Source: Thalassococcus sp. S3
Lineage (GTDB): Bacteria; Pseudomonadota; Alphaproteobacteria; Rhodobacterales; Rhodobacteraceae
NCBI RefSeq assembly: GCF_004216475.1
Contig: NZ_CP022303.1
Location: 62,001-126,000 of the forward strand
Length of the DNA: 64,000 bases
Reading direction: 5' to 3'
The notes under the pieces are model-generated. The model was not told where the DNA came from. It saw only the letters and a list, made by a program, of their open reading frames with translations, and ran no database searches. The position numbers and the translations under genes are program-made. Shown here one piece after another: positions 1-64,000 of this stretch (the stretch's first letter is position 1; each line of letters starts with the position of its first letter).

Positions 1-915
1 ATGGGCCTTTTCGTGATCTTCGACATCTACTACGGCGCGATGCGGGGACAGGGAAAGGTTCTGCTGGGTCTTTTGCCTTTCGCGGCATTGGTGGTCATTG
101 ACCTGTCGGTAACCTACGCGCTCGTCACCCAACTCGGTTGGGGGTTCGAGGCTGTGCTGCTGGGTAATCTCGCAGGTCCGGCCCTGATGCTGCCCGTGAT
201 GATCTGGCTCCTCCGGCGCGAGACGGCCAAGGGCGAAGAGGTCGAGGCAGAGCCCTTCCGCATCCGTCTGCGCCAGCTTCAGGTGCGCGTCGGCCTGCCA
301 GTCTTTAGCTCCATCGTCGTCGGCTTTGTCAGCGCCTCAGTCGTATTCCCGCTTCTCGCCAAGCTTGGACAGGACAATGCATCGGCCTTCTTCGTCGTGC
401 TGCGCTACCGGATCGCCTTCATGATCCCCGCCATCGCGATCGGCTCGGCCATCGCAATCCTCGTCAATCAGGCGACGGAAGAGGGGCAAGGCCGCACGCG
501 GGTCCGATACCTCGCCATCGGGGTGCCGATCATGCTTGTCCTCTATGCCGCGGCCACCTTTGCCTTGCCGAAATGGAGCGCGCCGCTCGACGTCCTTGTT
601 CCCAGCCAATCCGAGACGCTGAGACTGGCCACCGAATTCATGTTCGCCAAGTTGCTGATCACTTTCTTCCTGGTGGCCGCCACGGCGATGTATCAGGTCA
701 TCCTCGAACAGCTTGGGCGCGGCGTACATGTCCTCGTGATCACCATCATCTGCGAGGCAGGCACCTGCGCCGCGATGATCTGGGCCATGCAGAACGGCGC
801 TGACATTACGCTGGTGGTGCAAATCCTCGTCGGCTTCGCGGCGCTCAGCTTTGCGCTCTTCTCGCTCCAGTTCCTGCTTCTGATGCGCAAGATGGGAGCC
901 CAAGATGCTGTTTGA
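1..915 (+). CDS. MATE-type multidrug/metabolite exporter, C-terminal part (cut by window edge)
   Basis: This is an integral membrane protein of about 304 visible residues with roughly eight hydrophobic segments separated by short polar loops. A stretch near residues 135-155 (RYRIAFMIPAIAIGSAIA) resembles the second-half repeat of MATE drug/H+ or Na+ antiporters. Full MATE proteins have about 450 residues and 12 helices, so the N-terminal part should lie to the left, and the ATG at base 1 is probably internal. Its stop overlaps the start of the next gene by 11 bases, which puts it in the biosynthetic operon and suggests it exports the product or an intermediate. Polysaccharide-flippase relatives are a less likely alternative. 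Confidence 0.6.
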   Translation: MGLFVIFDIYYGAMRGQGKVLLGLLPFAALVVIDLSVTYALVTQLGWGFEAVLLGNLAGPALMLPVMIWLLRRETAKGEEVEAEPFRIRLRQLQVRVGLPVFSSIVVGFVSASVVFPLLAKLGQDNASAFFVVLRYRIAFMIPAIAIGSAIAILVNQATEEGQGRTRVRYLAIGVPIMLVLYAAATFALPKWSAPLDVLVPSQSETLRLATEFMFAKLLITFFLVAATAMYQVILEQLGRGVHVLVITIICEAGTCAAMIWAMQNGADITLVVQILVGFAALSFALFSLQFLLLMRKMGAQDAV

Positions 916-1816
916 GCTTGCCTATCCCGGCCTTTGCCTGGCCGAAGGGGTGCGCCGGATCATCGGGCGGCCCCGTCCCGGCCCCGCCTTCGCCTTTCGC
1001 GCGATCAAGGGGCGGATGCGCCGCCACGAGATCGCTATGGTGACCGCCGTCAGCCCCCGTGCGGGCGCCCGCATCGCCCTTCGCCGCTTTGAGACCGCGC
1101 GGCCGGTGAATGCGCCAAGCCCTCGGATCGCTCCGCGCAAGGGCTCTGCCCTCGCCGAACAGTGCTTCGGTCCTGCGACCGGGCCACGTGTGCTCTTGCT
1201 CCATGGGTGGAACGCGCACAGCGCGATGATGCTGCCCTTGGCGCGGATGCTTGCAGCTCAGGGCGCACATGTCGTGGTTCCCGATCTGCCCGGGGAAGGG
1301 GCGAACCCGGCCCGTGCATTCAGCTTTGCCGAGAAGGCGTGTCGGCTGGCGGCGCATTACGAGGGGGACCGCTTTGACGCCATCATCGGTCATTCCGCCG
1401 GTGGCCTGATCGCGGCCCAGGCAGTTGAGCAGGGGTTGCAGGCAGACAGCATGATCACCGTCTGCGCGCCCTATTCGATGGCCACGCTTCTGCATGCCTA
1501 TCTCATCCGGATCGCCGCGCCCGAGCCGCTGCTGGATGCCGTGCTCGATCTTCATGCCCGTCGCGAAGATCGCGATCCGAAACAGGTCGGGCCTGCCGTC
1601 TATGCGGCCTATACCGGGCGGATCCTGATCGTTCACGCCCGTACCGACTGGCAAGTCAAACTGGCGGAAGCGTTTGACATTGCTTCGGTAACCGGGGCCA
1701 CCCCCTTGGTTCTCGATCACTGCAATCACCATACGATCCTGGAAGATCCGCGCCTTCACGCGGCCATATCGGATGCGGTCCTGACCCCGACCGACGAACG
1801 GAGGCTGGCATGCTGA
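905..1816 (+). CDS. alpha/beta-hydrolase
   Basis: A 303-residue alpha/beta-hydrolase fold protein, probably cytoplasmic. The visible motifs are LLLHGW (about 97-102, oxyanion loop), the nucleophile elbow GHSAGG with Ser164, an acid candidate Asp248 in VHARTDW, and a catalytic His candidate at 275-276 in DHCNHHT. The first 80 residues are basic and unlike the core, so the true start could be further in. The ATG lies inside the end of the preceding transporter gene, and the stop overlaps the following ketosynthase-like gene by 7 bases, so translation is probably coupled. It may release the product from a carrier protein or edit mis-primed carriers. It is the only thioesterase candidate in the operon, and its substrate is unknown. 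Confidence 0.75.
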   Translation: MLFELAYPGLCLAEGVRRIIGRPRPGPAFAFRAIKGRMRRHEIAMVTAVSPRAGARIALRRFETARPVNAPSPRIAPRKGSALAEQCFGPATGPRVLLLHGWNAHSAMMLPLARMLAAQGAHVVVPDLPGEGANPARAFSFAEKACRLAAHYEGDRFDAIIGHSAGGLIAAQAVEQGLQADSMITVCAPYSMATLLHAYLIRIAAPEPLLDAVLDLHARREDRDPKQVGPAVYAAYTGRILIVHARTDWQVKLAEAFDIASVTGATPLVLDHCNHHTILEDPRLHAAISDAVLTPTDERRLAC

Positions 1817-2736
1817 GCATTCTTGACGTCGCTGTCGCCTATCCCGCCCGGCAGGAACAGTTGAAGGACCTGTCGGATGATCTGGACCTGACACGGGACC
1901 AGATGCGCATGTATGATCGTTTCTTCGGGTTCGAGGCGTTTCAATGCGATCCGGCAGAGCCGCTTGATACCCTCATCGCCAAGGCGGCATCCGAGGTTCT
2001 GGATCGCAATCCCCAGCAGAACGCGCACCTGTGCTGTGTTACCCATTGCCACACGCTGCTCAACACCAACGTCTTCAACGGCCACACCTCTTCGGTGCTT
2101 GAGCCCTACGCCGCGCGCGGGGTCGAAGTCTTCTCGGCCACGATGAACCATTGCGCGACCGGTGTGACGATGCTGGGCGTCTTCGACCGCCTGCTTGGCG
2201 ATAACGAGACGGGGCTTATCCTGATCGGGGAAAAGGCGTTCCACCCGGCATTGCGGGTGATCGAAAACACCACCGTGATGGGCGAGGCGGCAGCCGCCAT
2301 CCTCGTGGGCCGCTGTCCGGGCCGCTATGAGGTTGTGGATACCCACACGCTGCATGCGCCGCAGTTCTGGAAGAATACCGGCTTGCGCGGTGAAAACTAT
2401 CTCGCCGGGTTCGACACCGCCTATATGGGGTTCGCCTGTGCGGGTCTCGAAGGCGCATTGGACCGTTTCGGGCGTCGTCATGGCGACATTCGCTATGTCA
2501 TGCCGCACAACGTCAACGTCCCGTCCTGGTGCCAGATCGCAAGCGAGACCGGCATTGGGCGCGACAAGGTTCAGCTCTCCACCATCGGGCAATACGGCCA
2601 CTGCTTTGGCGCCGATCCCTTCATCAACCTGACCGATACCGCAGCGCGCGGCGATCTCGATCCCGCCGATCAGGTGCTTTTGTTCAGCATCGGACTGGGG
2701 GCGACCGCCTCCTGTGCGCTGCTTCGCGTGACCTGA
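1810..2736 (+). CDS. KASIII-fold acyltransferase/ketosynthase with a Cys-His-His active site
   Basis: A 308-residue protein of the FabH/thiolase fold. Cys115 in NHCATG fits the acyl-accepting nucleophile. His233 in MPHNVN matches the FabH HQAN histidine. In the segment that normally reads YGNTSA this protein has YGHCFGADPF, so the catalytic Asn is replaced by His263. The C-terminal LFSIGLGATAS matches the closing glycine-rich strand of the family. It overlaps the hydrolase upstream and is followed 44 bases later by a carrier protein. It probably condenses or transfers a carrier-bound acyl or aminoacyl group. It is clearly not the housekeeping fabH, and its closest relative in the window is the protein at 6357-7355. 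Confidence 0.75.
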   Translation: MLSILDVAVAYPARQEQLKDLSDDLDLTRDQMRMYDRFFGFEAFQCDPAEPLDTLIAKAASEVLDRNPQQNAHLCCVTHCHTLLNTNVFNGHTSSVLEPYAARGVEVFSATMNHCATGVTMLGVFDRLLGDNETGLILIGEKAFHPALRVIENTTVMGEAAAAILVGRCPGRYEVVDTHTLHAPQFWKNTGLRGENYLAGFDTAYMGFACAGLEGALDRFGRRHGDIRYVMPHNVNVPSWCQIASETGIGRDKVQLSTIGQYGHCFGADPFINLTDTAARGDLDPADQVLLFSIGLGATASCALLRVT

Positions 2737-2780
2737 TGGCTGCGCAACGCCCCCTTCAAACTCTGACAAGGAGATACATG

Positions 2781-3059
2781 ATGACCGACCTTCAAGGAAC
2801 CGTACTGGACAGCCTCCGTGACGTCGGCCTTGGTCCTCAGCGCATCGACCGCGCCGCCGGGGGTGAAACCCTCTTTGGCACGGGTGGCCTTCTGAACTCC
2901 ATCGAGCTTGTTCAATTCGTGGCCGCGCTCAGCGAGCGGACGGGCGTAGATGCCTTTGACTTCATGGAGAACTTTCAGGGCGGAACCGGCGTCTTCTCGA
3001 CCGTCGAAACGATTTTGGACTTTCTGGAAGGGCGCCGTGTTCAGGCGATGGCAAGCTGA
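2781..3059 (+). CDS. free-standing acyl/peptidyl carrier protein 1
   Basis: A 92-residue four-helix carrier protein. The phosphopantetheine attachment site is Ser40 in GLLNSIEL, with Asn in place of the usual Asp before the Ser. An AAGGAG ribosome-binding site at 2768-2773 sits 7 bases before this ATG; a second ATG three bases upstream is possible. It lies between a KASIII-like gene and a PLP decarboxylase/dehydrogenase fusion, so it probably holds the substrate for both. The phosphopantetheinyl transferase at 20394 is the obvious activating enzyme. The acyl or aminoacyl load cannot be read from sequence. Confidence 0.85.
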   Translation: MTDLQGTVLDSLRDVGLGPQRIDRAAGGETLFGTGGLLNSIELVQFVAALSERTGVDAFDFMENFQGGTGVFSTVETILDFLEGRRVQAMAS

Positions 3060-3061
3060 AG

Positions 3062-5497
3062 ATGGCTGGTTTTTCGTTGAACAGCGCCGAAACCGCAAGA
3101 CTGCGCAGTGTGGCGGACCGGGTCGGCACCCCGTTTTATGTCTATGACGCACAGGCATTGCGGGACCGCGTCGCGGCCTTGAAGGCCGCGCTGCCGGATG
3201 TGGATTTCTTCTATTCGCTCAAGGCCAATCCGAACCTGTCGGTGGTGGGTGTTCTGACATCGGCCGGAACCGGCGCGGAGGTCAGCTCACGCCTTGAGCT
3301 GGAAACCGCCCTGGCCGCCGGCGCCCGCCCCGAGCGGATCCTGATGGTTGGCCCCGGCAAGTCCGCGGATGAGCTGGAACGCGCGGTGTCCTTGGGGATC
3401 AAGGCAATCGTCGTGGAATCCATCGAGGAGTTGGCCGACATCGACCGCCTTGCCGCGTTCGAAGGCCGGATCCAGAGCGTGGCGCTCAGGGTCAATCCTG
3501 ATTTCCAGGTCAGCGGCGCGCGTCTTGCCATGAGCGGTCGGGCCACGCAATTCGGCATCGACCAGTCCGATCTGCAGCGTGCCGTTGCCTGTGTGGAAAC
3601 CCTCCCGCATCTGCGCCTGGCGGGCCTGCACATCTACATGGGCACCCGGATCCTGTCCGAAGAAACGCTGGAGCAGAACACGCGCCAGGTTCTCGCCCTG
3701 GCCGAGGAGCTAATGCCAAACCTCTCCTGGCCGTTGGATTTCGTCGATGTCGGCGGTGGTTTCGGCGTGCCCTATTACGAGGACGAGCAGTCGCTTGATC
3801 TCGACAAGGTCGGCGCGGTTCTGCGGCCGGTTATCGACGGGTTTCGAAGCCGCAACAGCCAGACACGCGTGGCCATCGAACTCGGCCGCTACATGGTGGC
3901 CGAGGCCGGTCTTTTCGTGGCTGGCATCCGCCGTGTCAAAACCACGAAAGGCGAGAATTTCGCTGTCTGCGATGGCGGGTCCAACGTCCATAGTGCTGCT
4001 GCGGGGCAGGGGTTCATGCGCCGCAATTTCCCGGTTTCTCTGGTGCCGAACGGTCCTCGCGATGCTGCGACCGCAGAGAAGTGGACATTCACCGGGCCGC
4101 TTTGCACGCCGATGGATGTCATCGCCTCAGCGATCGAGATCCCCGCGCCGCAGGAAGGCGATCTGATCTGCATCCATCAATCCGGCGGCTATGGGCCTTC
4201 GGCCTCGCCGGTGGACTTTCTTGGCTTCGGTGCCCCGGCAGAAGTGATGGCGGATGGCGACACGCTGACGGTTGCCAAGGAACGTCCGGACTGGCAGTCG
4301 CGGCTGGCCACACAGACCCCGCGCGCCATTCCGATGGATATGACTGGCATCGCCGCGGCGCCCGCTGCACCGTTCGACCATCCCGCGCTTGATCGTCTGT
4401 CGGGCCTGCGTCCGCTTTTTGAGATGACGGGCAACCGGTTAGAGACGGATCCCGGCGCCTGGGCCGATCTCTGGGCCAATCCCACGGTGCGCGCCCTGAC
4501 CACGATCGGTGTTCCCGATGACTATAACGGCTTTCCGCTGTCGCAAACCGATCTGGGGATCGAGGACTGCCCGCATGCCCTTCACGTGGCGCTTGTCGAA
4601 CGGCTGGCCCGCTTTGATCCAAGCTGCATCCTGGCCCTTCCCGGTCCCTCGCTTTCAGGCGGTGCTGTGCTGGCTGCGGGTAATCCCGCGCAGATCGAGC
4701 GGTTCTTCGCACCCTACCGCACGGGACCGCAGGGTACGTTCTTTGCCGTGACCGAACCGGATGTCGGATCGGACGCCTCGAACGGCAGCACGGTCGTGCG
4801 TGAAGCGGCGGATGGCAGCATGACCCTCAGCGGCACCAAGATGCTGGTGGGCGGGATCGCGCGGGCCCGCATCGGTCTGGTCTTTGCACGGATGGAGACG
4901 ACAGGCCGCGCAGCCCTGGTGATGATCGAGCCTCAAGAGGTCGCCGACTACATCAGCATCGAAAGACTGCCGACCAACGGTCTTTGCGGTGCCGATCTGT
5001 GCCGGCTGGAGATGCATGACGTACCTGTCACCAACGACATGTTGTTGGGTGCCGCGTCATCCGGGGGCGGGTCCTTGCGTGACGGGTTCATGGCCATCAA
5101 CGGCGTGTTCGAACGCTACCGCCCCGTCGTGGCAGCCCTCGCATTGGGCAATGCGCGCGGCATTCTGGACCGCTTGGAAAAGGCCAGTGCCTGCGGCGGC
5201 TTTGCCGATATGCAGACGCGTTATACGGCACTTCTGAACCGGCTGGCCCGCGTGCTCGAAGACTATGCGAATGGCCGGCCCCGCAGCCATCGCATCAGTG
5301 AGCTGAAGTTCCAGGCCATCGCCTTCTCGGACGAGCTGGTGATGCGCGTCGCGGCCGAGGCTCCGGGCGCGATGCTCTCCGACACGCTGCTGCGCCGCAA
5401 GATGCGCGACGCGAAGGCGTTCGAATACATGGAGGGCACGTCGAACATCCATCTTCTGAACGCGTTTCGGGCCTATGTGGCGGAGGTTCCGGCATGA
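3062..5497 (+). CDS. PLP-dependent decarboxylase fused to acyl-CoA dehydrogenase
   Basis: An 811-residue bifunctional protein. Residues 1 to about 410 are a fold-III decarboxylase of the DAP/ornithine decarboxylase superfamily: Lys54 in YSLKANPN is the PLP lysine, GGGFG at 231-235 is the phosphate loop, and Cys348 in GPLCTPMD is the cross-subunit catalytic Cys. Residues about 440-811 are an acyl-CoA dehydrogenase: FAVTEPDVGSD at 561-571 is the flavin/substrate motif, and Glu791 in MEGTSN is the usual catalytic base. One uninterrupted frame covers both. BtrK of butirosin biosynthesis is a precedent for such decarboxylases acting on ACP-bound amino acids, so this enzyme may decarboxylate and then desaturate a carrier-bound aminoacyl group. 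It starts 2 bases after carrier protein 1. Confidence 0.85.
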   Translation: MAGFSLNSAETARLRSVADRVGTPFYVYDAQALRDRVAALKAALPDVDFFYSLKANPNLSVVGVLTSAGTGAEVSSRLELETALAAGARPERILMVGPGKSADELERAVSLGIKAIVVESIEELADIDRLAAFEGRIQSVALRVNPDFQVSGARLAMSGRATQFGIDQSDLQRAVACVETLPHLRLAGLHIYMGTRILSEETLEQNTRQVLALAEELMPNLSWPLDFVDVGGGFGVPYYEDEQSLDLDKVGAVLRPVIDGFRSRNSQTRVAIELGRYMVAEAGLFVAGIRRVKTTKGENFAVCDGGSNVHSAAAGQGFMRRNFPVSLVPNGPRDAATAEKWTFTGPLCTPMDVIASAIEIPAPQEGDLICIHQSGGYGPSASPVDFLGFGAPAEVMADGDTLTVAKERPDWQSRLATQTPRAIPMDMTGIAAAPAAPFDHPALDRLSGLRPLFEMTGNRLETDPGAWADLWANPTVRALTTIGVPDDYNGFPLSQTDLGIEDCPHALHVALVERLARFDPSCILALPGPSLSGGAVLAAGNPAQIERFFAPYRTGPQGTFFAVTEPDVGSDASNGSTVVREAADGSMTLSGTKMLVGGIARARIGLVFARMETTGRAALVMIEPQEVADYISIERLPTNGLCGADLCRLEMHDVPVTNDMLLGAASSGGGSLRDGFMAINGVFERYRPVVAALALGNARGILDRLEKASACGGFADMQTRYTALLNRLARVLEDYANGRPRSHRISELKFQAIAFSDELVMRVAAEAPGAMLSDTLLRRKMRDAKAFEYMEGTSNIHLLNAFRAYVAEVPA

Positions 5498-6360
5498 CCC
5501 TCCACCTTGATCCGCGCACGCTTGTCTCAGGTGAATTCGGGTGTCTGGAACCAGCGCAGCCCGAATGGCTGGACCAATATGATTATTGGGAGGATTTCAA
5601 CGCCCGTTTCTTTCAGTCGAACGGTGCCGAATACCATCCGGATCGCCACAGCAACGTTCAATCCTGGCTCACCGCGCCTGACCGGGCGCCATACGCCGCG
5701 ATGGCGGATGTTCTGCTGACCGAATTGCAGGGTCGCGCCGATCTTGGTGATGTCGATCTGGTGTTGATGGCGCATTGGATGCCGGATGTGCATCTGGGCA
5801 CGTCGGTGACCAATTTCGCACTGCATAAGCTGGGTCTGGAGAACGGGTTCGGCTTTGCGATCTCGGATCGTGGACGCTCTGCGCCGCTCTTCGCGCTGCA
5901 ATGTGCCGCGCGGTATCTGCGCGATGGCCGCAAAAAGGCGCTTTTGATGGTCATGGATCAAAAGCACCTGCTCTACCGCTCTGACGTCGTGGATGCCGTT
6001 CAACCCTCCAATTCCGGCAGTGTCATGGTGCTTGAAGCGGCAGGGCAGGGCGGTCTGGCCTATGTCGGTTATGAAAGGCGCACCGGGATTGGCGCGGCGG
6101 ACACGGCACGCACGGTCGCTGAGATCTGCACCGAATACGGATTGGACCGTGCCGCCGTCACGGTCATCGCGGACCCCGACCTGACAGAGGCGCTGGCAAA
6201 GGACGGCCCGGTTCGCCAGCAGACCCCGCGCAAGCTCTGCTCGGCCCCGTTTGCCGCCCTTGCCGAAGCAGGCTCCACCATCGGGAACGTGATGCTTTTG
6301 ACCCGGGATGCGGATGAGGTGAGCGCCGTTCTCTTTCGCAACGCGGAGGGCGTGGTATGA
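5494..6360 (+). CDS. KASIII-fold protein lacking the nucleophilic cysteine
   Basis: A 288-residue divergent thiolase-fold protein. In the segment matching the FabH active site it reads SDRGRSAPLFAL, so Arg128 occupies the Cys position, and no HN-type histidine motif is recognisable in the C-terminal half. Its start overlaps the upstream stop by 4 bases (ATGA), and the next gene, which encodes a Cys-containing KASIII protein, overlaps its own stop in the same way. Paired genes of this kind occur for PqsB/PqsC and for ketosynthase/chain-length-factor pairs, where the Cys-less subunit shapes the pocket. A heterodimer with the 6357 product is the most economical reading, and it is inferred. Confidence 0.65.
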   Translation: MTLHLDPRTLVSGEFGCLEPAQPEWLDQYDYWEDFNARFFQSNGAEYHPDRHSNVQSWLTAPDRAPYAAMADVLLTELQGRADLGDVDLVLMAHWMPDVHLGTSVTNFALHKLGLENGFGFAISDRGRSAPLFALQCAARYLRDGRKKALLMVMDQKHLLYRSDVVDAVQPSNSGSVMVLEAAGQGGLAYVGYERRTGIGAADTARTVAEICTEYGLDRAAVTVIADPDLTEALAKDGPVRQQTPRKLCSAPFAALAEAGSTIGNVMLLTRDADEVSAVLFRNAEGVV

Positions 6361-7355
6361 GGCTTTCGGTGCTTGCAACCCACATCCCCGCGGACCGCAT
6401 CAGCACCGAGGACATCGTTGCCGCCGCGGATGGCAGCGTGGCAGAGGCGCGGGTGTTCCGCAGGATGTTCGGGGTCGATCACGTCGCTGCCATGCCCGAG
6501 GATCAGACGCTGAGCGATCAGTTCGAGCGGATCGTGATCGGGCTGGAAGCGGAGCACGACGGCACGCTTCCCGACGCGCTGATCTATGTCAGGGGGCAAC
6601 CCGTTCAATATCCTCGCGGCCAGTCCCCCGTGGCGCGTCTCGCGCAGGAGCATCCCTTTCTGCGCGGCGTCATGCGGCAGTACGAGGTCGATCAGCACAA
6701 TTGCGGCGGTCTGTTCTGGGCTCTGGATCTGGCGCGGACGCTTCTTGCCTCCGGGCTGGCCCGTGCGGTCGCGATCCTGGGCGGCGATTGCCATGCGGGT
6801 TTGCCTTTGGGCGACCGCTATGTGCCGGGCTGCACGCTGATGGGCGATGCCTTTTGCGGCATGGTGGTCGATCTGGAGGCCCAGGGCGACCAGGTCGCGC
6901 CGGTCACGCTTCGGACCCATCCCGAATTCGCCCGTGGCCGGTCGGGCACGGCCGCCGAGATGGGGGCCTTCTTCGCCGCCCATACCCGCATCGTGAGCGA
7001 AGCGCTATGCGATGCCGGGTTTGACTGGGCGGGCAAAGACACCCTTTTGCCCCATAACGTGAACCGTCTGGCCTGGCAGGATTTCTGTCGGCAGAGCGGT
7101 ATCGAGACCGACCGCATCCGGCTGAGCCTGCTGCCGGACATCGGACATTGCTACATCTGCGACCCCTTCCTTTTGCTGGCCCAGGAACGCCTGCAAGGCC
7201 CCACCGCGCATGCGCAACCCACGCTGATTTCGGTCGGCATGGGCGGCTATGTCGGCGCCTGCAAGGTCACGTGCGCCGCAGCCCCAACGCCCCTGAGCCG
7301 TTCCCACATCACCCAGAAGGAGAGTGCCCCATGCACGCAACTCGCACCTTGCTGA
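6357..7355 (+). CDS. KASIII-fold acyltransferase/ketosynthase, second Cys-His-His enzyme
   Basis: A 332-residue FabH-like protein with Cys116 in DQHNCGG, His233 in LPHNVN and His264 in DIGHCYICDPF, where FabH has the catalytic Asn. It shares the PHNVN and GHC-x3-DPF signatures with the 1810-2736 product, so the two are paralogues. The start overlaps the Cys-less partner gene by 4 bases, and the last 25 bases overlap the following ligase gene. The C-terminal extension after about residue 305 is unlike FabH and may merely reflect read-through into the overlap. It probably forms the catalytic half of a heterodimer. Confidence 0.75.
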   Translation: MRLSVLATHIPADRISTEDIVAAADGSVAEARVFRRMFGVDHVAAMPEDQTLSDQFERIVIGLEAEHDGTLPDALIYVRGQPVQYPRGQSPVARLAQEHPFLRGVMRQYEVDQHNCGGLFWALDLARTLLASGLARAVAILGGDCHAGLPLGDRYVPGCTLMGDAFCGMVVDLEAQGDQVAPVTLRTHPEFARGRSGTAAEMGAFFAAHTRIVSEALCDAGFDWAGKDTLLPHNVNRLAWQDFCRQSGIETDRIRLSLLPDIGHCYICDPFLLLAQERLQGPTAHAQPTLISVGMGGYVGACKVTCAAAPTPLSRSHITQKESAPCTQLAPC

Positions 7356-8875
7356 CCCATCTGTTGAGCCATGCCGCCGCCCGCGCGCCGCAAAGCCCGG
7401 CCATCGCTGATGACGATCTTGCACTGACCTATGGTGAACTGGCCGATGCCGCCGCCCGCATAGCCGCCCATCTTGCCGAGATCGGTGTTCAACCGGGCGA
7501 TCGGGTCATCTTGTCGATGCCGAACTCCACCGCGTTCTGCGCCGCCTTCTGGGGCATCGTGTCGGCGGGTGCGGTCGCCGTACCGCTCAACCCCGGAACC
7601 AAATGCGCCAAACTGGCATTCGTTCTGGGCAATTGCCGCCCTGCCGCCGTCCTTGCCGATGATGTCACGGCGCAGACTGTGCGCGCGGCGATGGCCGAGG
7701 CCGGTCAGTCCCTTCCCGTCGTGGAAACCGGTCGCGACGCGGCACCGGGTTTGCTGGACCAACTGATCGCGCCGCAAGCCTCGGCACCCGACCTGAAGGT
7801 TCCCGCCGTTATCGACCAGGACCTGGCGACGATCATCTATACGTCCGGCTCGACCGGAGAGCCCAAGGGCGTGATGCTGTCGCATCTCAACATGACAAGC
7901 GCTGCCCGGTCTGTGGCACAATACCTCGGCTATCGGTCCGACGATCACATCTTTTGCGCCGTTCCGATGACCTTTGATTACGGTCTTCACCAACTGACGA
8001 TGGCCGCTTTGACAGGCGCGTCGGTCCAGGCGGAGCCGTCCTTTGCCCAACCGTTCTTTGCGCTCAAGCGGATGCAGGATTGTGGCGCGACGGTCTTCCC
8101 TCTGGTGCCGACGATGGTGCCCCTGATCGCGCCGCTCGCCGACCGGTTTGATTTGAGTGGACTGCGTCTTGTTTCCTCGACTGCGGCGGCGTTGCACGCC
8201 GAGGTCATCGACCAGCTCCAGGAGATGCTTCCGCAGGCTACGGTCTTTTCGATGTATGGACTGACAGAGTGTCATCGCTGCACGTACCTGCCGCCTGATC
8301 AACTCGCCTCTCGCAAGACCAGCGTCGGACTGGCCATCCCCAATACCGAAATGTGGGTGGTCGACGAGGCAGGTCAGCGGCACCGGCATTCCGCCACCGG
8401 AGAGCTGGTGATCCGTGGCAGCACCGTGATGAAGGGCTATTGGCAAAATCCCGAAGCCACTGCGCGCCGTCTGCGCCCCGGCCCGTTTCCCGGCGAACAG
8501 GTGCTCTACACCGGCGATACCTGCCGTCTGGACGAAGACGGGTATCTCTATTTCGTGGGCCGGTCGGATGACATCCTGAAAATCGGCGGTGAGAAGGTCG
8601 CCCCCTCCGAAGTCGAAGCCGTTCTTGTCGCTCACCCTGACGTTCGTGAGGTCTGCGTTCTGGGCGAGGATCACCCGGTGCACGGCCAGATCTGCGTGGC
8701 CTATGTCGCCGCTACTGTCGATACCGACACGCTGTCCGCCTGGTGCCGTGCGCGCCTCGACCCCCATGCCGTGCCCGCCCGCATCGTCGTGCATGCCGAT
8801 CTGCCCCGCACCCAGAACGGCAAGATCGACCGCGCCGCGCTGCGCGCCGGGCCCGTTCTTGAACCCGCCGAATGA
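7331..8875 (+). CDS. AMP-forming acyl/aminoacyl ligase
   Basis: A 514-residue ANL-superfamily adenylating enzyme. It has the P-loop TSGSTGEPKG, the TFDYGL segment, YGLTE, YTGD, the hinge FVGRSDDILKIGGEKV, and the catalytic lysine motif NGKID near the C-terminus. The start is set by an AAGGAG site at 7316-7321 before the ATG at 7331; the open frame extends further upstream into the previous gene. The FDYGL pattern resembles ligases I recall from exosortase-A-associated loci, which also pair a ligase with a carrier protein and a PLP decarboxylase. It probably loads a carboxylic or amino acid onto one of the two carrier proteins; the second lies 21 bases downstream. Confidence 0.85.
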   Translation: MHATRTLLTHLLSHAAARAPQSPAIADDDLALTYGELADAAARIAAHLAEIGVQPGDRVILSMPNSTAFCAAFWGIVSAGAVAVPLNPGTKCAKLAFVLGNCRPAAVLADDVTAQTVRAAMAEAGQSLPVVETGRDAAPGLLDQLIAPQASAPDLKVPAVIDQDLATIIYTSGSTGEPKGVMLSHLNMTSAARSVAQYLGYRSDDHIFCAVPMTFDYGLHQLTMAALTGASVQAEPSFAQPFFALKRMQDCGATVFPLVPTMVPLIAPLADRFDLSGLRLVSSTAAALHAEVIDQLQEMLPQATVFSMYGLTECHRCTYLPPDQLASRKTSVGLAIPNTEMWVVDEAGQRHRHSATGELVIRGSTVMKGYWQNPEATARRLRPGPFPGEQVLYTGDTCRLDEDGYLYFVGRSDDILKIGGEKVAPSEVEAVLVAHPDVREVCVLGEDHPVHGQICVAYVAATVDTDTLSAWCRARLDPHAVPARIVVHADLPRTQNGKIDRAALRAGPVLEPAE

Positions 8876-8896
8876 AACTCCCGAGAGGAAACTGAC

Positions 8897-9163
8897 ATGA
8901 CCACCGAAATCGAAACGAAAGTGATCTCTGCCATTGTCGAGCTTCTCGATATGGATGACGCCAGCGCCGTCACGTCAAAGACCCGGATCGAGGACGATCT
9001 GGGCATCGATAGCGGCCTGTTGCTTGAGCTGTTCATGATGCTGGAAGAGCAGGTGCCCGACCTGGAAATCGAGCCTGCGGAATTGCGGCCCGAGCAATTC
9101 GCGACCGTCGAAAGCTTCGCCGCCCTGATCCAGTCCTGCACCAAAGAGAAGGTTCCGGCATGA
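8897..9163 (+). CDS. free-standing acyl/peptidyl carrier protein 2
   Basis: An 88-residue acidic carrier protein with the attachment Ser39 in DLGIDSGLLLEL. The GAGAGGAAAC stretch just upstream serves as ribosome-binding site. Its stop overlaps the start of the downstream adenylation gene by 4 bases, which suggests that the DltA-like enzyme charges this carrier. It differs from carrier protein 1 throughout, so the two probably hold different building blocks that are later joined. Confidence 0.85.
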   Translation: MTTEIETKVISAIVELLDMDDASAVTSKTRIEDDLGIDSGLLLELFMMLEEQVPDLEIEPAELRPEQFATVESFAALIQSCTKEKVPA

Positions 9164-10719
9164 CCTGCGTGGACCTTACATGCCCCGACACGGCGCAGGT
9201 CTTCCTGTCGCGCATTCATTCCAGTTTTGCGCAGGATGCGCGCCCGGCCTATCGCACCGACACCGGCGATCTGACCTTTGCCGCGCTGCATGATGCCTCG
9301 GCTGCCCTGACCGAAAAATTGCGCGCCGTGCCGAACGCACAGGATCGGGCGCCAGTTCTTATCTGGGGTCACAAGGATCTTCGCTATCCGGTGGCGTATT
9401 GGGCCTGCCTGCTCAGCGGTCGGGCTCTGGTTCCGGTCGAACCCGAAACCCCGCGCGAACGCATGCGTCAGATCGCCCAGACCTGCGGTGCCTCTACGGT
9501 TCTGGTCGCAAGCGGGTCCGAGGATGACATCACCCATGTGACCGCGACGTTCCGGGACAGTGAGCTGACGGTTCTGACCGTTGATACGGAGGCCAGGCCG
9601 ACCGGTCCGGTGCCCGTTGCCGTTCCCGATCCGCGGGATGTGGCTTACATCATGTTCTCGTCCGGCACGCTGGGCCAGCCGAAGGGTATTCAGGTCACCT
9701 ATGCCAACCTGATCGACTTTGTCGGCTGGCTTGACAATCTGCTGCCCGAACCGGCGATGCAGGCGGTCAGTGGCAATATTCGCCATTGCTTCGACGTCTC
9801 CCTCTTCGAGCTTTGGACCTCGTGGACCCGCAAACTGCCCATCACAGCGTTGGACCACGCAAATTTCGCGGTTTCGACGTTCTATGTGCAGCGCCTGCAG
9901 AAAGACGGTGTCGGGCTTTGGGTCTCGACCCCTTCGATCACCCGGCTGCTTTTGAAAAACCATCGTTTCAACGGCGAGTTTCTGACCAATCTGCGCACGT
10001 TTGTGTTCTGCGGTGAGCCTTTGACAAAGCCCATCGTGACCGAGCTGTTCAAGCGCTTTCCGGGATGCCGGGTGGTCAACACCTACGGCCCGACGGAGTG
10101 CACCGTGGCGGTTACATCCGTCGATATCACGCCTGAACATCTTGAGGCGCATGGCGATCTTCCGATCGGGTATACCCGCGCTGGCACCCGTTTGTTTGCT
10201 CGCGACGGCGGCGATACCGGCGAGATCATGATCGCCGGGGACAGTGTCGGCAAAGGATACCTTAACCTTCCCGAAAAACAGTCCCGTGCCTTTCCCGAGC
10301 CGCAGCTTTACCGCTCCGGCGACTGGGGCCGTGTCGATGCGGATGGCCTTTGGCATTTCCGTGGTCGTATGGACCGCGAAGTCAAGGTTCAGGGCGTTCG
10401 CATCGACCTGAACGATGTCGAGGCGCATATACGTCGTCAGCCGGGTGTCGAGGATGTGGTGGTCGACACCTACATGCTGCGGGGCGAACCCCGTGCCCTG
10501 GACGCCTATGTCATCGGGGCCGCAAGCGAGGCGGACCTTGCCCAGATCGCGCGCACGCTCGAGGCGGAATTGCCCAGCTACCTTGTTCCGCGCTTTTGGT
10601 ACGCGGGCTTCGCCATGATCCTCAACAACAATTCAAAACTCGATCGGTCGCGTCTGGCCGAAGCGTCCAAGGTGGCCGGTTTCCGGTACGTGCACGCCCA
10701 GACCCGCGCAACAGCCTGA
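9160..10719 (+). CDS. DltA-like amino-acid adenylation enzyme 1
   Basis: A 519-residue stand-alone adenylation protein. It shows HCFDVSLFEL (an Asp suitable for binding an alpha-amine), NTYGPTECT, YRSGDWG, the RMDREVKVQGVR hinge and the C-terminal lysine motif NSKLDR. The overall pattern is closer to D-alanine-carrier ligase DltA than to modular NRPS A domains. The P-loop reads FSSGTLGQPKG, so the second Thr of the usual TSG(S/T)TGxPKG motif is Leu171; Lys175 is retained. No condensation or carrier domain is attached. It is translationally coupled to carrier protein 2. Its amino-acid specificity is not predicted here. Confidence 0.8.
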   Translation: MTCVDLTCPDTAQVFLSRIHSSFAQDARPAYRTDTGDLTFAALHDASAALTEKLRAVPNAQDRAPVLIWGHKDLRYPVAYWACLLSGRALVPVEPETPRERMRQIAQTCGASTVLVASGSEDDITHVTATFRDSELTVLTVDTEARPTGPVPVAVPDPRDVAYIMFSSGTLGQPKGIQVTYANLIDFVGWLDNLLPEPAMQAVSGNIRHCFDVSLFELWTSWTRKLPITALDHANFAVSTFYVQRLQKDGVGLWVSTPSITRLLLKNHRFNGEFLTNLRTFVFCGEPLTKPIVTELFKRFPGCRVVNTYGPTECTVAVTSVDITPEHLEAHGDLPIGYTRAGTRLFARDGGDTGEIMIAGDSVGKGYLNLPEKQSRAFPEPQLYRSGDWGRVDADGLWHFRGRMDREVKVQGVRIDLNDVEAHIRRQPGVEDVVVDTYMLRGEPRALDAYVIGAASEADLAQIARTLEAELPSYLVPRFWYAGFAMILNNNSKLDRSRLAEASKVAGFRYVHAQTRATA

Positions 10720-10739
10720 TCCGGACAGGGAGAACACTC

Positions 10740-12083
10740 ATGACTGCAAAACAGGTCCCGGTCTTCGATGCGAATTCCGAGTTTCACGACAATCTCGGCG
10801 CGCTCAAGGTCGTTGAATTAGGCAAACGTCGCGTGGGCGACGTGGTCAACATCCAGACCAGCCATGGCTACGGGATGATCCTGTTGTCCAACGTCGAAAG
10901 CGTGCGCTACTGGAAAAACACGCCGGGGCATTTCCTTGTGGAAACACCCAAGGACGATTTCGAATCCCAGGCCGACATTACCCGCATTCTGCATGGCGAT
11001 GCCCTGGACAAACCCGAAAACGCAGCCATGGCCAAGGCCACCCGCACTGCGCTTTCAAAGGTTCAACGCGTCTGGGATGGCTGGGCCGATGCCGCGTTGG
11101 AGCGCGCGACCACCAAGCTCTGCGCAGAGCTTGCGGATGTCGATGGCAGCGTCGATCTGCGTGTTTTATGCGCCCAATGGTCTGTCCGCGCGGTCTTTCC
11201 GGCCATCTTCGGCGATACGCTTCCGGCAAAGGAGTTGGCCGCTGGTATCACCGAGGTGGAGCGCTTTTATTACGTCGTCAGCAGCGCCAATGGGCGTGTC
11301 GAGACGCTGCCGCAGGATATGCCGCAATTCCAGGTCGCGCGCGCTTTTCTTGATAAGGTCGTGGGCACCGCACTCGACAGGCTGAAGCCCGGGGATCAGA
11401 CGGTTCTGGCCTATATCGCCGCCGAGCTACCTCAGGACGCGACGCGGGACGAAAAGATTGAATGGCTGCGGCCCACAATGGGTCAGATGCTTCTGGAAAA
11501 GCTGAATGTCGAAGGGATGGGGCTGTTCTGGGCCTTGCTGCATATGGCCATGGATCCCGACGCGAGCGCGGCAATGGCCCACGAAATGGCGGGTGTCGAT
11601 CCGCTGCGCGCAGCGCCCGACGAGACGCCCCTCTGCAATGCCTTCGTGCTGGAGAGCCAAAGGCTTTATCCTGAACAGCCCCTGGTTTACCGCTTTGCCC
11701 GACAGGATCTGTCGGTCGAGGGATATCATATCCCAAAGGGCAGCCTGATCCTGTTCGCGCCCTGGCTGGTCCAGCGGGACGGGCGGTACTGGAAAGATCC
11801 CCAGACCTTTGATGCCAAGCGCTTCCTGACACCCTTGGCGGACAAGTGCACCTACTTTCCCTTCGGAATCGGGCCGCGTGTCCAGACCCGGGCGCGGTTC
11901 ATGCAACGTCAGACGTTGACCGCGCTGCGGGCTGTTGCCTCCCACAGCCGCATCTCGCTTGCGCCCGATTGTCCGCGTGGCAGCCTGCGCCCCTTCCTGC
12001 GTTCGACACTCGCGCCGCGTGGGCCCGTGCCGGTGCGGGTCCAGCCCTGCCAGACCGCCGGCGCCGTGCTGGAAACGGCCTGA
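10740..12083 (+). CDS. cytochrome P450 homologue without the heme-ligand cysteine
   Basis: A 447-residue protein with the P450 fold signatures in order: ExxR (Glu305-Arg308 in LESQR), the PERF-like FDAKRF (about 357-362), and the heme-loop start FPFGIGPR (373-380). In the FxGxRxCxG motif the Cys is Gln382 and the following Gly is Arg384. The I-helix lacks the usual AGxxT, reading VEGMGLFWAL at about 257-266. It therefore should not bind heme through thiolate. Known P450-like helper proteins (EryCII/DesVIII group) and NRPS X domains also lack the Cys and act as partners rather than oxidases. The ATG follows AGGGAGA at 10726-10732. A non-oxidative catalytic or scaffold role is inferred. Confidence 0.8.
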   Translation: MTAKQVPVFDANSEFHDNLGALKVVELGKRRVGDVVNIQTSHGYGMILLSNVESVRYWKNTPGHFLVETPKDDFESQADITRILHGDALDKPENAAMAKATRTALSKVQRVWDGWADAALERATTKLCAELADVDGSVDLRVLCAQWSVRAVFPAIFGDTLPAKELAAGITEVERFYYVVSSANGRVETLPQDMPQFQVARAFLDKVVGTALDRLKPGDQTVLAYIAAELPQDATRDEKIEWLRPTMGQMLLEKLNVEGMGLFWALLHMAMDPDASAAMAHEMAGVDPLRAAPDETPLCNAFVLESQRLYPEQPLVYRFARQDLSVEGYHIPKGSLILFAPWLVQRDGRYWKDPQTFDAKRFLTPLADKCTYFPFGIGPRVQTRARFMQRQTLTALRAVASHSRISLAPDCPRGSLRPFLRSTLAPRGPVPVRVQPCQTAGAVLETA

Positions 12084-12115
12084 AGCCAGAACCTCTTGCT
12101 GAGAAAGGTCAGCCG

Positions 12116-13648
12116 ATGAAACTTCTCCAAGATATCCATAAAACGATGAGCAGATCGCCCGATGCGCCCGCTTTGGTCGAAGACGGGCAGATCATGACGT
12201 TTGGCGCCCTTGCCGCGCGGGTCGAGGCGGTGCGCCGCTGGCTGTCCGGGCGAAAAGATGCCACACCCCTGCTGATCTGCGGTCACAAGGAAACCGACGG
12301 CGTCGCGGCGATGCTGGCCTGCATGTTCGAAGGGCAGCCCTATGTCTTCGTGGATCAATCCAACCCCGCCGACCGGGTGGCGCGGATCGCACAGACGGCG
12401 GGGGCATCGCGGGCGCTTTGCGCGCGGCCCACGCCGGCCATCGACGGTGTCGCGCAGGTGATGTTGAGCGATATTGCCCCGGTTTCCTCTGGCCTGTCAC
12501 CTCTGCCGGAGATTGACGAGGAGACATTTCTTTACATCGTCTTTACCTCCGGCAGCACCGGAGAGCCCAAGGGCCTGCCCGTGACCCGCGCGAACTTCGC
12601 CGCGTTCTGCAGTTGGTATGTTCCGATGCTTGACACCCTGCCGGGCCGGACGCTGCTCGCGTCGCAAAGCGCGCATGTCAATCACGCCAGCCTGTCATTC
12701 GACATGGGGATGCTTGACCTCTGGCCAGTGCTGTCGCTGGGCAGACCGGTCTTCCTGCTTGATCATCGCAACAATGTCGTGCCGCGCAACAACCTCAAGG
12801 CGCTTACAGCAACCATGTCGGATGTCGGCGCGCGATCCTGGTTCGCGACGCCGTCGCTTTTGCAGATCATGTGTGTCGATCCCGAATTCGATGCGCGCCG
12901 TCTGCCGTATCTGCGATGCTTCTTTGTCGGTGGGGAGGTTGTGCAACGTGATCTCGTCCGTGAACTTGCCCGGCGGTTCCCGAAGGCGGATATCCGTCAT
13001 GCCTATGGCCCCAGCGAGGTCACCTGCGTCACCCATATCCACACCCTGACGACCCAGGATATGGAGGCGCCCGATCTCTTGCCCCTTGGCCCCGTCTTGT
13101 CGCCCACGCATATGCGGATCGTCGACGAAGACGGTGGTGAGGTTGCTGCGGGCGAACCCGGCGAGGTGGAGCTTTCCGGTCCTCAGGTGGTCTGCGGTTA
13201 CATCCCCCAGGATCACCCGGCCAATCGGGCCTTTATCCAGCGCGATGGGGTGCGAACCTACCGGACCGGCGATTTCGGCAAGGTCGACGCCAAAGGGCAC
13301 CTGACCATCCTTGGCCGCATAGACCGGCAGGTGAAATGGAACGGCAACCGGATCGAGTTGGACGAAATCGAACGCGCCGCACAGGATGTGGAGGGTGTCT
13401 ATAAGTGCGCCTGCCTTCCGGTGAAGGAAAACGGGCGGGTGGTGGATATCGTCCTCTTCGTTCAGCCGGTAGAGCAGACCGTTCTGGATCACGCGCGGGT
13501 TGCCCATGCGCTGCACGAGGCTCTGCCGCAGGCGATGGTGCCGCGCGATATCCGCCTCGTCGACCGTCTGCCTGTCACCGTGAACGGCAAGCTGGACAGC
13601 CGCGCGTTGCTGGCCGCACACCGGCCGGAGGTTGCGGAACATGCATAA
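12116..13648 (+). CDS. DltA-like amino-acid adenylation enzyme 2
   Basis: A 510-residue stand-alone adenylation protein. It has the canonical P-loop TSGSTGEPKG, LSFDMGMLDLW (Asp for the amine), HAYGPSEVT, YRTGDFG, the hinge GRIDRQVKWNGNRIE and the catalytic lysine motif NGKLDS. It is most like DltA and like the enzyme at 9160. The start ATG follows GAGAAAGG at 12101-12108. Two DltA-like enzymes plus the ligase at 7331 imply three activated building blocks but only two carriers in view, so two enzymes may share a carrier or one may use a carrier elsewhere. A GGAGG near its 3' end leads into a short stub reading frame. Confidence 0.8.
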   Translation: MKLLQDIHKTMSRSPDAPALVEDGQIMTFGALAARVEAVRRWLSGRKDATPLLICGHKETDGVAAMLACMFEGQPYVFVDQSNPADRVARIAQTAGASRALCARPTPAIDGVAQVMLSDIAPVSSGLSPLPEIDEETFLYIVFTSGSTGEPKGLPVTRANFAAFCSWYVPMLDTLPGRTLLASQSAHVNHASLSFDMGMLDLWPVLSLGRPVFLLDHRNNVVPRNNLKALTATMSDVGARSWFATPSLLQIMCVDPEFDARRLPYLRCFFVGGEVVQRDLVRELARRFPKADIRHAYGPSEVTCVTHIHTLTTQDMEAPDLLPLGPVLSPTHMRIVDEDGGEVAAGEPGEVELSGPQVVCGYIPQDHPANRAFIQRDGVRTYRTGDFGKVDAKGHLTILGRIDRQVKWNGNRIELDEIERAAQDVEGVYKCACLPVKENGRVVDIVLFVQPVEQTVLDHARVAHALHEALPQAMVPRDIRLVDRLPVTVNGKLDSRALLAAHRPEVAEHA

Positions 13649-13865
13649 GCATTGGTCGCATGACTCCGGACGCTCCGTGTCCTTTATCTGCGGACATCCT
13701 CGATCCGGTTCTGAGTGGTCCTCGATTGCGCGTGGCGCTGAAAACATTGGGAAAACGCGAAATTGGGACGTCCTAATTTGTGTTCTAGGTCGCGGGACCC
13801 GCATCAGCGCCCCTAATCTCGGCTCAGACCAAGGATGTCGGAACCCGGAAAGGGAATCGCTATGA
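13641..13865 (+). pseudogene. short stub resembling the N-terminus of a sulfotransferase
   Basis: An ATG at 13641 overlaps the stop of the preceding adenylation gene and is preceded by GGAGG at 13627-13631 with good spacing, so it looks like a real, coupled start. The 74-residue product has FICGHPRSGSEW at about residues 17-28, close to the PAPS-binding 5' loop of sulfotransferases (usually GxPRSGTTW). After this point no sulfotransferase sequence continues. It overlaps the adaptor gene start by 4 bases. It may be a decayed or deleted sulfotransferase gene, or a coincidental small frame; the identification rests on one motif. Confidence 0.35.
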
Positions 13866-15001
13866 CGGACAATGCCGATCTTGAAGAGAAGCTGCGCTCG
13901 CTGGCAATTGAGCGCAAGGAAGAGCCGGCCGGCAAACCCCGTCGGCGCCGCTGGCCCGCCGTTGCCGCACTCCTGCTGATGACCGCAGCCGGAAGTGCCG
14001 TTGCCTTTCCGGGACTTCGCGGTTCGGTTGCGGACACGGTGACCAACCAGGTTGGCCAGTTCGCGGGCATGTGGTCGGAGGCTGATCCGGTCGTGAAGGC
14101 CTCGGCCAAGCCAGGTGAGGTTCGCACGGCTGATCGGGCGCCGACCCCGACGCCGAGGCCAGCGATACAGACGGCCCGGAGTGTTCCCAACATCGTTGGA
14201 TCGGGGCACGTGATCGCGCCAAAGGAAGTCGTCGTCCAATCGGAGATACCGGGCCGCGTCGACCGGCTGGGCGTGGACATCGGAGATATCGTCCGGAAGG
14301 GCGACGTAGTGGCCTGGCTTGATGCGACAGAGGCGGAACTGGCCCTTGAGATCGCGCAATCCGATGTCGAGCTGGCCCGGTCCGAAGTGAACCTGGCGCG
14401 GGCCGAACTGGCCGCTGCCGAAGGGCCGATTGCGCGGCTTGAGACGCTTGTCGATCGCGGAACGGCAAGCTCGGCGCAATTGTCGGATGCCCGCCTGTCG
14501 GCGCAGCATCTGGCCCAGGCGATTGCGGTGGCGCAACGCAAGCTGGATACCGCGCAGCTTCGCGTCGCGCAGGCCCGGGCAACGCTTGATCGCCACGTTC
14601 TGCGCGCGCCCTTCGACGCCGTCGTGGTGGAGCGTCCCGCCGCGCCCGGCATGCTTTTGTCATCCGGTGAGGATGGCGGGGCCGATGCCGCCGGGTTGAT
14701 GACGCTGATGGATGTGTCCGAGATGTTCATCGACGTCGATGTGGCCGAGCGCAACATAGCCGGTATTCGTGCAGACATGCCCGCCGAGGCGCAGCTCGAT
14801 GCCTATCCCGACCGCAAACTTGATGCGCGCGTCGTCTCTATCAACCCGCGCGCCTCGCGTGAAAAAGGGACGGTTACCGTGCGCCTGAAACTCGAAACAG
14901 CAGATCTGACGGGCGTGCTGGCCAACATGGCCGCAAAGGTGACCTTCACCGCCGACCGTCAACTGGAACTGTCCGCCGTGGACATCTACAGGAGGCAATG
15001 A
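13862..15001 (+). CDS. periplasmic adaptor (HlyD/MacA family) of ABC exporter
   Basis: A 379-residue membrane-fusion protein. A basic stretch (residues 26-30) precedes one transmembrane helix at about 31-50. A periplasmic linker, a lipoyl-like half (VVVQSEIPGRVDRLGVDIGD), an alpha-helical hairpin around 150-250 rich in Ala, Glu and Arg, and a beta-barrel region follow. The ATG at 13862 follows GGAAAGGGA. The gene precedes an ATPase and two FtsX-type permeases, as in MacAB- or DevBCA-like exporters. No outer-membrane TolC partner is encoded nearby. It probably exports the locus product across the envelope. Confidence 0.85.
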   Translation: MTDNADLEEKLRSLAIERKEEPAGKPRRRRWPAVAALLLMTAAGSAVAFPGLRGSVADTVTNQVGQFAGMWSEADPVVKASAKPGEVRTADRAPTPTPRPAIQTARSVPNIVGSGHVIAPKEVVVQSEIPGRVDRLGVDIGDIVRKGDVVAWLDATEAELALEIAQSDVELARSEVNLARAELAAAEGPIARLETLVDRGTASSAQLSDARLSAQHLAQAIAVAQRKLDTAQLRVAQARATLDRHVLRAPFDAVVVERPAAPGMLLSSGEDGGADAAGLMTLMDVSEMFIDVDVAERNIAGIRADMPAEAQLDAYPDRKLDARVVSINPRASREKGTVTVRLKLETADLTGVLANMAAKVTFTADRQLELSAVDIYRRQ

Positions 15002-15005
15002 GCTC

Positions 15006-15707
15006 ATGAGCACCGGAATCGATATCGAACTCAGAAACGTGAGCAAAAGCTACCCGCTTGGTAAGTCACGTATCGCGATCTTCGAGGATATGACACTCAC
15101 CATCCCCGAGGGCGACTTCCTGGCCATCATGGGACCCTCCGGATCGGGCAAATCGACGATCCTGAACCTGATCGGCGGGATCGACACGGTCGATGCAGGG
15201 ACCGTCAGCATCGGGGGCACGGTTCTTGAGAAGATGGGGGATGCCGCCCTGACCCGCTGGCGATCCGCCAATGTCGGATTTGTCTTCCAGTTCTACAACC
15301 TCATGCCGATGCTGACTGCGGCGGAGAATGTTGAACTGCCCCTTTTGCTGACGCCCCTGTCGCGCCGCGAACGCAAGGAGCGGGTGCAGATGATCTTGGA
15401 TATCGTCGGTCTGGGCGAACGGCAAGGCCACCGCCCGTCGGAATTGTCCGGCGGACAGCAGCAGCGTGTTGGCATCGCCCGGGCCGTGGCGACGGACCCG
15501 AAAATCCTGCTCTGTGATGAACCGACAGGGGATCTGGACCGCAAATCCGCGAACGAGATCCTGGATATCCTGCAGATGCTGAACCGCAAGCTGGGCAAGA
15601 CCATCGTCATGGTCACCCATGACGACAGTGCCACCCGCGTCGCCAAACGGACCCTGTTTCTGGACAAGGGCCAATTCGTCAGCAGGGAGATGTCACAATG
15701 CGCCTGA
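15006..15707 (+). CDS. ABC exporter ATPase (MacB/LolD type)
   Basis: A 233-residue nucleotide-binding subunit: Walker A GPSGSGKST (43-51), Q-loop in FVFQFYN, signature LSGGQQQR, Walker B LLCDEPTGDLD and the switch His in MVTHDD. The sequence belongs to the LolD/MacB/DevA group that works with FtsX-fold permeases. It starts 4 bases after the adaptor gene, and its stop lies inside the first permease gene (10-base overlap). It powers the exporter encoded with its neighbours. Confidence 0.93.
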   Translation: MSTGIDIELRNVSKSYPLGKSRIAIFEDMTLTIPEGDFLAIMGPSGSGKSTILNLIGGIDTVDAGTVSIGGTVLEKMGDAALTRWRSANVGFVFQFYNLMPMLTAAENVELPLLLTPLSRRERKERVQMILDIVGLGERQGHRPSELSGGQQQRVGIARAVATDPKILLCDEPTGDLDRKSANEILDILQMLNRKLGKTIVMVTHDDSATRVAKRTLFLDKGQFVSREMSQCA

Positions 15708-16861
15708 ACGCCTCCATGCTGGTTCGGCAAAACCTGACGCGCAAGCTGACGCGCAGTGTGTTGTTGGTCGTCTGCATTGCCATCGCCTTCTTTGTCTTCG
15801 GTGTCCTGTCGAGCTTCCGCGCCGGCTTTGAAGGAAGTGAGGCGCAATCCGAACGCCTGGTGACCGCCTCGAAGATCGGCGGTAACGAGATGCTGCCGCT
15901 CAGTTACCTGACAGCGCTTCAGGGCGTCGAGAATGTCGAGGCCGTGACCCACGTCACCCGGTTGCGGGCCTTTGTCGCCGGCAATCCCCGCAACATCATC
16001 GGCGCCAACGCCGTCGATCCCGAAAGCTATGCCGCAGTCTACGCCGACACCTATACACTCGGCTCCGATCTTCTGGCCGCATTCGACGCCGACAGGACCG
16101 GAACACTGGTCGGCCGCAGTCTGGCAGAGCGTGAGGGCTGGCAGGTCGGTGACCGTGTTAATCTGACAAGCTTTGTTCATATGAACGGTGACGGAAACCG
16201 GAACTGGAGCTTCACTGTCGCGGGGATTTTCGACGGGGCCGAGCCCACGGTCGATACCAGCTTTCTGATCGTGCGGTACGATTATTTCAATGCCGCACTC
16301 GCCTTTGGTCAGGACCGGGTCAACATGTTCGGCATCAAGCCCGTTCAGGGCGCCGACGTCGACCGGATCACCGAAGCGATTGACGCAACCTACGCCAACT
16401 CGGCAGCTCAGACGCGCACCCAGACCGAAACCGCCTTCCTGTCCGCCTTCCTCGAACAGTTCGCCGATGTCGCGCTTATCGTCAGGCTGATCGTGTCGGT
16501 GGCCTTTGCGACCATTCTCATGATCGTTGCCAACACCATGATCTTTGCCATTCGGGAGCGGACGCTTGAAATTGGGGTGTTGAAGGTTCTTGGCTTCTCC
16601 GGCTCCAGCGTGATGCGGATCGTTCTGGCGGAAACCTTTGTGTTGTTCGCCGCCGGGCTGGCTCTTGGACTGGCGCTGACCGCAGCTGTCATCCCTGTTC
16701 TGGGCGACGCGCTCAAAAGCGTTGTACCGGACCTCTATCTGACACCCAGCGTCATTCTGACGGCTGCCGGATTTGCCGCGCTCTTTGCCCTGCTGACCGG
16801 TGCGCTTCCCGCCCTCAAAGCCCTGCGCCTGCCCATTGTGGCGGCTCTGACCCAGAGGTGA
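15698..16861 (+). CDS. ABC exporter permease 1 (FtsX/MacB fold)
   Basis: A 387-residue permease with one transmembrane helix near residues 20-40, a long periplasmic domain, and three C-terminal helices from about residue 260. This is the FtsX/MacB topology. The permease is not fused to an ATPase as in MacB. A second, distinct permease follows 4 bases later, so the exporter is probably a heterodimer like LolCE. Confidence 0.85.
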   Translation: MRLNASMLVRQNLTRKLTRSVLLVVCIAIAFFVFGVLSSFRAGFEGSEAQSERLVTASKIGGNEMLPLSYLTALQGVENVEAVTHVTRLRAFVAGNPRNIIGANAVDPESYAAVYADTYTLGSDLLAAFDADRTGTLVGRSLAEREGWQVGDRVNLTSFVHMNGDGNRNWSFTVAGIFDGAEPTVDTSFLIVRYDYFNAALAFGQDRVNMFGIKPVQGADVDRITEAIDATYANSAAQTRTQTETAFLSAFLEQFADVALIVRLIVSVAFATILMIVANTMIFAIRERTLEIGVLKVLGFSGSSVMRIVLAETFVLFAAGLALGLALTAAVIPVLGDALKSVVPDLYLTPSVILTAAGFAALFALLTGALPALKALRLPIVAALTQR

Positions 16862-16865
16862 CATC

Positions 16866-18059
16866 ATGATCCGTTTTCTGCATCAATCCCTTGCTCTGTC
16901 CCTGACCAATCTGCGGTCCGTACACCGCAGGGCCTGGATCTCTCTCTCCATGGTGTGCTCCGTCGCCCTTGTCGTGGTGGTTCTGCTGGGCTTTCTTTCG
17001 ATGGCCAACGGGTTCCGTCAGACGCTTGATGCGACCGGGGCCGACGATGTCGGAATGGTCGTCAGCCGCGCCGCGATCGGCGAAGCGATGAGCAGCCTGT
17101 CGACCCGTCAAACTCACCTGATCGAAGAAGCGCCCGGCATTGAAAGGACAGAAAGTGGCCAGCCCATTATGTCGGCCGAGCTTCTGGTGCCGGTCGATGC
17201 GGTCAGCGTTGACGACGGCCAGGCCGCGACCCTCTCTCTGCGTGGCGTTGGCCCGCAAGGGCTCGCGTTGCGGGCCAACGTGGACATCGCCTCTGGCCGC
17301 ATGTTCGAGCCCGGCGCGGCGGAGATTATCGTCGGTCAACGGCTGGCCGGCAGATATCAGGACATGGATGTGGGCGACACGATCTCCTTTGGACGTTCGG
17401 AGTGGACGGTCGTCGGGCACTTCACCGCGGGTGGCAGTGTGTTCGAATCCGAAATGATGACCGATCGCGGCATGGTTCAGACCCTCTTTGACCGTCAGAA
17501 CGTCGTCCAAAGCGTGCGTGTGAAGCTGACCGGCCCCGAACGTTTTGAAGAGTTCCGCGCCTATGTCGAGGATGAGCTGGATATGGGCCTGACCGCCCAT
17601 ACCGAAAAGGCATTCTTTGCTGCGCAAGCCAGCGATGTGAGCCGTATCATCCTGTTTCTCGGCTGGCCTCTGGCCATCGTGATGGCCATCGGTGCCGCGG
17701 CAGGGGCGATGACGACGATGTATAGCTCCGTCTCGGACCGTCGGGTCGAAATCGCGACGGTGCGTGCGATCGGATATTCCCGGGGCGCGGCCTTTATGGG
17801 CACCCTTGTCGAAGCGGTCGCGCTGACGGTTCTGGGATGCGCCGTAGGGGTGGCCATTGCCTGGCTCGGCCTCGATGGCTGGAGCGCATCGACCCGTGGC
17901 GGCGCCAATACGCAACTCGCCTTCGAACTGGCCCTGTCCTGGCCGATTGTCGTGAATGCCAGCATCATGGCGCTGTGCGTCGGGTTTCTGGGTGGGGGCC
18001 TCCCGGCCTTCCGTGCAACCCGTGTCCCCCTGCGGAGCGCCATGACCGGACGAAGCTGA
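16866..18059 (+). CDS. ABC exporter permease 2 (FtsX/MacB fold)
   Basis: A 397-residue protein with the same layout as permease 1: an N-terminal helix (about 20-45), a periplasmic domain, and three C-terminal helices. The C-terminal helices contain the family motif VEIATVRAIGYSRG (about 298-311). It is clearly divergent from permease 1 and ends the long operon. A strong hairpin lies 35 bases downstream, which probably separates this operon from the monooxygenase genes. Confidence 0.85.
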   Translation: MIRFLHQSLALSLTNLRSVHRRAWISLSMVCSVALVVVVLLGFLSMANGFRQTLDATGADDVGMVVSRAAIGEAMSSLSTRQTHLIEEAPGIERTESGQPIMSAELLVPVDAVSVDDGQAATLSLRGVGPQGLALRANVDIASGRMFEPGAAEIIVGQRLAGRYQDMDVGDTISFGRSEWTVVGHFTAGGSVFESEMMTDRGMVQTLFDRQNVVQSVRVKLTGPERFEEFRAYVEDELDMGLTAHTEKAFFAAQASDVSRIILFLGWPLAIVMAIGAAAGAMTTMYSSVSDRRVEIATVRAIGYSRGAAFMGTLVEAVALTVLGCAVGVAIAWLGLDGWSASTRGGANTQLAFELALSWPIVVNASIMALCVGFLGGGLPAFRATRVPLRSAMTGRS

Positions 18060-18093
18060 TAGCGGTCCCCCTCCCGTGACCGCCGTCACATCT

Positions 18094-18135
18094 GCCGCCG
18101 GGAGGTGCTCTCCCTCCTCCCGACCTCCCGGCGGC
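18094..18135 (+). terminator. strong hairpin between exporter and monooxygenase genes
   Basis: A perfect 13-bp inverted repeat, GCCGCCGGGAGGT (18094-18106) and ACCTCCCGGCGGC (18123-18135), with a 16-base loop. No U-tract follows, so it may be an RNA-processing or stabilising hairpin or an attenuator rather than a classical terminator. Confidence 0.6.
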
Positions 18136-18201
18136 TTCCAACGCTACCAGATACCTGTCTCTGCGACCTGACCCTCTCAAGTCTCCCGAAAGGAACGCCC
18201 C

Positions 18202-19218
18202 ATGAAACTCCTGACAACCGCGCCCCCCTCCGTTCGGTTCGCACCCAAGACTTATCTGGATGCAGTCACTGACCTGGCCCGTTGGAACGAAGCCGCGGGC
18301 GTCGAGGGGATGCTGATGTATACCGACAACAGCCTGATGGATCCCTGGTGCGTGGCGCAGGCCGTGATGGAAGGGACCGAGCGTTTCGTGCCTCTGGTCG
18401 CGGTTCAGCCGATCTATATGTCGCCCCTGGCCGCGGCGCGCAAAGTGTCGTCGCTGGCCTTTCTTTATGGACGCAAGATGGCGCTGAACATGGTTGCCGG
18501 CGGGTTCAAGAAGGACCTTGAGCAATTGGGCGACGCCACCGAACACGACGCGCGCTATGATCGTCTGGTTGAATATACCCAGATCCTTCAGGCCCTGCTG
18601 CGGGGCGGGCCTGTCACCTTTTCCGGGGCCTATTACCAGGTGTCCAACCTCAAGCTTTCGCCAGCCCTGCCGCCGGAATTGATGCCCGATATCTATCTTT
18701 CCGGCGCATCCGATGCCTGCCTTGCCGCCGCCGCCACGTTAGAGGCGACGCGGTTCAGCTATACCAAACCGCCCGCCGATCTTGAGCCCAAGGCCCCCCT
18801 TCCCGGCGCGGGACGGCTGGGCCTGCGGTTCGGCGTGATCGCCCGGCCTGACGCAGAAGAAGCCTGGGCCATCGCACGCGACCGCTTTCCGGCGGACCGG
18901 CGCGGGCAAATGGCGCACAAGATGGCGCGGGGGGTTACCGATTCCGTCTGGCATCACGAGATCTCTGAACTGGCGGACGACCTGCACGACGCGCGTGACG
19001 GGGCCTATTGGCTCTATCCGATCAAGAATTACAGGACCTTCTGTCCCTATCTTGTCGGCAGCTATGATGAGGTTGCGGACTATATCAGACGCTATGCCGC
19101 GCTGGGCTTTCGGTGCCTGATCCTCGACGTGCCGCAATCTCAGGACGATCTGGCCCATGCCATGACCGCATATCACCGCAGCAGCGTGCAGACACAGCCC
19201 GTCGTGCAACCCGCCTAA
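18202..19218 (+). CDS. luciferase-like (LLM class) flavin-dependent monooxygenase
   Basis: A 338-residue bacterial-luciferase-fold protein. ALNMVAGGFKKDL (about 94-106), SGASDACLAAAA (about 174-185) and the C-terminal YIRRYAALGFRCLIL match the FMN/substrate framework of SsuD-like monooxygenases. The ATG follows GAAAGGAAC. No flavin reductase gene is adjacent, so FMNH2 would come from elsewhere. BtrO of butirosin biosynthesis, an LLM enzyme that hydroxylates an ACP-bound aminoacyl group, is a relevant precedent because a BtrK-like decarboxylase is also present here. Its substrate is inferred, not shown. Confidence 0.8.
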   Translation: MKLLTTAPPSVRFAPKTYLDAVTDLARWNEAAGVEGMLMYTDNSLMDPWCVAQAVMEGTERFVPLVAVQPIYMSPLAAARKVSSLAFLYGRKMALNMVAGGFKKDLEQLGDATEHDARYDRLVEYTQILQALLRGGPVTFSGAYYQVSNLKLSPALPPELMPDIYLSGASDACLAAAATLEATRFSYTKPPADLEPKAPLPGAGRLGLRFGVIARPDAEEAWAIARDRFPADRRGQMAHKMARGVTDSVWHHEISELADDLHDARDGAYWLYPIKNYRTFCPYLVGSYDEVADYIRRYAALGFRCLILDVPQSQDDLAHAMTAYHRSSVQTQPVVQPA

Positions 19219-19239
19219 CCTGACAGAGGATTGGGACAT

Positions 19240-20397
19240 ATGTTCAAACGCGAACTCTTTTCGGCCGGACATGAGGCGTTGCGAGAAGACGTCGGCGCCT
19301 TTCTGGAAGCCGAAATCGTTCCGCATCACGATGACTGGGCCGCGTCAGGTCACATCCCACGCGAAGTGTGGCGCAAGGCCGGTGCCGCTGGTCTGTTGTG
19401 CCGAACCGTGCCACGCGAATATGGCGGGGTGGGCGGCAGCTTTATCGACTCTGTCGTCATCATCGAGGAACTGGCCAAGCGCCGCATTTCGGGTTTGCTG
19501 AGTTTTCTGCAAAGCGACATCGTCGCGCCCTTCATCCTCAAGCTCGGGTCCGAAGATCAGAAGGCACATTGGCTACCTGGTTTCTGCTCGGGAGAGACCC
19601 TGGGCGCCATCGCCATGACCGAACCGCAGGGCGGCAGCGATATCAGCGGGCTTAAAACCCGCGCGCAGCGGCACGGAGAGGGGCTTTTGCTGGATGGGAC
19701 AAAGACCCATATCTCCAACGGTTCCGCTGCGGATGTGATCATTGTGGCCGCCCGTGCCGATGACGGGGCGCCCGGCCAACAACCCGCGATCAGCCTGATC
19801 CTTGCCGAAGCCGCGCGACCGGGAATAAACCGCACGCGGATCGCCAAGTCGGGCATGCCTGCGCTCGATACCAGCGAGATCACGTTCGACAATTGCCTAG
19901 TTCCCTCCGGCAACCTTTTGGGGGCCGAGGGTATGGGGTTTGTCTATCTCATGACGTTTTTGGGGATCGAACGATTGGCCCTGGCCATCTACGCACAGGC
20001 CTCCGCGGAACGGATGTTGCGCGACCTCATCGCCGATTGTGACGCCCGCAAAGGGGTGGAGGGGACGGTTCTCGACTTTCAGAACACACGGTTTTCGCTG
20101 GCCGATCTCTACAGCGCCTGTGCCGTGAACCGCGCCTTTATCGACAATTGCATCAAGGTGGCCGAAGCCGGGCGTCCCGATCCGAAAGGGGCCTGCATCG
20201 CCAAATTGCGTGCGACCGATTGCTTGCGTCAGATCGCGGCGCTGGGCGTGCAATATCGTGGTGCGGCCGGGATCAGCGGCGAAAGCGGCTCTCGCGCCAC
20301 TCAGGATATGGTTGACAGCGCGGTCCAGTCGGTCTGGGGCGGAACCAGCGAGATCATGCGCGATGTGATCGGGCGCGGGCTGGCCAGCGTCTTGTGA
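19240..20397 (+). CDS. acyl-CoA/acyl-ACP dehydrogenase
   Basis: A 385-residue flavin dehydrogenase with IAMTEPQGGSD and the C-terminal VWGGTSEIM. Gly replaces Glu at the MCAD base position, and Glu in FLGIERLALA fits the alternative base site used in isovaleryl-CoA and long-chain dehydrogenases. AGAGGA at 19225-19230 supports the ATG at 19240 rather than the TTG at 19231. Relatives that oxidise carrier-bound aminoacyl groups (prolyl-PCP dehydrogenases) work with stand-alone adenylation enzymes and free carriers, as here. The next gene, a PPTase, overlaps its stop by 4 bases. Confidence 0.85.
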   Translation: MFKRELFSAGHEALREDVGAFLEAEIVPHHDDWAASGHIPREVWRKAGAAGLLCRTVPREYGGVGGSFIDSVVIIEELAKRRISGLLSFLQSDIVAPFILKLGSEDQKAHWLPGFCSGETLGAIAMTEPQGGSDISGLKTRAQRHGEGLLLDGTKTHISNGSAADVIIVAARADDGAPGQQPAISLILAEAARPGINRTRIAKSGMPALDTSEITFDNCLVPSGNLLGAEGMGFVYLMTFLGIERLALAIYAQASAERMLRDLIADCDARKGVEGTVLDFQNTRFSLADLYSACAVNRAFIDNCIKVAEAGRPDPKGACIAKLRATDCLRQIAALGVQYRGAAGISGESGSRATQDMVDSAVQSVWGGTSEIMRDVIGRGLASVL

Positions 20398-21071
20398 GCA
20401 TGACGGCCGTCGATGTCCTGCACGTGGTCGCTTGTGCGGACCAGCCGGATCTGGCCCGCACCTGTCTGTCCGCGACCGAGCGGGCCCATGCGAAGCGTAT
20501 CGCTAACACTGCCGCAAGGGCACTCTACATATCCGCACATGAGACCTTGCGCCGGGCACTGGCGGAGCGGCTCGATATAGCGCCGCGCCGTGTCCCCATC
20601 GTCGCAGGATGGAACGGTCGCCCGGAACTGGCAGAAGGGGCGCGACCCAGTTTCAACCTAAGCCATTCCGGAGGTCGCGCGATCATCGCGATATGCGACG
20701 AGGGCGATGTCGGTGTCGATATCGAGCGTCAGCGCCCCCGCCGTTCCGCGTCCCGCCTGGCGGAGCGGCTCTTCGCCGAGGAGGAGCGAACCGCGCTCGC
20801 CGCGTTGGAGCCTGCCTGTTTTTCCTTGGCCTTCACCGAACTCTGGACTTTGAAAGAGGCGTTCATCAAAGCAACCGGCGAAGGGTTGGCGCGTCCCCTT
20901 AACAGTTTCGCGATCGACTGGACGGTCCCAAGGCTGGTTCGGGGGCAGGGGGATGCCGACTGGGTGCTCGATACGCTTCCCGTTGGTCCCGGCTATCGGG
21001 CAGCGCTGGCTATTCGTGGCGCAAGCTCTTGTTCTGTAACACACAAAATCGCAAAGCCGCTACAATCATAA
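20394..21071 (+). CDS. 4'-phosphopantetheinyl transferase (Sfp type)
   Basis: A 225-residue enzyme that transfers phosphopantetheine from CoA to carrier-protein serines. The visible signatures are FNLSHSGG (CoA-binding), VGVDIE (Mg-binding) and FTELWTLKEAFIKATG (catalytic Glu/Lys helix). The start is GTG at 20394, overlapping the upstream stop, or ATG at 20400. It is the dedicated activator for the two free carrier proteins of this locus and confirms that carrier-bound chemistry is in use. Confidence 0.92.
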   Translation: MSMTAVDVLHVVACADQPDLARTCLSATERAHAKRIANTAARALYISAHETLRRALAERLDIAPRRVPIVAGWNGRPELAEGARPSFNLSHSGGRAIIAICDEGDVGVDIERQRPRRSASRLAERLFAEEERTALAALEPACFSLAFTELWTLKEAFIKATGEGLARPLNSFAIDWTVPRLVRGQGDADWVLDTLPVGPGYRAALAIRGASSCSVTHKIAKPLQS

Positions 21072-21234
21072 GTAATAGGCAGAAGGTTGCCAGAACTTCC
21101 TATAGTTGAGCAACGCAGTGCAGACCCAAAAGAATCCTGTATCAATAAGAAGTGAGAACAGTGTTTGGCGGCCGAATTGTAAATTGCGCGGAGATCGGCC
21201 GGCGACACGTCAAAACTTGTAATCGGAGGGTTTG

Positions 21235-22332
21235 GTGCTCCTATTTCCGCTCCCGTTTCTGACGGCGTTTTTTCTGATTTTCATTCTGCTCTATGTCGCA
21301 CGCCATGTCGGTCGCGGATTGCCCTATCTGGCACTGATCACAATCAGCGCCTATGCCTTGCAATCGGTTTTGATGGGGGTGCATTGGGGTCTTGCGGATA
21401 TCCCGCGCGCGATTATCGCCTCGCTGGCCATCGTGCTCCCCCCGTTGACCTGGCTCACCTTGAACACCCTCGCAGGCCGTATCTCGGCACGCGTGCGGGT
21501 TGTGTCTCTGGTGGGCACTGTCCTGTTGCTGATCTTGCTGAATGCCGCGTTCTATTTTCAGCTTTCAACTGTGATCGAATTGGCGGGCATCCTCGTCTAC
21601 CTGCTCTTCGGGCTTCATCTTGTCTGGCTCGGCTGGCATCAGGAGCTTGACTGGATGGCCAACCGCCCCCTGCACGCGGTCCTTCCGACCCAGCGGGCGT
21701 TTTTTCTGACCGGCGCGCTGTTGTTGATTTCGGCCGGGGTCGACGCGATGGTGGCCGTGGATATCCGCCTGAATGACAGCCAGATTTCCTCCGCCCTGGT
21801 GGGGTATTCTAACCTCACGCTCCTCCTGATCCTTGTTCTGATGTTCTTTCGCGTCGGGAGCCCGCCGCGTTCGGTTGCCGTCCCGGAACCAGCTCTGCCC
21901 GGTGGGTCCAGCGAAGATGATGACGGTCCCACCGCCCAGGAAATCCTTGATCTTCTAGATGCGGAAATGGAGAAAAACCATCTCTACCGCAGCGAGAACC
22001 TGTCGCTCAATCAGATTGCCAGGCGGATCCGCTTGCCTGCTCGCCAGGTGTCGAGCGCCGTCAATTCGCTCAGGGCGATGAACGTGCCGCAATATGTCAA
22101 CACATTCCGTATCAAGGACGCATGTCGCATCCTCGAGGAAACCGACATGCCTGTCACTGAAATCGTCTTTGCCGTGGGGTTCACCACCAAATCGAATTTC
22201 AACCGGGAGTTTCAGCGTGTCACGGGCGTCAACCCCAGCGAATGGCGCACGAGGTCACGGAAATTCGGCGCCTCCAAGGACGTGTCCGCGTCTGACACGC
22301 GAAAGCTTTCGCGGAGCAAGGTGACAAGTTGA
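21235..22332 (+). CDS. membrane-anchored AraC-family transcriptional regulator
   Basis: About 365 residues. The N-terminal 200 or so residues contain six to seven hydrophobic helices, and the C-terminal 100 residues carry an AraC double helix-turn-helix (LSLNQIARRIRLP, TEIVFAVGFTTKSNFNREF). The start is uncertain: GGAGGG at 21225-21230 precedes a TTG at 21232 and a GTG at 21235. A 160-base gap separates it from the PPTase gene, so it has its own leader. It is a plausible sensor and local regulator of the biosynthetic locus. What it senses at the membrane is unknown. Confidence 0.82.
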   Translation: MLLFPLPFLTAFFLIFILLYVARHVGRGLPYLALITISAYALQSVLMGVHWGLADIPRAIIASLAIVLPPLTWLTLNTLAGRISARVRVVSLVGTVLLLILLNAAFYFQLSTVIELAGILVYLLFGLHLVWLGWHQELDWMANRPLHAVLPTQRAFFLTGALLLISAGVDAMVAVDIRLNDSQISSALVGYSNLTLLLILVLMFFRVGSPPRSVAVPEPALPGGSSEDDDGPTAQEILDLLDAEMEKNHLYRSENLSLNQIARRIRLPARQVSSAVNSLRAMNVPQYVNTFRIKDACRILEETDMPVTEIVFAVGFTTKSNFNREFQRVTGVNPSEWRTRSRKFGASKDVSASDTRKLSRSKVTS

Positions 22333-22829
22333 GCCCTTAAAGCACACCTTCGGCAACCTCCGTCTTGATGGGAGTGATATGATCGCGCCCAGATCGTGAT
22401 CTCTCCGTTTGAGGCGGGCAAACGGACCAGGTGTGGTTCTGCGCTTCGCCTATATATTTCGCTAGGAACGAGGAAACGGCTTATTTAGTCCCCCCACCGA
22501 CGCCTCGGCTCTTGTCGAGGCGCGTTGATACGTCAGGCGCGCGTCTTTTCTGATGTTTGTATTTGCCCATGGGCTTTCCTGTTCACCTAATATGCAGATG
22601 AGCAACATGTTCTTATGGTCGACTGATCCTGCACGCCCCTCAAGATCCACCAAACGGGTTCAATCCTCTCTTCCCAACTCCGAAATTAGCGCCCCGTTCC
22701 GTGTCTATGGCAGGCAAAAGAACTCTGTTGGGCGATTGTCTGTCCTGGTCTTCCGCCCGGAGCTCATGTTTCATTTCGAAAGTCCCTCTACCTGCTGGCG
22801 CGCGGGATCTAGACATCGGTTGTTGTCTG
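22333..22829. other. 497-base gene-free gap with two inverted repeats
   Basis: No convincing gene on either strand. Two perfect inverted repeats are visible: TCCGTTTG/CAAACGGA at 22404-22426 (8-bp stem, 7-base loop) and CGCCTCG/CGAGGCG at 22501-22522 (7-bp stem, 8-base loop). Neither has a clear T-run. The gap lies between the 3' ends of the convergent AraC gene and flgI, so the hairpins may end transcription of one or both. The region looks less GC-rich than its flanks and marks the border between the biosynthetic and flagellar loci. Confidence 0.5.
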
Positions 22830-23930
22830 TTACCGGACTACAAACTCGGCATGAAGGGCGCCTGCGGCCTTGATGCTTTTGAGAATGTCGATCATGTCGC
22901 GCGGGGAAACACCCAATGCGTTCAGGCCCGCGATCACTTCGGAGAGTGATGTACCATCGGGCACTTCGGCCAAGCCAATTCCGTCTTCTTCCTCGATTTC
23001 GGCGGCTGTTCTCGGGATCACGACCGTTTCCCCATCGGCAAACGGGTTTGGCTGGACAGCAAGAGGCTGTTCCTCAATGCGAAGCGTCAGGTTGCCCTGT
23101 GAGACCGCAACCCTCGAGATGCGCACGTCCTCGCCCAGCACAATCGTGCCGGAGCGCTGATCGACAACGACCCGCGCACGGCGCTCGGGCTCAACCCTGA
23201 TGTTTTCAATTCGCCCGATCGCATGAGCGGTGGATGCCATCCGGGTGGCTTCGATACTGACTTCCACCGTTCCAGAATCCAGCATGACCGCGACGGCGCG
23301 TCTGAAATCCCGGTTGATGGCAGCCTCGATCCGGCTTGCCGTGGTGAAGTCCGGTTCGCGCAAGGCGAGGCGGACAGAGGATAGGGAGGCAAATTCGAAA
23401 TCCACCTCTCGCTCGATCCGGGCCCCGGATGGGATGACCCCAGACGTTGGCACGCCCTGGACAACGCTTGCAGCCTCGCCCTCCGCTGATGCGCCACCCG
23501 CAATGATTGTACCTTGCGCCACGGCATAGATCTCCCCGTCGGCGGCATTGAGGGGGGTCATGATCAGGGTGCCGCCCAAAAGGCTCTTTGCGTCGCCGAT
23601 CGCCGAGACGGTCACGTCGATCTGGCTCCCGGCTCTTGCAAAGGGCGGCAAGCTTCCGGTCACGAAAACCGCTGCGACGTTTTTCGGGCGAAACTGTTCC
23701 CCGGTCACGTTTACGCCGAGACGCTCCAGCGTGTTCGTCATGATCTCTTCGGTAAAGGGCGCGTTTCGCAGCCCGTCCCCGGTGCCGTTAAGCCCCACAA
23801 CGAGGCCATAGCCAACAAGATCATTCCCGCGTACCCCGTCAAATTCCACGAGATCCTTCAGGCGGATCGGATTCGCAACCGCAACGATCGGCAAAAGCGT
23901 CAACAGGACGATTGTCAGAAAGGGTCTCAT
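22830..23930 (-). CDS. flgI: flagellar P-ring protein FlgI
   Basis: A 366-residue periplasmic protein forming the P ring around the rod. It has a signal peptide (about 1-19), then IRLKDLVEFDGVRGNDLVGY and VVGLNGTGDG, both highly characteristic of FlgI. Length matches the family. The start overlaps the flgL stop by 4 bases, and it is the last gene of the flgE-flgK-flgL-flgI operon. Confidence 0.97.
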   Translation of the reverse strand: MRPFLTIVLLTLLPIVAVANPIRLKDLVEFDGVRGNDLVGYGLVVGLNGTGDGLRNAPFTEEIMTNTLERLGVNVTGEQFRPKNVAAVFVTGSLPPFARAGSQIDVTVSAIGDAKSLLGGTLIMTPLNAADGEIYAVAQGTIIAGGASAEGEAASVVQGVPTSGVIPSGARIEREVDFEFASLSSVRLALREPDFTTASRIEAAINRDFRRAVAVMLDSGTVEVSIEATRMASTAHAIGRIENIRVEPERRARVVVDQRSGTIVLGEDVRISRVAVSQGNLTLRIEEQPLAVQPNPFADGETVVIPRTAAEIEEEDGIGLAEVPDGTSLSEVIAGLNALGVSPRDMIDILKSIKAAGALHAEFVVR

Positions 23931-24934
23931 CTCAGAAAGCTCGTCAATGACAACTGAGACATGCGCACGGTCACCGCGTAAAGGCTTTCGAGGCGAAATT
24001 GCGCGTCTTCAAGACGGACAGCTGTTTCATAGGGATCCGCCTCCAAAAGGGCGCCTCTGGCGTAGTCAAGCGATGTCCGTTCAGCGGCATTTCTGGCTGA
24101 AACTTCGGCAAGCCTGGACTGCCCGGCGCCAAGTTCAGTGCGTATTACCGTCAAATCGTCTTCCGAATTCTTCAAGGACGACCCCCTTTCCGTCAGAAAT
24201 CCGCGGAGCTCTGCTGCATCCAGATCGGTCTCACCGCCCGCGGCCAGCGCAGCGAGAGCCGTCGCCTGGATCGCGTCCCGGAAAGCCTCATCATCAGCGC
24301 GCCATGTGAAAGACACGTGCGTATCTTCGCCGATCTCCACCGGCGCAAGGGGCACGTCGGACCCCGAATAGGCCAGCGCCCGAAAACCTCCGGGGTCGTC
24401 AAACCAATCCTGAGCTGCCTGCGAGATGTCAGCGGCACTCGTCAAGCCCGCGATTTCGGCCTTGAGCGCGCTCAATATCGTTTCGCTGTCGGCCATGGGC
24501 GCGCGGTCTGTCTGCGTCCCGGCAAAGAGATACCGACCGCTTGCCGAACTGTTCAAGGCGTATGTCATTGTATCGAGGGCAGTCCGTGCATCTTCCGCAA
24601 TAGCGTCGAAACCCGGTCCCGTGGAGCCGCCCCCTAGAGAGAGCAAAGTGTTGCCAAGACCTCCGCTCGCGTCCTGCAACCGACCCATGACCACCTCGGC
24701 TGTTGCAAAGACGGCGTCTGTTTCCCCTGCGCTCAGCCGGTAACCGTCAAGCATGGTCATCCGGTGTTCGATGTCTGATAGCCTTGTATAATCGCCACCC
24801 AGACGCTCCAGAACATCTTGAGTGCGCCCGGAGGCCAGTTCATCCGTCAGTCGTTCGATCGTGTGTCGAATTCTGCTTGTTTGGTTCATTGTGGCGAAGC
24901 TGCTCGCAAGATCGCCGATCGAATAGGCACACAT
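23927..24934 (-). CDS. flgL: flagellar hook-filament junction protein FlgL
   Basis: A 335-residue flagellin-like junction protein exported by the type III apparatus. The C-terminal part (RTSLDYARGALLEADPYETA, then a short helix) and the N-terminal helix fit HAP3. It lies 3 bases after flgK and overlaps flgI, the usual order. The N-terminus is less conserved than the C-terminus, but context makes the call secure. Confidence 0.9.
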   Translation of the reverse strand: MCAYSIGDLASSFATMNQTSRIRHTIERLTDELASGRTQDVLERLGGDYTRLSDIEHRMTMLDGYRLSAGETDAVFATAEVVMGRLQDASGGLGNTLLSLGGGSTGPGFDAIAEDARTALDTMTYALNSSASGRYLFAGTQTDRAPMADSETILSALKAEIAGLTSAADISQAAQDWFDDPGGFRALAYSGSDVPLAPVEIGEDTHVSFTWRADDEAFRDAIQATALAALAAGGETDLDAAELRGFLTERGSSLKNSEDDLTVIRTELGAGQSRLAEVSARNAAERTSLDYARGALLEADPYETAVRLEDAQFRLESLYAVTVRMSQLSLTSFLR

Positions 24935-24937
24935 CGC

Positions 24938-26371
24938 TTAAATCCTCAGTAGGGTATTCATCATTTCATCGACGGTCTCGATCACACGCGCATTCGCGGC
25001 ATAGGCCTGTTCGATCAAAAGCAGACGTTGCATCTCTGTGTCGGTGTCGACCCCGTCCGCCAGCTCGATCTCCCGCATCTGGCTGTATGTGCTGGATGCG
25101 TAACTGACGGCTTCGTCGCGTTCTGAACGGCCGCGTGCAACCTTGCTCAATAGGTCCGATCCATGGTCCGCTGCTGACTTTTGGCCGGTGGGTGTCGGGC
25201 GGGTCGAGGTCAGTGCGTCCTTCAATGTGCGCAACATGGTTGCGTCCCCCACGCTGCCCGGTGCCGTGGCGCCTAAGCCGTCTCTGATCCGCCAACTCTC
25301 CCCGCCCGCATTCGGATCCGCCAAGGCGTTCAACGACAACCGTCCGGCCAGACCCACCTCGTTGGCGGGGTCGAAGGCGTCGCCTGCATCGGTGAACAGG
25401 CCTGCATCCGTAGGACCCAGCGTCGGATCGACGCCAGGAGACTGGAACCGCTCGATCAGATCGCGGGCAAACGCGTCAAGATCGGCCTGTGCGGCCACGC
25501 CGGCTTCGTCGCGAATTTCGAATTGCGCCAGGAGCGTGCCGCCTCTCAGCGGACTGCTCGCACTATCTGTGCCCAGCTCGATCCCATTGATCGAAAGACC
25601 GGATAAGCGGCCCGTTTCAACCCGCATATCCGCGGTAACCGTATTGGACGGGGTGAATTCAATCGTGGCCGGGCTCCCATCGAGGAGGATCGCGCCGCCT
25701 GTCGAATAAAGGGCAACTTGCCCGAAATCCCGCTGGACCCGACGGACGGGCACGATTTCGTTGACGTCGTCGATCAGGGCCTGCCGCTGATCCTGAAGTG
25801 CAGTCGTGTCCTTCCCGGATGCCTCGATCGCTGTGATGCGTGTGTTGAGCTTCTGAATGGTTTCAAGTTTTTTGTTGAGCGTCTCGACCTGCGTACCAAT
25901 GGCACGGTCTGCCGCAGACCGTTGGCTTTCAATCTCCCGCGATGCCGCGTTGAGTTGCGATGCAAGATCGCGCCCTGACGACGCCACAGCATCCAAACGG
26001 GAGGTCGCGTCCGGCCGGCTTGCCGCAGAGACGAGGCGCGCTTCAAAATCGGCAAGACGCCCGGTCAGGGATGTCGCCTCTCCCGGTTGACCGAGAACCG
26101 CTTCGTAAGAGCTGAAGAAACCGGAAAGTGTCTCTGCCTGACGTAGTCCGGCCTCTGCTTCGCGCCGGTTTGACAACACTGCAAGGTCGACATGCCTCAG
26201 CGTACCCAGGATGCGGACGCCCCCGTTGGTCGTATCTGAACCCAGAGCCAGGTCGCGTCGGGCATATCCGTCGGTTAGCGCGTTCGCGATATTGGAGGAG
26301 ACGAGGGAAGAGGACCGACCGGCCGCCGTTAATCCGCTGAATGCAGAATTCAAAGCTGATGTAAGTGACAT
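24938..26371 (-). CDS. flgK: flagellar hook-associated protein FlgK
   Basis: A 477-residue hook-filament junction protein. The N-terminus (SALNSAFSGLTAAGRSSSL, then SSNIANA) and the C-terminus (LLLIEQAYAANARVIET) are the paired coiled-coil rod/hook motifs of FlgK. It sits 35 bases after flgE and 3 before flgL. It has no signal peptide because it is exported by the flagellar type III system. Confidence 0.95.
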   Translation of the reverse strand: MSLTSALNSAFSGLTAAGRSSSLVSSNIANALTDGYARRDLALGSDTTNGGVRILGTLRHVDLAVLSNRREAEAGLRQAETLSGFFSSYEAVLGQPGEATSLTGRLADFEARLVSAASRPDATSRLDAVASSGRDLASQLNAASREIESQRSAADRAIGTQVETLNKKLETIQKLNTRITAIEASGKDTTALQDQRQALIDDVNEIVPVRRVQRDFGQVALYSTGGAILLDGSPATIEFTPSNTVTADMRVETGRLSGLSINGIELGTDSASSPLRGGTLLAQFEIRDEAGVAAQADLDAFARDLIERFQSPGVDPTLGPTDAGLFTDAGDAFDPANEVGLAGRLSLNALADPNAGGESWRIRDGLGATAPGSVGDATMLRTLKDALTSTRPTPTGQKSAADHGSDLLSKVARGRSERDEAVSYASSTYSQMREIELADGVDTDTEMQRLLLIEQAYAANARVIETVDEMMNTLLRI

Positions 26372-26406
26372 GAGCGATCCTTTCCTTCGAGCGTCTCAGC
26401 GCCCTA

Positions 26407-27708
26407 TCACCGTTTGATATTCGTGGTTTCCTGCAGCATCTCGTCCACGGTCTGGATGACCTTGGCATTTGACGAATAGGACCGTTGCGTCTGGATCATG
26501 TTGGTCAGTTCGCTTGCAACATCCGTCGCGCTTTCCTCACGGGCGTAGGATACGATATCACCCGTCGGTCCCTCGCTTGCATTCCAGAGGAAATAGGATC
26601 CGCTATCGGGAGACGGCATATATGTCTGCTGATCCAGCGCGATCATGCCATTGGGATTGGGTAAATCGACCAGCGGAACCTGATAGATCGTTCGTGTTAT
26701 CCCGGTATCGAAAAAGGCATGGACATACCCGTTCTCGTCAACCTCCACGCTTGTCATATTGCCGACAGGCAGCCCGTCTTTCGAAATTGAAACGGGGGCG
26801 AAGCGATCTGAGAGTTGCGTGATGCCATCCTGCTGGCCGATCATGCCGATATCGATCTCCATCGGCCCGCCGGCAACATTCACGACCATTGTCCCGGTGG
26901 CCGCGTCATAGCCGCCCCCCGATACCGTGCTCACGCTAGCAAGCGTACCGCCTGCGGCGCGCGTGTCATCGAATGTGAGTGTGTATTCCCCGATCACGGC
27001 ATTGTCGGATGCGGAATCGCGCAGGATCATCGTCCATTCGTTCGAGGATCCAGTTGCCGCGACCGTGGGAACGAACTCAATCTGGATGTTTTCAGAGGTT
27101 CCAAGGTTGCCGTAATATTCGACCGAGAGCTGCTCCGTCTTTCCCTCTGCGCCCGACGCTGTTTCCGTTGCCGGCAGGTTCACGCCCAGGCGCATCTGGG
27201 TCGTGGGTTCGCCGGAAAACCCGTTGACGTTGATCTGGATCGGCTCAAGCCCGTCAGCGGTATCGCGGGGGTATGTAGGGATCGTGCCATCCGGGTTAGC
27301 GGGCCATCCCAAGAGAACAAGGCCGGATTCGGTCGTCAGTCGCCCTTCGGAATCGGTTCGGAAGGATCCGGTCGTCGTCAACAACATCTCTGTGCTGTTG
27401 CTGTTTGAGTTCACGGCGGAAGTGGTCGTGACCGGCAGCATGCCGCGGCCCCGCACAGCAAGATCGGTTGCATTCGAGGTAGAGACCAGCGACCCCCGCT
27501 CGTCTACCAGGCGCTGAGTGGAAGAGCGAACCCCGCCGGCGGCATAGTTGCCGCCGGATGTACCGGTGACCATGGAATGAAAATCGGTCTGCACCCGCTT
27601 GTAACCATAGGTGGAGGAATTGGCGATGTTGTCTGAAATGGACGCCAGACGGGAAGCATTCGCCGTAAGCCCGGCAACACCCGCGTTGAGCGAGGAGGAG
27701 ATGGTCAT
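26407..27708 (-). CDS. flgE: flagellar hook protein FlgE
   Basis: A 433-residue hook subunit. The N-terminus has SRLASISDNIANSSTYGYKR and the C-terminus has IQTQRSYSSNAKVIQT, the standard axial-protein ends. The frame is open upstream, but the ATG at 27708, preceded by AAAGG, matches the family N-terminus. It heads the flgE-flgK-flgL-flgI operon. A CtrA-type site lies 58-72 bases upstream. Confidence 0.95.
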   Translation of the reverse strand: MTISSSLNAGVAGLTANASRLASISDNIANSSTYGYKRVQTDFHSMVTGTSGGNYAAGGVRSSTQRLVDERGSLVSTSNATDLAVRGRGMLPVTTTSAVNSNSNSTEMLLTTTGSFRTDSEGRLTTESGLVLLGWPANPDGTIPTYPRDTADGLEPIQINVNGFSGEPTTQMRLGVNLPATETASGAEGKTEQLSVEYYGNLGTSENIQIEFVPTVAATGSSNEWTMILRDSASDNAVIGEYTLTFDDTRAAGGTLASVSTVSGGGYDAATGTMVVNVAGGPMEIDIGMIGQQDGITQLSDRFAPVSISKDGLPVGNMTSVEVDENGYVHAFFDTGITRTIYQVPLVDLPNPNGMIALDQQTYMPSPDSGSYFLWNASEGPTGDIVSYAREESATDVASELTNMIQTQRSYSSNAKVIQTVDEMLQETTNIKR

Positions 27709-27751
27709 GGATACGCCTTTCTGCTGCATCAAATTCTGCTGATGCAACAGC

Positions 27752-27795
27752 TAGCAGGCGGGCTCTTAACACCACGCTAACAGCTAAAATGCGCG
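27752..27795 (-). promoter_or_regulatory. flgE promoter block with CtrA-type site
   Basis: On the minus strand this contains TTAG-N7-TTAA (27766-27780), close to the CtrA recognition sequence TTAA-N7-TTAA. The whole 44 bases align without gaps to the block upstream of motB (28679-28722), with about three-quarters of positions identical, including a 13-base identical end. Confidence 0.65.
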
Positions 27796-27801
27796 CTACT
27801 T

Positions 27802-28647
27802 CTACCCCTTGCTCCGCAAGAGCGTGACTTCAATCCGGTTGTTTCTTACCGCCATGGTGTTCTGCACCACAGGTGTGCGATCCGCATGTCCGGTAACTCG
27901 CCTGATGCGCTCCGGGTCCAACTGTGTCCGGCCGAAGAGTTGACGCATCCGTTCCGCGCGGGCGGATGAGAGCTCCCAAACCGGGTTTTCCGCCAGAACA
28001 ATCGGTTGCGCGCTGACATGTCCCCCAATTGCGATGGGATTCGTGACCAGATCGGTGACCCGACCGAGCATTTGCGCAAGGTCGCGAAGCAATTGGGTTG
28101 GTCGATCCGTTCCCTCTTCGAACAGGGGCGCATCCTCCAAAGAGAAAAGCTCGATCACCAAACCTTCGTCGGTCACTCGCGTGATGACATGGCGCAAGGC
28201 GTTTTGGGTCACCATGCTTTCGCCGCCTTTTCCGAAGAGAGCGTCCTCGATCAGTTCCAGCTCTTCGTCCTGTGAGCCGGTCTCGGCCCCTTGCGAATCA
28301 AGCCCGGAGGAGCCGCGTGCGCTGTGCGCTTCGGTCGGTCTGTGCAGGCTGGCCCCCGTGCCATTTTGCGGCAGCGTTTGTTCAGAGAACACGTTGTCTC
28401 CGCCAAAGGCGCCATCCCCTCCGCCCGAGATCCGATTGATCGGAATCGTCGGCGAAAAGTAATCCGCAATACCCTTGCGTTGTTGTTCCGTCGTCGCGTT
28501 CAGCAGCCACATCAACATAAAGAAAGCCATCATCGCGGTCACAAAGTCCGCGTATGCGACCTTCCAGGCACCACCATGGTGCCCGTCGCCGCCAACGACT
28601 TTCTTTCGTTTGATGATGACTGGCGCGGCATTCGAAGACGCACCCAT
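27802..28647 (-). CDS. motB: flagellar motor stator protein MotB
   Basis: A 281-residue stator subunit. One transmembrane helix near the N-terminus contains the proton-channel Asp34 in YADFVTAMMAFFML. The C-terminal OmpA-like peptidoglycan-binding domain includes SSARAERMRQLF and VTGHADRTPV. ATG at 28647 is preferred because GAGAAAAGG is correctly spaced; GTG codons lie just upstream. It is transcribed alone from its own promoter, separate from motA at 33646. Confidence 0.93.
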   Translation of the reverse strand: MGASSNAAPVIIKRKKVVGGDGHHGGAWKVAYADFVTAMMAFFMLMWLLNATTEQQRKGIADYFSPTIPINRISGGGDGAFGGDNVFSEQTLPQNGTGASLHRPTEAHSARGSSGLDSQGAETGSQDEELELIEDALFGKGGESMVTQNALRHVITRVTDEGLVIELFSLEDAPLFEEGTDRPTQLLRDLAQMLGRVTDLVTNPIAIGGHVSAQPIVLAENPVWELSSARAERMRQLFGRTQLDPERIRRVTGHADRTPVVQNTMAVRNNRIEVTLLRSKG

Positions 28648-28678
28648 TTCCACCACCTTTTCTCACCCACCTCATTGG

Positions 28679-28722
28679 TAGCAGGCGGGCTGTTAAGGCG
28701 GCGTTAATGGCTAAAATGCTTG
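28679..28722 (-). promoter_or_regulatory. motB promoter block with perfect CtrA-type site
   Basis: Contains TTAA-N7-TTAA at 28693-28707, an exact match to the CtrA consensus. It lies 46-60 bases before the motB ATG, and the whole block closely matches the one upstream of flgE. Its 13-base end nearest the gene is identical in both. Confidence 0.75.
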
Positions 28723-28758
28723 CGATATTAGAGATTGGCCGATGTGGAAGTGCTCCAT

Positions 28759-29496
28759 TCAGAAATAACTTCGCACAAGCGATCCTGCGATGAGGTTCCA
28801 TCCATCTGCCATCACGAAGAAGGCAAGTTTGAACGGCAAGGACACGATGGCAGGGGGCACCATCATCATACCCATGGACATCAAGACGGCGGCCACAACC
28901 AGATCGATGATCAGGAACGGCAGAAAGATGAGAAAGCCAATCTGAAAGGCGCGAGAGATTTCGGACAGAAGAAAACTGGGAACAAGAACAGAAAGGGGGG
29001 CGTCGGGGGTCAGCGCGATGTCCACGCTTTCTGATCTCAGTTCGGCCATCGACAGGAAAGTTTCCGGGTCGACGCGACCAGACATGAAATCGCGAAAGGG
29101 CGCCAATATCTCGGGTGTTGCGGTCTCGACATCGATGGCACCGTCGACAAGGGGCGAGATGCCGTTTTCCCAGGCGGCGGTGAAAACCGGCTCCATCACG
29201 AAATAGGTCAGGAAGAGCGCAAGGCTGACAATCAGCATATTCGGCGGTGATTGCTGAAGCCCGATCGCCTGACGCAGGATCGCAAGCACCGTCACGATGA
29301 ACGGAAAACAGGTGACCATGATCGCCAGTCCCGGCGCCAGGCTGAGAACCGTGATCAGAAGGATCAGCTGGATGGAGCGGGCCGCCAGCGAACCGTCTTC
29401 GCCGAGAGAGATGGAGATATCCTGGGCCTGGGCGGGATAGGCAAAGCCGAATGCGAGCAGCACAAGAGTGGCGGCTGCCATCCACACCCGTGTCAT
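28759..29496 (-). CDS. fliP: flagellar export gate protein FliP
   Basis: A 245-residue inner-membrane protein of the export gate. It has a cleavable signal (about 1-25, ending AQA), then QLILLITVLSLAPGLAIMVT and FLIFLPFLIIDLVVAAVLMS, both diagnostic of FliP/SctR. Four membrane segments are visible. It is the last gene of the fliF-fliH-fliN-fliP operon and begins 1 base after the fliN stop. fliO is not in the window. Confidence 0.97.
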   Translation of the reverse strand: MTRVWMAAATLVLLAFGFAYPAQAQDISISLGEDGSLAARSIQLILLITVLSLAPGLAIMVTCFPFIVTVLAILRQAIGLQQSPPNMLIVSLALFLTYFVMEPVFTAAWENGISPLVDGAIDVETATPEILAPFRDFMSGRVDPETFLSMAELRSESVDIALTPDAPLSVLVPSFLLSEISRAFQIGFLIFLPFLIIDLVVAAVLMSMGMMMVPPAIVSLPFKLAFFVMADGWNLIAGSLVRSYF

Positions 29497-29497
29497 C

Positions 29498-29791
29498 TCA
29501 GAGACCGTTCTGCAGATCGGCGATTTCGGTTAATCGCACGGCAAGCTGGCCCTGTTTTTCCCCGTCCAGCTCCTCCAATTCGCCACGGGCAATCAGACGG
29601 TCGCCGACAAAGAGCTCCACTGGGTCCTCGACCCGCTTGTCCAGGGTCAAAACCGCGTTTTCACCCAGTTGAACCAGTTCGCGTACAAGCGGACGGGCCT
29701 TACCGACCGACACCACAACTTCTATCGGCACGGATGTAAACGGATTGCCGGCCTCCGCAGCCTGCCTGGGTTGGTCTTCGGGGTCAGCCAT
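29498..29791 (-). CDS. fliN: flagellar motor switch protein FliN
   Basis: A 97-residue C-ring protein with the SpoA domain: VPIEVVVSVGKARPLVREL, then DPVELFVGDRLIARGEL. The ATG at 29791 follows AAAAGGAAC and overlaps the fliH stop by 8 bases. It should bind FliM and the export ATPase regulator FliH. No fliM is seen in the window. Confidence 0.93.
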   Translation of the reverse strand: MADPEDQPRQAAEAGNPFTSVPIEVVVSVGKARPLVRELVQLGENAVLTLDKRVEDPVELFVGDRLIARGELEELDGEKQGQLAVRLTEIADLQNGL

Positions 29792-30377
29792 GCTTCTGTT
29801 CCTTTTGAATTTGATGCGCAAAGCCAGAAATCGCGGCTTGGATCGTGTCGGTTACCGTCTTGAGATTGATGTCCCGCTCTTCCCGGCCGAGCCGCAAAAA
29901 CACCTGCCCCTCCGGCAGGCTTTCATCCGTCGCAATCCGCAGGTCGGATGTCTTCGGGAGCATCGGTTCGAGCGCCTGCAGATGGTTGGGCGCGCAAACG
30001 AGCTCGAGAGGCGCGTCCCCATGCTCCGCTGCCAGCTTTTCCAATTCCTCGACAACGATCGGCCCAAGGCTTTGCTGCAGCGTTTCAGGCATAATCTGCT
30101 CCACGATCGCCTCGAGAAGCGGGGTCACGGCGGCCAGCATCTGTACATGTGCCTCGCGGTGCGTGAAGGTGAGATCCGCCAACGTTTGTGCAAGTGTTGC
30201 GCTGACCTTCGTCTGATCCTGCGCCTGGGCCTTGATCGCGTCCTCCCATCCGGCGCTGTAGCCCTGCTCGAACGCGGCCAGCCTTTCGGTTTCCAGCTGA
30301 AGCTCGTCCGACGTGTCCGTTTCGCCGACGGCCAGCGCCGTGCTGCTGAAATCTTCCAGGAGATGGGTGATCGGCAT
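29784..30377 (-). CDS. fliH: FliH-like flagellar export regulator
   Basis: A 197-residue soluble protein, helical and acidic in the middle, with RLAAFEQGYSAGWEDAI early and a C-terminal FliH/SctL-like domain. Similarity is weak by eye, but position between fliF and fliN fits fliH, the negative regulator of FliI. The start is the ATG at 30377 or the GTG one codon earlier, both overlapping the fliF stop. Confidence 0.7.
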   Translation of the reverse strand: MPITHLLEDFSSTALAVGETDTSDELQLETERLAAFEQGYSAGWEDAIKAQAQDQTKVSATLAQTLADLTFTHREAHVQMLAAVTPLLEAIVEQIMPETLQQSLGPIVVEELEKLAAEHGDAPLELVCAPNHLQALEPMLPKTSDLRIATDESLPEGQVFLRLGREERDINLKTVTDTIQAAISGFAHQIQKEQKHG

Positions 30378-31975
30378 CACGCTGTTTCCTCTTCGTCCTC
30401 AAGCCAGCTGCGTAAGATCTCAACCGTTTCTTCCTGCCGTTCGCCAATGAGGTTGCGCAGTCGCGCCACCGGATCCCCGGTCGCCTCCCCCGCTTGGGTC
30501 GATGCGGGCAGGGAGGTGAAATCATCTGTGCCCGCCTCCGCAATCTCTCCGGTCAGCGCGTCGGAGCGACCGGTCGTTTCATTGGGATCAGACGGCGCCA
30601 CGGGTGGAAGGGCGGCTGGGGCTGCCACTGGCAGATCCGGCGGGCGGCTCAGGATGGGGCGAATCACAAAGAGGGCAAGTGCCAGGGTGACGACGGCCAG
30701 AACAGCCATTTGGATCAAGGACATCGCATCCAGATGCACATTCCCCAAGAGCGATGTGTTCGCCTCCGTTCCAAGTGGTGCGACCGACGGAAGCTCCATG
30801 CTCTTGATTGTGATGATGTCCCCTCGCGCATCATCGAAGCCCACAGCCGATGCAACAAGCTCTCGAAGTGCTTCAAGCTCTCCCGCCGGGCGTTCGACAA
30901 AACCGGCAGTGCCGTCTGCCCCGTTCGTTTCAAGCCCGTTGACGAGCACTGCGACCGTCAGCCGCCGGATCGCACCTGGTGCGCGAACGATTTCGCGTTC
31001 GGTTTCCGATACTTCGTAGTTGACCCGCTCCCGGCTTTCGCTTGTCTCCGCAGAGCTGGCGCCGTCCGCTGCGGCATCGCCATCAGGAAGGTTCGACGCA
31101 ACCGTCACGTCCCCTCCGCGATCAGAGGAGGTGTTGCTGCGCTCTTCGGTATCGGTGCTGATCGCGACACGGCTTTCCGGATCGAAGCGCCGCTCACGGA
31201 TCGATTCGCGTTCCGTTACCGTATCAACGCTGACCTCCACGACGGCGTTTCCCTGGCCGACCCGAGCCTCGATCAAGCGCTGGACACGGTCCCTAAGAAC
31301 CTGGGCCCGGTCCTTGGCCATCGGTCCCGGGTTGGCTTCTTCGGCGACGCCCAGAAGTGCGCCGTTGGCATCGATGATGGCAACATCCTCCACTGCGAGG
31401 CCTGCCACGGCAGACGCCACGAGGTGACGCAACGCCTCTGCCTGTGCCGCGTTCAGAGGTCCGCCGGTCGGGGTCACGGAAACCGAAGCGGTGGGCTGCG
31501 CGCTGCGGGAGAACGGATTTGCGCCGCTGTTCGCAATATGGACGCGCGCCTGTGAGATGTGACGGCTGGCCACAATAGTGCGGGCAAGCTCCCCCTCTTT
31601 GGCGCGCCAATAGGCTGCGTCAAACATCTGCGAGGTCGTGCCAAAGCCGTTCAACGTGTCCAGAAGTTCGTATCCACGCCCTCCGTTTGCCGGCAATCCC
31701 TCGCTGGCCAGGGTCATGCGCAGCTCGTCTCTCTGGGACGAATCCACAAAGATAGACCCTCCACGCACGTCAAAGACAGCAGCACGCTGTTCCAACGCCC
31801 GCACGACATCGCCTGCCGCCCCGCTTTCCAGACCGGCATAGAGCAGGGTCATCGATGGCGCGGAAGCCATTCGAGACAGCGCCAATACTCCGGCGAATAC
31901 GGCAATCGTCGACAGCGCAATGATGATACGCCGGCGATTGTCTAAAGCGGCCCAGACCGTTCTAATCTGCTGCAC
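30377..31975 (-). CDS. fliF: flagellar MS-ring protein FliF
   Basis: A 532-residue inner-membrane ring protein. A first transmembrane helix lies at about 20-38 (IIIALSTIAVFAGVLAL), then the ring-building motifs (EGELARTIVASRHISQARVH) and a second helix at about 420-440. The C-terminal tail VARLRNLIGERQEETVEILR matches the FliG-binding segment, so FliG is expected elsewhere. The frame is open further upstream, but GGAGG at 5 bases before the GTG at 31975 sets the start. It heads the fliF-fliH-fliN-fliP operon. Confidence 0.93.
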   Translation of the reverse strand: MQQIRTVWAALDNRRRIIIALSTIAVFAGVLALSRMASAPSMTLLYAGLESGAAGDVVRALEQRAAVFDVRGGSIFVDSSQRDELRMTLASEGLPANGGRGYELLDTLNGFGTTSQMFDAAYWRAKEGELARTIVASRHISQARVHIANSGANPFSRSAQPTASVSVTPTGGPLNAAQAEALRHLVASAVAGLAVEDVAIIDANGALLGVAEEANPGPMAKDRAQVLRDRVQRLIEARVGQGNAVVEVSVDTVTERESIRERRFDPESRVAISTDTEERSNTSSDRGGDVTVASNLPDGDAAADGASSAETSESRERVNYEVSETEREIVRAPGAIRRLTVAVLVNGLETNGADGTAGFVERPAGELEALRELVASAVGFDDARGDIITIKSMELPSVAPLGTEANTSLLGNVHLDAMSLIQMAVLAVVTLALALFVIRPILSRPPDLPVAAPAALPPVAPSDPNETTGRSDALTGEIAEAGTDDFTSLPASTQAGEATGDPVARLRNLIGERQEETVEILRSWLEDEEETA

Positions 31976-32037
31976 GTCAACCTCCAATCGAACCGCGCCT
32001 TCTGCACGGCCTTGGAGGCATCTTTGAACGATCTGCC

Positions 32038-32052
32038 TTAACAATCGGTTAG
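32038..32052. promoter_or_regulatory. CtrA-type site in the divergent fliF/fliL region
   Basis: TTAA-N7-TTAG in the 123-base space between fliF (minus) and fliL (plus), 63 bases from the fliF start and 47 from the fliL start. It could control both operons. Confidence 0.6.
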
Positions 32053-32098
32053 TGCCTGTCGGTCTATGGTGCTTTTGCGCATGTAGAAGGGTGCAAGC

Positions 32099-32584
32099 AT
32101 GACAGACGCCACAGCCGAAGATGCCGAAGAGCCGGTCAAGAAGTCCAAATTACCCTTGATATTAGGGGTCGCCCTCGCGATCGCGGGGGGCGGCGGCGGC
32201 TATTTTGCGGTGTCTTCCGGGCTGATACTCAAAGGCGAATCGCAAAAGGGCACCGCGAATGAGGCAACCGTCGATCCATTACCCGAGATTGCGTATGTGC
32301 CCGTCGATCCCTTGATCATTTCTTTGACTGAACGCGGGCAGATGCAGCATCTGAGGTTTCGTGCCCAGCTTGAGGTCGTGGCCAAATATGCCGCAGATGT
32401 CGAGACGGTGCTGCCAAGGGTGACCGATGTCCTCAACAGCTATCTGCGTGCGGTCAGGATCGAGGATTTGCAGGACCCTCTCGCCCTGACCCGGCTGCGC
32501 GCGCAGATGCTGCGCCGCATCCAGATCGTGACCGGGGAAGGCCGTGTTCGTGACTTGCTCGTCATGGAATTCGTTTTGAGCTGA
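32099..32584 (+). CDS. fliL: flagellar basal-body protein FliL
   Basis: A 161-residue single-pass membrane protein: a short cytoplasmic N-terminus, a transmembrane helix at about 20-42, and a periplasmic FliL domain with MQHLRFRAQLEVVAKYAADV and VTDVLNSYLRAV. FliL surrounds the stator and supports motor function. It begins the plus-strand operon leading to motA. A second FliL-like gene is at 42213. Confidence 0.9.
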   Translation: MTDATAEDAEEPVKKSKLPLILGVALAIAGGGGGYFAVSSGLILKGESQKGTANEATVDPLPEIAYVPVDPLIISLTERGQMQHLRFRAQLEVVAKYAADVETVLPRVTDVLNSYLRAVRIEDLQDPLALTRLRAQMLRRIQIVTGEGRVRDLLVMEFVLS

Positions 32585-32591
32585 GGAGGAC

Positions 32592-32990
32592 GTGGTGGAA
32601 CTCATAGCCGATATTCTTTTGGGTGCTGGCGCGATTGGCGCCGGTCTCTATTGCTTCATTCTTGCGCGCCGGTTGAGCCGCTTCAACGATCTGGAAAAAG
32701 GGGTCGGGGGTGCGGTCGCCGTGCTTTCGGCGCAGGTGGATGATCTCAACAAGACCCTGATCGCAGCACAGACAGCGGCGGGAACGTCAAGCGACGCGCT
32801 GGCCGATTTGACCGCCCGAGCGGAGGCGGTGTCACAACGGATGGAGCTGATGATGGCGTCGATGCACGATATGCCCGACGACGCTCCGCAGGTAAACGGT
32901 CAGGCAGCGGGTCCGCCCAACGATCCACCTGCCGCCAAACCCGGCGAACCGATGTTCGTTCGACACATCCGTTCACAGGCAGGAGGCTGA
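32592..32990 (+). CDS. small membrane protein of unknown function in the motor operon
   Basis: A 132-residue protein with one N-terminal transmembrane segment (about 4-25), a heptad-like helical middle (VAVLSAQVDDLNKTLIAAQ) and a disordered Pro-rich tail. It starts with GTG at 32592, 7 bases after fliL, and ends 1 base before the motE-like gene. No family is recognised. Placement between fliL and motE suggests a role in stator assembly. Confidence 0.75.
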   Translation: MVELIADILLGAGAIGAGLYCFILARRLSRFNDLEKGVGGAVAVLSAQVDDLNKTLIAAQTAAGTSSDALADLTARAEAVSQRMELMMASMHDMPDDAPQVNGQAAGPPNDPPAAKPGEPMFVRHIRSQAGG

Positions 32991-32991
32991 G

Positions 32992-33567
32992 ATGGCGCGC
33001 GCTAGAAGATGGCGTTCCGGCCGGGGTGCGGTCGCTGTGATCGTCGGTTTGCTTCTGGGCTCGGCTGTGATCCGCGTTGGCAGCGGATCGGGCGTTGCGA
33101 TCGCAAGGGAGTTTGCCCCCCCTCCTCATGTCGAAGAAACGCAGGTGCCTGAACGGAAGGCCGATATATCGCCGCTCCTTGAAGCGCTACAAGCGCGGGA
33201 AGCAGCCTTGGACGCGCGCGAGCGGCAGATCCAGGACCGCATGAAAGCTCTCTCGATGGCGGAGGATGCGGTGGATCAGAAGCTGGCCGCTCTTGTCGAT
33301 GCAGAAGAGCGCCTCCGCGAAACGCTCGCCTTGGCGGATGGCGCCGCAGAGAATGATCTCGCGCGTCTGACAACGGTCTACGAGAACATGAAGCCGAAGG
33401 ATGCAGTCGCTCTTTTCGAAGAAATGGCCCCCGAATTCGCAGCCGGCTTCCTGGGGCGCATGCGCCCGGACGCCGCTGCCGGCATCATGGCAGGTCTGTC
33501 CGCCGAAACGGCCTATGCGATCAGCGTTTATCTGGCCAGCCGCAATGCAGATGTCCCGAAAGAGTGA
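32992..33567 (+). CDS. motE: MotE-like flagellar motor chaperone
   Basis: A 191-residue protein with an N-terminal transmembrane or signal segment (about 13-32), a long coiled coil (about 65-120) and a C-terminal MgtE-N-like helical domain: TVYENMKPKDAVALFEEM, then FLGRMRPDAAAGIMAGL. This matches MotE of rhizobia, a periplasmic chaperone for a motility protein. The gene is two ahead of the large periplasmic protein at 34515, a possible client. Confidence 0.75.
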   Translation: MARARRWRSGRGAVAVIVGLLLGSAVIRVGSGSGVAIAREFAPPPHVEETQVPERKADISPLLEALQAREAALDARERQIQDRMKALSMAEDAVDQKLAALVDAEERLRETLALADGAAENDLARLTTVYENMKPKDAVALFEEMAPEFAAGFLGRMRPDAAAGIMAGLSAETAYAISVYLASRNADVPKE

Positions 33568-33645
33568 GTTTTCACACCGCTCGTCAGTTTTTCTTAACCG
33601 GGGCCTGCCAAAATGGTGGCGAGCCATCAGACGTGGAGCATTGAG

Positions 33646-34515
33646 ATGATTGGTATCGTAGGGATCGTCGTGATCTTCGTCATGGTGTTCGGTGGCTATC
33701 TGGCGGCCGGTGGGAAGATGGGCATCATCATGAAGTCTCTCCCGTTCGAGATTACCATGATCGGCGGGGCGGCAGTCGGAGCTTTTCTGATCAGCAACGA
33801 TTTTGCCGCTGTCAAACACACCGTCAAGGACATCGGCAAGGTGTTCAAGGGACCAAAATGGAAGCCCGAGGATTACCGCGACCTTCTTTGCCTCCTTTTC
33901 GAATTGATCCGGATCGCCCGGCAGAACCCCGTCGCCGTTGAAGAGCATGTCGAAAACCCATCAGAGTCTTCGGTTTTCGGGAAGTACCCCAAGATCCAGG
34001 CGGACAAGGAAGCCGTCGAGTTGATCTGCGATACGATGCGATCGGCATCCATGAACTATGACGACCCGCATCAGGTCGAAGAGGTGCTGGAAAAGCGCAT
34101 GGAAACTAACATGCATCATGCAATGCATTCCAGCCATGCGCTCCAGACCGTGGCCGACGGGCTTCCCGCCCTTGGGATCGTTGCTGCCGTCCTCGGCGTG
34201 ATCAAAACAATGGCGTCCATTGACCAGCCGCCCGAAATTCTTGGCAAGCTTATCGGCGGGGCCCTTGTGGGAACTTTCCTAGGCGTTTTTCTCGCCTATG
34301 GCCTGGTCGGTCCATTTGCCGCCAAGGTAAAAACCGTGACCGAGGAGGATGGGCATTTTTACCAGCTTATCCGCGAAGTGCTCGTCGCCAATCTGCACAA
34401 TCACGCGACCAACATTTGCATTGAGGTTGGTAGACAGAATACCCCCGCGCAATTCCGCCCTTCCTTCACCGAACTCGAAGAAGCGTTGAAAGGTCTCAAG
34501 CAGGACGCGGCTTAA
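33646..34515 (+). CDS. motA: flagellar motor stator protein MotA
   Basis: A 289-residue four-helix membrane protein. GIVGIVVIFVMVFGGYLA opens the first helix, and LPALGIVAAVLGVIKTM carries the conserved Pro and Gly near the ion channel. The ATG at 33646 matches the family start; the frame is open from 33613. Its last base overlaps the next gene start. It pairs with MotB encoded 5 kb away on the other strand. Confidence 0.96.
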   Translation: MIGIVGIVVIFVMVFGGYLAAGGKMGIIMKSLPFEITMIGGAAVGAFLISNDFAAVKHTVKDIGKVFKGPKWKPEDYRDLLCLLFELIRIARQNPVAVEEHVENPSESSVFGKYPKIQADKEAVELICDTMRSASMNYDDPHQVEEVLEKRMETNMHHAMHSSHALQTVADGLPALGIVAAVLGVIKTMASIDQPPEILGKLIGGALVGTFLGVFLAYGLVGPFAAKVKTVTEEDGHFYQLIREVLVANLHNHATNICIEVGRQNTPAQFRPSFTELEEALKGLKQDAA

Positions 34516-36797
34516 TGCGACATTACTTGCTTTCGTTTCTCTTCGTCTTCACGGCATTCAGCGCCTATGCGCAGACAGTGACAATACGTTCGGGGGATCA
34601 CCCCACGTTCACGCGTCTCGTGTTCACCGTGCCGACCAATGCGCGCTGGACGCTGGAGACCGATCGCTCGACGGTCTCTCTTTCCCTTGCCGGTGGCCCT
34701 TTCTCTTTCGACATCAGCGGGGTTTTCTCAAGGATTGATCGCAACCGGGTTCGTGACGTCCGCCCGCGTGCGGGACGAAACAATGTCCTTATTGACTTGG
34801 CATGCGACTGCGACGTTCAGGCTTTCAAGGCGTCGGACACGCTTTTGGTCGTCGATGTCTCTGACCAGGCGGAGACCGCAGAGACTTCAAAGACACGCGC
34901 CTCCTTTTTGGACTTCAGCAACTCGGTAACGCCCTATCGGTTTTCCGCCGTTGCCAACGATCAACTCATCAAAAGACCCGTGCTCCCCTCTGACGAGGAC
35001 AAAGCTAACGAAGATATCGACGGGTCTTGGGATGCCAATCGCCTGCTGGACGATGCCGCCGCGCGTACGCGCAACGTCAACGCGTCCGAAAGGCGCCTTC
35101 TTGAACAAATCGGTCGCGCGGCGACCCAGGGTCTTCTTGAAACGCGGGCGCCCAATCTCGATCAGATCAAGGCGTCATCTGATCGGAGAAATCCTCCCGT
35201 AGACTCAGCTGAAATACCTCAGGATCCGGCGCCAAGGTCCTCTCCGAGGACAACCCGAAACGGCCAGGTGAGCATCAAGGCGACATCCAGTATCGATCAG
35301 GAATTGGCCGCCGTTCTGGGCGAGGCTTTCACGTCGGGCGATGGTCAGGCGTGTTTGCCTGACACGGCACTGGACCTCGCCTCATGGGGCGATGGGCGCC
35401 CCTTTCATCAGCAGATAGGAGATCTGCGTCTCGCGCTTTACGGTGAATTTGACGCGATTTCGCCGTCATCCGTTCTGTCGCTTGCCAAGACATATCTCCA
35501 TTTCGGATTTGGCACCGAAGCGATCCATTCGCTTTCGCTGTCTCCGTCGCGTGGGGAGGAGTTCGATACCCTGTTCGCCATGGCCAAGATCCTGGACGGT
35601 CTTCCAAGCCCGCGACCGTCTCCCTTCGCGGGTCAGATGGACTGTCAGGGCGATGCGGCAATGTGGTCGGTCCTGGCCGCGGGTCGTATCGAAAAGGGCG
35701 CGCCGATCAAACTGGAGGCTTTGCAACGCACGATATCTGATCTTCCACCTCATCTGCGCGGCCAACTTGGACCGCGATTGGCATCTTACCTGAATGATGC
35801 AGCCTATCATGAAACGGCCAAAACCATATTGAGGTTCGTTGAGCGAGGATCGAAACGGGCGAGTGATGAGAGCATTCTTGTGCAGTCCGAGATTTCCGAA
35901 AAAGCCGGCGAGACGGACAAGGCGAACGCCATGCTTGAAGAGGTGGTAGAGAGTGGATCGGACCTCGCGCCTTTGGCCCTTCTCAAACGCGTCCGATACG
36001 CTGAACAGCGTGGTCTCGGGCTCGACCCCGAAACGCCCTTGCTGATCGAATCCTATATCTCCGAGCTCGACGGAACAGACGTGTCGATCTCCCTCAAGGA
36101 TGCGTTGGTGAGAGCCTATGCGATCCTCGGGGACTTCCCGGCTGCATTCAAAGCGTTGTCGCTGTTTCGGTCAGATCATCCCAACGAAGATACCCAGGAC
36201 CTTGTCGGTGATTTTGCCGATGCTCTGACTGAAACGGCCAATGATGTCACATTCCTGGATATCGTGTTCGATGGCTTGAAGAACGACGTGGCAACATTGT
36301 CGGACGCGTCCAGAACGAAGTTGGCTGACAGGTTGGTCGCGTTGGGCTTTGCCCAACGGGCCATGGACGTACTGGCAAAATCAGAACGACCTTTGCCTGA
36401 CCAACGGATCACGATGGCCCGTGCTGCTTTGTCGCTGGGACGGCCCCGGCAGGCAGAGCTTCATCTTCTCGGGCTCGAAACCGAAGAGGCTCATTCGCTG
36501 CGCGCTGAAGCTCTTGAACAGGCCGGGGACTTTGAAGAAATTCTTGCATTGGAGGGGATTGCGCCAGAAAGCGACGTCTTGCGGCGGGCGGCCTGGCATC
36601 TCGGTCGTGATGGGGGCATTGCCGCGGAAGAAGGCAGTCCCTACCAAACCCCAGCTCTTCCGCAACCGAGCAATCCAATTGACGTCGAACGCGAACGGTC
36701 ACTTTCGCACTCCAGTACATTGCTGGCCAGTAGTGCCGATCTGCGTCTGCAATTGAATGATCTGTTGAAGACGCACTCGGTTCTACAGGATCGCTGA
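34515..36797 (+). CDS. large periplasmic protein of unknown function following motA
   Basis: A 760-residue protein with a clear signal peptide (about 1-19, ending AYA). A beta-rich N-terminal part (TVTIRSGDHPTFTRLVFTV) resembles an AMIN-type domain. The remainder is mostly helical with TPR-like periodicity (about 340-700) and two disordered stretches near 195-260 and 705-730. The start codon overlaps motA by 1 base, so it belongs to the motor operon. It may play the role of the periplasmic motility protein MotC/MotK, with MotE as chaperone; that is inferred from position and architecture only. Confidence 0.7.
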   Translation: MRHYLLSFLFVFTAFSAYAQTVTIRSGDHPTFTRLVFTVPTNARWTLETDRSTVSLSLAGGPFSFDISGVFSRIDRNRVRDVRPRAGRNNVLIDLACDCDVQAFKASDTLLVVDVSDQAETAETSKTRASFLDFSNSVTPYRFSAVANDQLIKRPVLPSDEDKANEDIDGSWDANRLLDDAAARTRNVNASERRLLEQIGRAATQGLLETRAPNLDQIKASSDRRNPPVDSAEIPQDPAPRSSPRTTRNGQVSIKATSSIDQELAAVLGEAFTSGDGQACLPDTALDLASWGDGRPFHQQIGDLRLALYGEFDAISPSSVLSLAKTYLHFGFGTEAIHSLSLSPSRGEEFDTLFAMAKILDGLPSPRPSPFAGQMDCQGDAAMWSVLAAGRIEKGAPIKLEALQRTISDLPPHLRGQLGPRLASYLNDAAYHETAKTILRFVERGSKRASDESILVQSEISEKAGETDKANAMLEEVVESGSDLAPLALLKRVRYAEQRGLGLDPETPLLIESYISELDGTDVSISLKDALVRAYAILGDFPAAFKALSLFRSDHPNEDTQDLVGDFADALTETANDVTFLDIVFDGLKNDVATLSDASRTKLADRLVALGFAQRAMDVLAKSERPLPDQRITMARAALSLGRPRQAELHLLGLETEEAHSLRAEALEQAGDFEEILALEGIAPESDVLRRAAWHLGRDGGIAAEEGSPYQTPALPQPSNPIDVERERSLSHSSTLLASSADLRLQLNDLLKTHSVLQDR

Positions 36798-36882
36798 GGC
36801 GAACACGCAGCTGATTACGAAATGTAAATGTTCACGATTTAGTCTGTCACTGGACCTCGGATCGATAAGTTTGGTTGGCAGA

Positions 36883-37641
36883 ATGCCTAAGAAACAGCCC
36901 ATGAAACATGCGTGCCTTGCCCGAGCGAGACGCACTTGCGCGGCGCAAATACACAGGCTCAGCGCAATCCTTGCGATTGTGGTGGGGTCTGCATCGGCAA
37001 ATGTCGGGCTGGCAAGAACGGATACCGAAAACATCTGTGACCACGCCGCCATTCGGGCCGCTCGGGATCAAGACGTTCCTGTCGATGTGATGAGGACGAT
37101 CACCCGGGTCGAAACCGGACGATCCCGTAACGAGGCAGTGGTGCCCTGGCCTTGGACGGTCAATATGGAGGGTGAAGGGCGCTGGTTTGCGACCGAAGAC
37201 GAAGCGCGTGCCTATGTCTTTCGGCACTTCAAAAACGGCGCGCGCAGCTTTGATGTCGGCTGCTTCCAGATCAACTACAAGTGGCATCATCAGGCATTTC
37301 GCTCGATCGACGAGATGTTCGATCCGGAGATCAACGCGACCTATGCCGCAGAATTCCTGAGATCGCTCTTTGTCGAATTCGGCGACTGGTCAAAGGCCGC
37401 CGGTGCATACCATTCCCGCACGCCTGTTTACGCACGCAAATACGCAAAGAAATTTGATCAGGTCCGTGCGCGTCTTGATCCGGCACCCCCTCAAGGCACG
37501 CGGGTTCGCGGGGCATCCCTTGCAGACCCCTTTGCGCCCTCAAATACCTCTGCCGGTCCGCCCGGTTCTCTGGTTCGACTGGCGCCGAAACGCAATGCCG
37601 GTCAGCTGTCTCTCTTTCACACTTCCAGGCGCGGGAACTAG
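36883..37641 (+). CDS. lytic transglycosylase (SLT type) in the flagellar operon
   Basis: About 252 residues (ATG at 36883, or 36901 for a 246-residue form). A hydrophobic export segment ends near residue 45. The SLT fold is marked by the catalytic Glu in TRVETGRS, GCFQINY and AAGAYHSRTP. It cuts peptidoglycan, probably to let the rod or stator through the wall, replacing the muramidase domain absent from the short FlgJ at 51243. It lies 3 bases before flhA. Confidence 0.85.
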   Translation: MPKKQPMKHACLARARRTCAAQIHRLSAILAIVVGSASANVGLARTDTENICDHAAIRAARDQDVPVDVMRTITRVETGRSRNEAVVPWPWTVNMEGEGRWFATEDEARAYVFRHFKNGARSFDVGCFQINYKWHHQAFRSIDEMFDPEINATYAAEFLRSLFVEFGDWSKAAGAYHSRTPVYARKYAKKFDQVRARLDPAPPQGTRVRGASLADPFAPSNTSAGPPGSLVRLAPKRNAGQLSLFHTSRRGN

Positions 37642-37644
37642 GAC

Positions 37645-39732
37645 ATGAAAACCCTTTCCGCTCAGGCTTTTTTCAGCCCCACCGTTCTGCTTGCTCTGGC
37701 CTTGATGGCTGTCATCGTGATGATGGTTCTTCCGATGCCGGCTTGGATCCTCGACATTGGGCTGGCGGCATCCTTCGCTCTTGCCATCCTGATTTTTACC
37801 GTCACGCTTTTTATCGAGAAGCCGTTGGATTTCTCTGCGTTTCCGACCGTGCTGCTGGCATCTTTGATGTTGCGTCTTTCTCTCAACGTCTCCTCGACCA
37901 AACTCATCATCGGAGAAGGGCATACCGGCACCGATGCGGCCGGCAATGTCATCGAGGGGTTCGCGCAATTCGTCATGGGCGGCAGTGTCTTTCTCGGCCT
38001 GGTGACGTTTGGCGTGCTCCTGATCGTGAATTTCATGGTGATCACGAAGGGTGCTGCGCGGATGGCTGAGGTCGGCGCCCGTTTTGCGTTGGACGGTATG
38101 CCGGGCAAGCAACTTGCCATCGACAGTGATATGTCAGCGGGCGCGATCGACCATGTGCAGGCCAAGGCGCGTCGGGAAACGGAACAGCAAGAGACGACCT
38201 TTTTTGGATCGCTCGACGGCGCATCGAAGTTCGTGAAGGGCGACGCGATCGCCGGCCTTCTCATCACTCTGATGAACCTCGTGATGGGTCTGATCATGGG
38301 CATTGTCGTGCACGACATGCCAATCGGCTCTGCATTTGAAACCTACGCGATATTGACCGTTGGTGACGGTCTCGTTTCTCAGATCCCCGCCGTGATCATT
38401 TCCATCGCGTCGGCGCTTCTGCTCGCCCGGGGCGGTGCGCAAGGCGCGACCGATCTTGCCTTGCTTTCGCAGCTTGGCAAGCACCCTGCCGCACTGGCGA
38501 CGGTGGCTCTCCTGATGGGTCTGTTCGCGCTTATCCCGGGCCTGCCCTTCGTGCCGTTTCTATGCGGTGGGCTCGTACTTGGGCTGGCCGCATATCTGGT
38601 CTTCCGTCGTGAAAGAGAAGCGGCCGACCGCGCCGACCGCGAAGAGGTTCAGCCCGATGCGCCCGTTTCGAAACCGATCGGGGACGTGCTTGACCTCGAT
38701 GACATCCATGTGGAGTTCTCGTCCGATCTGGTAAACATGGTGCTTGATCCGGGAACGGGCCTCGATGCCCGGATTGCGAATATGCGCACCCATGTTGCAA
38801 CCGTCTTTGGTCTGATCCTGCCTGAAATCCGCCTGACCGACCAGCCGAGCCTGCCAATCGGCACATATCTCATTCGCATTCAGGGCGTCGAACAGGTGCG
38901 GGGTGTTTTGCACCCTGATCTCGTGCTGGCCCTCCTTTCGGATCAGGCCGAAGATGCGCCCAACGGAACAGATGTCGTCGAGCCCGTTTATGGTGCTCCG
39001 GCCCGTTGGATCAATCCCAAGGATCAGGAGGATGCGGCGGTGGCCGGTCTGACCATCGTTACACCGACAGAGATCCTCGCGACCCATCTTCTTGAGGTGA
39101 TCAAACGTAATTTCAGTCGCCTTCTGACGTTGAAGACGCTGCGCAGGATCCTGACCGAGATGGTGAATGTCAGCGATGCCCGCCGCGCCGATGCAAACAG
39201 GAAATTCCTGGATGAGCTTATCCCCGACAAGGTTCCGATCGATGTTCTGCATGCGGTGCTCCGCCTGCTGCTGGAGGAACAGGTCTCCATCCGCAATCTG
39301 GCGCTCATCATCGAGGCCACCGCCGAAGCGCGCATGCTGACCACCCAACCCGACGCGATCTGCGAATTGGTGCGCCAGAAGCTGGGCTTCCAGCTGGTGG
39401 CCGATATGCGGCGTGAGGACGGGACCATACCGCTCGTCCAGCTTGCCTCGGAATGGGAGGAGATGTTTGCGAGCTATCAGATCGAAACCGAGCGTGGCGG
39501 CGTCGACATTGCCCTACCGCCCGAGGAGTTCAACAGACTGGCCGCTGCATTGTCCGACAGGCTCTTTGAAATGTCTGAGCGTGGTCTCTTTCCGGCTGTC
39601 GTTACCTCTACGCGGCGCCGGCGTTTTCTCAGGACGGTCATGAAAACGAAGGGCATGAACAATCCCGTTCTTTCGTTCGAAGAAATCGGACTTGAAGCCA
39701 AGCCAGCACTGGTTGGAGTGATTGCCGCATGA
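37645..39732 (+). CDS. flhA: flagellar export gate protein FlhA
   Basis: A 695-residue protein with eight transmembrane helices in the first 330 residues, the FHIPEP-region segment (MAEVGARFALDGMPGKQLAI), and a large cytoplasmic domain that docks export chaperones. Length and motifs match FlhA throughout. It overlaps fliR by 4 bases, giving an flhA-fliR-flhB order. Confidence 0.98.
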   Translation: MKTLSAQAFFSPTVLLALALMAVIVMMVLPMPAWILDIGLAASFALAILIFTVTLFIEKPLDFSAFPTVLLASLMLRLSLNVSSTKLIIGEGHTGTDAAGNVIEGFAQFVMGGSVFLGLVTFGVLLIVNFMVITKGAARMAEVGARFALDGMPGKQLAIDSDMSAGAIDHVQAKARRETEQQETTFFGSLDGASKFVKGDAIAGLLITLMNLVMGLIMGIVVHDMPIGSAFETYAILTVGDGLVSQIPAVIISIASALLLARGGAQGATDLALLSQLGKHPAALATVALLMGLFALIPGLPFVPFLCGGLVLGLAAYLVFRREREAADRADREEVQPDAPVSKPIGDVLDLDDIHVEFSSDLVNMVLDPGTGLDARIANMRTHVATVFGLILPEIRLTDQPSLPIGTYLIRIQGVEQVRGVLHPDLVLALLSDQAEDAPNGTDVVEPVYGAPARWINPKDQEDAAVAGLTIVTPTEILATHLLEVIKRNFSRLLTLKTLRRILTEMVNVSDARRADANRKFLDELIPDKVPIDVLHAVLRLLLEEQVSIRNLALIIEATAEARMLTTQPDAICELVRQKLGFQLVADMRREDGTIPLVQLASEWEEMFASYQIETERGGVDIALPPEEFNRLAAALSDRLFEMSERGLFPAVVTSTRRRRFLRTVMKTKGMNNPVLSFEEIGLEAKPALVGVIAA

Positions 39733-40502
39733 TTTCGGTGCCCGTCGCTTTTCTCGATACGCTGGAGAATGGCTTGTGGCTCTTTGCTGCGATCTTCCTG
39801 CGGGTGTCCGCGCTGATCTCCGTCATGCCCGCCTTCGGCGAGCGATCGGTCCCGGTGCGGATCAAGCTGGTCCTGTCGATAATGTTCGCGCTGGTGATCT
39901 TTCCAGCCGTGCCCGGTTTTGAACCACCGACCTCTCTCACGACACTCTCCCGATTTGCGCTGACCGAAACCGTGATCGGTCTGGCCTTTGGCATGGGCTT
40001 GAGGCTCTTTATTCTCGCCTTGCAAACGGCCGGCGCGATTGCCGCACAATCGACATCGCTTTCGCAGATCCTGGGTGGAGCTGCCGTCGATCCGTTGCCG
40101 GCAATGGGATACATCCTTGTCCTCGCCGGTCTCGCGCTCGCTGTGATGGCAGGCCTTCACGTGCGGGCGGCTGAACTCCTGCTTTTGACCTACGAACTCT
40201 TTCCCGCCGGGCGGTTTCCGGATGGGCAGATTCTATCGTCTTGGGGATTGGCCCAGACCGCGCGCGCATTCTCGCTGGCGTTCACGCTGGCAGCCCCGTT
40301 TGTGATCGCCTCTCTTGTCTATAATCTCGCCCTCGGCGCGATCAATCGGGCGATGCCGCAGCTGATGGTCGCCTTTGTCGGTGCGCCGGTTATCACATTT
40401 GGCGGATTGGCGCTGTTGTTGATCACCGCACCGGTTCTTCTGCAGGTCTGGCTTGATGCATTGATAGGCTTCAGTCGCAATCCGATGGCCGCGCCCGGAT
40501 GA
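39729..40502 (+). CDS. fliR: flagellar export gate protein FliR
   Basis: A 257-residue membrane protein with six hydrophobic segments. FLRVSALISVMPAFGERSVP and IAAQSTSLSQILGG fit FliR/SctT. It overlaps flhA and flhB by 4 bases each, so all three are translationally coupled. It forms the export channel with FliP and FliQ. Confidence 0.96.
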   Translation: MISVPVAFLDTLENGLWLFAAIFLRVSALISVMPAFGERSVPVRIKLVLSIMFALVIFPAVPGFEPPTSLTTLSRFALTETVIGLAFGMGLRLFILALQTAGAIAAQSTSLSQILGGAAVDPLPAMGYILVLAGLALAVMAGLHVRAAELLLLTYELFPAGRFPDGQILSSWGLAQTARAFSLAFTLAAPFVIASLVYNLALGAINRAMPQLMVAFVGAPVITFGGLALLLITAPVLLQVWLDALIGFSRNPMAAPG

Positions 40503-41587
40503 GCCAACAGGACGAAGAGGCCGAAAAGTCCCATGAGGCGACCCCGCAAAAGCTTGAGAAAGCTCGAAAAAAAGGGGAGATCGCCAAATCGACAGACCTG
40601 CTTGTCGCTGCAAGCTATGCCGGGCTGATCCTGGCCATGCTCGCGTCGGGGGCCTATGCCGTGAGCGAAGCCGGTACCCTGATGATGGTGCTGCTCGACC
40701 AATCCGCGGCCCTGTCCGCCCTGGTTTTTGGAGAGCCCGCCTCAGCGCCGATGGGCGGTATCCTCCTTGGTCTGGCTTTGCCGCTTTCGCCGATCTTCGG
40801 CATTCCGTTTTTTGCGGTGATCCTTGCGATATTCGCGCAAAGGGCCTTTGTCTTCGCGCCCACCAAACTGGCGCCCAAGCTGTCGCGCATATCCCTCATC
40901 GGGAATGCGAAGAACAAGTTCGGGCGGTCCGGGCTCTTTGAATTCGCGAAGAGTTTTATCAAGCTCTTGATCTATTCGATCTGCCTGACCTTCTTCCTGC
41001 GCGCGCGCTCCGACGAGATTGTTAGCACGCTTCATTCAAGCCCTGAAATCGTCGCCAGCTACATGATGCGGCTCTGCGTCGAATTTCTTGCCATCGTTTT
41101 GCTGGTGGCCCTCGTCATCGGCGGCATAGATGCGGTCTGGCAGTTTCAGGAGCATCTGCGCAAGAACAGGATGTCCCGCAAGGAGCTGCTGGACGAGACG
41201 AAGGAGGCCGAAGGCGACCCCCATCTCAAGGGCGAACGCCGGCAGCGGGGACAGGCCATTGCCCGGTCGCAGATGATGGCAGAGGTGCCGGACGCTGACG
41301 TCGTTATCGTCAACCCGACCCATTATGCGGTCGCGTTGAAATGGAGCCGGCAAGCCGGCGAGGCCCCGGTCTGCGTGGCCAAGGGCGTGGATGAGATCGC
41401 GGCGAAGATCCGCGAGATCGCGACAGAGGCCGCGGTGCCGATCCATCACGACCCGCCGACCGCCCGGGCGCTTTACGCGACCATGGAGATCGGACAGGAG
41501 ATTGACGAGGTTCACTATCCCGCAGTCGCCGCAGCAATCCGGTTCGCCGAGCAGATGCGCCAGCGGGCAAAGGGACGTGTGACATGA
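40499..41587 (+). CDS. flhB: flagellar export switch protein FlhB
   Basis: A 362-residue protein with four transmembrane helices (about 35-210) and a cytoplasmic domain. The autocleavage motif NPTH is at residues 272-275, followed by YAVALKW. Cleavage there lets FlhB switch from hook to filament substrates together with FliK. The N-terminus (SHEATPQKLEKARKKGEI) is typical. It overlaps fliR and the next gene by 4 bases. Confidence 0.97.
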   Translation: MSQQDEEAEKSHEATPQKLEKARKKGEIAKSTDLLVAASYAGLILAMLASGAYAVSEAGTLMMVLLDQSAALSALVFGEPASAPMGGILLGLALPLSPIFGIPFFAVILAIFAQRAFVFAPTKLAPKLSRISLIGNAKNKFGRSGLFEFAKSFIKLLIYSICLTFFLRARSDEIVSTLHSSPEIVASYMMRLCVEFLAIVLLVALVIGGIDAVWQFQEHLRKNRMSRKELLDETKEAEGDPHLKGERRQRGQAIARSQMMAEVPDADVVIVNPTHYAVALKWSRQAGEAPVCVAKGVDEIAAKIREIATEAAVPIHHDPPTARALYATMEIGQEIDEVHYPAVAAAIRFAEQMRQRAKGRVT

Positions 41588-41985
41588 AGCAAACGGATCT
41601 GGCCGCCCTGGCCGATATCACAGAGCTTGCCTTTCAACGCGAGCAGGCAAAGTTGCAGCCGATCCTGGCAGAAGAGGGTCGCATCCGTCGTGCGCTTGCC
41701 CATCTCGACGAACAGGTTCGCCGTGTCAGAACAGATCCCGAGAGTGTCGCGCTCATGCGGCCCTGCGGTGCGGATGTGGCCTGGCAATCCTGGGAAGGGC
41801 GAACGCGCCGCGCGCTCAATATGCAGTTGGCCCACGTCATGGCAGAGAAAACAGAGCTGCTCCATCGCGTTCGGTCGGCCTTTGGCAAAACCTGCGTCGT
41901 GGATCATCTGCGCAGCGCCATGATCACTGAAAATGCGCGAAGAAAGGCGCGGGAGTTTGAACACAGGGTGTCGTCGCCAGGCTGA
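41584..41985 (+). CDS. small helical protein, FliJ-like by position
   Basis: A 133-residue, strongly helical, charged protein with no membrane segment. Length and predicted coiled-coil character resemble the export chaperone-escort FliJ, and it is coupled to flhB by an ATGA overlap. Sequence similarity to FliJ is not obvious by eye, so this is a positional guess. Confidence 0.6.
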   Translation: MKQTDLAALADITELAFQREQAKLQPILAEEGRIRRALAHLDEQVRRVRTDPESVALMRPCGADVAWQSWEGRTRRALNMQLAHVMAEKTELLHRVRSAFGKTCVVDHLRSAMITENARRKAREFEHRVSSPG

Positions 41986-42127
41986 CCAGCCGCACGGAGC
42001 GCGCGGCGAAGGCCGTAGGCGAGGTAGCTGGCACTGCGCTTTTTCAGTCGGCCCGAAAGATGGAGCAGATCTGTGTCTCGCATCCGGACTGCCGGTGAGA
42101 AGCTTTAACGAACGGTATTCCAAAATC

Positions 42128-42167
42128 AGCGGAAGCGCGCCCCCCCAAGGCGCCGCTGCCTGTTTTT
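42128..42167 (+). terminator. candidate terminator after flhB operon
   Basis: AGCG (42128-42131) pairs with CGCT (42154-42157), and GCGCC (42137-42141) pairs with GGCGC (42149-42153), followed by TTTTT at 42163-42167. It sits in the 227-base gap between convergent operons. The stem has an asymmetric bulge, so strength is uncertain; nothing else is seen in this gap. Confidence 0.45.
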
Positions 42168-42212
42168 AGGTAGAACCCCGAGACCCGAATGGCAGGTCCG
42201 GAGCCGATCCGC

Positions 42213-42692
42213 TCAAACGTCCTGCCGTGCGATATCGACGATCAGAACATCGCTCACCGCATCTCTCAAAATCGGTTTGGCGGTTTCGTAAAGCGCGTTG
42301 CGCAATGCGTTCATATTGCCCGCGCTGGTAAAGGCGCCACTGAACCCTCCGACATTCGCGTGATCGAACAGCACTTGCAAAAAGGCGTCTCTCAGCTTGG
42401 GCTCCTGGGAGAAGACATCTTCGCTCGTGCCCGCATCGACCTCGAGGCTGAGGGACAGAACAACCATTGCCGAAACCCGATCACCCCGTACGACAGGCAC
42501 GACAAACTGGTTGTTCAGCTTCACGTACTCTTTGCTCAGATCCTTTTCCGGCTTTTCGGCGGGCGCCTTTTTCGCATTGTCAGCTGACGGCGCCGCCTCT
42601 TCGGAGGCGGGCGGATCGACAAGAAACATCCCAGCACCGATGCCGCCGCCCGTACCGACAATAAGAAGGAGGATCGGGATCAAAAAGCGCAT
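42213..42692 (-). CDS. second FliL-like basal-body protein
   Basis: A 159-residue protein with an N-terminal transmembrane helix (about 3-25), an acidic Ala/Pro-rich linker, and a FliL-type periplasmic domain: YVKLNNQFVVPVV, then EPKLRDAFLQVLFDHANV. GGAGGG 4 bases before the ATG at 42692 sets the start; the open frame runs further upstream into flgH. It is the last gene of the flgB operon and is distinct from fliL at 32099. Confidence 0.8.
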   Translation of the reverse strand: MRFLIPILLLIVGTGGGIGAGMFLVDPPASEEAAPSADNAKKAPAEKPEKDLSKEYVKLNNQFVVPVVRGDRVSAMVVLSLSLEVDAGTSEDVFSQEPKLRDAFLQVLFDHANVGGFSGAFTSAGNMNALRNALYETAKPILRDAVSDVLIVDIARQDV

Positions 42693-42702
42693 CGGACCCT
42701 CC

Positions 42703-43437
42703 TTAGAATGGCAGAACGGCGTCGAGCACCTGTTGGCCGATCCGCGGTTGCTGCACATCGGTGATCTGGCCGCGCCCGCCATAGGAGACGCGCGCCGACG
42801 CGATCTTGTCGTAGGTAATCTCGTTCTGGCGCGACACATCCTCCGGCCGGACGAAGCCTGAGACAAGCAATTCGCGCAACTCGAAATTCACCCGCAATTC
42901 CTGAGAGCCCATGATCGACAAGACACCGTTTGGCAGAACATCCACCACGGTTGCAGCGACACGTAGCTCAAGTTTCTCCTTACGCTTGACCGAGCCGCTG
43001 CCGCCGCTTGAGCTGGAGGAATCCAGCGAGACCGCGTCGGCCAGGCTTGCGCCCTCCGGCAGCTTTTCGTCCGCGCGTTGAGGCAGACCCAGAAGCTGTG
43101 GAACGCGCAGGCTCTCTGATCCGTTGCGCGCGCGGGCCGTGTCGTTCGAGATCTCGGCCTTTTCGTCGATCTCGATGACGACGGTCATGATATCGCCGCG
43201 CTTCATCGCTCTCCGGTCACCGAAAAGGGATTGCCTGTTGCCGCTCCAAAGCGAGGCCTCATCTGCTGGCGCTTCGGCGTCCAGCGTCACCGGCAGGCCT
43301 GGAGAGAGCATCGCGACATGCTCCCGCGTTTCGGTTGCGGGAGAGAAAGTCGGCGCCCGGCCCAGGTGGTCGAGACGCGCGCAAGCGCCCAGCAAGGCCG
43401 TGGCTGATGCTGCAAGAAGAAGCGTTCTGAGTGCCAT
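42703..43437 (-). CDS. flgH: flagellar L-ring lipoprotein FlgH
   Basis: A 244-residue outer-membrane lipoprotein: lipobox LLGAC with Cys19, then SLFGDRRAMKRGDIMTVVIE and GSQELRVNFELRELLVSGFV, all standard for FlgH. It forms the L ring and anchors the rod in the outer membrane. It lies between flgA and the second fliL-like gene. Confidence 0.97.
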   Translation of the reverse strand: MALRTLLLAASATALLGACARLDHLGRAPTFSPATETREHVAMLSPGLPVTLDAEAPADEASLWSGNRQSLFGDRRAMKRGDIMTVVIEIDEKAEISNDTARARNGSESLRVPQLLGLPQRADEKLPEGASLADAVSLDSSSSSGGSGSVKRKEKLELRVAATVVDVLPNGVLSIMGSQELRVNFELRELLVSGFVRPEDVSRQNEITYDKIASARVSYGGRGQITDVQQPRIGQQVLDAVLPF

Positions 43438-43449
43438 GGCGAAATGTCC

Positions 43450-43863
43450 TTATTCTACGTGAACCGACCCGTCCGCGCGGATCAGGCCAAACAAGATATT
43501 GCGGGAGGAGAGGTTCATGACGCGGATCATGTCCCCGTCAGCACCCCGTCCAAGCGCCCGCCCCGCGGTTGAAATCCGAAGGCCAGCGCGTGCGTAGATC
43601 AGCGGAACCATCTGGTTGCGCTCCACGATGGCTGGCGGCCCGATATCGCCCGGTCGCATCGGTCGTCCGGGATAAAGCGCGATGCGCGCTTCCTGTCCGA
43701 TCACCTCGGACGGATCCGAAAGGGCTCCGGCAATCGACACCTGCTTGATCACAAGGTCTTCCGGGCCGATGACGCTGCCGGCACGGATCGTACGGGCCGG
43801 GACGAGGATATCGGCCTGAACCGCTTGCGCTGCGATCAGCAGAAATGCCAAAGCCCACCGCAT
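43450..43863 (-). CDS. flgA: P-ring assembly chaperone FlgA
   Basis: A 137-residue periplasmic chaperone with a signal peptide (about 1-17, ending VQA) and an SAF domain: VPARTIRAGSVIGPEDLVI, then LYPGRPMRPGDI. It is shorter than enterobacterial FlgA and matches the short alphaproteobacterial form. It overlaps flgG by 1 base. Confidence 0.93.
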   Translation of the reverse strand: MRWALAFLLIAAQAVQADILVPARTIRAGSVIGPEDLVIKQVSIAGALSDPSEVIGQEARIALYPGRPMRPGDIGPPAIVERNQMVPLIYARAGLRISTAGRALGRGADGDMIRVMNLSSRNILFGLIRADGSVHVE

Positions 43864-44648
43864 CAGCGGACCTGCGTGGTCGCGCCCATCATCTGATCGG
43901 CGGCAGAGATCACTTTGGCGTTCATTTCATAGCCGCGCTGCGCCTCGATCAATTCCGTGATCTCACGCACCGCATCGACAGAGCTGTCTTCGAGATATCC
44001 CTGTCGCAGCGTGCCAAGCCCATCCTCGCCCGGGGTTGACACCAGGGCAGGCCCTGACGCCTCTGTTTCGGCAAAGAGGTTCGACCCCAACGCTTCCAGC
44101 CCCTTTGGATTGGTAAAGCCGGCAAGGGTGATTTGACCAAGAAGCTGCCCTTCGGCGTTGTCCTGGAAATAGGCGTAAACCTCACCGGCGGCATTGATCG
44201 AGATACTGCGCGCATCGGCAGGAATGACGATCTCCGGTGCGACCGGAAAGCCATCGGATGTGACGATCTGCCCTTCGGCAGAGCGTTTCAGACTGCCGTC
44301 ACGCGTATAACCGGACTGGCCCGATGGCAGCGTGATTTCGAGATATCCCTCGCCTTCGATGGCCACGTCGAGATCCGCGCCGGTGGCCGACAGGGAGCCC
44401 TGCGCAAGGTGCACCGTGACCGCCGCCGGACGCACGCCAAGACCCAGCTGAACGCCGGTGGGCAGCACCGTCCCGTCGGCGGCGTTGATCGTGCCGGCCC
44501 GCGCGATCTGCTGATAATGCAGATCGGCGAATTCGGCGCGCCGGGCGTTATATCCCGTCGTGCTCATATTCGCGAGGTTGTTGGAGATCGTTTCGACCCG
44601 CATCTGCTGGGCACTCATGCCGGTGGCGGCAATCTTAAGGGCACGCAT
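43863..44648 (-). CDS. flgG: flagellar distal rod protein FlgG
   Basis: A 261-residue rod subunit. MRALKIAATGMSAQQMRVE and SNNLANMSTTGYNARRAEF at the N-terminus, and RGYEMNAKVISAADQMM at the C-terminus, are diagnostic. Length equals the family norm. It lies 15 bases after flgF. Confidence 0.98.
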   Translation of the reverse strand: MRALKIAATGMSAQQMRVETISNNLANMSTTGYNARRAEFADLHYQQIARAGTINAADGTVLPTGVQLGLGVRPAAVTVHLAQGSLSATGADLDVAIEGEGYLEITLPSGQSGYTRDGSLKRSAEGQIVTSDGFPVAPEIVIPADARSISINAAGEVYAYFQDNAEGQLLGQITLAGFTNPKGLEALGSNLFAETEASGPALVSTPGEDGLGTLRQGYLEDSSVDAVREITELIEAQRGYEMNAKVISAADQMMGATTQVR

Positions 44649-44663
44649 GGCGATATCCCTCCC

Positions 44664-45377
44664 TTATTTCGTAAGTGATTTGACCGCCGCGCGGATACGC
44701 TCGTCCTCGGCGGTAAGAAAGCTTTGCCCCAGCTCGTAAGCGCGCTGGACTTCGATCATGCGTGCGATCTGGGTAACCGGATCGACGTTTGAGGCTTCGA
44801 GAAACCCCTGAAGGACCCTCGCATCCGGTGCGGCCTCCACCCCGTCGATACTTTCGAACATCACGCCATCCTCCCGGCGCAGGCCGGTCACGTCGATGGG
44901 TTTGTAAAGCCCTACCTGGCCCAGCGGTTGTCCCCCGGCGCTGACGGTGCCGTCCGGCGCGATCTTCAGACCCGGCGTGTTCGGTGGAATAAAGACCGGT
45001 GTGCCGCCGGGATCGAGAACGCGAAACCCGTCCGGCGTGACCAGATCGCCCTCGGCGTTGGGCGAAAACGCTCCGGCTCGGGTCAGCCGCTCTCCGCTGG
45101 GCGTTTCGATCAGAAAAAAGCCATCGCCCTCGATCGCAAGATCGAAGGTCCCTCCGGTCTGGTCCAACGCGCCTTGCGCCATAGAGGTTTTTCGACCGTT
45201 CGCGTGGCCCATGGAGACAGACGGCGCATTCTCGGACTGCCGAACGAATTCAGAAAAGATCAGCCCTTCTTGCCGGTATCCCGTCGTGGCCGAATTGGCG
45301 ATGTTGTTCGCCACGACCTGCATTTCTCGCATCAGGCCCGATTGACGGGCGAGTGTTACATATCCGGTGGAGCCCAA
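44664..45377 (-). CDS. flgF: flagellar proximal rod protein FlgF
   Basis: A 237-residue rod protein with MREMQVVANNIANSATTGYR near the N-terminus and VQRAYELGQSFLTAEDERI at the C-terminus. It is slightly shorter and less conserved than FlgG, as usual. It begins 1 base after the fliQ stop. Confidence 0.95.
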   Translation of the reverse strand: MGSTGYVTLARQSGLMREMQVVANNIANSATTGYRQEGLIFSEFVRQSENAPSVSMGHANGRKTSMAQGALDQTGGTFDLAIEGDGFFLIETPSGERLTRAGAFSPNAEGDLVTPDGFRVLDPGGTPVFIPPNTPGLKIAPDGTVSAGGQPLGQVGLYKPIDVTGLRREDGVMFESIDGVEAAPDARVLQGFLEASNVDPVTQIARMIEVQRAYELGQSFLTAEDERIRAAVKSLTK

Positions 45378-45378
45378 T

Positions 45379-45648
45379 TTAACCTCCGACGATAAGGGGA
45401 ACGATCTGGCCCTGAAAAAAGGAGACCAGCGTCTGTGTCATGAAACCCATGGAAATCCAGAAAACGATCACGATGGCGCCCAGTTTGGGCACGAAGGTCA
45501 GCGTCATCTCTTGGATCGACGTCAACGCCTGGAAAAGACCGACAATCAACCCGGCGATCAGGGCCACCGAAAGGATCGGGATCGAGATCACCACAGCGAC
45601 CCAAAGCCCCTGGCGCAGCGTGTCGAAAAAGATGGCCTCCGAGAGCAT
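45379..45648 (-). CDS. fliQ: flagellar export gate protein FliQ
   Basis: An 89-residue protein with two transmembrane helices (about 15-38 and 52-74) and FIPEP-class motifs such as LIVGLFQALTSIQEMTLTFV. This is the standard FliQ length and pattern. It sits between fliE and flgF, 1 base from each. Confidence 0.96.
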   Translation of the reverse strand: MLSEAIFFDTLRQGLWVAVVISIPILSVALIAGLIVGLFQALTSIQEMTLTFVPKLGAIVIVFWISMGFMTQTLVSFFQGQIVPLIVGG

Positions 45649-45649
45649 C

Positions 45650-45940
45650 TTAGACCGGCATTCTCAGGATTTCCTGATAGGCCTCGACAACCTTGTTGCG
45701 CACGGTCACCGCGGTTTCCACCGCCAGTTCCGTCTGGGCCAGAGCCTGAACCAGAGCATGTGGATCAGCGTCGCCGACCATCGCCGCCTGGGCCGTGGCC
45801 TCGGTGTCGCGCAGCGTCGCGGCAAAGTCCTGCGCCATGGTCTGAAACCGTGCGCCCGCGCTTTCCGCGCCGGTCTGCGGTTCGGTTGCGGGCCGCGACT
45901 CGGCATATTTGCCGGCCGCTTGAATCGCGCGAATATCCAT
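45650..45940 (-). CDS. fliE: flagellar MS ring-rod junction protein FliE
   Basis: A 96-residue export substrate. Its C-terminal half (LAQTELAVETAVTVRNKVVE, then AYQEILRMPV) is the conserved FliE end. The N-terminus is variable. It lies between flgC and fliQ. Confidence 0.94.
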   Translation of the reverse strand: MDIRAIQAAGKYAESRPATEPQTGAESAGARFQTMAQDFAATLRDTEATAQAAMVGDADPHALVQALAQTELAVETAVTVRNKVVEAYQEILRMPV

Positions 45941-45952
45941 TCTGGATCTCCT

Positions 45953-46345
45953 TTATTTTCGTAGTAATTCCGTCAGGCTCGACGACATTTGCCGGGCCTG
46001 CTCGAACATCTTGAGGTTTGCTTCGTAACTGCGCTGTGCTTCACGCGCGTCGGCCAGTTCGATCATCAGATCGACATTCGTACCCTCATAATGGCCACTC
46101 TCGTCGGCCAGCGGATGTGCCGGGTCAAAGATGCGCTCCAGCTCTGTGCGGTCGAGGTTCACGCGCCCGGTTTTCACTTCGCTGATCTGGCTGGTCGGAT
46201 CGGTCAGACTTTCGAACGGCACCGTCTTGCGGCGATAACCGGGCGTGTCCGCATTCGAGATGTTCTCGGACACGTGACGCAGCCGGGCCGCTTGTGCGCG
46301 CAATGCGCTGGAAGAGACCGAAAGGGATTTGGAAAACTCGCTCAT
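45953..46345 (-). CDS. flgC: flagellar proximal rod protein FlgC
   Basis: A 130-residue rod protein with LRHVSENISNADTPGYRRKT and a C-terminal REAQRSYEANLKMFEQA. The ATG at 46345 is preferred over the GTG one codon earlier. It follows flgB by 9 bases. Confidence 0.96.
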   Translation of the reverse strand: MSEFSKSLSVSSSALRAQAARLRHVSENISNADTPGYRRKTVPFESLTDPTSQISEVKTGRVNLDRTELERIFDPAHPLADESGHYEGTNVDLMIELADAREAQRSYEANLKMFEQARQMSSSLTELLRK

Positions 46346-46354
46346 CACACGTCC

Positions 46355-46741
46355 TCACTGATGCCGGATGCTTGTGCGCAGGATCCCAAGCGCCGATTTA
46401 TAGATCGACACGGCGCGATCATGCTGTCGCTTGACTTCAACCGCGTTCAGCATCTGCTCCTCGATCGAGACGCTGTTCTCGTTCGGATCGCTGCCTGCTT
46501 TTTCCGATACGATGATCTGAGCGCTGACATCGCGGGTGCCCAGAAGATGCGTCTTGCGCGTGGCGTGCTGCCCGGCGAAGACCTCACGCTTTTCATAGAG
46601 TTGTGAAAACGGAACGATGTCTTTCGCGCGGTAACCGGGTGTGTCGGCATGCGCGATGTTCTGGGCCACAACGGCCTGACGGGCGCCGGCATGGGTTGCC
46701 ATGGCATGGGCCATCTTGAAAACGTTCAGATTTTTGAACAC
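46355..46741 (-). CDS. flgB: flagellar proximal rod protein FlgB
   Basis: A 128-residue rod protein with RQAVVAQNIAHADTPGYRAK and a C-terminal KRQHDRAVSIYKSALGILR. The start is GTG at 46741, supported by GGGAG 8 bases before it. It heads the nine-gene flgB-flgC-fliE-fliQ-flgF-flgG-flgA-flgH-fliL2 operon and is divergent from fliI. Confidence 0.95.
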   Translation of the reverse strand: MFKNLNVFKMAHAMATHAGARQAVVAQNIAHADTPGYRAKDIVPFSQLYEKREVFAGQHATRKTHLLGTRDVSAQIIVSEKAGSDPNENSVSIEEQMLNAVEVKRQHDRAVSIYKSALGILRTSIRHQ

Positions 46742-46764
46742 CGGGGCTTCTCCCTCGATCTATT

Positions 46765-46779
46765 TCAATCAAGCCTTAA
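46765..46779. promoter_or_regulatory. CtrA-like site in the divergent flgB/fliI region
   Basis: TCAA-N7-TTAA within the 88-base space between flgB and fliI, one mismatch from TTAA-N7-TTAA. It is the weakest of the six candidates. Confidence 0.45.
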
Positions 46780-46829
46780 CCCCGATTCCTTTAGAAACCG
46801 TTGTCAGGGGCAAAAGGAGAACATCGATC

Positions 46830-48173
46830 ATGACACTTGAAATCCAGGGATGTGCCGATCTGATCCGCAATTGCGACCGCGTGCGCCCCGTTGGGCGCGT
46901 TGTCGCGGTTGAGGGGGCGGCGGTTCAACTTGGTGGTCTTCTGGATCATGCGTGCATCGGGGACAGGATCGCCTTGCGGCTGTCGGATGCGACGCTGCTT
47001 GACGGCGAAGTTGTTCAGATCACGCGGGATGCGGTTGTGATGCTGCCGCAGCATGCCCCTCATGGCGTGGCTTTGGGGGATGCCGCCACCCTGATCCCGG
47101 GCGGGGCAGAAGTCACGCCGGGCGACGCCTGGATCGGGCGCATTATTGATCCTTACGGCAATCCTCTCGATGGGGCGCCGCTCATGCCCGGGGCGGCGCC
47201 GCGGCGGCTGATGGCGAATCCCCCGCCCGCGGCAGAGCGTCTGGCGCTGGGCGCGCGTATGCAGACCGGGCTTGCGGTGACCAACACGCTTTTGCCGATC
47301 ACGGCGGGTCAGCGGATCGGGCTCTTTGCGGGGTCCGGCGTGGGCAAATCCCGCCTGCTGGCCCGGCTGGCGCAGAATATGGAAGCCGATGTCGTCGTCA
47401 TCGCGATGATCGGAGAGCGTGGGCGCGAGGTACGCCACTTCGTCGACAAGACACTGGGGGCCGAGGGATTGGCGCGTTCCGTGATCGTTGCCGCGACCTC
47501 CGATCAGTCCCCTTTGGTGCGCCGTCGATGTGCCTGGACCGCCATGGCCACCGCAGAACATTTTCGGGACCAGGGCCTCAACGTGCTTTTCCTGGCCGAT
47601 TCGGTGACCCGCTTCGCCGAGGCACACCGCGAGATTGCCAGTGTCGCGGGAGAGCCGCCCGCGCTGCGTGGATACCCGCCCTCGACCTCTCACATGATCA
47701 TGTCACTCTGCGAACGGGCGGGGCCTGGCACCATTAATCAGGGGTTCATCACCGCGATCTTCAGCGTTCTGGTGGCGGGATCCGACATGGATGAACCGAT
47801 CGCCGATATCCTGCGCGGCGTTCTGGACGGACATATCGTCTTGGACCGCGAAATTGCGGAGCGTGGCCGCTATCCGGCGATCAATGTCCTCCGCTCCGTC
47901 TCGCGGAGCTTGCCCGAAGCCGCGACAGAGCCCGAAAACGCGATGCTGACGGAAACCCGGCGCCTGTTGGGCGCCTATGAACAGTCGCAGGTCATGATCA
48001 AGGCCGGTCTCTATGTCGAGGGGTCAGATCCCCTGGTCGATCGCGCCATTCGTGTGTGGTCCGATCTTGACGAGTTCCTGTCACGCTCGCACGAGACTGA
48101 GGTTGGAATCAGCTTCGACAAACTTGGTCTGATCCTCCGGCGCAGTCGGCAGGGGACGCATGGTCCGACCTAA
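46830..48173 (+). CDS. fliI: flagellum-specific export ATPase FliI
   Basis: A 447-residue F1-beta-like ATPase: Walker A GSGVGKS in LFAGSGVGKSRLLA, VIAMIGERGREVRHF, Walker B LNVLFLADSVTRFAEAHRE and GYPPSTSHMIMSL. It energises substrate entry to the export gate and binds FliH. AAAGGAG at 46812-46819 sets the ATG at 46830; the frame is open from 46701. It appears to be transcribed alone. Confidence 0.97.
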   Translation: MTLEIQGCADLIRNCDRVRPVGRVVAVEGAAVQLGGLLDHACIGDRIALRLSDATLLDGEVVQITRDAVVMLPQHAPHGVALGDAATLIPGGAEVTPGDAWIGRIIDPYGNPLDGAPLMPGAAPRRLMANPPPAAERLALGARMQTGLAVTNTLLPITAGQRIGLFAGSGVGKSRLLARLAQNMEADVVVIAMIGERGREVRHFVDKTLGAEGLARSVIVAATSDQSPLVRRRCAWTAMATAEHFRDQGLNVLFLADSVTRFAEAHREIASVAGEPPALRGYPPSTSHMIMSLCERAGPGTINQGFITAIFSVLVAGSDMDEPIADILRGVLDGHIVLDREIAERGRYPAINVLRSVSRSLPEAATEPENAMLTETRRLLGAYEQSQVMIKAGLYVEGSDPLVDRAIRVWSDLDEFLSRSHETEVGISFDKLGLILRRSRQGTHGPT

Positions 48174-48189
48174 TAGCTTCAGGTCCGGA

Positions 48190-48990
48190 TCAGACCACCG
48201 CATTCTGTAGCAGGGTCGAGGCAACCGATGCGCCCGAAGAGGCCGAGTTGAATGCGTTCAGCTGTGACCGGGCCAGGTATGTATTCAGCAGCTTTTCCTG
48301 AATGTCCGGTTGCAGAAAATCCGCCAGCGTCTCCGCTCCGAACTCACGTCCGGCCTTGTCCTGAAAGATCTCAAGCTGCTTGTCGATGTCCAATTGCCCG
48401 AACGCTTCGGGAAGACCCATCGCGGTCTCGAACATCTTGCGCAAAGGCGCGAGGCTCATCATGGAATACCACTGCGCCCGATCGCTTTTCCCGCTCTCCG
48501 CCAGGATCGTCAGTTCCCGCTCGGCAAACAGGCCGATCCGCATGGTTTCATCCTGCTCGCCCACGGCGATTTCGAACGATTGTGCGCGGAATTGTTCGAG
48601 TATTTGATCGGCAAAACCGGTCGTCAAAGTCTGTGGAACCTGACCGGGCCCGAAGCCCAATGCCTCGCTGAACCTTTTGTAGCGTTCATCGGCAAGGCGG
48701 TTTGCAAGTGCGTCATCGCTCGCCGTTCCGTCCTCGAGGATTTTTTGCACGAAGAATCGGTTGTTTATGTCGTCCTGAAGCCCAAAGGCGCCCAGCGCGA
48801 CACCAAGAAGACGGCGGTCAGAGACGAGATCCTCAGCCGTTCTTACCTCTCCGATCTTCTCCTCGAAGTATTCCGCATCTCTCTTGATCTGGGCGCCCTG
48901 ATTGAATGCCTCGAATTGCTGGTCGTAGGTGCGCTGCAGGAACCGCCAACCGGCGATGCCCTGGGTCGGGATGACGGGCTGAAAACTCAT
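48190..48990 (-). CDS. DUF1217-type flagellar protein
   Basis: A 266-residue soluble, mainly helical protein beginning MSFQPVIPTQGIAGWRFL, a start I associate with DUF1217 proteins of alphaproteobacterial flagellar clusters. The start ATG overlaps the flbT stop by 4 bases. Repeated helical segments (LQDDINNRFFVQKILEDG, GFADQILEQFRAQSFEIAVG) are visible. It probably acts in flagellin or hook export or assembly, but its function is not established. It ends the flaF-flbT operon. Confidence 0.8.
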   Translation of the reverse strand: MSFQPVIPTQGIAGWRFLQRTYDQQFEAFNQGAQIKRDAEYFEEKIGEVRTAEDLVSDRRLLGVALGAFGLQDDINNRFFVQKILEDGTASDDALANRLADERYKRFSEALGFGPGQVPQTLTTGFADQILEQFRAQSFEIAVGEQDETMRIGLFAERELTILAESGKSDRAQWYSMMSLAPLRKMFETAMGLPEAFGQLDIDKQLEIFQDKAGREFGAETLADFLQPDIQEKLLNTYLARSQLNAFNSASSGASVASTLLQNAVV

Positions 48991-49391
48991 CTCGGCTGAA
49001 CGGCAAGCAGCCGGTCCTCTCTTTGCAACAGGGTGCGAAGGGCCTTGAGACACTGATAGTAGCGTTCGTTCAAAAGGGCCTGTGTCGCCGCGGCCAGGGC
49101 CGTGCGGCTGTCCTGATCGGTGAAAACCTGGCTCAGTTCCTCGATATGCCGCAGCAAGGGCAGCCGCGCTTCGTCCGGGGCTGTGTCCCCCGACAGAACG
49201 AGTTGCGCTGCATAGCAGATGCGTCGCACCGGCGTGTTGGCCTCTTCGGGATGAATGGCGTCACGCAGCCTCAGGATATGGGCATCTGGCGTCATGATGG
49301 ACAATCGGCTGCGCTTGTCCCCGTTTTCTATGACAGCACCGTTGATCAGAACGCGTTCTTTCGGGCTCAGTTTCAGGACAAGTCCGCTCAT
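48987..49391 (-). CDS. flbT: flagellin synthesis regulator FlbT
   Basis: A 134-residue protein starting MSGLVLKLSPKERVLINGAV, characteristic of FlbT. In Caulobacter FlbT represses flagellin translation by acting on the 5' leader of the mRNA, and FlaF opposes or complements it. It lies 1 base after flaF. The open frame extends upstream of the chosen ATG. Confidence 0.95.
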   Translation of the reverse strand: MSGLVLKLSPKERVLINGAVIENGDKRSRLSIMTPDAHILRLRDAIHPEEANTPVRRICYAAQLVLSGDTAPDEARLPLLRHIEELSQVFTDQDSRTALAAATQALLNERYYQCLKALRTLLQREDRLLAVQPR

Positions 49392-49392
49392 C

Positions 49393-49764
49393 TCAGTGTT
49401 TCCTTGCCTTAAGGCCGCGCAGGATCGCCGCGTTGACTTCAAGCAGCGGTACGACGTTGTCCTCCCGTGCCAGAACCTTGCTGGTGTGCTGGAACGTGAA
49501 CTCCGCCAGATAGAAAAGCCGTGCTTTCAGCTCCGCTGGCAGGCCGTTTTCGGGGTCCGACAAATCCCGGGCAAAGAGCGTCCAAAGCCTTTTATTGTCG
49601 TGCAGAGCCTGGGCGAGGTCAGAAAAACCGGCTGTTCCTCTTTGGGCAGCGGCTTTGATCCGATGCGTCACTTGCGCGACGACTTCGTATTCCAGGCTGC
49701 GCGGCGTTCGCGTCGGAACAGCCGCCGCGGAATAGGCGCGGCGCGCTTTCATCGTGGCATTCAC
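49393..49764 (-). CDS. flaF: flagellin synthesis regulator/secretion chaperone FlaF
   Basis: A 123-residue protein with AYSAAAVPTRTPRSLEYEVV and DNKRLWTLFARDLSDPENGL, typical of FlaF. It controls flagellin production and secretion with FlbT. It lies downstream of the flagellin gene, separated by the hairpin at 49802-49829. Confidence 0.93.
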   Translation of the reverse strand: MNATMKARRAYSAAAVPTRTPRSLEYEVVAQVTHRIKAAAQRGTAGFSDLAQALHDNKRLWTLFARDLSDPENGLPAELKARLFYLAEFTFQHTSKVLAREDNVVPLLEVNAAILRGLKARKH

Positions 49765-49801
49765 GTGTAAACCTCGGCTGGTTTGAAAAAGGGGGTCATA
49801 C

Positions 49802-49829
49802 GGGCCGGGGCATGTTCACGCCCCGGCCC
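49802..49829 (-). terminator. hairpin after the flagellin gene
   Basis: A perfect 10-bp inverted repeat, GGGCCGGGGC (49802-49811) and GCCCCGGCCC (49820-49829), with an 8-base loop. It starts 6 bases after the flagellin stop codon. On the minus strand it is followed within 12 bases by TTTTTC, so it probably terminates or attenuates flagellin mRNA before flaF. Confidence 0.7.
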
Positions 49830-49835
49830 AATGTG

Positions 49836-50681
49836 TTACCGGAAGAGCGACAGGATGGTCTGCGGCGCCTGGTTCGCGATGGAGAGGGCTTGAACACCCA
49901 ACTGCTGTTGCGTCTGCAGGGCCTGGAGCTTGGCGGAGGTCGCCTCCATGTCCGCGTCCACCAACGATCCGATTCCCGACTTCATTGCATCCGTCAGCTT
50001 GCCAACGAATTCGTTCTGATCGCGGATCCGGGCCGCCGAAGCACCAAGGCTGGACGCGCCATCGATCGCGGTTTGAAGGAACACCTCGACCTCCGCGAGC
50101 GCGGTTGCTGCCGTCGCGGTGTCGGTGATCGCGGTCAGGTCCGCAACGAGGTCGATATTGGCTTCAAAATCGACGGAGTTCACGGTGATCGAAGCCGGCG
50201 TAGGCGCGGCGGTGCCAACGCGGTCGATCGAGGACAGAACGCCCAGCGACGTGGCCCCGTTGCCGTCCACGTCAGTGGCCAGGAGGTTCGCGCCGTTGAA
50301 CTGCGCCGCGCTGATGATCGACGCCACCTGTGCGGACCGTTCCGAGATGTCGGCCTGGATCTTGGTGAAGTCGACGTTTTCGCTGTTGGCGGAAATCGCG
50401 AGCTCCTTGATCTCTTTCAGGACCTCGACGACCCGCTCTGCACCGGCGGATGCAACGGCAACCGTGGATTCGCCCAGCGACAGCGCGTCGGATACGGCTT
50501 CAAAACCGGCGACGTCCGATTCCATCACCTTGGAGATACCCCAAATGGCCGAGCCATCCTTGGCCGTTGCGATATCCTTACCCGTCGAAATGGCGTTCTG
50601 GGTCTTATCCAGATCGGAATTGATGGATTTCAGGGTCTGCAGCGCAACCATTGCGCCGTTATTTGTCAGAATGCTGGACAT
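49836..50681 (-). CDS. flagellin
   Basis: A 281-residue filament subunit. The N-terminal D0/D1 end (SILTNNGAMVALQTLKSI) and the C-terminal end (GVQALSIANQAPQTILSLFR) are conserved, with a short central variable part, so it is a compact flagellin. The ATG follows AAAGGAAC. A 209-base upstream region with a CtrA-type site suggests its own promoter and a long leader, the expected target of FlbT. It is the only flagellin in the window. Confidence 0.97.
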   Translation of the reverse strand: MSSILTNNGAMVALQTLKSINSDLDKTQNAISTGKDIATAKDGSAIWGISKVMESDVAGFEAVSDALSLGESTVAVASAGAERVVEVLKEIKELAISANSENVDFTKIQADISERSAQVASIISAAQFNGANLLATDVDGNGATSLGVLSSIDRVGTAAPTPASITVNSVDFEANIDLVADLTAITDTATAATALAEVEVFLQTAIDGASSLGASAARIRDQNEFVGKLTDAMKSGIGSLVDADMEATSAKLQALQTQQQLGVQALSIANQAPQTILSLFR

Positions 50682-50833
50682 ATGTATGTTCCTTTAGTCA
50701 TTGGGCCATTTCGCCCAGTTTCATCCCCGCCCCCGGAGGACGGACCAAACGTCTTTCTGACTTGTGCGATTGCCAGCCCTCTGGCGCCGCGCCACCCGAT
50801 GTCGGATGCAGGAACACCATGCGCCGTGAAGTG

Positions 50834-50848
50834 CTAACGGAGTGCTAA
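50834..50848 (-). promoter_or_regulatory. CtrA-type site upstream of the flagellin gene
   Basis: On the minus strand this reads TTAG-N7-TTAG; an eight-base TTAGCACT is directly repeated here. It lies about 153-167 bases before the flagellin ATG, which fits a promoter with a long leader. No sigma-28 or sigma-54 promoter was obvious in the same interval. Confidence 0.5.
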
Positions 50849-50890
50849 ACGGTGCCCGGCATCTGCTTAGGATTTGACATAAATCCGCCG

Positions 50891-51250
50891 TCAGGCCCGT
50901 TTTTCGACCTTTGGTGCATCGGGTGTCACGATGCTTTGCTTGTTGCCGTACTGGTCGTAGGTCTCAAGGGATCGGCGTGCCTTTCGGATATGGGCCATGC
51001 GCCCTGCGACCGCGCGTATCCCCTCCAGCGCGCTGTTCAAGAGCGCCTGATTTCGGGTCAGCTTGCCATGAACCGGCCCCATACGGTCGGCAGGTGCGTC
51101 GTTCAGACGATTGAGTGTCTCGACAAGCCCCTCCTTCTGTTCGGCAAGCCGGGCCACCCGGTCCAACTCCCCTGCCAGCAGGGCCGCGCGTTCCTCTTCA
51201 AGCAGATCGTCCAGCGCGTCGATCAGCATCTGCGGGTGGTCATCAGTCAT
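50891..51250 (-). CDS. FlgN-like export chaperone
   Basis: A 119-residue helical protein with LIDALDDLLEEERAALLAGE and LDRVARLAEQKEGLVETL, the pattern of FlgN-family chaperones for FlgK and FlgL. It overlaps the rod-binding gene upstream by 8 bases. FlgN identity rests on pattern and context rather than a strong motif. Confidence 0.7.
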   Translation of the reverse strand: MTDDHPQMLIDALDDLLEEERAALLAGELDRVARLAEQKEGLVETLNRLNDAPADRMGPVHGKLTRNQALLNSALEGIRAVAGRMAHIRKARRSLETYDQYGNKQSIVTPDAPKVEKRA

Positions 51251-51512
51251 CGGCTCTCTCTTTCAGGGCTTCAAAAAGGGATTCGGCCAGCCCGATCCCC
51301 CCGGTTTCCGCCATTTTCTGCGCTTGTGCCTCCACCAGAAAGGAGCTGAACTGATCCTCTCCAGCGGCTCCGCCAAAACTGTCCGGGCTCTGCCCCAGCC
51401 CTGCGGATTTCAGCATTTCCGCCAGGAATGCCGCCTCCAGATCCACGGCTGCCTTGCGCAGCGCGGCGTCGCGAGGGGTCGTTGACGTGCTGACAGATGT
51501 AACTGCGTCCAT
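51243..51512 (-). CDS. flgJ: short FlgJ-like rod-binding protein
   Basis: An 89-residue protein matching the N-terminal rod-binding domain of FlgJ: AAVDLEAAFLAEMLKSAGLG, then EAQAQKMAETGGIGLAE. The muramidase domain of enterobacterial FlgJ is absent, as is usual in alphaproteobacteria; the SLT enzyme at 36883 may supply that activity. It heads the flgJ-flgN pair and is divergent from fliK. Confidence 0.85.
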   Translation of the reverse strand: MDAVTSVSTSTTPRDAALRKAAVDLEAAFLAEMLKSAGLGQSPDSFGGAAGEDQFSSFLVEAQAQKMAETGGIGLAESLFEALKERADD

Positions 51513-51559
51513 CTATTCGCTCCAATTCGAATGATTTTCCTGACTATGGGGGCAAAGCG

Positions 51560-51574
51560 GTAAAGAAGCGGTAA
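51560..51574. promoter_or_regulatory. CtrA-like site in the divergent flgJ/fliK region
   Basis: GTAA-N7-GTAA on the plus strand (TTAC-N7-TTAC on the minus), inside the 111-base space between flgJ and fliK. Two half-site positions differ from the consensus, but the spacing is exact. Confidence 0.4.
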
Positions 51575-51623
51575 CCAGAGATGCGCATAGTCGGTGCACT
51601 GCGGAAGAATCCCGGGAGACGAC

Positions 51624-54014
51624 ATGCACATTCACCTCACGCTGACAGAAGCCGCGCGCATCGCGCTGGCTGAAGGACCTGTATCGACGGGCAGGGACGG
51701 CCCGTCTTTCGCAGAGGTGCTATCGGCGTCCGCCCCGGACCCGGAGCCCGACAAATCCCCCACCGGGGAGGTGGATCAGACGCCCACCAGCGAGGAGCCG
51801 ACATCGGAGGACCAGATCGATCGGGGCGCTGCAAGCCCCGTGGCTGATCAGGAGGTGAAACCGTCCCAAACCGCAGCATGGGTGCCAACCCAGGGCGATA
51901 GGGCGTTGGCGCAACCGGCTGACGCAGTCCCGCCCGAGAACAAGCGTCGGACGGTCAAGCCCGCATCGGCAGAGGGAACCTCTTCGCAGTTCACCCGTTT
52001 GACAGCACCAATGGAGCATGCCGGCGGCAGGACTGCATCGGGCGAGATGTCTCCGGCGGATCCGTCAGGTCTGCCCGTGGGTGAAAGGCGTATATCCGCA
52101 GACCGCTCGATCCCTGATCCCCATCCGACCGACCGATCCAACCGACTTGGGGAGCCAGGAAAAAACAGCAGTCCAGACGCGCCGTCGCCTCAACCTCGCG
52201 GTGAGGCGCTGATTTCGGACGGCACGACCGCGCAGCGGATCGCTGCTGCACCGTCACAAGCAGTGCCGCCCCCTGTTGTCACGTCGAATCCGACCAGCCA
52301 CAGGCCTTCGGTCACATCTTTGCCAGCGGAAGCTCCAACATCTGACGACGCGCTTCGTCCGATGACCATGCTCCAGCGTGCTGGGCCCGCTGGCGATGGC
52401 GTGATGGTGCCGCGGTCCTCTCAGCATGAACCACCGCCTGTGACGCCTCGCCCCGATATCGCAGAGGGCACGCGGACCCATTCAGAGCAGCCCGGCAAAC
52501 CGGTTCCGCCCCCGTCACGAGATGTTTTACATCATCGGCCCCATCAGGCGCCTGCCGCCCTGTCAGAGCAATCGCCGGGGACGGCCCGCATCGGCCCGCT
52601 TACCTCGCCATCTGCCACGCGCAGCGACGTTGTGACACCCGATGGTCCTCCAACGAAGGCCGCTCTCTCCCATCGCGAAACGGCTCACAATCCCATTCCG
52701 GAAAAGGGAGCGCCCGCCTTGCCCCAAACGCCTTCGGCATCTGCACCGAAAGAAGCGACGCAGTCCAAACCGACCGGGGCGGCGATCGCTCTCAATCGGG
52801 AGGGTCAGACGCATGCTGTGCACGGTCAAGTTTCGGCAAGTCCGGCTGACGGTTCCTATCGGCCGCCTCAGGATGCGCCTTCCGCCCCGGTGGTGCGCGC
52901 CGCGCCGTCGTATCCCGTGACGCCCCCGATCCCGACGGAAAGCGGACCCCGCTTTGATGCGCGAAACCCTTTGCCCGCTCCGGACGTGCGCGATATGGTG
53001 CCTCAACCGCATAAAGCTCTGGTCACCGGCATGCCGGTGGCCTCGACCGAGGGTGTTGCGGTCTCGCCTCTTCCTCAGCGTCACGAGGGCGCGACGCGGT
53101 TTGAAACGATCCGGGCTCCGGGAAAGGTTGTCACCGATCAGACGATCTCCGCGTCGTCCTCCACATCCACGCCGCTGCCTGCCGCTGCTCCGACCGCCGT
53201 CCGGCCCTCCGCCGAGCCGTCGCATCGGAACGGGACCATCCCTGCCAAGGCGGATCCGAACACGACGCCCGCCAGCCCCGCCCCCGCGCCGCTGTCTGAC
53301 AGCGCTCCCCGTATTGTGCCACAACAGCAAATCGCGCAGCTTTCGGCGCTGATCCCCGGTGCGTTGCCCAAAAAGGAAGATGTGCCTCCTCCCATCCGTT
53401 CGGACGTGATCTGGCCCGACGCCAAACCCGCGATGCGGAGCGGTCCCGTGCGGCCTGATCCCAGCACCGCACGACCGCTGACACCGACCGTCGGCTCGCC
53501 TCCCAATCCGGCCGGCGATGCGGTGCGTCCCATCTTTGGCGATGCCGTTATGATCGACCACGCGCCCGACATGTCGGTGGCGCCTGCCTTCTCTGCCGAC
53601 GCTCCGGTCCTGTCTCAACCAGCGGTCGCGGCACGGCCAATCTTGCAACAGATCATGGAAAACCTGCCGCGCTTGCCCGACAAACCGGTGGAGATCTCCC
53701 TCAATCCCGACGAGCTGGGCCGCGTCCGGATTGCTGTGACGTCCCAGGATAGTGGCATCGTCGTTTCGATCCATGCCGAACGCCCTGAAACGATTGATCT
53801 CCTTCGTCGGAACATCGACATGCTCGCCCAGGAATACCGTGACCTGGGTTATACCGACATCGCCTTTGATTTTGCCCAGCAGGGTGGACAGGGGCAGGCC
53901 GGCTCCGATGGGACAGCCTCTTCAGACGGCCCTTTCCTGCATGCGGACGAGGGTGATCATCCCCAGCCCGAGCCAGCCATGCTGTCGTCAGACGGCCTCG
54001 ACATTCGGATATAG
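51624..54014 (+). CDS. fliK: hook-length control protein FliK
   Basis: A 796-residue protein, about twice enterobacterial FliK length. Residues from about 40 to 680 are Pro/Ser/Thr/Ala-rich and look disordered. The conserved FliK C-terminal domain is at about 690-770: VEISLNPDELGRVRIAV, then RNIDMLAQEYRDLGYTDI. It measures hook length and triggers FlhB switching. The ATG at 51624 follows GGGAGA. It is transcribed with flgD, 9 bases downstream. Confidence 0.9.
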   Translation: MHIHLTLTEAARIALAEGPVSTGRDGPSFAEVLSASAPDPEPDKSPTGEVDQTPTSEEPTSEDQIDRGAASPVADQEVKPSQTAAWVPTQGDRALAQPADAVPPENKRRTVKPASAEGTSSQFTRLTAPMEHAGGRTASGEMSPADPSGLPVGERRISADRSIPDPHPTDRSNRLGEPGKNSSPDAPSPQPRGEALISDGTTAQRIAAAPSQAVPPPVVTSNPTSHRPSVTSLPAEAPTSDDALRPMTMLQRAGPAGDGVMVPRSSQHEPPPVTPRPDIAEGTRTHSEQPGKPVPPPSRDVLHHRPHQAPAALSEQSPGTARIGPLTSPSATRSDVVTPDGPPTKAALSHRETAHNPIPEKGAPALPQTPSASAPKEATQSKPTGAAIALNREGQTHAVHGQVSASPADGSYRPPQDAPSAPVVRAAPSYPVTPPIPTESGPRFDARNPLPAPDVRDMVPQPHKALVTGMPVASTEGVAVSPLPQRHEGATRFETIRAPGKVVTDQTISASSSTSTPLPAAAPTAVRPSAEPSHRNGTIPAKADPNTTPASPAPAPLSDSAPRIVPQQQIAQLSALIPGALPKKEDVPPPIRSDVIWPDAKPAMRSGPVRPDPSTARPLTPTVGSPPNPAGDAVRPIFGDAVMIDHAPDMSVAPAFSADAPVLSQPAVAARPILQQIMENLPRLPDKPVEISLNPDELGRVRIAVTSQDSGIVVSIHAERPETIDLLRRNIDMLAQEYRDLGYTDIAFDFAQQGGQGQAGSDGTASSDGPFLHADEGDHPQPEPAMLSSDGLDIRI

Positions 54015-54023
54015 GAACACGAC

Positions 54024-54689
54024 ATGGAACTTAATCCCGCACTCTCCAACGGGCTGTCCTCGGCACCCGCCTCTACCTCTGGGTCCGCGACGTCGCTGGC
54101 ATCCGATTTCGATACGTTCCTGCAGATGCTCACGGCGCAGGCCCGCTATCAGGATCCGCTGGAGCCGATCGACTCGTCCGAATATTCCGCACAACTCGCC
54201 CAGTTCTCCATGGTGGAGCAGCAAGTGCGCACCAATGATCTGTTAGGGGAGCTGGGCGCGTCCCTTGGATCCTCCAACATTGCCTCCCTGGCCGGATGGG
54301 TCGGGATGGAAGCACGCGCTGTGGCGCCCATGCGGTTTGAAGGCAAGCCGATCACGATTTCGCCGAACCCGGCCTCCATCTCCGACAACGTCGATCTCGT
54401 CGTGCTCGATGCAGAGGGGGAGGAAGTGGCGCGCAAGCAAATCCCCGTATCCAGTGATCCCGTCACATGGGACGGTACGGACAATGACGGCGATACGCTT
54501 CCCTTCGGCACCTATTCCTTCAAGGTGGAAAGCTTCGCCAAGGATGAACTTCTCATCTCAGACCCGGCAGAGGTCTATGGCCGCATCACCGAGGCGCAAG
54601 CGCTGAACGGCGAGACGGTTCTGATCTTCGAAGGTGGCACCGCGGTGCTCTCCAGCCACGTGACCGCGCTGCGCCAAGCCGGCACGTGA
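54024..54689 (+). CDS. flgD: hook-capping scaffold protein FlgD
   Basis: A 221-residue hook assembly scaffold. FLQMLTAQARYQDPLEPIDS and EYSAQLAQFSMVEQQVRTND are diagnostic, and a C-terminal FlgD Ig-like domain contains WDGTDNDGDTLPFGTYSF. It is the last flagellar gene of the locus; the next gene converges on it 55 bases away. Confidence 0.97.
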   Translation: MELNPALSNGLSSAPASTSGSATSLASDFDTFLQMLTAQARYQDPLEPIDSSEYSAQLAQFSMVEQQVRTNDLLGELGASLGSSNIASLAGWVGMEARAVAPMRFEGKPITISPNPASISDNVDLVVLDAEGEEVARKQIPVSSDPVTWDGTDNDGDTLPFGTYSFKVESFAKDELLISDPAEVYGRITEAQALNGETVLIFEGGTAVLSSHVTALRQAGT

Positions 54690-54744
54690 TCGTCGAGGGC
54701 ATACCCAACGGCTGGAAGATGCGATGGAGGCCGCCCGGGTTGCA

Positions 54745-56031
54745 TCAGAGATCCCGAAGCGCCAGAGCGGCATAAAGCGGCGGAACCAGCGCCCGGCGAA
54801 AGCGGCCCAGCGGGAATTGCCGTGGCGGCTCGGCGATGGGGCGCGGGATAGCTGCGGGGCGTCCAAGGGACCGTTGCCCAAGTTGATGGCCAAGGAAAGA
54901 CCCCATCGCAACGCCGTTGCCGTGATAGGCCTGCCCCACCAGGATATCGGGCGCCCCCGGCACGGAGCCCGCAAAGGGCAGGGCCTTTGGCGAGAGGCAC
55001 ACCATACCTGACCAGTGATGTGTGGTCTCGACCTGTCGCCATGCCGGAAACATCCGCTCGAAATCACGGCGCAGCCGCCGCCGCGCCCGTTCCTCCGCGC
55101 GGGGAGAGGAAAATATCCCTCCGCGCATACCAAAGAGGAACCGGCCATCCGGCATCAGCCGAAAGTAGTGGAGCAGATTGCGCGTGTCGTAAGCCATCTG
55201 CCCGCTGGTCCAGCCTTGGGCCTCCTGCTCCTGCGGGGTTATCGGGCGGGTGACCATCACATTCGATTGTGTCGGCAGATAGCGCCCGGCCATCCAGCCC
55301 GGTCCCTCCTCGCTCGAATACCCGTTCGTGGCCCAGATCACCCGGTCGCAGCGCAAGATACCCGTTGCGGTCTGCAGCCGCCGCTTTTGCGCGTCGGTCA
55401 CGGGGCTTCCCGCAAAGATCCGGGCGCCTGCCCGCTCCGCCGCGCTGGCCAGCCCGTGCAGGTATTTCCGCGGATTGAGCGCAAAGCCGTAGGGTTCGGT
55501 CACGGCGCCGAAAAACGGCCCCGCCAAACCCTCTCCCGCGAGATCCTTCGCCTCGATCACCCGCGCCTCCGGCGAGGCATCCGCCCTCAGCCGCGCCATC
55601 GCGCGCGGGTTATGCGCAAGCTGGGTCTCTCCTTGCGAATGCATATCGGCGTCGATGCCCAGCCGCTCCAAAAGGTCCGCCACATGTGTCACCGCGTCCC
55701 GTTCTGCCTGCCAATAAGCTTCTGCATCCTCCGCGCCATAGCGGTGCGCCAGCCGTGTTGCGCTGATCTTCGCCCCACCCAGGCAACAGAACCCACCATT
55801 GCGCCCGGACGCGCCCCAGCCCGGCGTCTCGGCCTCCAGCACCGTGACCGATGCGCCCGCCTCCGCCAGCGCCAGGGCCGCCGACAGCCCCGTAAAGCCC
55901 GCGCCCACGATGCCCACATCGGCCTCGCCACCCTCGAAGACCGGCCAGTCCCGCCGGGGCACGGTCTCATCCCACCAGCATCCGTTGCGGGGGCCCGGCC
56001 CATAGGCATAGGCTCCGTAAAGCCGCCTCAT
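54745..56031 (-). CDS. FAD-dependent amine oxidase, PuuB-like
   Basis: A 428-residue DAO-family flavoprotein. DVGIVGAGFTGLSAALALAE (about 39-58) is the FAD-binding Rossmann motif, and GWGASGRNGGFC is typical of gamma-glutamylputrescine oxidase. Length equals PuuB (about 426). The ATG at 56031 overlaps the upstream permease stop by 4 bases, so it ends a polyamine uptake operon. The glutamate-putrescine ligase PuuA is not in the window, so the true substrate could be another amine. Confidence 0.82.
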   Translation of the reverse strand: MRRLYGAYAYGPGPRNGCWWDETVPRRDWPVFEGGEADVGIVGAGFTGLSAALALAEAGASVTVLEAETPGWGASGRNGGFCCLGGAKISATRLAHRYGAEDAEAYWQAERDAVTHVADLLERLGIDADMHSQGETQLAHNPRAMARLRADASPEARVIEAKDLAGEGLAGPFFGAVTEPYGFALNPRKYLHGLASAAERAGARIFAGSPVTDAQKRRLQTATGILRCDRVIWATNGYSSEEGPGWMAGRYLPTQSNVMVTRPITPQEQEAQGWTSGQMAYDTRNLLHYFRLMPDGRFLFGMRGGIFSSPRAEERARRRLRRDFERMFPAWRQVETTHHWSGMVCLSPKALPFAGSVPGAPDILVGQAYHGNGVAMGSFLGHQLGQRSLGRPAAIPRPIAEPPRQFPLGRFRRALVPPLYAALALRDL

Positions 56032-56846
56032 GTCGTCCTTTCGGCGGCGCGTTCCTCCCGCTGCTGGCGTATGGCATTGCGTTTCGACACCAGCGAGGCG
56101 CTGATCACGCCCAGCGCCACGATCCCGATCAGGATGGTCGAGAGCGCGTTGATCTCCGGGCTCACCCCCAGCCTCACCGCCGAGAAGATCTTGATCGGCA
56201 GTGTCGTCGCCGCCGGACCCGCCGTGAAGGACGCGATCACCAGATCGTCCAGCGACAGGGTGAAGGCCAGCAGCCAGCCCGAAATCACCGCCGGTGCGAT
56301 GATCGGCAGCGTCACCAGCCGGAACGCCTCCAGCGGAGAGCAGCCCAGATCCAGCGCCGCCTCCTCCAGCGACCGGTCGAAGGTCACCAGCCGCGACGAC
56401 ACGACGACCGAAACATAGCACATCGAAAACGTCGTATGCGCCAGCACGATGGTCAGCACCCCCCGGTCCAGCCCGATCCCGATGAAGAGCAAGAGCAGCG
56501 ACAGCCCCGTGATCACCTCCGGCATCACCAGCGGCGCATAGATCATCCCCGAAAACAGCGTCCGTCCCGCGAACCGCCCACCGCGGACCAGCACGTACGC
56601 CGCCATCGTGCCCAGCACCGTGGCGAGCGTGGACGAGAACACCGCCACTTTCAGCGTCACCCAGGCCGCATCCAGAAACGCCTCGTTCTGGAACAGCTCC
56701 CCGTACCAGCGCGTCGAAAACCCCGCCCAGACGGTGACCAGCCGGCTTTCGTTAAAGCTGTAGGTGATCAGGATCAGCATCGGCAGGTAAAGAAACGCAA
56801 ACCCCAGCGTCAGCGACACCACGTTGAACCAGCTCAGCCGCATCAT
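56028..56846 (-). CDS. potI: polyamine ABC transporter permease, PotI/PotC-like
   Basis: A 272-residue inner-membrane permease with six predicted helices. FLYLPMLILITYSFNESRL and EEAALDLGCSPLEAFRLVTL (the EAA loop) match PotC/PotI. ATG at 56846 overlaps the potH stop and is preceded by GGAGG. Assignment to PotI rather than PotC follows the PotF-like binding protein encoded in the same operon. Confidence 0.88.
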   Translation of the reverse strand: MMRLSWFNVVSLTLGFAFLYLPMLILITYSFNESRLVTVWAGFSTRWYGELFQNEAFLDAAWVTLKVAVFSSTLATVLGTMAAYVLVRGGRFAGRTLFSGMIYAPLVMPEVITGLSLLLLFIGIGLDRGVLTIVLAHTTFSMCYVSVVVSSRLVTFDRSLEEAALDLGCSPLEAFRLVTLPIIAPAVISGWLLAFTLSLDDLVIASFTAGPAATTLPIKIFSAVRLGVSPEINALSTILIGIVALGVISASLVSKRNAIRQQREERAAERTT

Positions 56847-57718
56847 TCCTCCGACACCCGCTGCTGGTTGCGCTGGAAGAGGACGATGGGAATGACCAGG
56901 ATCAGCAAAAGCACGATCGCCACCGCCGACGCCACCGGCCAGTCGCGGTTGGAGAAGAACTCCTCCCACAACACCTTGCCGATCATCAGCGTGCCCGACC
57001 CGCCCAAAAGTGAGGGGATGACGAATTCTCCCAAGGCCGGGATGAAAACCAGGAAACACCCCGCGACGATCCCGTTCTTCGACAGCGGCACCGTCACCAG
57101 CCAAAACGCCTGCAGGCGCGAGCATCCCAGATCCTCCGCCGCCTCGATCAGCGACCCGTCCAGCCGGTCCAAAGCGGCGTAGATCGGCAGGATCATGAAC
57201 GGCAGATAGGTATAGACGATCCCGATATAGACCGCCGTATTCGTGTTCAGGATCGTCAGCGGCGTGTCGATCAGGCCCAGCCCTATCAGGAACTGGTTGA
57301 GAAACCCTTCATTGCTCAAAATCCCCATCCACGCATAGACGCGGATCAGGAACGACGTCCAGAACGGCAGGATCACCAGCATCATCAGCGTCGGGCGCCA
57401 CTCCTCCGGCGCGCGGGCCATCGCGTAAGCGATGGGATAACCCACGGCGAGCGCCAGAAGTGTCGACAAAAACGCGATCCGAAGCGAGCTCAGATAGGCC
57501 CGCCAATAGAGATCGTCGGTTGTCAAAAAGACGAAATTCTCGAAATCAAGCTGGCCGATCAGCGCCCAGATCCCCTCGTCCCAGCTGAATTGCGGCATGT
57601 AGGGCGGGCGTGCCAGCGCGATATCCGACAGCGCGATCTTGAAGACGATGGCAAACGGGATCAGGAACAGCGCCAGCAGCCACAGATAGGGGACGATGAT
57701 GAGTGCCGCTTTCCGCAC
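56843..57718 (-). CDS. potH: polyamine ABC transporter permease, PotH/PotB-like
   Basis: A 291-residue permease with six helices. LTILNTNTAVYIGIVYTYLP and EAAEDLGCSRLQAFWLVTVP match PotB/PotH. It lies 1 base after potG and is followed by potI, the order of the E. coli potFGHI operon. Confidence 0.9.
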   Translation of the reverse strand: MRKAALIIVPYLWLLALFLIPFAIVFKIALSDIALARPPYMPQFSWDEGIWALIGQLDFENFVFLTTDDLYWRAYLSSLRIAFLSTLLALAVGYPIAYAMARAPEEWRPTLMMLVILPFWTSFLIRVYAWMGILSNEGFLNQFLIGLGLIDTPLTILNTNTAVYIGIVYTYLPFMILPIYAALDRLDGSLIEAAEDLGCSRLQAFWLVTVPLSKNGIVAGCFLVFIPALGEFVIPSLLGGSGTLMIGKVLWEEFFSNRDWPVASAVAIVLLLILVIPIVLFQRNQQRVSEE

Positions 57719-57719
57719 C

Positions 57720-58841
57720 CTACCGCTCCAGCAGCACCCCCGCCGTGGCCGTCCAGGACAGCCAGACCGGGTCTTCCCAGGTAAAACTCCGCGCCGACAG
57801 GCGCCGTGTGTTCGCCGTCTGCGCCTTCATCACCACACCGCTGGGCAATTCCACGTGATAGGTCGACAGGTTGCCCAGATAGGCGATGTCCAGCACCTTG
57901 CCCTGCACCGCATTGGCCGCGGACGGACGTTCCGCACTGATCGATACCTTCTCGGGCCGGATCGCCAGATGGCATTTCTGCCCGTCCTCAAAATGCGTCT
58001 CCGACACCACCGTCAGCGGGTGCTGCCCCTCGGCCCAGTCGATGCGATACCCCTCATCCCCGGCCCTGGCCCGGCCTTCGATGATATTCACATCGCCAAT
58101 GAAATCAGCCACATAGACCGATTCCGGCGCCTCGTAGATCCGGTCGGGCGTGGCCACCTGCATCAACCGCCCCTCATCCATCACCGCCACGCGAGAGGCG
58201 ACCGTCATCGCCTCCTCCTGATCGTGGGTGACGATGACAAAGGTCGTACCCGTCTTCTCCTGAATGTCCATCAGCTCGAACTGCGTGTCCTGCCGCAGCT
58301 TCTTGTCCAGCGCGCCCAGCGGCTCGTCCAGTAACAAAAGTTTCGGCGCCTTGGCGAGCGAGCGTGCCAGCGCCACCCTCTGCCTCTGCCCGCCCGAGAT
58401 CTGATGGGGCTTGCGCCGCGCAAACTTCTCCAGCCGCGTCAGCTTGAGCATCTCCTCGACCCGGGCCGCGATACGCTCCTTGTCCTTCGTCTCGCGCCGT
58501 AGGCCGAATGCGATGTTGTCCCACACGCTCAGATGCGGAAACAGCGCGTAGGACTGGAACATCATGTTGACCGCCCGCTTGTTCGGCGGCACTCGGTCGA
58601 TATCTTGCCCGGCCAGTTCGATATGCCCTTCGGTGGGCGTCTCGAACCCGCCCAGCATCCGCATCATCGTTGTCTTGCCGCAGCCCGACGGGCCCAGCAG
58701 CGCAAAGAATTCCCGCTCGAAAATATCCAGCGTCAGGTCGTCGATGGCGGTGAAATCGCCGAACCGTTTGGTGACATTGCGAAACCGGATGAGCGGCTTT
58801 TCATCCGGATCATCCCAGGGGGCGAAAACGCATTCAGGCAA
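57720..58841 (-). CDS. potG: polyamine ABC transporter ATPase, PotG/PotA-like
   Basis: A 373-residue ATPase: Walker A GPSGCGKTT, signature ISGGQRQR, Walker B LLLLDEPLGALD, the switch His in VTHDQ, and a C-terminal TOBE domain (about 290-370). The start appears to be TTG at 58841, with AGGGA upstream; no better ATG is in frame. It is separated from potF by a strong hairpin. Confidence 0.9.
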   Translation of the reverse strand: MPECVFAPWDDPDEKPLIRFRNVTKRFGDFTAIDDLTLDIFEREFFALLGPSGCGKTTMMRMLGGFETPTEGHIELAGQDIDRVPPNKRAVNMMFQSYALFPHLSVWDNIAFGLRRETKDKERIAARVEEMLKLTRLEKFARRKPHQISGGQRQRVALARSLAKAPKLLLLDEPLGALDKKLRQDTQFELMDIQEKTGTTFVIVTHDQEEAMTVASRVAVMDEGRLMQVATPDRIYEAPESVYVADFIGDVNIIEGRARAGDEGYRIDWAEGQHPLTVVSETHFEDGQKCHLAIRPEKVSISAERPSAANAVQGKVLDIAYLGNLSTYHVELPSGVVMKAQTANTRRLSARSFTWEDPVWLSWTATAGVLLER

Positions 58842-58862
58842 ACTCTGTCCCTATCCTGAATT

Positions 58863-58881
58863 GGGGGGCGCTTGGCCCCCC
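58863..58881 (-). terminator. intercistronic hairpin between potF and potG
   Basis: A perfect 7-bp GC-only stem, GGGGGGC (58863-58869) and GCCCCCC (58875-58881), with a 5-base loop. It fills most of the 48-base gap. Such hairpins stabilise upstream binding-protein mRNA and limit read-through, giving more PotF than PotGHI. Confidence 0.65.
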
Positions 58882-58889
58882 GATCCGGG

Positions 58890-59975
58890 TCAAACGCCGG
58901 ATTTGATCTTGGTCCACAGGCGCGTCACAGTCCGCTGCACGCGCGGCGGATAGGGCGTCGTGGTAAAGAGGTTCTCCAGCGTCGCCTCATCCGGATAGAT
59001 CGCGGGGTCTTCGATCACGTCCGCCTCCAGAAACTCTTTGGACGCTTCGTTGCCGTTGGCGTAGTAAACATAGTTCGACGCCGCCGCCATGTTCTGCGCT
59101 TCCATGATGAAATTCAGGAAGGTATGCGCGGCCTCTGGGTTGGGCGCGTCCACCGGAATGGCCATCTGGTCGAACCACATCTGCGCCCCTTCGACAGGGG
59201 CGTTATAGGCGATCTCCACACCATTGTCGGCCTCCGCCGCGCGGTCGCGGGCCTGCAGGATGTCACCCGACCAGCCCACCGCGACGCAGATATCGCCATT
59301 GGCCAGCGCGTTGATGTATTCCGACGAATGGAATTTCTGGATGTAGGGCCGCACGCCCATCAGAACTTCTTCGGTCTTGGCAATGACGTCCGGGTCGTGG
59401 CTGTCCGGGTCCTCGCCCAGATATTTCAGCGCCATCGGGATCATCTCTGTCGGAGCGTCCAGAAAATGCACCCCGCAGGACGCCAACTGGGACATGTTGT
59501 CGGGGTTCAGTACCAGCTCAAGGCTGTTGATCGGGGCGTCCTCGCCCAGAATCTCCGTCACCTTGCCAACATTCACGCCGATCCCCGTGGTGCCCCACAT
59601 GTAGTTGATCGAATAGGCGTTGCCGGGGTCGTATTGTGCTGTGCGTTCTTCGACCACGCTCCACATGTTCTCGATGTTGGGCAGCTTGGACATGTCCAGT
59701 TCCTGAAACGCCCCCGCCTGGATCTGGCGCTGCAGGAAGGTGCCCGTCGGCACCACCACGTCATAGCCTGACCCACCCGCCAGCATCTTGGTCTCCAGCA
59801 CCTCGTTGGAATCGAAGACGTCATAGATCAGCTCGATCCCGGTCTCTTCCTCGAACTTCGCCAGCAGGTCCTCGTCGATGTAATCCGACCAGTTGTAAAC
59901 GCGCACCTCATCGGCAAAAGCCGCCGATGTGGCCAGCGTGACAACAGCGGTCAGCGTCAGCGATTTGACTGTCAT
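58890..59975 (-). CDS. potF: polyamine-binding periplasmic protein, PotF-like
   Basis: A 361-residue periplasmic binding protein with a signal peptide (about 1-22, ending AFA). VYNWSDYIDEDLL, YDVFDSNEVLE, YDVVVPTGTFLQRQI and YMWGTTGIG are close to E. coli PotF, the putrescine receptor. Length matches. It heads the potFGHI-oxidase operon and is divergent from the GntR gene. Confidence 0.92.
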   Translation of the reverse strand: MTVKSLTLTAVVTLATSAAFADEVRVYNWSDYIDEDLLAKFEEETGIELIYDVFDSNEVLETKMLAGGSGYDVVVPTGTFLQRQIQAGAFQELDMSKLPNIENMWSVVEERTAQYDPGNAYSINYMWGTTGIGVNVGKVTEILGEDAPINSLELVLNPDNMSQLASCGVHFLDAPTEMIPMALKYLGEDPDSHDPDVIAKTEEVLMGVRPYIQKFHSSEYINALANGDICVAVGWSGDILQARDRAAEADNGVEIAYNAPVEGAQMWFDQMAIPVDAPNPEAAHTFLNFIMEAQNMAAASNYVYYANGNEASKEFLEADVIEDPAIYPDEATLENLFTTTPYPPRVQRTVTRLWTKIKSGV

Positions 59976-60027
59976 GAAAATCTCCCCATTTGGTGTTGTC
60001 CCGGATCATCCCGCGTCCGTTGCCACC

Positions 60028-60045
60028 AATTTGATCAAGTTTTGC
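60028..60045. promoter_or_regulatory. candidate GntR operator in the potF/gntR divergent region
   Basis: AATTTGATCAAGTTTTGC, centred on the palindrome TGATCA. The first 10 bases recur exactly at 60807, just before the aminotransferase gene, with a similar tail. The repeat on both sides of the regulator gene suggests autoregulation and control of both operons. Confidence 0.5.
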
Positions 60046-60124
60046 CTCTTCCGGCAACAAAGGATATGTTTCCACGCAGCACCGCATCGCGCAAGAGAGG
60101 TTGTGGAAGGGGAGGGTAAAAGCC

Positions 60125-60808
60125 ATGCAGATGATGAAAATAGAGGCGCCCGGCACCCCCGCGCATGAGGTCGTCTATACCCGCCTGCGCGCCCGCATTC
60201 TCTTCGGCGATCTCGCCCCCGGCGAGGCGGTCACGATTCAGGGCCTCGCCACAGTGCTCGAGGCCGGCATGACGCCGGTGCGCGAGGCGATCCGTCGGCT
60301 CATCTCCGACGGCGCGCTCACCTTCCAGGGCAACCGCCGCGTCAGCGTTCCCGTCCTCACCCGCGCCGACGTCGAGGAACTGGTTTTCGTGCGTAAAACC
60401 ATAGAAAGCCAGCTTGCCCACCGCGCCGCCACCCGCATCGCCGACCCCATCATCGCCGAGCTCACCGACATCGACACTGCTCTCGATACCGCCATCCGCG
60501 CCGGCGATGTGCAAGGTTATCTCGCCCGCAACTACGACTTCCACGCGCTCCTCTACGCCCAGGCCGACGCCCCCATCATGGCTGGCCTCGCCGACCGCCT
60601 CTGGCTCCGCTTCGGCCCCTCCCTCCGTGTGGTCTGCGGTCGCTTCGGCACCGAAAGTCTGCCCGACCGCCACAAGGACATGCTCGCCGCCCTCTCTGCC
60701 CGTGACGCTGACGCTGCGGCAACCGCGATGGCGTACGATGTCACCCAGGGCATGGACCAGATCGCCCAGATGCTCTCCGGCCCCTCCGATTCGATTGACA
60801 GCGCATAA
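60125..60808 (+). CDS. GntR-family regulator with FCD domain
   Basis: About 227 residues from ATG 60125 (GGGGAGG upstream; GTG 60101 is possible). The N-terminal winged helix-turn-helix (VVYTRLRARILFGDLAPGEA, TPVREAIRRLISDGAL) is followed by a helical FCD ligand domain (about 85-220) with YDFHALLYAQADAPIM. It lies between polyamine uptake and catabolic genes, so it probably senses a polyamine or its breakdown product. Confidence 0.9.
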   Translation: MQMMKIEAPGTPAHEVVYTRLRARILFGDLAPGEAVTIQGLATVLEAGMTPVREAIRRLISDGALTFQGNRRVSVPVLTRADVEELVFVRKTIESQLAHRAATRIADPIIAELTDIDTALDTAIRAGDVQGYLARNYDFHALLYAQADAPIMAGLADRLWLRFGPSLRVVCGRFGTESLPDRHKDMLAALSARDADAAATAMAYDVTQGMDQIAQMLSGPSDSIDSA

Positions 60809-60825
60809 TTTGATCATATTCTTGC
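60807..60825. promoter_or_regulatory. second copy of candidate GntR operator
   Basis: AATTTGATCATATTCTTGC, sharing the AATTTGATCA core and TTGC tail with 60028-60045. It overlaps the end of the regulator gene and lies 22 bases before the aminotransferase ATG. Confidence 0.5.
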
Positions 60826-60847
60826 GGCACCTTCACAGGAGCCGCCC

Positions 60848-62245
60848 ATGCCCGCCATCACCAACCACATGCCCACCGCCGAATTGCAGGCGCTGGATGC
60901 CGCCCACCACATGCACCCCTTCACTGCCGGTGGTGAGCTGGCGGCCAAGGGCGCGCGCGTCATCACGCGGGCCAAGGGCGTCTGGCTGACCGACAGCGAA
61001 GGCAACCAAATCCTCGACGGCATGGCTGGCCTCTGGTGCGTGAACATCGGCTACGGTCGCCCCGAACTGGCCGAGGCTGCCGCCCGCCAGATGCGGGAAC
61101 TGCCCTATTACAACACCTTCTTTCAGACGACCCACGTGCCCGCCATCGCTCTGGCCGACCGCATCGCCGCCCTCGCCCCCGGCGATCTGAACCACGTCTT
61201 CTTCGCAGGCTCCGGGTCCGAGGCGAACGACACCAATATCCGCCTGGTCCGCACCTATTGGGCGCTCAAGGGCAAACCCTCGAAATCCGTGATCCTCAGC
61301 CGCAAGAATGCCTATCACGGCTCCTCCGTCGGCTCAGGCTCTCTGGGCGGTATGGCCCCGATGCACGCGCAGGGCGGCCTGCCCATCCCCGACATCCACC
61401 ACATCAACCAGCCCAACTGGTGGGCCGAGGGCGGCGACATGACGCCCGAAGACTTCGGCCTCGCCCGTGCGCAGGAACTGGAACAGGCCATCCTCGCCCA
61501 TGGCGAGGACCGCATCGCCGCCTTCATCGCTGAACCCATCCAGGGCGCCGGCGGCGTCATCGTCCCGCCCTCCACCTACTGGCCCGAAATCCAGCGCATC
61601 TGCGACGCCTACGACATCCTCTTGATCGCGGACGAGGTGATCTGTGGCTTCGGCCGCACCGGCTCCTGGTTCGGCTCCCAGACCCTGAACATCCGCCCCC
61701 ATATCATGACCATCGCCAAGGGGCTCTCCTCCGGCTACCAGCCCATCGGCGGCTCTGTTGTCTGTGATGAGGTCGCCTCCGTCATCGCCTCCGCCGAATT
61801 CAACCACGGCTACACCTATTCGGGCCACCCCGTGGCCTCCGCCGTGGCCCTCGAAAACCTGCGCATCCTCGAAGAAGAGGATATCGTCGGCCATGTCCGC
61901 ACCACCGCCGCCCCCTACCTCGAGAAGAAATGGCAGGCTCTCACCGACCACCCTCTTGTGGGCGAAGCCAGTATCGTCGGCCTCATGGGCTCCATCGCAC
62001 TGACCCCCGACAAGGCCACCCGCGCCAAATTCGCGGCCGAGGTTGGCACGGTTGGCCTCATCTGCCGGGAACGCTGCTTTGCCAACAGCCTCGTGATGCG
62101 CCATGTCGGCGACCGGATGGTGATCTCCCCCCCTCTGGTCATCCAGCCCGACGAGATCGACATCCTCGTCTCCCGGGCCCGCGCGGCCCTTGACGAAACC
62201 TACACCGCGCTCAAAGACCAGAATCTCCTCACCCCCGCCCACTAA
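60848..62245 (+). CDS. class III aminotransferase, polyamine:pyruvate type (SpuC-like)
   Basis: A 465-residue PLP enzyme. GSGSEANDTNIRLVR (phosphate loop), Asp262 in LLIADEVICGFGRTG, and the Schiff-base Lys291 in MTIAKGLSSGYQPI are visible. The pattern is that of omega-amine:pyruvate aminotransferases such as putrescine/spermidine:pyruvate enzymes. AGGAG lies 5-9 bases before the ATG. Taurine or beta-alanine transaminases are close alternatives, but the polyamine context favours SpuC. Confidence 0.87.
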   Translation: MPAITNHMPTAELQALDAAHHMHPFTAGGELAAKGARVITRAKGVWLTDSEGNQILDGMAGLWCVNIGYGRPELAEAAARQMRELPYYNTFFQTTHVPAIALADRIAALAPGDLNHVFFAGSGSEANDTNIRLVRTYWALKGKPSKSVILSRKNAYHGSSVGSGSLGGMAPMHAQGGLPIPDIHHINQPNWWAEGGDMTPEDFGLARAQELEQAILAHGEDRIAAFIAEPIQGAGGVIVPPSTYWPEIQRICDAYDILLIADEVICGFGRTGSWFGSQTLNIRPHIMTIAKGLSSGYQPIGGSVVCDEVASVIASAEFNHGYTYSGHPVASAVALENLRILEEEDIVGHVRTTAAPYLEKKWQALTDHPLVGEASIVGLMGSIALTPDKATRAKFAAEVGTVGLICRERCFANSLVMRHVGDRMVISPPLVIQPDEIDILVSRARAALDETYTALKDQNLLTPAH

Positions 62246-62253
62246 GGCGAGGA

Positions 62254-62269
62254 CAGCCCGCAAGGGCTG
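62254..62269 (+). terminator. short hairpin after aminotransferase gene
   Basis: CAGCCC/GGGCTG with a GCAA tetraloop, 9 bases after the stop codon. No U-tract follows. The remaining space before the next gene also has GGCAG-ATCAA-CTGCC at 62415-62429, another short inverted repeat just before the ribosome-binding site. Confidence 0.4.
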
Positions 62270-62452
62270 GACGAGCAGGCCGGTTACACCGCAAATGCCC
62301 CAAATCTGGTCGCTCCCCGCCCGGCAGGCCCGGCAATTCCACGCTCGAATTCCCTTAAACCGGGATGAGCTTGCACCTCAAACGCCGTTTGTGCTTAGAC
62401 TCAACGCGGAACAAGGCAGATCAACTGCCACGAAGTCCAAGGGGAGCCTCGT

Positions 62453-63553
62453 TTGGCCGACACATCCACCTCCGGCGCGTTCGTCGAATTCGAACGCGTG
62501 CAGAAGAGTTATGATGGCGAAACCCTCGTCGTCAAAGACCTCAACCTCGTCATGCCCAAGGGCGAGTTTCTGACCATGCTCGGCCCCTCCGGCTCCGGCA
62601 AGACCACCTGCCTGATGATGCTCGCCGGGTTTGAGACAGCCACCCATGGCGATATCCGCCTCGACGGCGTGTCGATCAACAACATCCCGCCCCATAAACG
62701 CGGTATCGGGATGGTGTTCCAGAACTACGCCCTCTTTCCGCATATGACCGTGGCTGAAAACCTCTCCTTCCCTCTGGAGGTCCGCAAAATGGGCCGGTCC
62801 GAGCGCGAAGAGAAAGTCAAACGCGCCCTCGACATGGTCCAGATGGGTGATTTCGGCGGTCGTCGGCCCTCGCAACTCTCCGGTGGCCAGCAACAGCGTA
62901 TCGCGCTGGCCCGTGCCCTCGTCTTCGAAGCCGATCTCGTTCTGATGGACGAACCCCTCGGCGCCCTCGACAAGCAATTGCGCGAACACATGCAATTTGA
63001 AATCAAGCACATCGCCGACAATCTCGGCATCACCGTCGTTTACGTCACCCACGACCAGACCGAGGCGCTGACCATGTCCGACCGGGTCGCGGTCTTCAAC
63101 GACGGTGTGATCCAGCAACTCGCCTCCCCCGATGCGCTCTATGAAGAGCCCGAGAACAGCTTCGTCGCCCAGTTCATCGGCGAAAACAATACGCTCGAAG
63201 GCGTGATCAAAGAGATCAAGCAAGGCGTCGCCCTGGTCCAGCTCGACGATGGAGAGCTTATTGACGCCAAACCCGTGAACGTCTCCAAACCCGGCGAACG
63301 CACCCGCGTCTCCATCCGTCCCGAACGGGTCGAGATGAACGCAGACCGGCTCGGCGCGGACGCCCATACGCTCAAGGCCGAAGTGCTGGAATTCATCTAT
63401 ATGGGCGATATCTTCCGCACCCGCCTGCGCGTCGCCGGCACCGACGATTTCATCATCAAGACACGCAACGCGCCCGATCAGGTGCGCCTCCAGCCCGGCC
63501 AGCAGATCGACATCGGCTGGCTGCCGCAGGATTGCCGGGCGCTCGATGCGTGA
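62453..63553 (+). CDS. second polyamine-type ABC transporter ATPase (PotA-like)
   Basis: A 366-residue ATPase with GPSGSGKTT, LSGGQQQR, LVLMDEPLGALD and VTHDQTEA, plus a C-terminal TOBE domain. The start is TTG at 62453 with AAGGGGAG upstream. It is clearly different from the ATPase at 57720, so the strain has two polyamine-type importers side by side. A binding-protein gene follows 142 bases later. Confidence 0.9.
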   Translation: MADTSTSGAFVEFERVQKSYDGETLVVKDLNLVMPKGEFLTMLGPSGSGKTTCLMMLAGFETATHGDIRLDGVSINNIPPHKRGIGMVFQNYALFPHMTVAENLSFPLEVRKMGRSEREEKVKRALDMVQMGDFGGRRPSQLSGGQQQRIALARALVFEADLVLMDEPLGALDKQLREHMQFEIKHIADNLGITVVYVTHDQTEALTMSDRVAVFNDGVIQQLASPDALYEEPENSFVAQFIGENNTLEGVIKEIKQGVALVQLDDGELIDAKPVNVSKPGERTRVSIRPERVEMNADRLGADAHTLKAEVLEFIYMGDIFRTRLRVAGTDDFIIKTRNAPDQVRLQPGQQIDIGWLPQDCRALDA

Positions 63554-63695
63554 TCGCCCGACCTCTTCATGCCGTCAGACCTTTGCAGGGCCACATGCGC
63601 GTCCTGCCGGCTGACGGATCCAGGGGCGGCACCAAGACCGCCCGGCAAAAAGGTCCCAACGGACCCCCTTCATCAAAAACGGGAGACCCAGAAAG

Positions 63696-64000
63696 ATGAA
63701 CCTCACAAAGACCCTGCTTGCCACTTCGGCCCTCACTCTGGCCGCCGGCATGACAAGCGCCGAGGAGATGGCCAGCGAAATGACGATCGTCAGCTGGGGC
63801 GGCGCCTACTCCGCCTCCCAGCAGAACGCCTATCACGACCCCTATATGGAAATGACCGGCGTCCAGATCATCAACGATGAAAGCTCCGCCGAAGCGGTGG
63901 CCAAACTGCGCGCCATGAACGAGGCCGGCAACGTCACCTGGGACGTGGTCGACGTCGTGGCCGCCGACGCGATCCGCCTTTGCGACGAAGGCCTCGCGAT
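63696..64000 (+). CDS. PotD-like periplasmic binding protein, cut by window edge
   Basis: The first 101 residues are visible and the frame is open at the right edge. A signal peptide (about 1-22) is followed by EMTIVSWGGAYSASQQNAY, typical of spermidine/putrescine-type binding proteins. It belongs with the ATPase upstream; permease genes are expected to the right. A small inverted repeat, GGTCC-CAAC-GGACC (63652-63665), lies in the gap before it. Confidence 0.85.
   Translation, partial: MNLTKTLLATSALTLAAGMTSAEEMASEMTIVSWGGAYSASQQNAYHDPYMEMTGVQIINDESSAEAVAKLRAMNEAGNVTWDVVDVVAADAIRLCDEGLA

What the first reader, a model, noticed from the sequence alone, without database searches (positions are those of the whole stretch)
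1..21071. Thiotemplated pathway built from free-standing parts, with no condensation domain
Three adenylating enzymes, two free carrier proteins, a dedicated PPTase, three KASIII-fold proteins, a decarboxylase-dehydrogenase fusion, a second dehydrogenase, a flavin monooxygenase, a Cys-less P450 homologue and two exporter types are packed in one direction. There is no NRPS condensation, ketoreductase or release domain apart from one hydrolase. I do not recognise a characterised cluster with this set. Sequence shows the genes; the idea that KASIII enzymes join carrier-bound aminoacyl units is inference.
Basis: partly seen in the sequence, partly recalled or inferred. Interest (0 to 1): 0.9.

Follow-up and report, generated by a model that had tools for sequence, protein, structure and literature searches.

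The report
Vfm-like signal biosynthesis gene cluster
This gene cluster is a relative of the one with which the plant-rot bacterium Dickeya makes its chemically unknown Vfm quorum-sensing signal; finding it in a very different bacterium, with two of its enzymes fused, gives clues to how such a molecule is built.

Summary
The genes are real and the locus is larger than reported: 24 genes, about 25 kb, from window position -2,894 to 22,332, with a fourth KAS III and a third carrier upstream. Its kind is not unknown. Gene by gene it matches the biosynthetic part of the Dickeya vfm quorum-sensing locus, whose signal structure is unsolved. I identified the Dickeya locus by reproducing its published VfmO and VfmP pocket codes; the window's codes agree with published ones at 9 of 10 positions. 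Relatives occur in Rhodobacterales, Rhizobiales, Pseudomonas, Xenorhabdus, Vibrio and others, although papers call vfm Dickeya-specific. The window differs: decarboxylase and dehydrogenase are fused, the P450-like protein has lost its haem cysteine, and the VfmI/VfmH sensor pair is missing, with a hydrophobic AraC-type regulator instead. Best mechanism (inferred): a VinN-like enzyme loads an acidic amino acid through its side-chain carboxylate, a BtrK/VinO-like domain decarboxylates it on the carrier, the fused domain desaturates it; two DltA-like enzymes supply further amino acids, joined by KAS III proteins or by VinM-like ligation. Whether the product is a signal here is untested. Filed as a new variant of a known kind: Vfm-type biosynthesis, not a proven Vfm signalling system.

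The parts
1..22332 (+). Vfm-type locus as far as it lies in the window; it begins 2,895 bases upstream (L008:9106 = C1:59106)
   Evidence: Gene order and gaps; same order from MATE to AraC in Yoonia plus one extra ORF
1..915 (+). MATE-like exporter, 3' two thirds (whole gene L008:11539-12915)
   Evidence: TIGR00797 at 32 bits, under its cut-off; 34% to the Dickeya counterpart
905..1816 (+). alpha/beta hydrolase
   Evidence: Pfam PF00561; 28% to the Dickeya counterpart
1810..2736 (+). KSA, KAS III-like with Cys, His and a second His in the place of FabH's Asn; VfmT by gene order
   Evidence: PF08541; tree
2781..3059 (+). ACP1, probable carrier (LNSIELV)
   Evidence: No significant family match; 37% over 51 residues to a Dickeya ORF before the decarboxylase
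3062..5497 (+). Fusion: BtrK-like PLP decarboxylase (about 1-420) and acyl-CoA dehydrogenase (about 440-811); VfmK and VfmU by gene order
   Evidence: PF02784, PF00278, PF02770, PF00441; BtrK 268 bits; active-site motifs kept
5494..6360 (+). KSB, KAS III fold without the catalytic Cys and His
   Evidence: No Pfam match; residues; model pLDDT 95, fold matches
6357..7355 (+). KSC, KAS III-like with Cys-His-His; VfmW by gene order
   Evidence: PF08541/PF08545 just under cut-off; tree
7331..8875 (+). A1, adenylating enzyme with VinN-like pocket half; VfmM
   Evidence: PF00501; VinN nearest solved over the pocket half; motif TECHRC in 23 of 25 rows
8897..9163 (+). ACP2, carrier; VfmN by gene order
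   Evidence: PF00550
9160..10719 (+). A2, DltA-like adenylating enzyme; VfmO; code DVFVVCTVAK
   Evidence: PF00501
10740..12083 (+). P450 homologue without the haem Cys
   Evidence: PF00067
12116..13648 (+). A3, DltA-like adenylating enzyme; VfmP; code DMLFFGACVK
   Evidence: PF00501
13835..18059 (+). Exporter: HlyD-type adaptor (13835-15001), ABC ATPase (15006-15707), two FtsX-type permeases (15698-16861, 16866-18059)
   Evidence: TIGR01730 over cut-off for HlyD; Pseudomonas vfm-like locus has HlyD, ABC (42%) and an 809-aa permease in a row
18202..19218 (+). Luciferase-like flavin monooxygenase
   Evidence: PF00296; close relatives in 6 of 15 genomes
19231..20397 (+). Second acyl-CoA dehydrogenase
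   Evidence: PF02771, PF00441, PF02770; RedW 171 bits, under cut-off
20394..21071 (+). Phosphopantetheinyl transferase
   Evidence: PF01648
21232..22332 (+). AraC-type regulator with a hydrophobic N-terminal half (judged by eye)
   Evidence: AraC families over residues about 240-350; matches in 10 of 11 genomes

Best explanation
The locus is an alphaproteobacterial variant of the Vfm biosynthetic locus and makes a small exported pseudopeptide of the Vfm class. Shown: gene content, orthology, pocket codes, active-site residues. Inferred steps: the PPTase activates the carriers. A1 (VfmM, VinN-like) activates the side-chain carboxylate of an acidic amino acid (Asp or Glu) and loads a carrier. 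The decarboxylase half of the fusion removes the alpha-carboxylate on the carrier, giving beta-alanyl- or 4-aminobutyryl-ACP. The dehydrogenase half oxidises the alpha-beta bond, giving 3-aminoacryloyl- or 4-aminocrotonyl-ACP. A2 and A3 (VfmO, VfmP) supply two further small amino acids. KAS III proteins (KSA, KSD, and KSC with its inactive partner KSB), or A2/A3 acting like VinM, form the bonds. The hydrolase releases the product; MATE and ABC/FtsX export it. Regulation is by the AraC-type protein, not by VfmI/VfmH.
For: Dickeya loci L025 and L026 give exactly the published VfmO and VfmP codes of strains 2B12 and ZYY5 (4 of 4 codes), and L057 holds the kinase, sigma-54 regulator, FtsX permease and AraC of vfm. 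Window codes are 9/10 to VfmO3 and to VfmP2 and VfmP4; the A3 code is identical in window, Mesorhizobium, Xenorhabdus and Vibrio, 4 of 16 rows. KSB, KSC and KSD each form one supported clade with Dickeya. Best matches of A1 and A2 in the Dickeya genome are in vfm, far ahead of the next. Decarboxylase nearest to BtrK, 268 against 157 bits for the best diaminopimelate decarboxylase; A1 pocket half nearest to VinN, whose product VinO decarboxylates on the carrier (PMC11284099, passages); PLP-Lys, Cys and dehydrogenase Glu motifs kept; fusion of two neighbouring steps.
Against: VinN's Lys330 is His in A1 (PMC11253843 section 8), and over its whole length A1 scores higher against linear gramicidin synthase, a two-A-domain protein, than against VinN (320 against 269 bits). 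A2 and A3 stay under the DltA cut-off and their substrates cannot be read from the codes. The VfmI/VfmH pair is absent. No substrate, product or expression was tested. The Dickeya identities are 28-57%. KSD was not found in L016 or L017 and the hydrolase not in L009.
Confidence: 0.72

Rival explanations
1. Same biosynthetic family, but here the product is an antibiotic or protective metabolite, and signalling is a use made of it in Dickeya. The exporters would serve self-protection and the AraC protein would be a pathway-specific activator.
For: No VfmI/VfmH-like pair in the window locus or as a close match in the genome; two exporter types; extra oxidative enzymes absent from the Dickeya stretch (LLM; P450). 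The KSA/decarboxylase/KSB/dehydrogenase core also occurs in Paenibacillus and Streptomyces.
Against: MATE, ABC and FtsX parts are shared with vfm-like loci, so they do not mark an antibiotic. A regulator gene of one AraC type accompanies the loci in 10 of 11 genomes, which fits either reading.
Confidence: 0.45
2. The KAS III proteins do malonyl-type C-C chain extension, so the product is a short amino-polyketide rather than a pseudopeptide.
For: Complete KAS III folds; KSB-KSC resembles PqsBC, called a condensing enzyme in its PDB title; Cys-His-His is also the KAS I/II triad (recalled).
Against: No ketoreductase or acyltransferase gene in the locus. The oxoacyl-ACP synthase VfmW co-varies with the amino acid enzyme VfmP in Dickeya (PMC9306890, sections 9 and 10 part 1). 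KSA profile matches include acyltransferases CerJ and ChlB3 (their function partly recalled).
Confidence: 0.2
3. A2 and A3 form the amide bonds themselves, like VinM, and the KAS III proteins only move acyl groups between carriers.
For: VinM makes an amide on a carrier-bound, decarboxylated beta-amino acid loaded by VinN and VinO, the same module as A1 and the decarboxylase (PMC11284099, passages). No condensation domain is present.
Against: A2 and A3 are nearer to DltA, a carrier-loading enzyme; three carriers are present, more than VinM logic needs.
Confidence: 0.4

Closest known systems
vfm quorum-sensing locus of Dickeya (PMC9306890: sections 3, 5, 9 and 10 part 1 read; the 2013 founding paper not read)
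   Same: Three stand-alone adenylating enzymes with near-identical codes, carriers, four KAS III orthology groups, decarboxylase, dehydrogenase, half-size dehydrogenase, MATE, hydrolase, PPTase, FtsX-type exporter
   Different: Fusion of decarboxylase and dehydrogenase; Cys-less P450, monooxygenase and second dehydrogenase added; no VfmI/VfmH; different AraC; one KSB instead of two; no second unfused dehydrogenase or glyoxalase-like gene found in the window locus
VinN-VinL-VinO-VinM starter module of vicenistatin (PMC11284099, passages)
   Same: Adenylating enzyme with VinN-like pocket half, free carrier, PLP decarboxylase acting on the carrier (inferred here)
   Different: No polyketide synthase; His in place of VinN Lys330; dehydrogenase fused to the decarboxylase
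BtrJ-BtrI-BtrK of butirosin (BtrK and BtrI named; BtrJ recalled)
   Same: Decarboxylase half nearest to BtrK; two Gram-positive relatives have an ATP-grasp enzyme in the place of A1
   Different: Window uses an adenylating enzyme, not ATP-grasp; decarboxylase fused
PqsBC of Pseudomonas aeruginosa (PDB titles)
   Same: KAS III-fold protein without catalytic residues encoded in overlap with an active one
   Different: Different substrates and operon; complex not tested

Membership tests
Vfm-type biosynthetic locus | Three stand-alone adenylating enzymes with VfmO- and VfmP-like codes | tested here: met
   A2 and A3 codes 9/10 to published codes; A1 motif as in Dickeya
Vfm-type biosynthetic locus | Orthologous KAS III set, carriers, decarboxylase, dehydrogenase, MATE, PPTase | tested here: met
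   which Dickeya KSB copy pairs with the window's is not resolved
Vfm quorum-sensing system | VfmI kinase and VfmH regulator at the locus | tested here: not met
   None in the window locus; only 35% and 32% NtrC-like matches elsewhere in the genome
Vfm quorum-sensing system | Secreted product that induces its own locus | not testable with these tools
   Needs cultures
VinN-type side-chain-carboxylate adenylation | Pocket with the VinN Lys-Arg loop | tested here: inconclusive
   Gapless alignment, Arg kept, Lys replaced by His
Carrier-dependent PLP decarboxylase (BtrK/VinO) | Nearest to BtrK, with PLP-Lys and Cys motifs | tested here: met
Carrier-dependent PLP decarboxylase (BtrK/VinO) | Acts only on carrier-bound substrate | not testable with these tools
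   Needs enzymology
PqsBC-like KAS III heterodimer | Inactive and active subunits that bind each other | not testable with these tools
   Gene overlap, fold and residue loss seen; binding not tested
Canonical NRPS assembly line | Condensation domain | tested here: not met
   None in the 17 locus proteins run against Pfam
Functional cytochrome P450 | Haem-binding Cys | tested here: not met
   Absent in the window and 5 other alphaproteobacterial rows, present in 13 of 13 gammaproteobacterial rows

The most novel reading that the evidence does not exclude
Vfm signalling is not a Dickeya speciality but one dialect of a widespread signal family built on an acidic amino acid that is loaded, decarboxylated and desaturated on a carrier. 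In alphaproteobacteria the signal is read by a one-component membrane AraC receptor instead of VfmI/VfmH, and a haem-less P450 remnant serves as scaffold or activator.
Probability: 0.3. Interest if true: 0.93.

Novelty: new variant of a known kind. Interest (0 to 1): 0.8.

Why it matters
[quoted passage not shown] A 2022 review calls the cluster uniquely present in Dickeya (PMC8860905, passages), and a July 2026 paper calls the system Dickeya-specific with a still-uncharacterised molecule (PMC13395407, passages). Orthologous loci in other bacteria offer other producers from which to isolate the compound. The fusion says which two steps belong together, and the VinN/BtrK resemblance names first substrates to test. 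Kinase and regulator genes of the VfmI/VfmH type in Rahnella, five Pseudomonas loci and Prodigiosinella suggest that the signalling itself reaches beyond Dickeya.

Tried and rejected
Considered and dropped: (a) prodigiosin-like proline oxidation: the second dehydrogenase reaches 171 bits with RedW and 138 with PigA, far under their cut-offs. (b) NIS siderophore: the decarboxylase scores only 67 bits with N-citrylornithine decarboxylase and no NIS synthetase was met among the proteins searched. (c) The upstream ligases, SDR and MFS genes (L008:2768-8584) as part of the pathway: no relatives beside L009-L017 and a 521-bp gap; the ECF genes were not queried. (d) VinM as the direct parent of A2: DltA is nearer; 8k4r, which may be VinM (not verified), scores far lower. 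(e) A VfmI/VfmH pair elsewhere in the genome: only NtrC-like matches for the regulator; the kinase was not searched genome-wide. (f) vfm outside Dickeya in print: searches in one open-access library, partly capped lists (25 of 51, 12 of 21 shown); absence there is not proof.

Results against the reading or limits: one alphaproteobacterial ORF (L016:2363-2974, 203 aa) matches VfmH over 93 residues (42%); it was not followed up. No VfmI/VfmH match was seen in the stretches held of Lonsdalea, Xenorhabdus or Vibrio, beyond which I did not look. The alphaproteobacterial locus L031 is unfused. Some gammaproteobacterial KSB-type proteins have a Cys two residues before the aligned nucleophile place (judged by eye), so 'no Cys' is firm only for the window. 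The tree warns of long branches joining KSB and KSC and of odd composition in four rows. In one search only 3 candidates per genome were scored. FlgI downstream and 'membrane' for the AraC protein are my recognition by eye, with no search run.

Rows dropped before counts: the code table used ORFs over 200 bits, so the A3 of L009, L010, L011 and L014 and the A2 of L013 are missing. The tree used 15 of 47 loci, lengths 230-420 aa, plus four proteins from extended stretches, one a duplicate; groups were named by best match to the window. L012 is cut, with the decarboxylase in two ORFs. In one search the decarboxylase of the Pseudomonas loci is cut and was mislabelled by my rule; the whole L062 shows it unfused. 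One search listed 120 of 217 proteins and the best 60 of 71.
Full report
What was checked. The window is G000:C1:62001-126000 of a 5.0-Mb genome in 4 contigs. The window edge cuts the locus: in L008 (C1:50001-64000) lie, in the same direction, a fourth KAS III (KSD, 9106-10035), a third carrier (ACP3, 10048-10323), a 212-aa protein resembling half an acyl-CoA dehydrogenase (10316-10954), a 194-aa protein without family match (10958-11542) and the first part of the MATE gene. The 24 genes KSD to AraC span C1:59106-84332. Twenty of 23 gaps are overlaps or at most 44 bp; three are 186, 142 and 160 bp, so one or a few transcripts are likely, but transcription was not tested.

Relatives. A protein search with the fusion gave 217 relatives, of which 120 are listed; they include fused forms named Phaeobacter, Pseudovibrio, Agrobacterium, Rhizobium, Mesorhizobium and Azospirillum, and unfused decarboxylases from Dickeya, Serratia and Vibrio. 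A profile of KSA over a collection of 84,980 species genomes gave 47 loci. Yoonia maritima has the window's order from MATE to AraC, with one extra ORF with FAD-binding matches between FtsX2 and the monooxygenase. Nine of ten alphaproteobacterial loci (L009-L017) carry the set in the same order as far as their 10-kb flanks show, except that KSD was not found in L016 and L017, the hydrolase not in L009, and A3 lies beside KSD in L015; the tenth, L031, is more rearranged. Eight of the 47 loci are called fused, all in L009-L017; L012 is cut, and no other locus is called fused. Thirteen of 15 loci from Enterobacterales, Vibrio and Pseudomonas show A1-ACP2-A2-A3 in a row; the other two (L024, L027) are cut on that side. 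In a sample of 295 genomes of the window's family, 3 matched the fusion at E 1e-100: the window's own, G085 over nearly the whole length, and G020 over the decarboxylase half only, with one internal stop. The locus is therefore scattered, which suggests horizontal transfer (inference).

Identity with vfm. Dickeya controls virulence through a 26-gene locus, vfm, with stand-alone adenylation proteins VfmM, VfmO and VfmP, an oxoacyl-ACP synthase VfmW, an ABC permease VfmG and a multidrug transporter (PMC9306890, sections 3, 5, 9, 10 part 1). I placed the ten code positions once in the A2 homologue of strain 2B12 and once in the A3 homologue of strain ZYY5; both gave the same alignment columns, and all four proteins then gave the codes printed for VfmO and VfmP of those strains. 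Beside them lie a histidine kinase, a sigma-54 response regulator with Fis-type HTH, a MacB/FtsX permease and an AraC protein, as described for VfmI, VfmH, VfmG and VfmE. A1 is VfmM because the paper names only three adenylation proteins. The other letters come from counting genes in order (K decarboxylase, L first KSB, N carrier, Q glyoxalase-like, R and U dehydrogenases, S small protein, T KSA, V second KSB, W KSC) and are inference; W as an oxoacyl-ACP synthase agrees with the paper.

How close. The window codes are DVFVVCTVAK (A2; 9/10 to VfmO3) and DMLFFGACVK (A3; 9/10 to VfmP2 and to VfmP4). All 23 A2 rows share D-V-[FY]-V-x-C-x-V-A-K, and the A3 code is identical in window, Mesorhizobium, Xenorhabdus and Vibrio, 4 of 16 rows. 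The A1 motif TECHRC stands in 23 of 25 rows. In the Dickeya genome the best matches to A1 and A2 lie in vfm at E 5.6e-152 and 3.9e-118; the next are at 3.3e-51 and 2.7e-54. In a tree of 69 KAS III proteins, KSB, KSC and KSD each form one supported clade holding Dickeya and window members; 14 KSA rows form another, and a further 7 rows labelled KSA are a separate, fifth group found in Pseudomonas, Xenorhabdus, Vibrio, Lonsdalea, Prodigiosinella and Xenophilus. ACP1 (37% over 51 residues), ACP3, the half-size dehydrogenase, MATE, hydrolase, PPTase and, weakly (27%), the 194-aa protein also have Dickeya counterparts.

What differs. (1) The fusion, above. (2) The P450 homologue has no haem Cys in 6 of 6 alphaproteobacterial rows, nor in a second Mesorhizobium copy, but keeps it in 13 of 13 gammaproteobacterial rows; no P450 was seen in the Dickeya loci. 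In the alphaproteobacteria it is probably not a monooxygenase. (3) VfmI- and VfmH-like genes were found in the two Dickeya loci, Rahnella, five Pseudomonas loci and Prodigiosinella; among the alphaproteobacterial stretches there is only a 93-residue partial match to VfmH in L016, and in this genome only NtrC-like matches. Instead an AraC-type gene like the window's is found in 10 of 11 genomes searched; it lies at the cluster in L014, L015 and L031 and on the cluster's contig in L009. (4) The flavin monooxygenase has close relatives in 6 of 15 genomes; Mesorhizobium has a different one in its cluster.

What is known and what is new. A 2022 review calls vfm uniquely present in Dickeya (PMC8860905, passages) and a 2026 paper calls its molecule still uncharacterised (PMC13395407, passages). 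My searches of one open-access library showed no report of vfm-type loci elsewhere. The window locus is best filed as a new variant of a known kind: a Vfm-type biosynthetic locus, not a Vfm quorum-sensing system, because the sensor pair was looked for and is missing and no signal was tested.

Noticed in passing
L025-L030, L046, L055, L061, L063: VfmI/VfmH-like kinase and regulator genes (40-51% and 51-65% to Dickeya outside that genus) with a VfmG-like permease lie beside vfm-like loci in Rahnella, five Pseudomonas loci and Prodigiosinella, so signal reading too may reach beyond Dickeya.
   Followed up: partly
L033-L038, L042, L044, L045, L048-L053: Paenibacillus, Polycladospora and actinobacterial relatives share a core of KSA, separate decarboxylase and dehydrogenase, mostly with a carrier and KSB; an ATP-grasp enzyme stands between KSA and decarboxylase in the two tested, L034 and L053. 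Product unknown to me.
   Followed up: partly
G000:C1:306413-307594 (L068): The same genome has a second BtrK-like decarboxylase (47%), in one ORF with a thioesterase (4HBT) domain and followed by an A1-like ligase (33%): perhaps another carrier-based pathway.
   Followed up: partly
L018-L023, L028-L030, L032, L046, L055: A fifth KAS III group with PYH in place of PHN, encoded just before A1 next to a second KSB; absent from the window and the Dickeya loci (tree rows from L018, L020-L022, L028, L030, L032).
   Followed up: partly
L008:798-8584: Upstream of the locus: ECF-type transporter genes (by eye), two AMP-binding ligases, an MFS transporter (by eye) and an SDR in one direction; no relatives of the ligases, SDR or MFS protein near L009-L017.
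   Followed up: no
L059-L060: The Mesorhizobium locus has two Cys-less P450 homologues and A3 beside KSD instead of beside A2.
   Followed up: no
L064:18020-19000: Yoonia has an extra ORF with FAD-binding matches between FtsX2 and the monooxygenase that the window lacks.
   Followed up: no
L016:2363-2974: A 203-aa ORF in a Rhizobium locus matches VfmH over 93 residues (42%).
   Followed up: no
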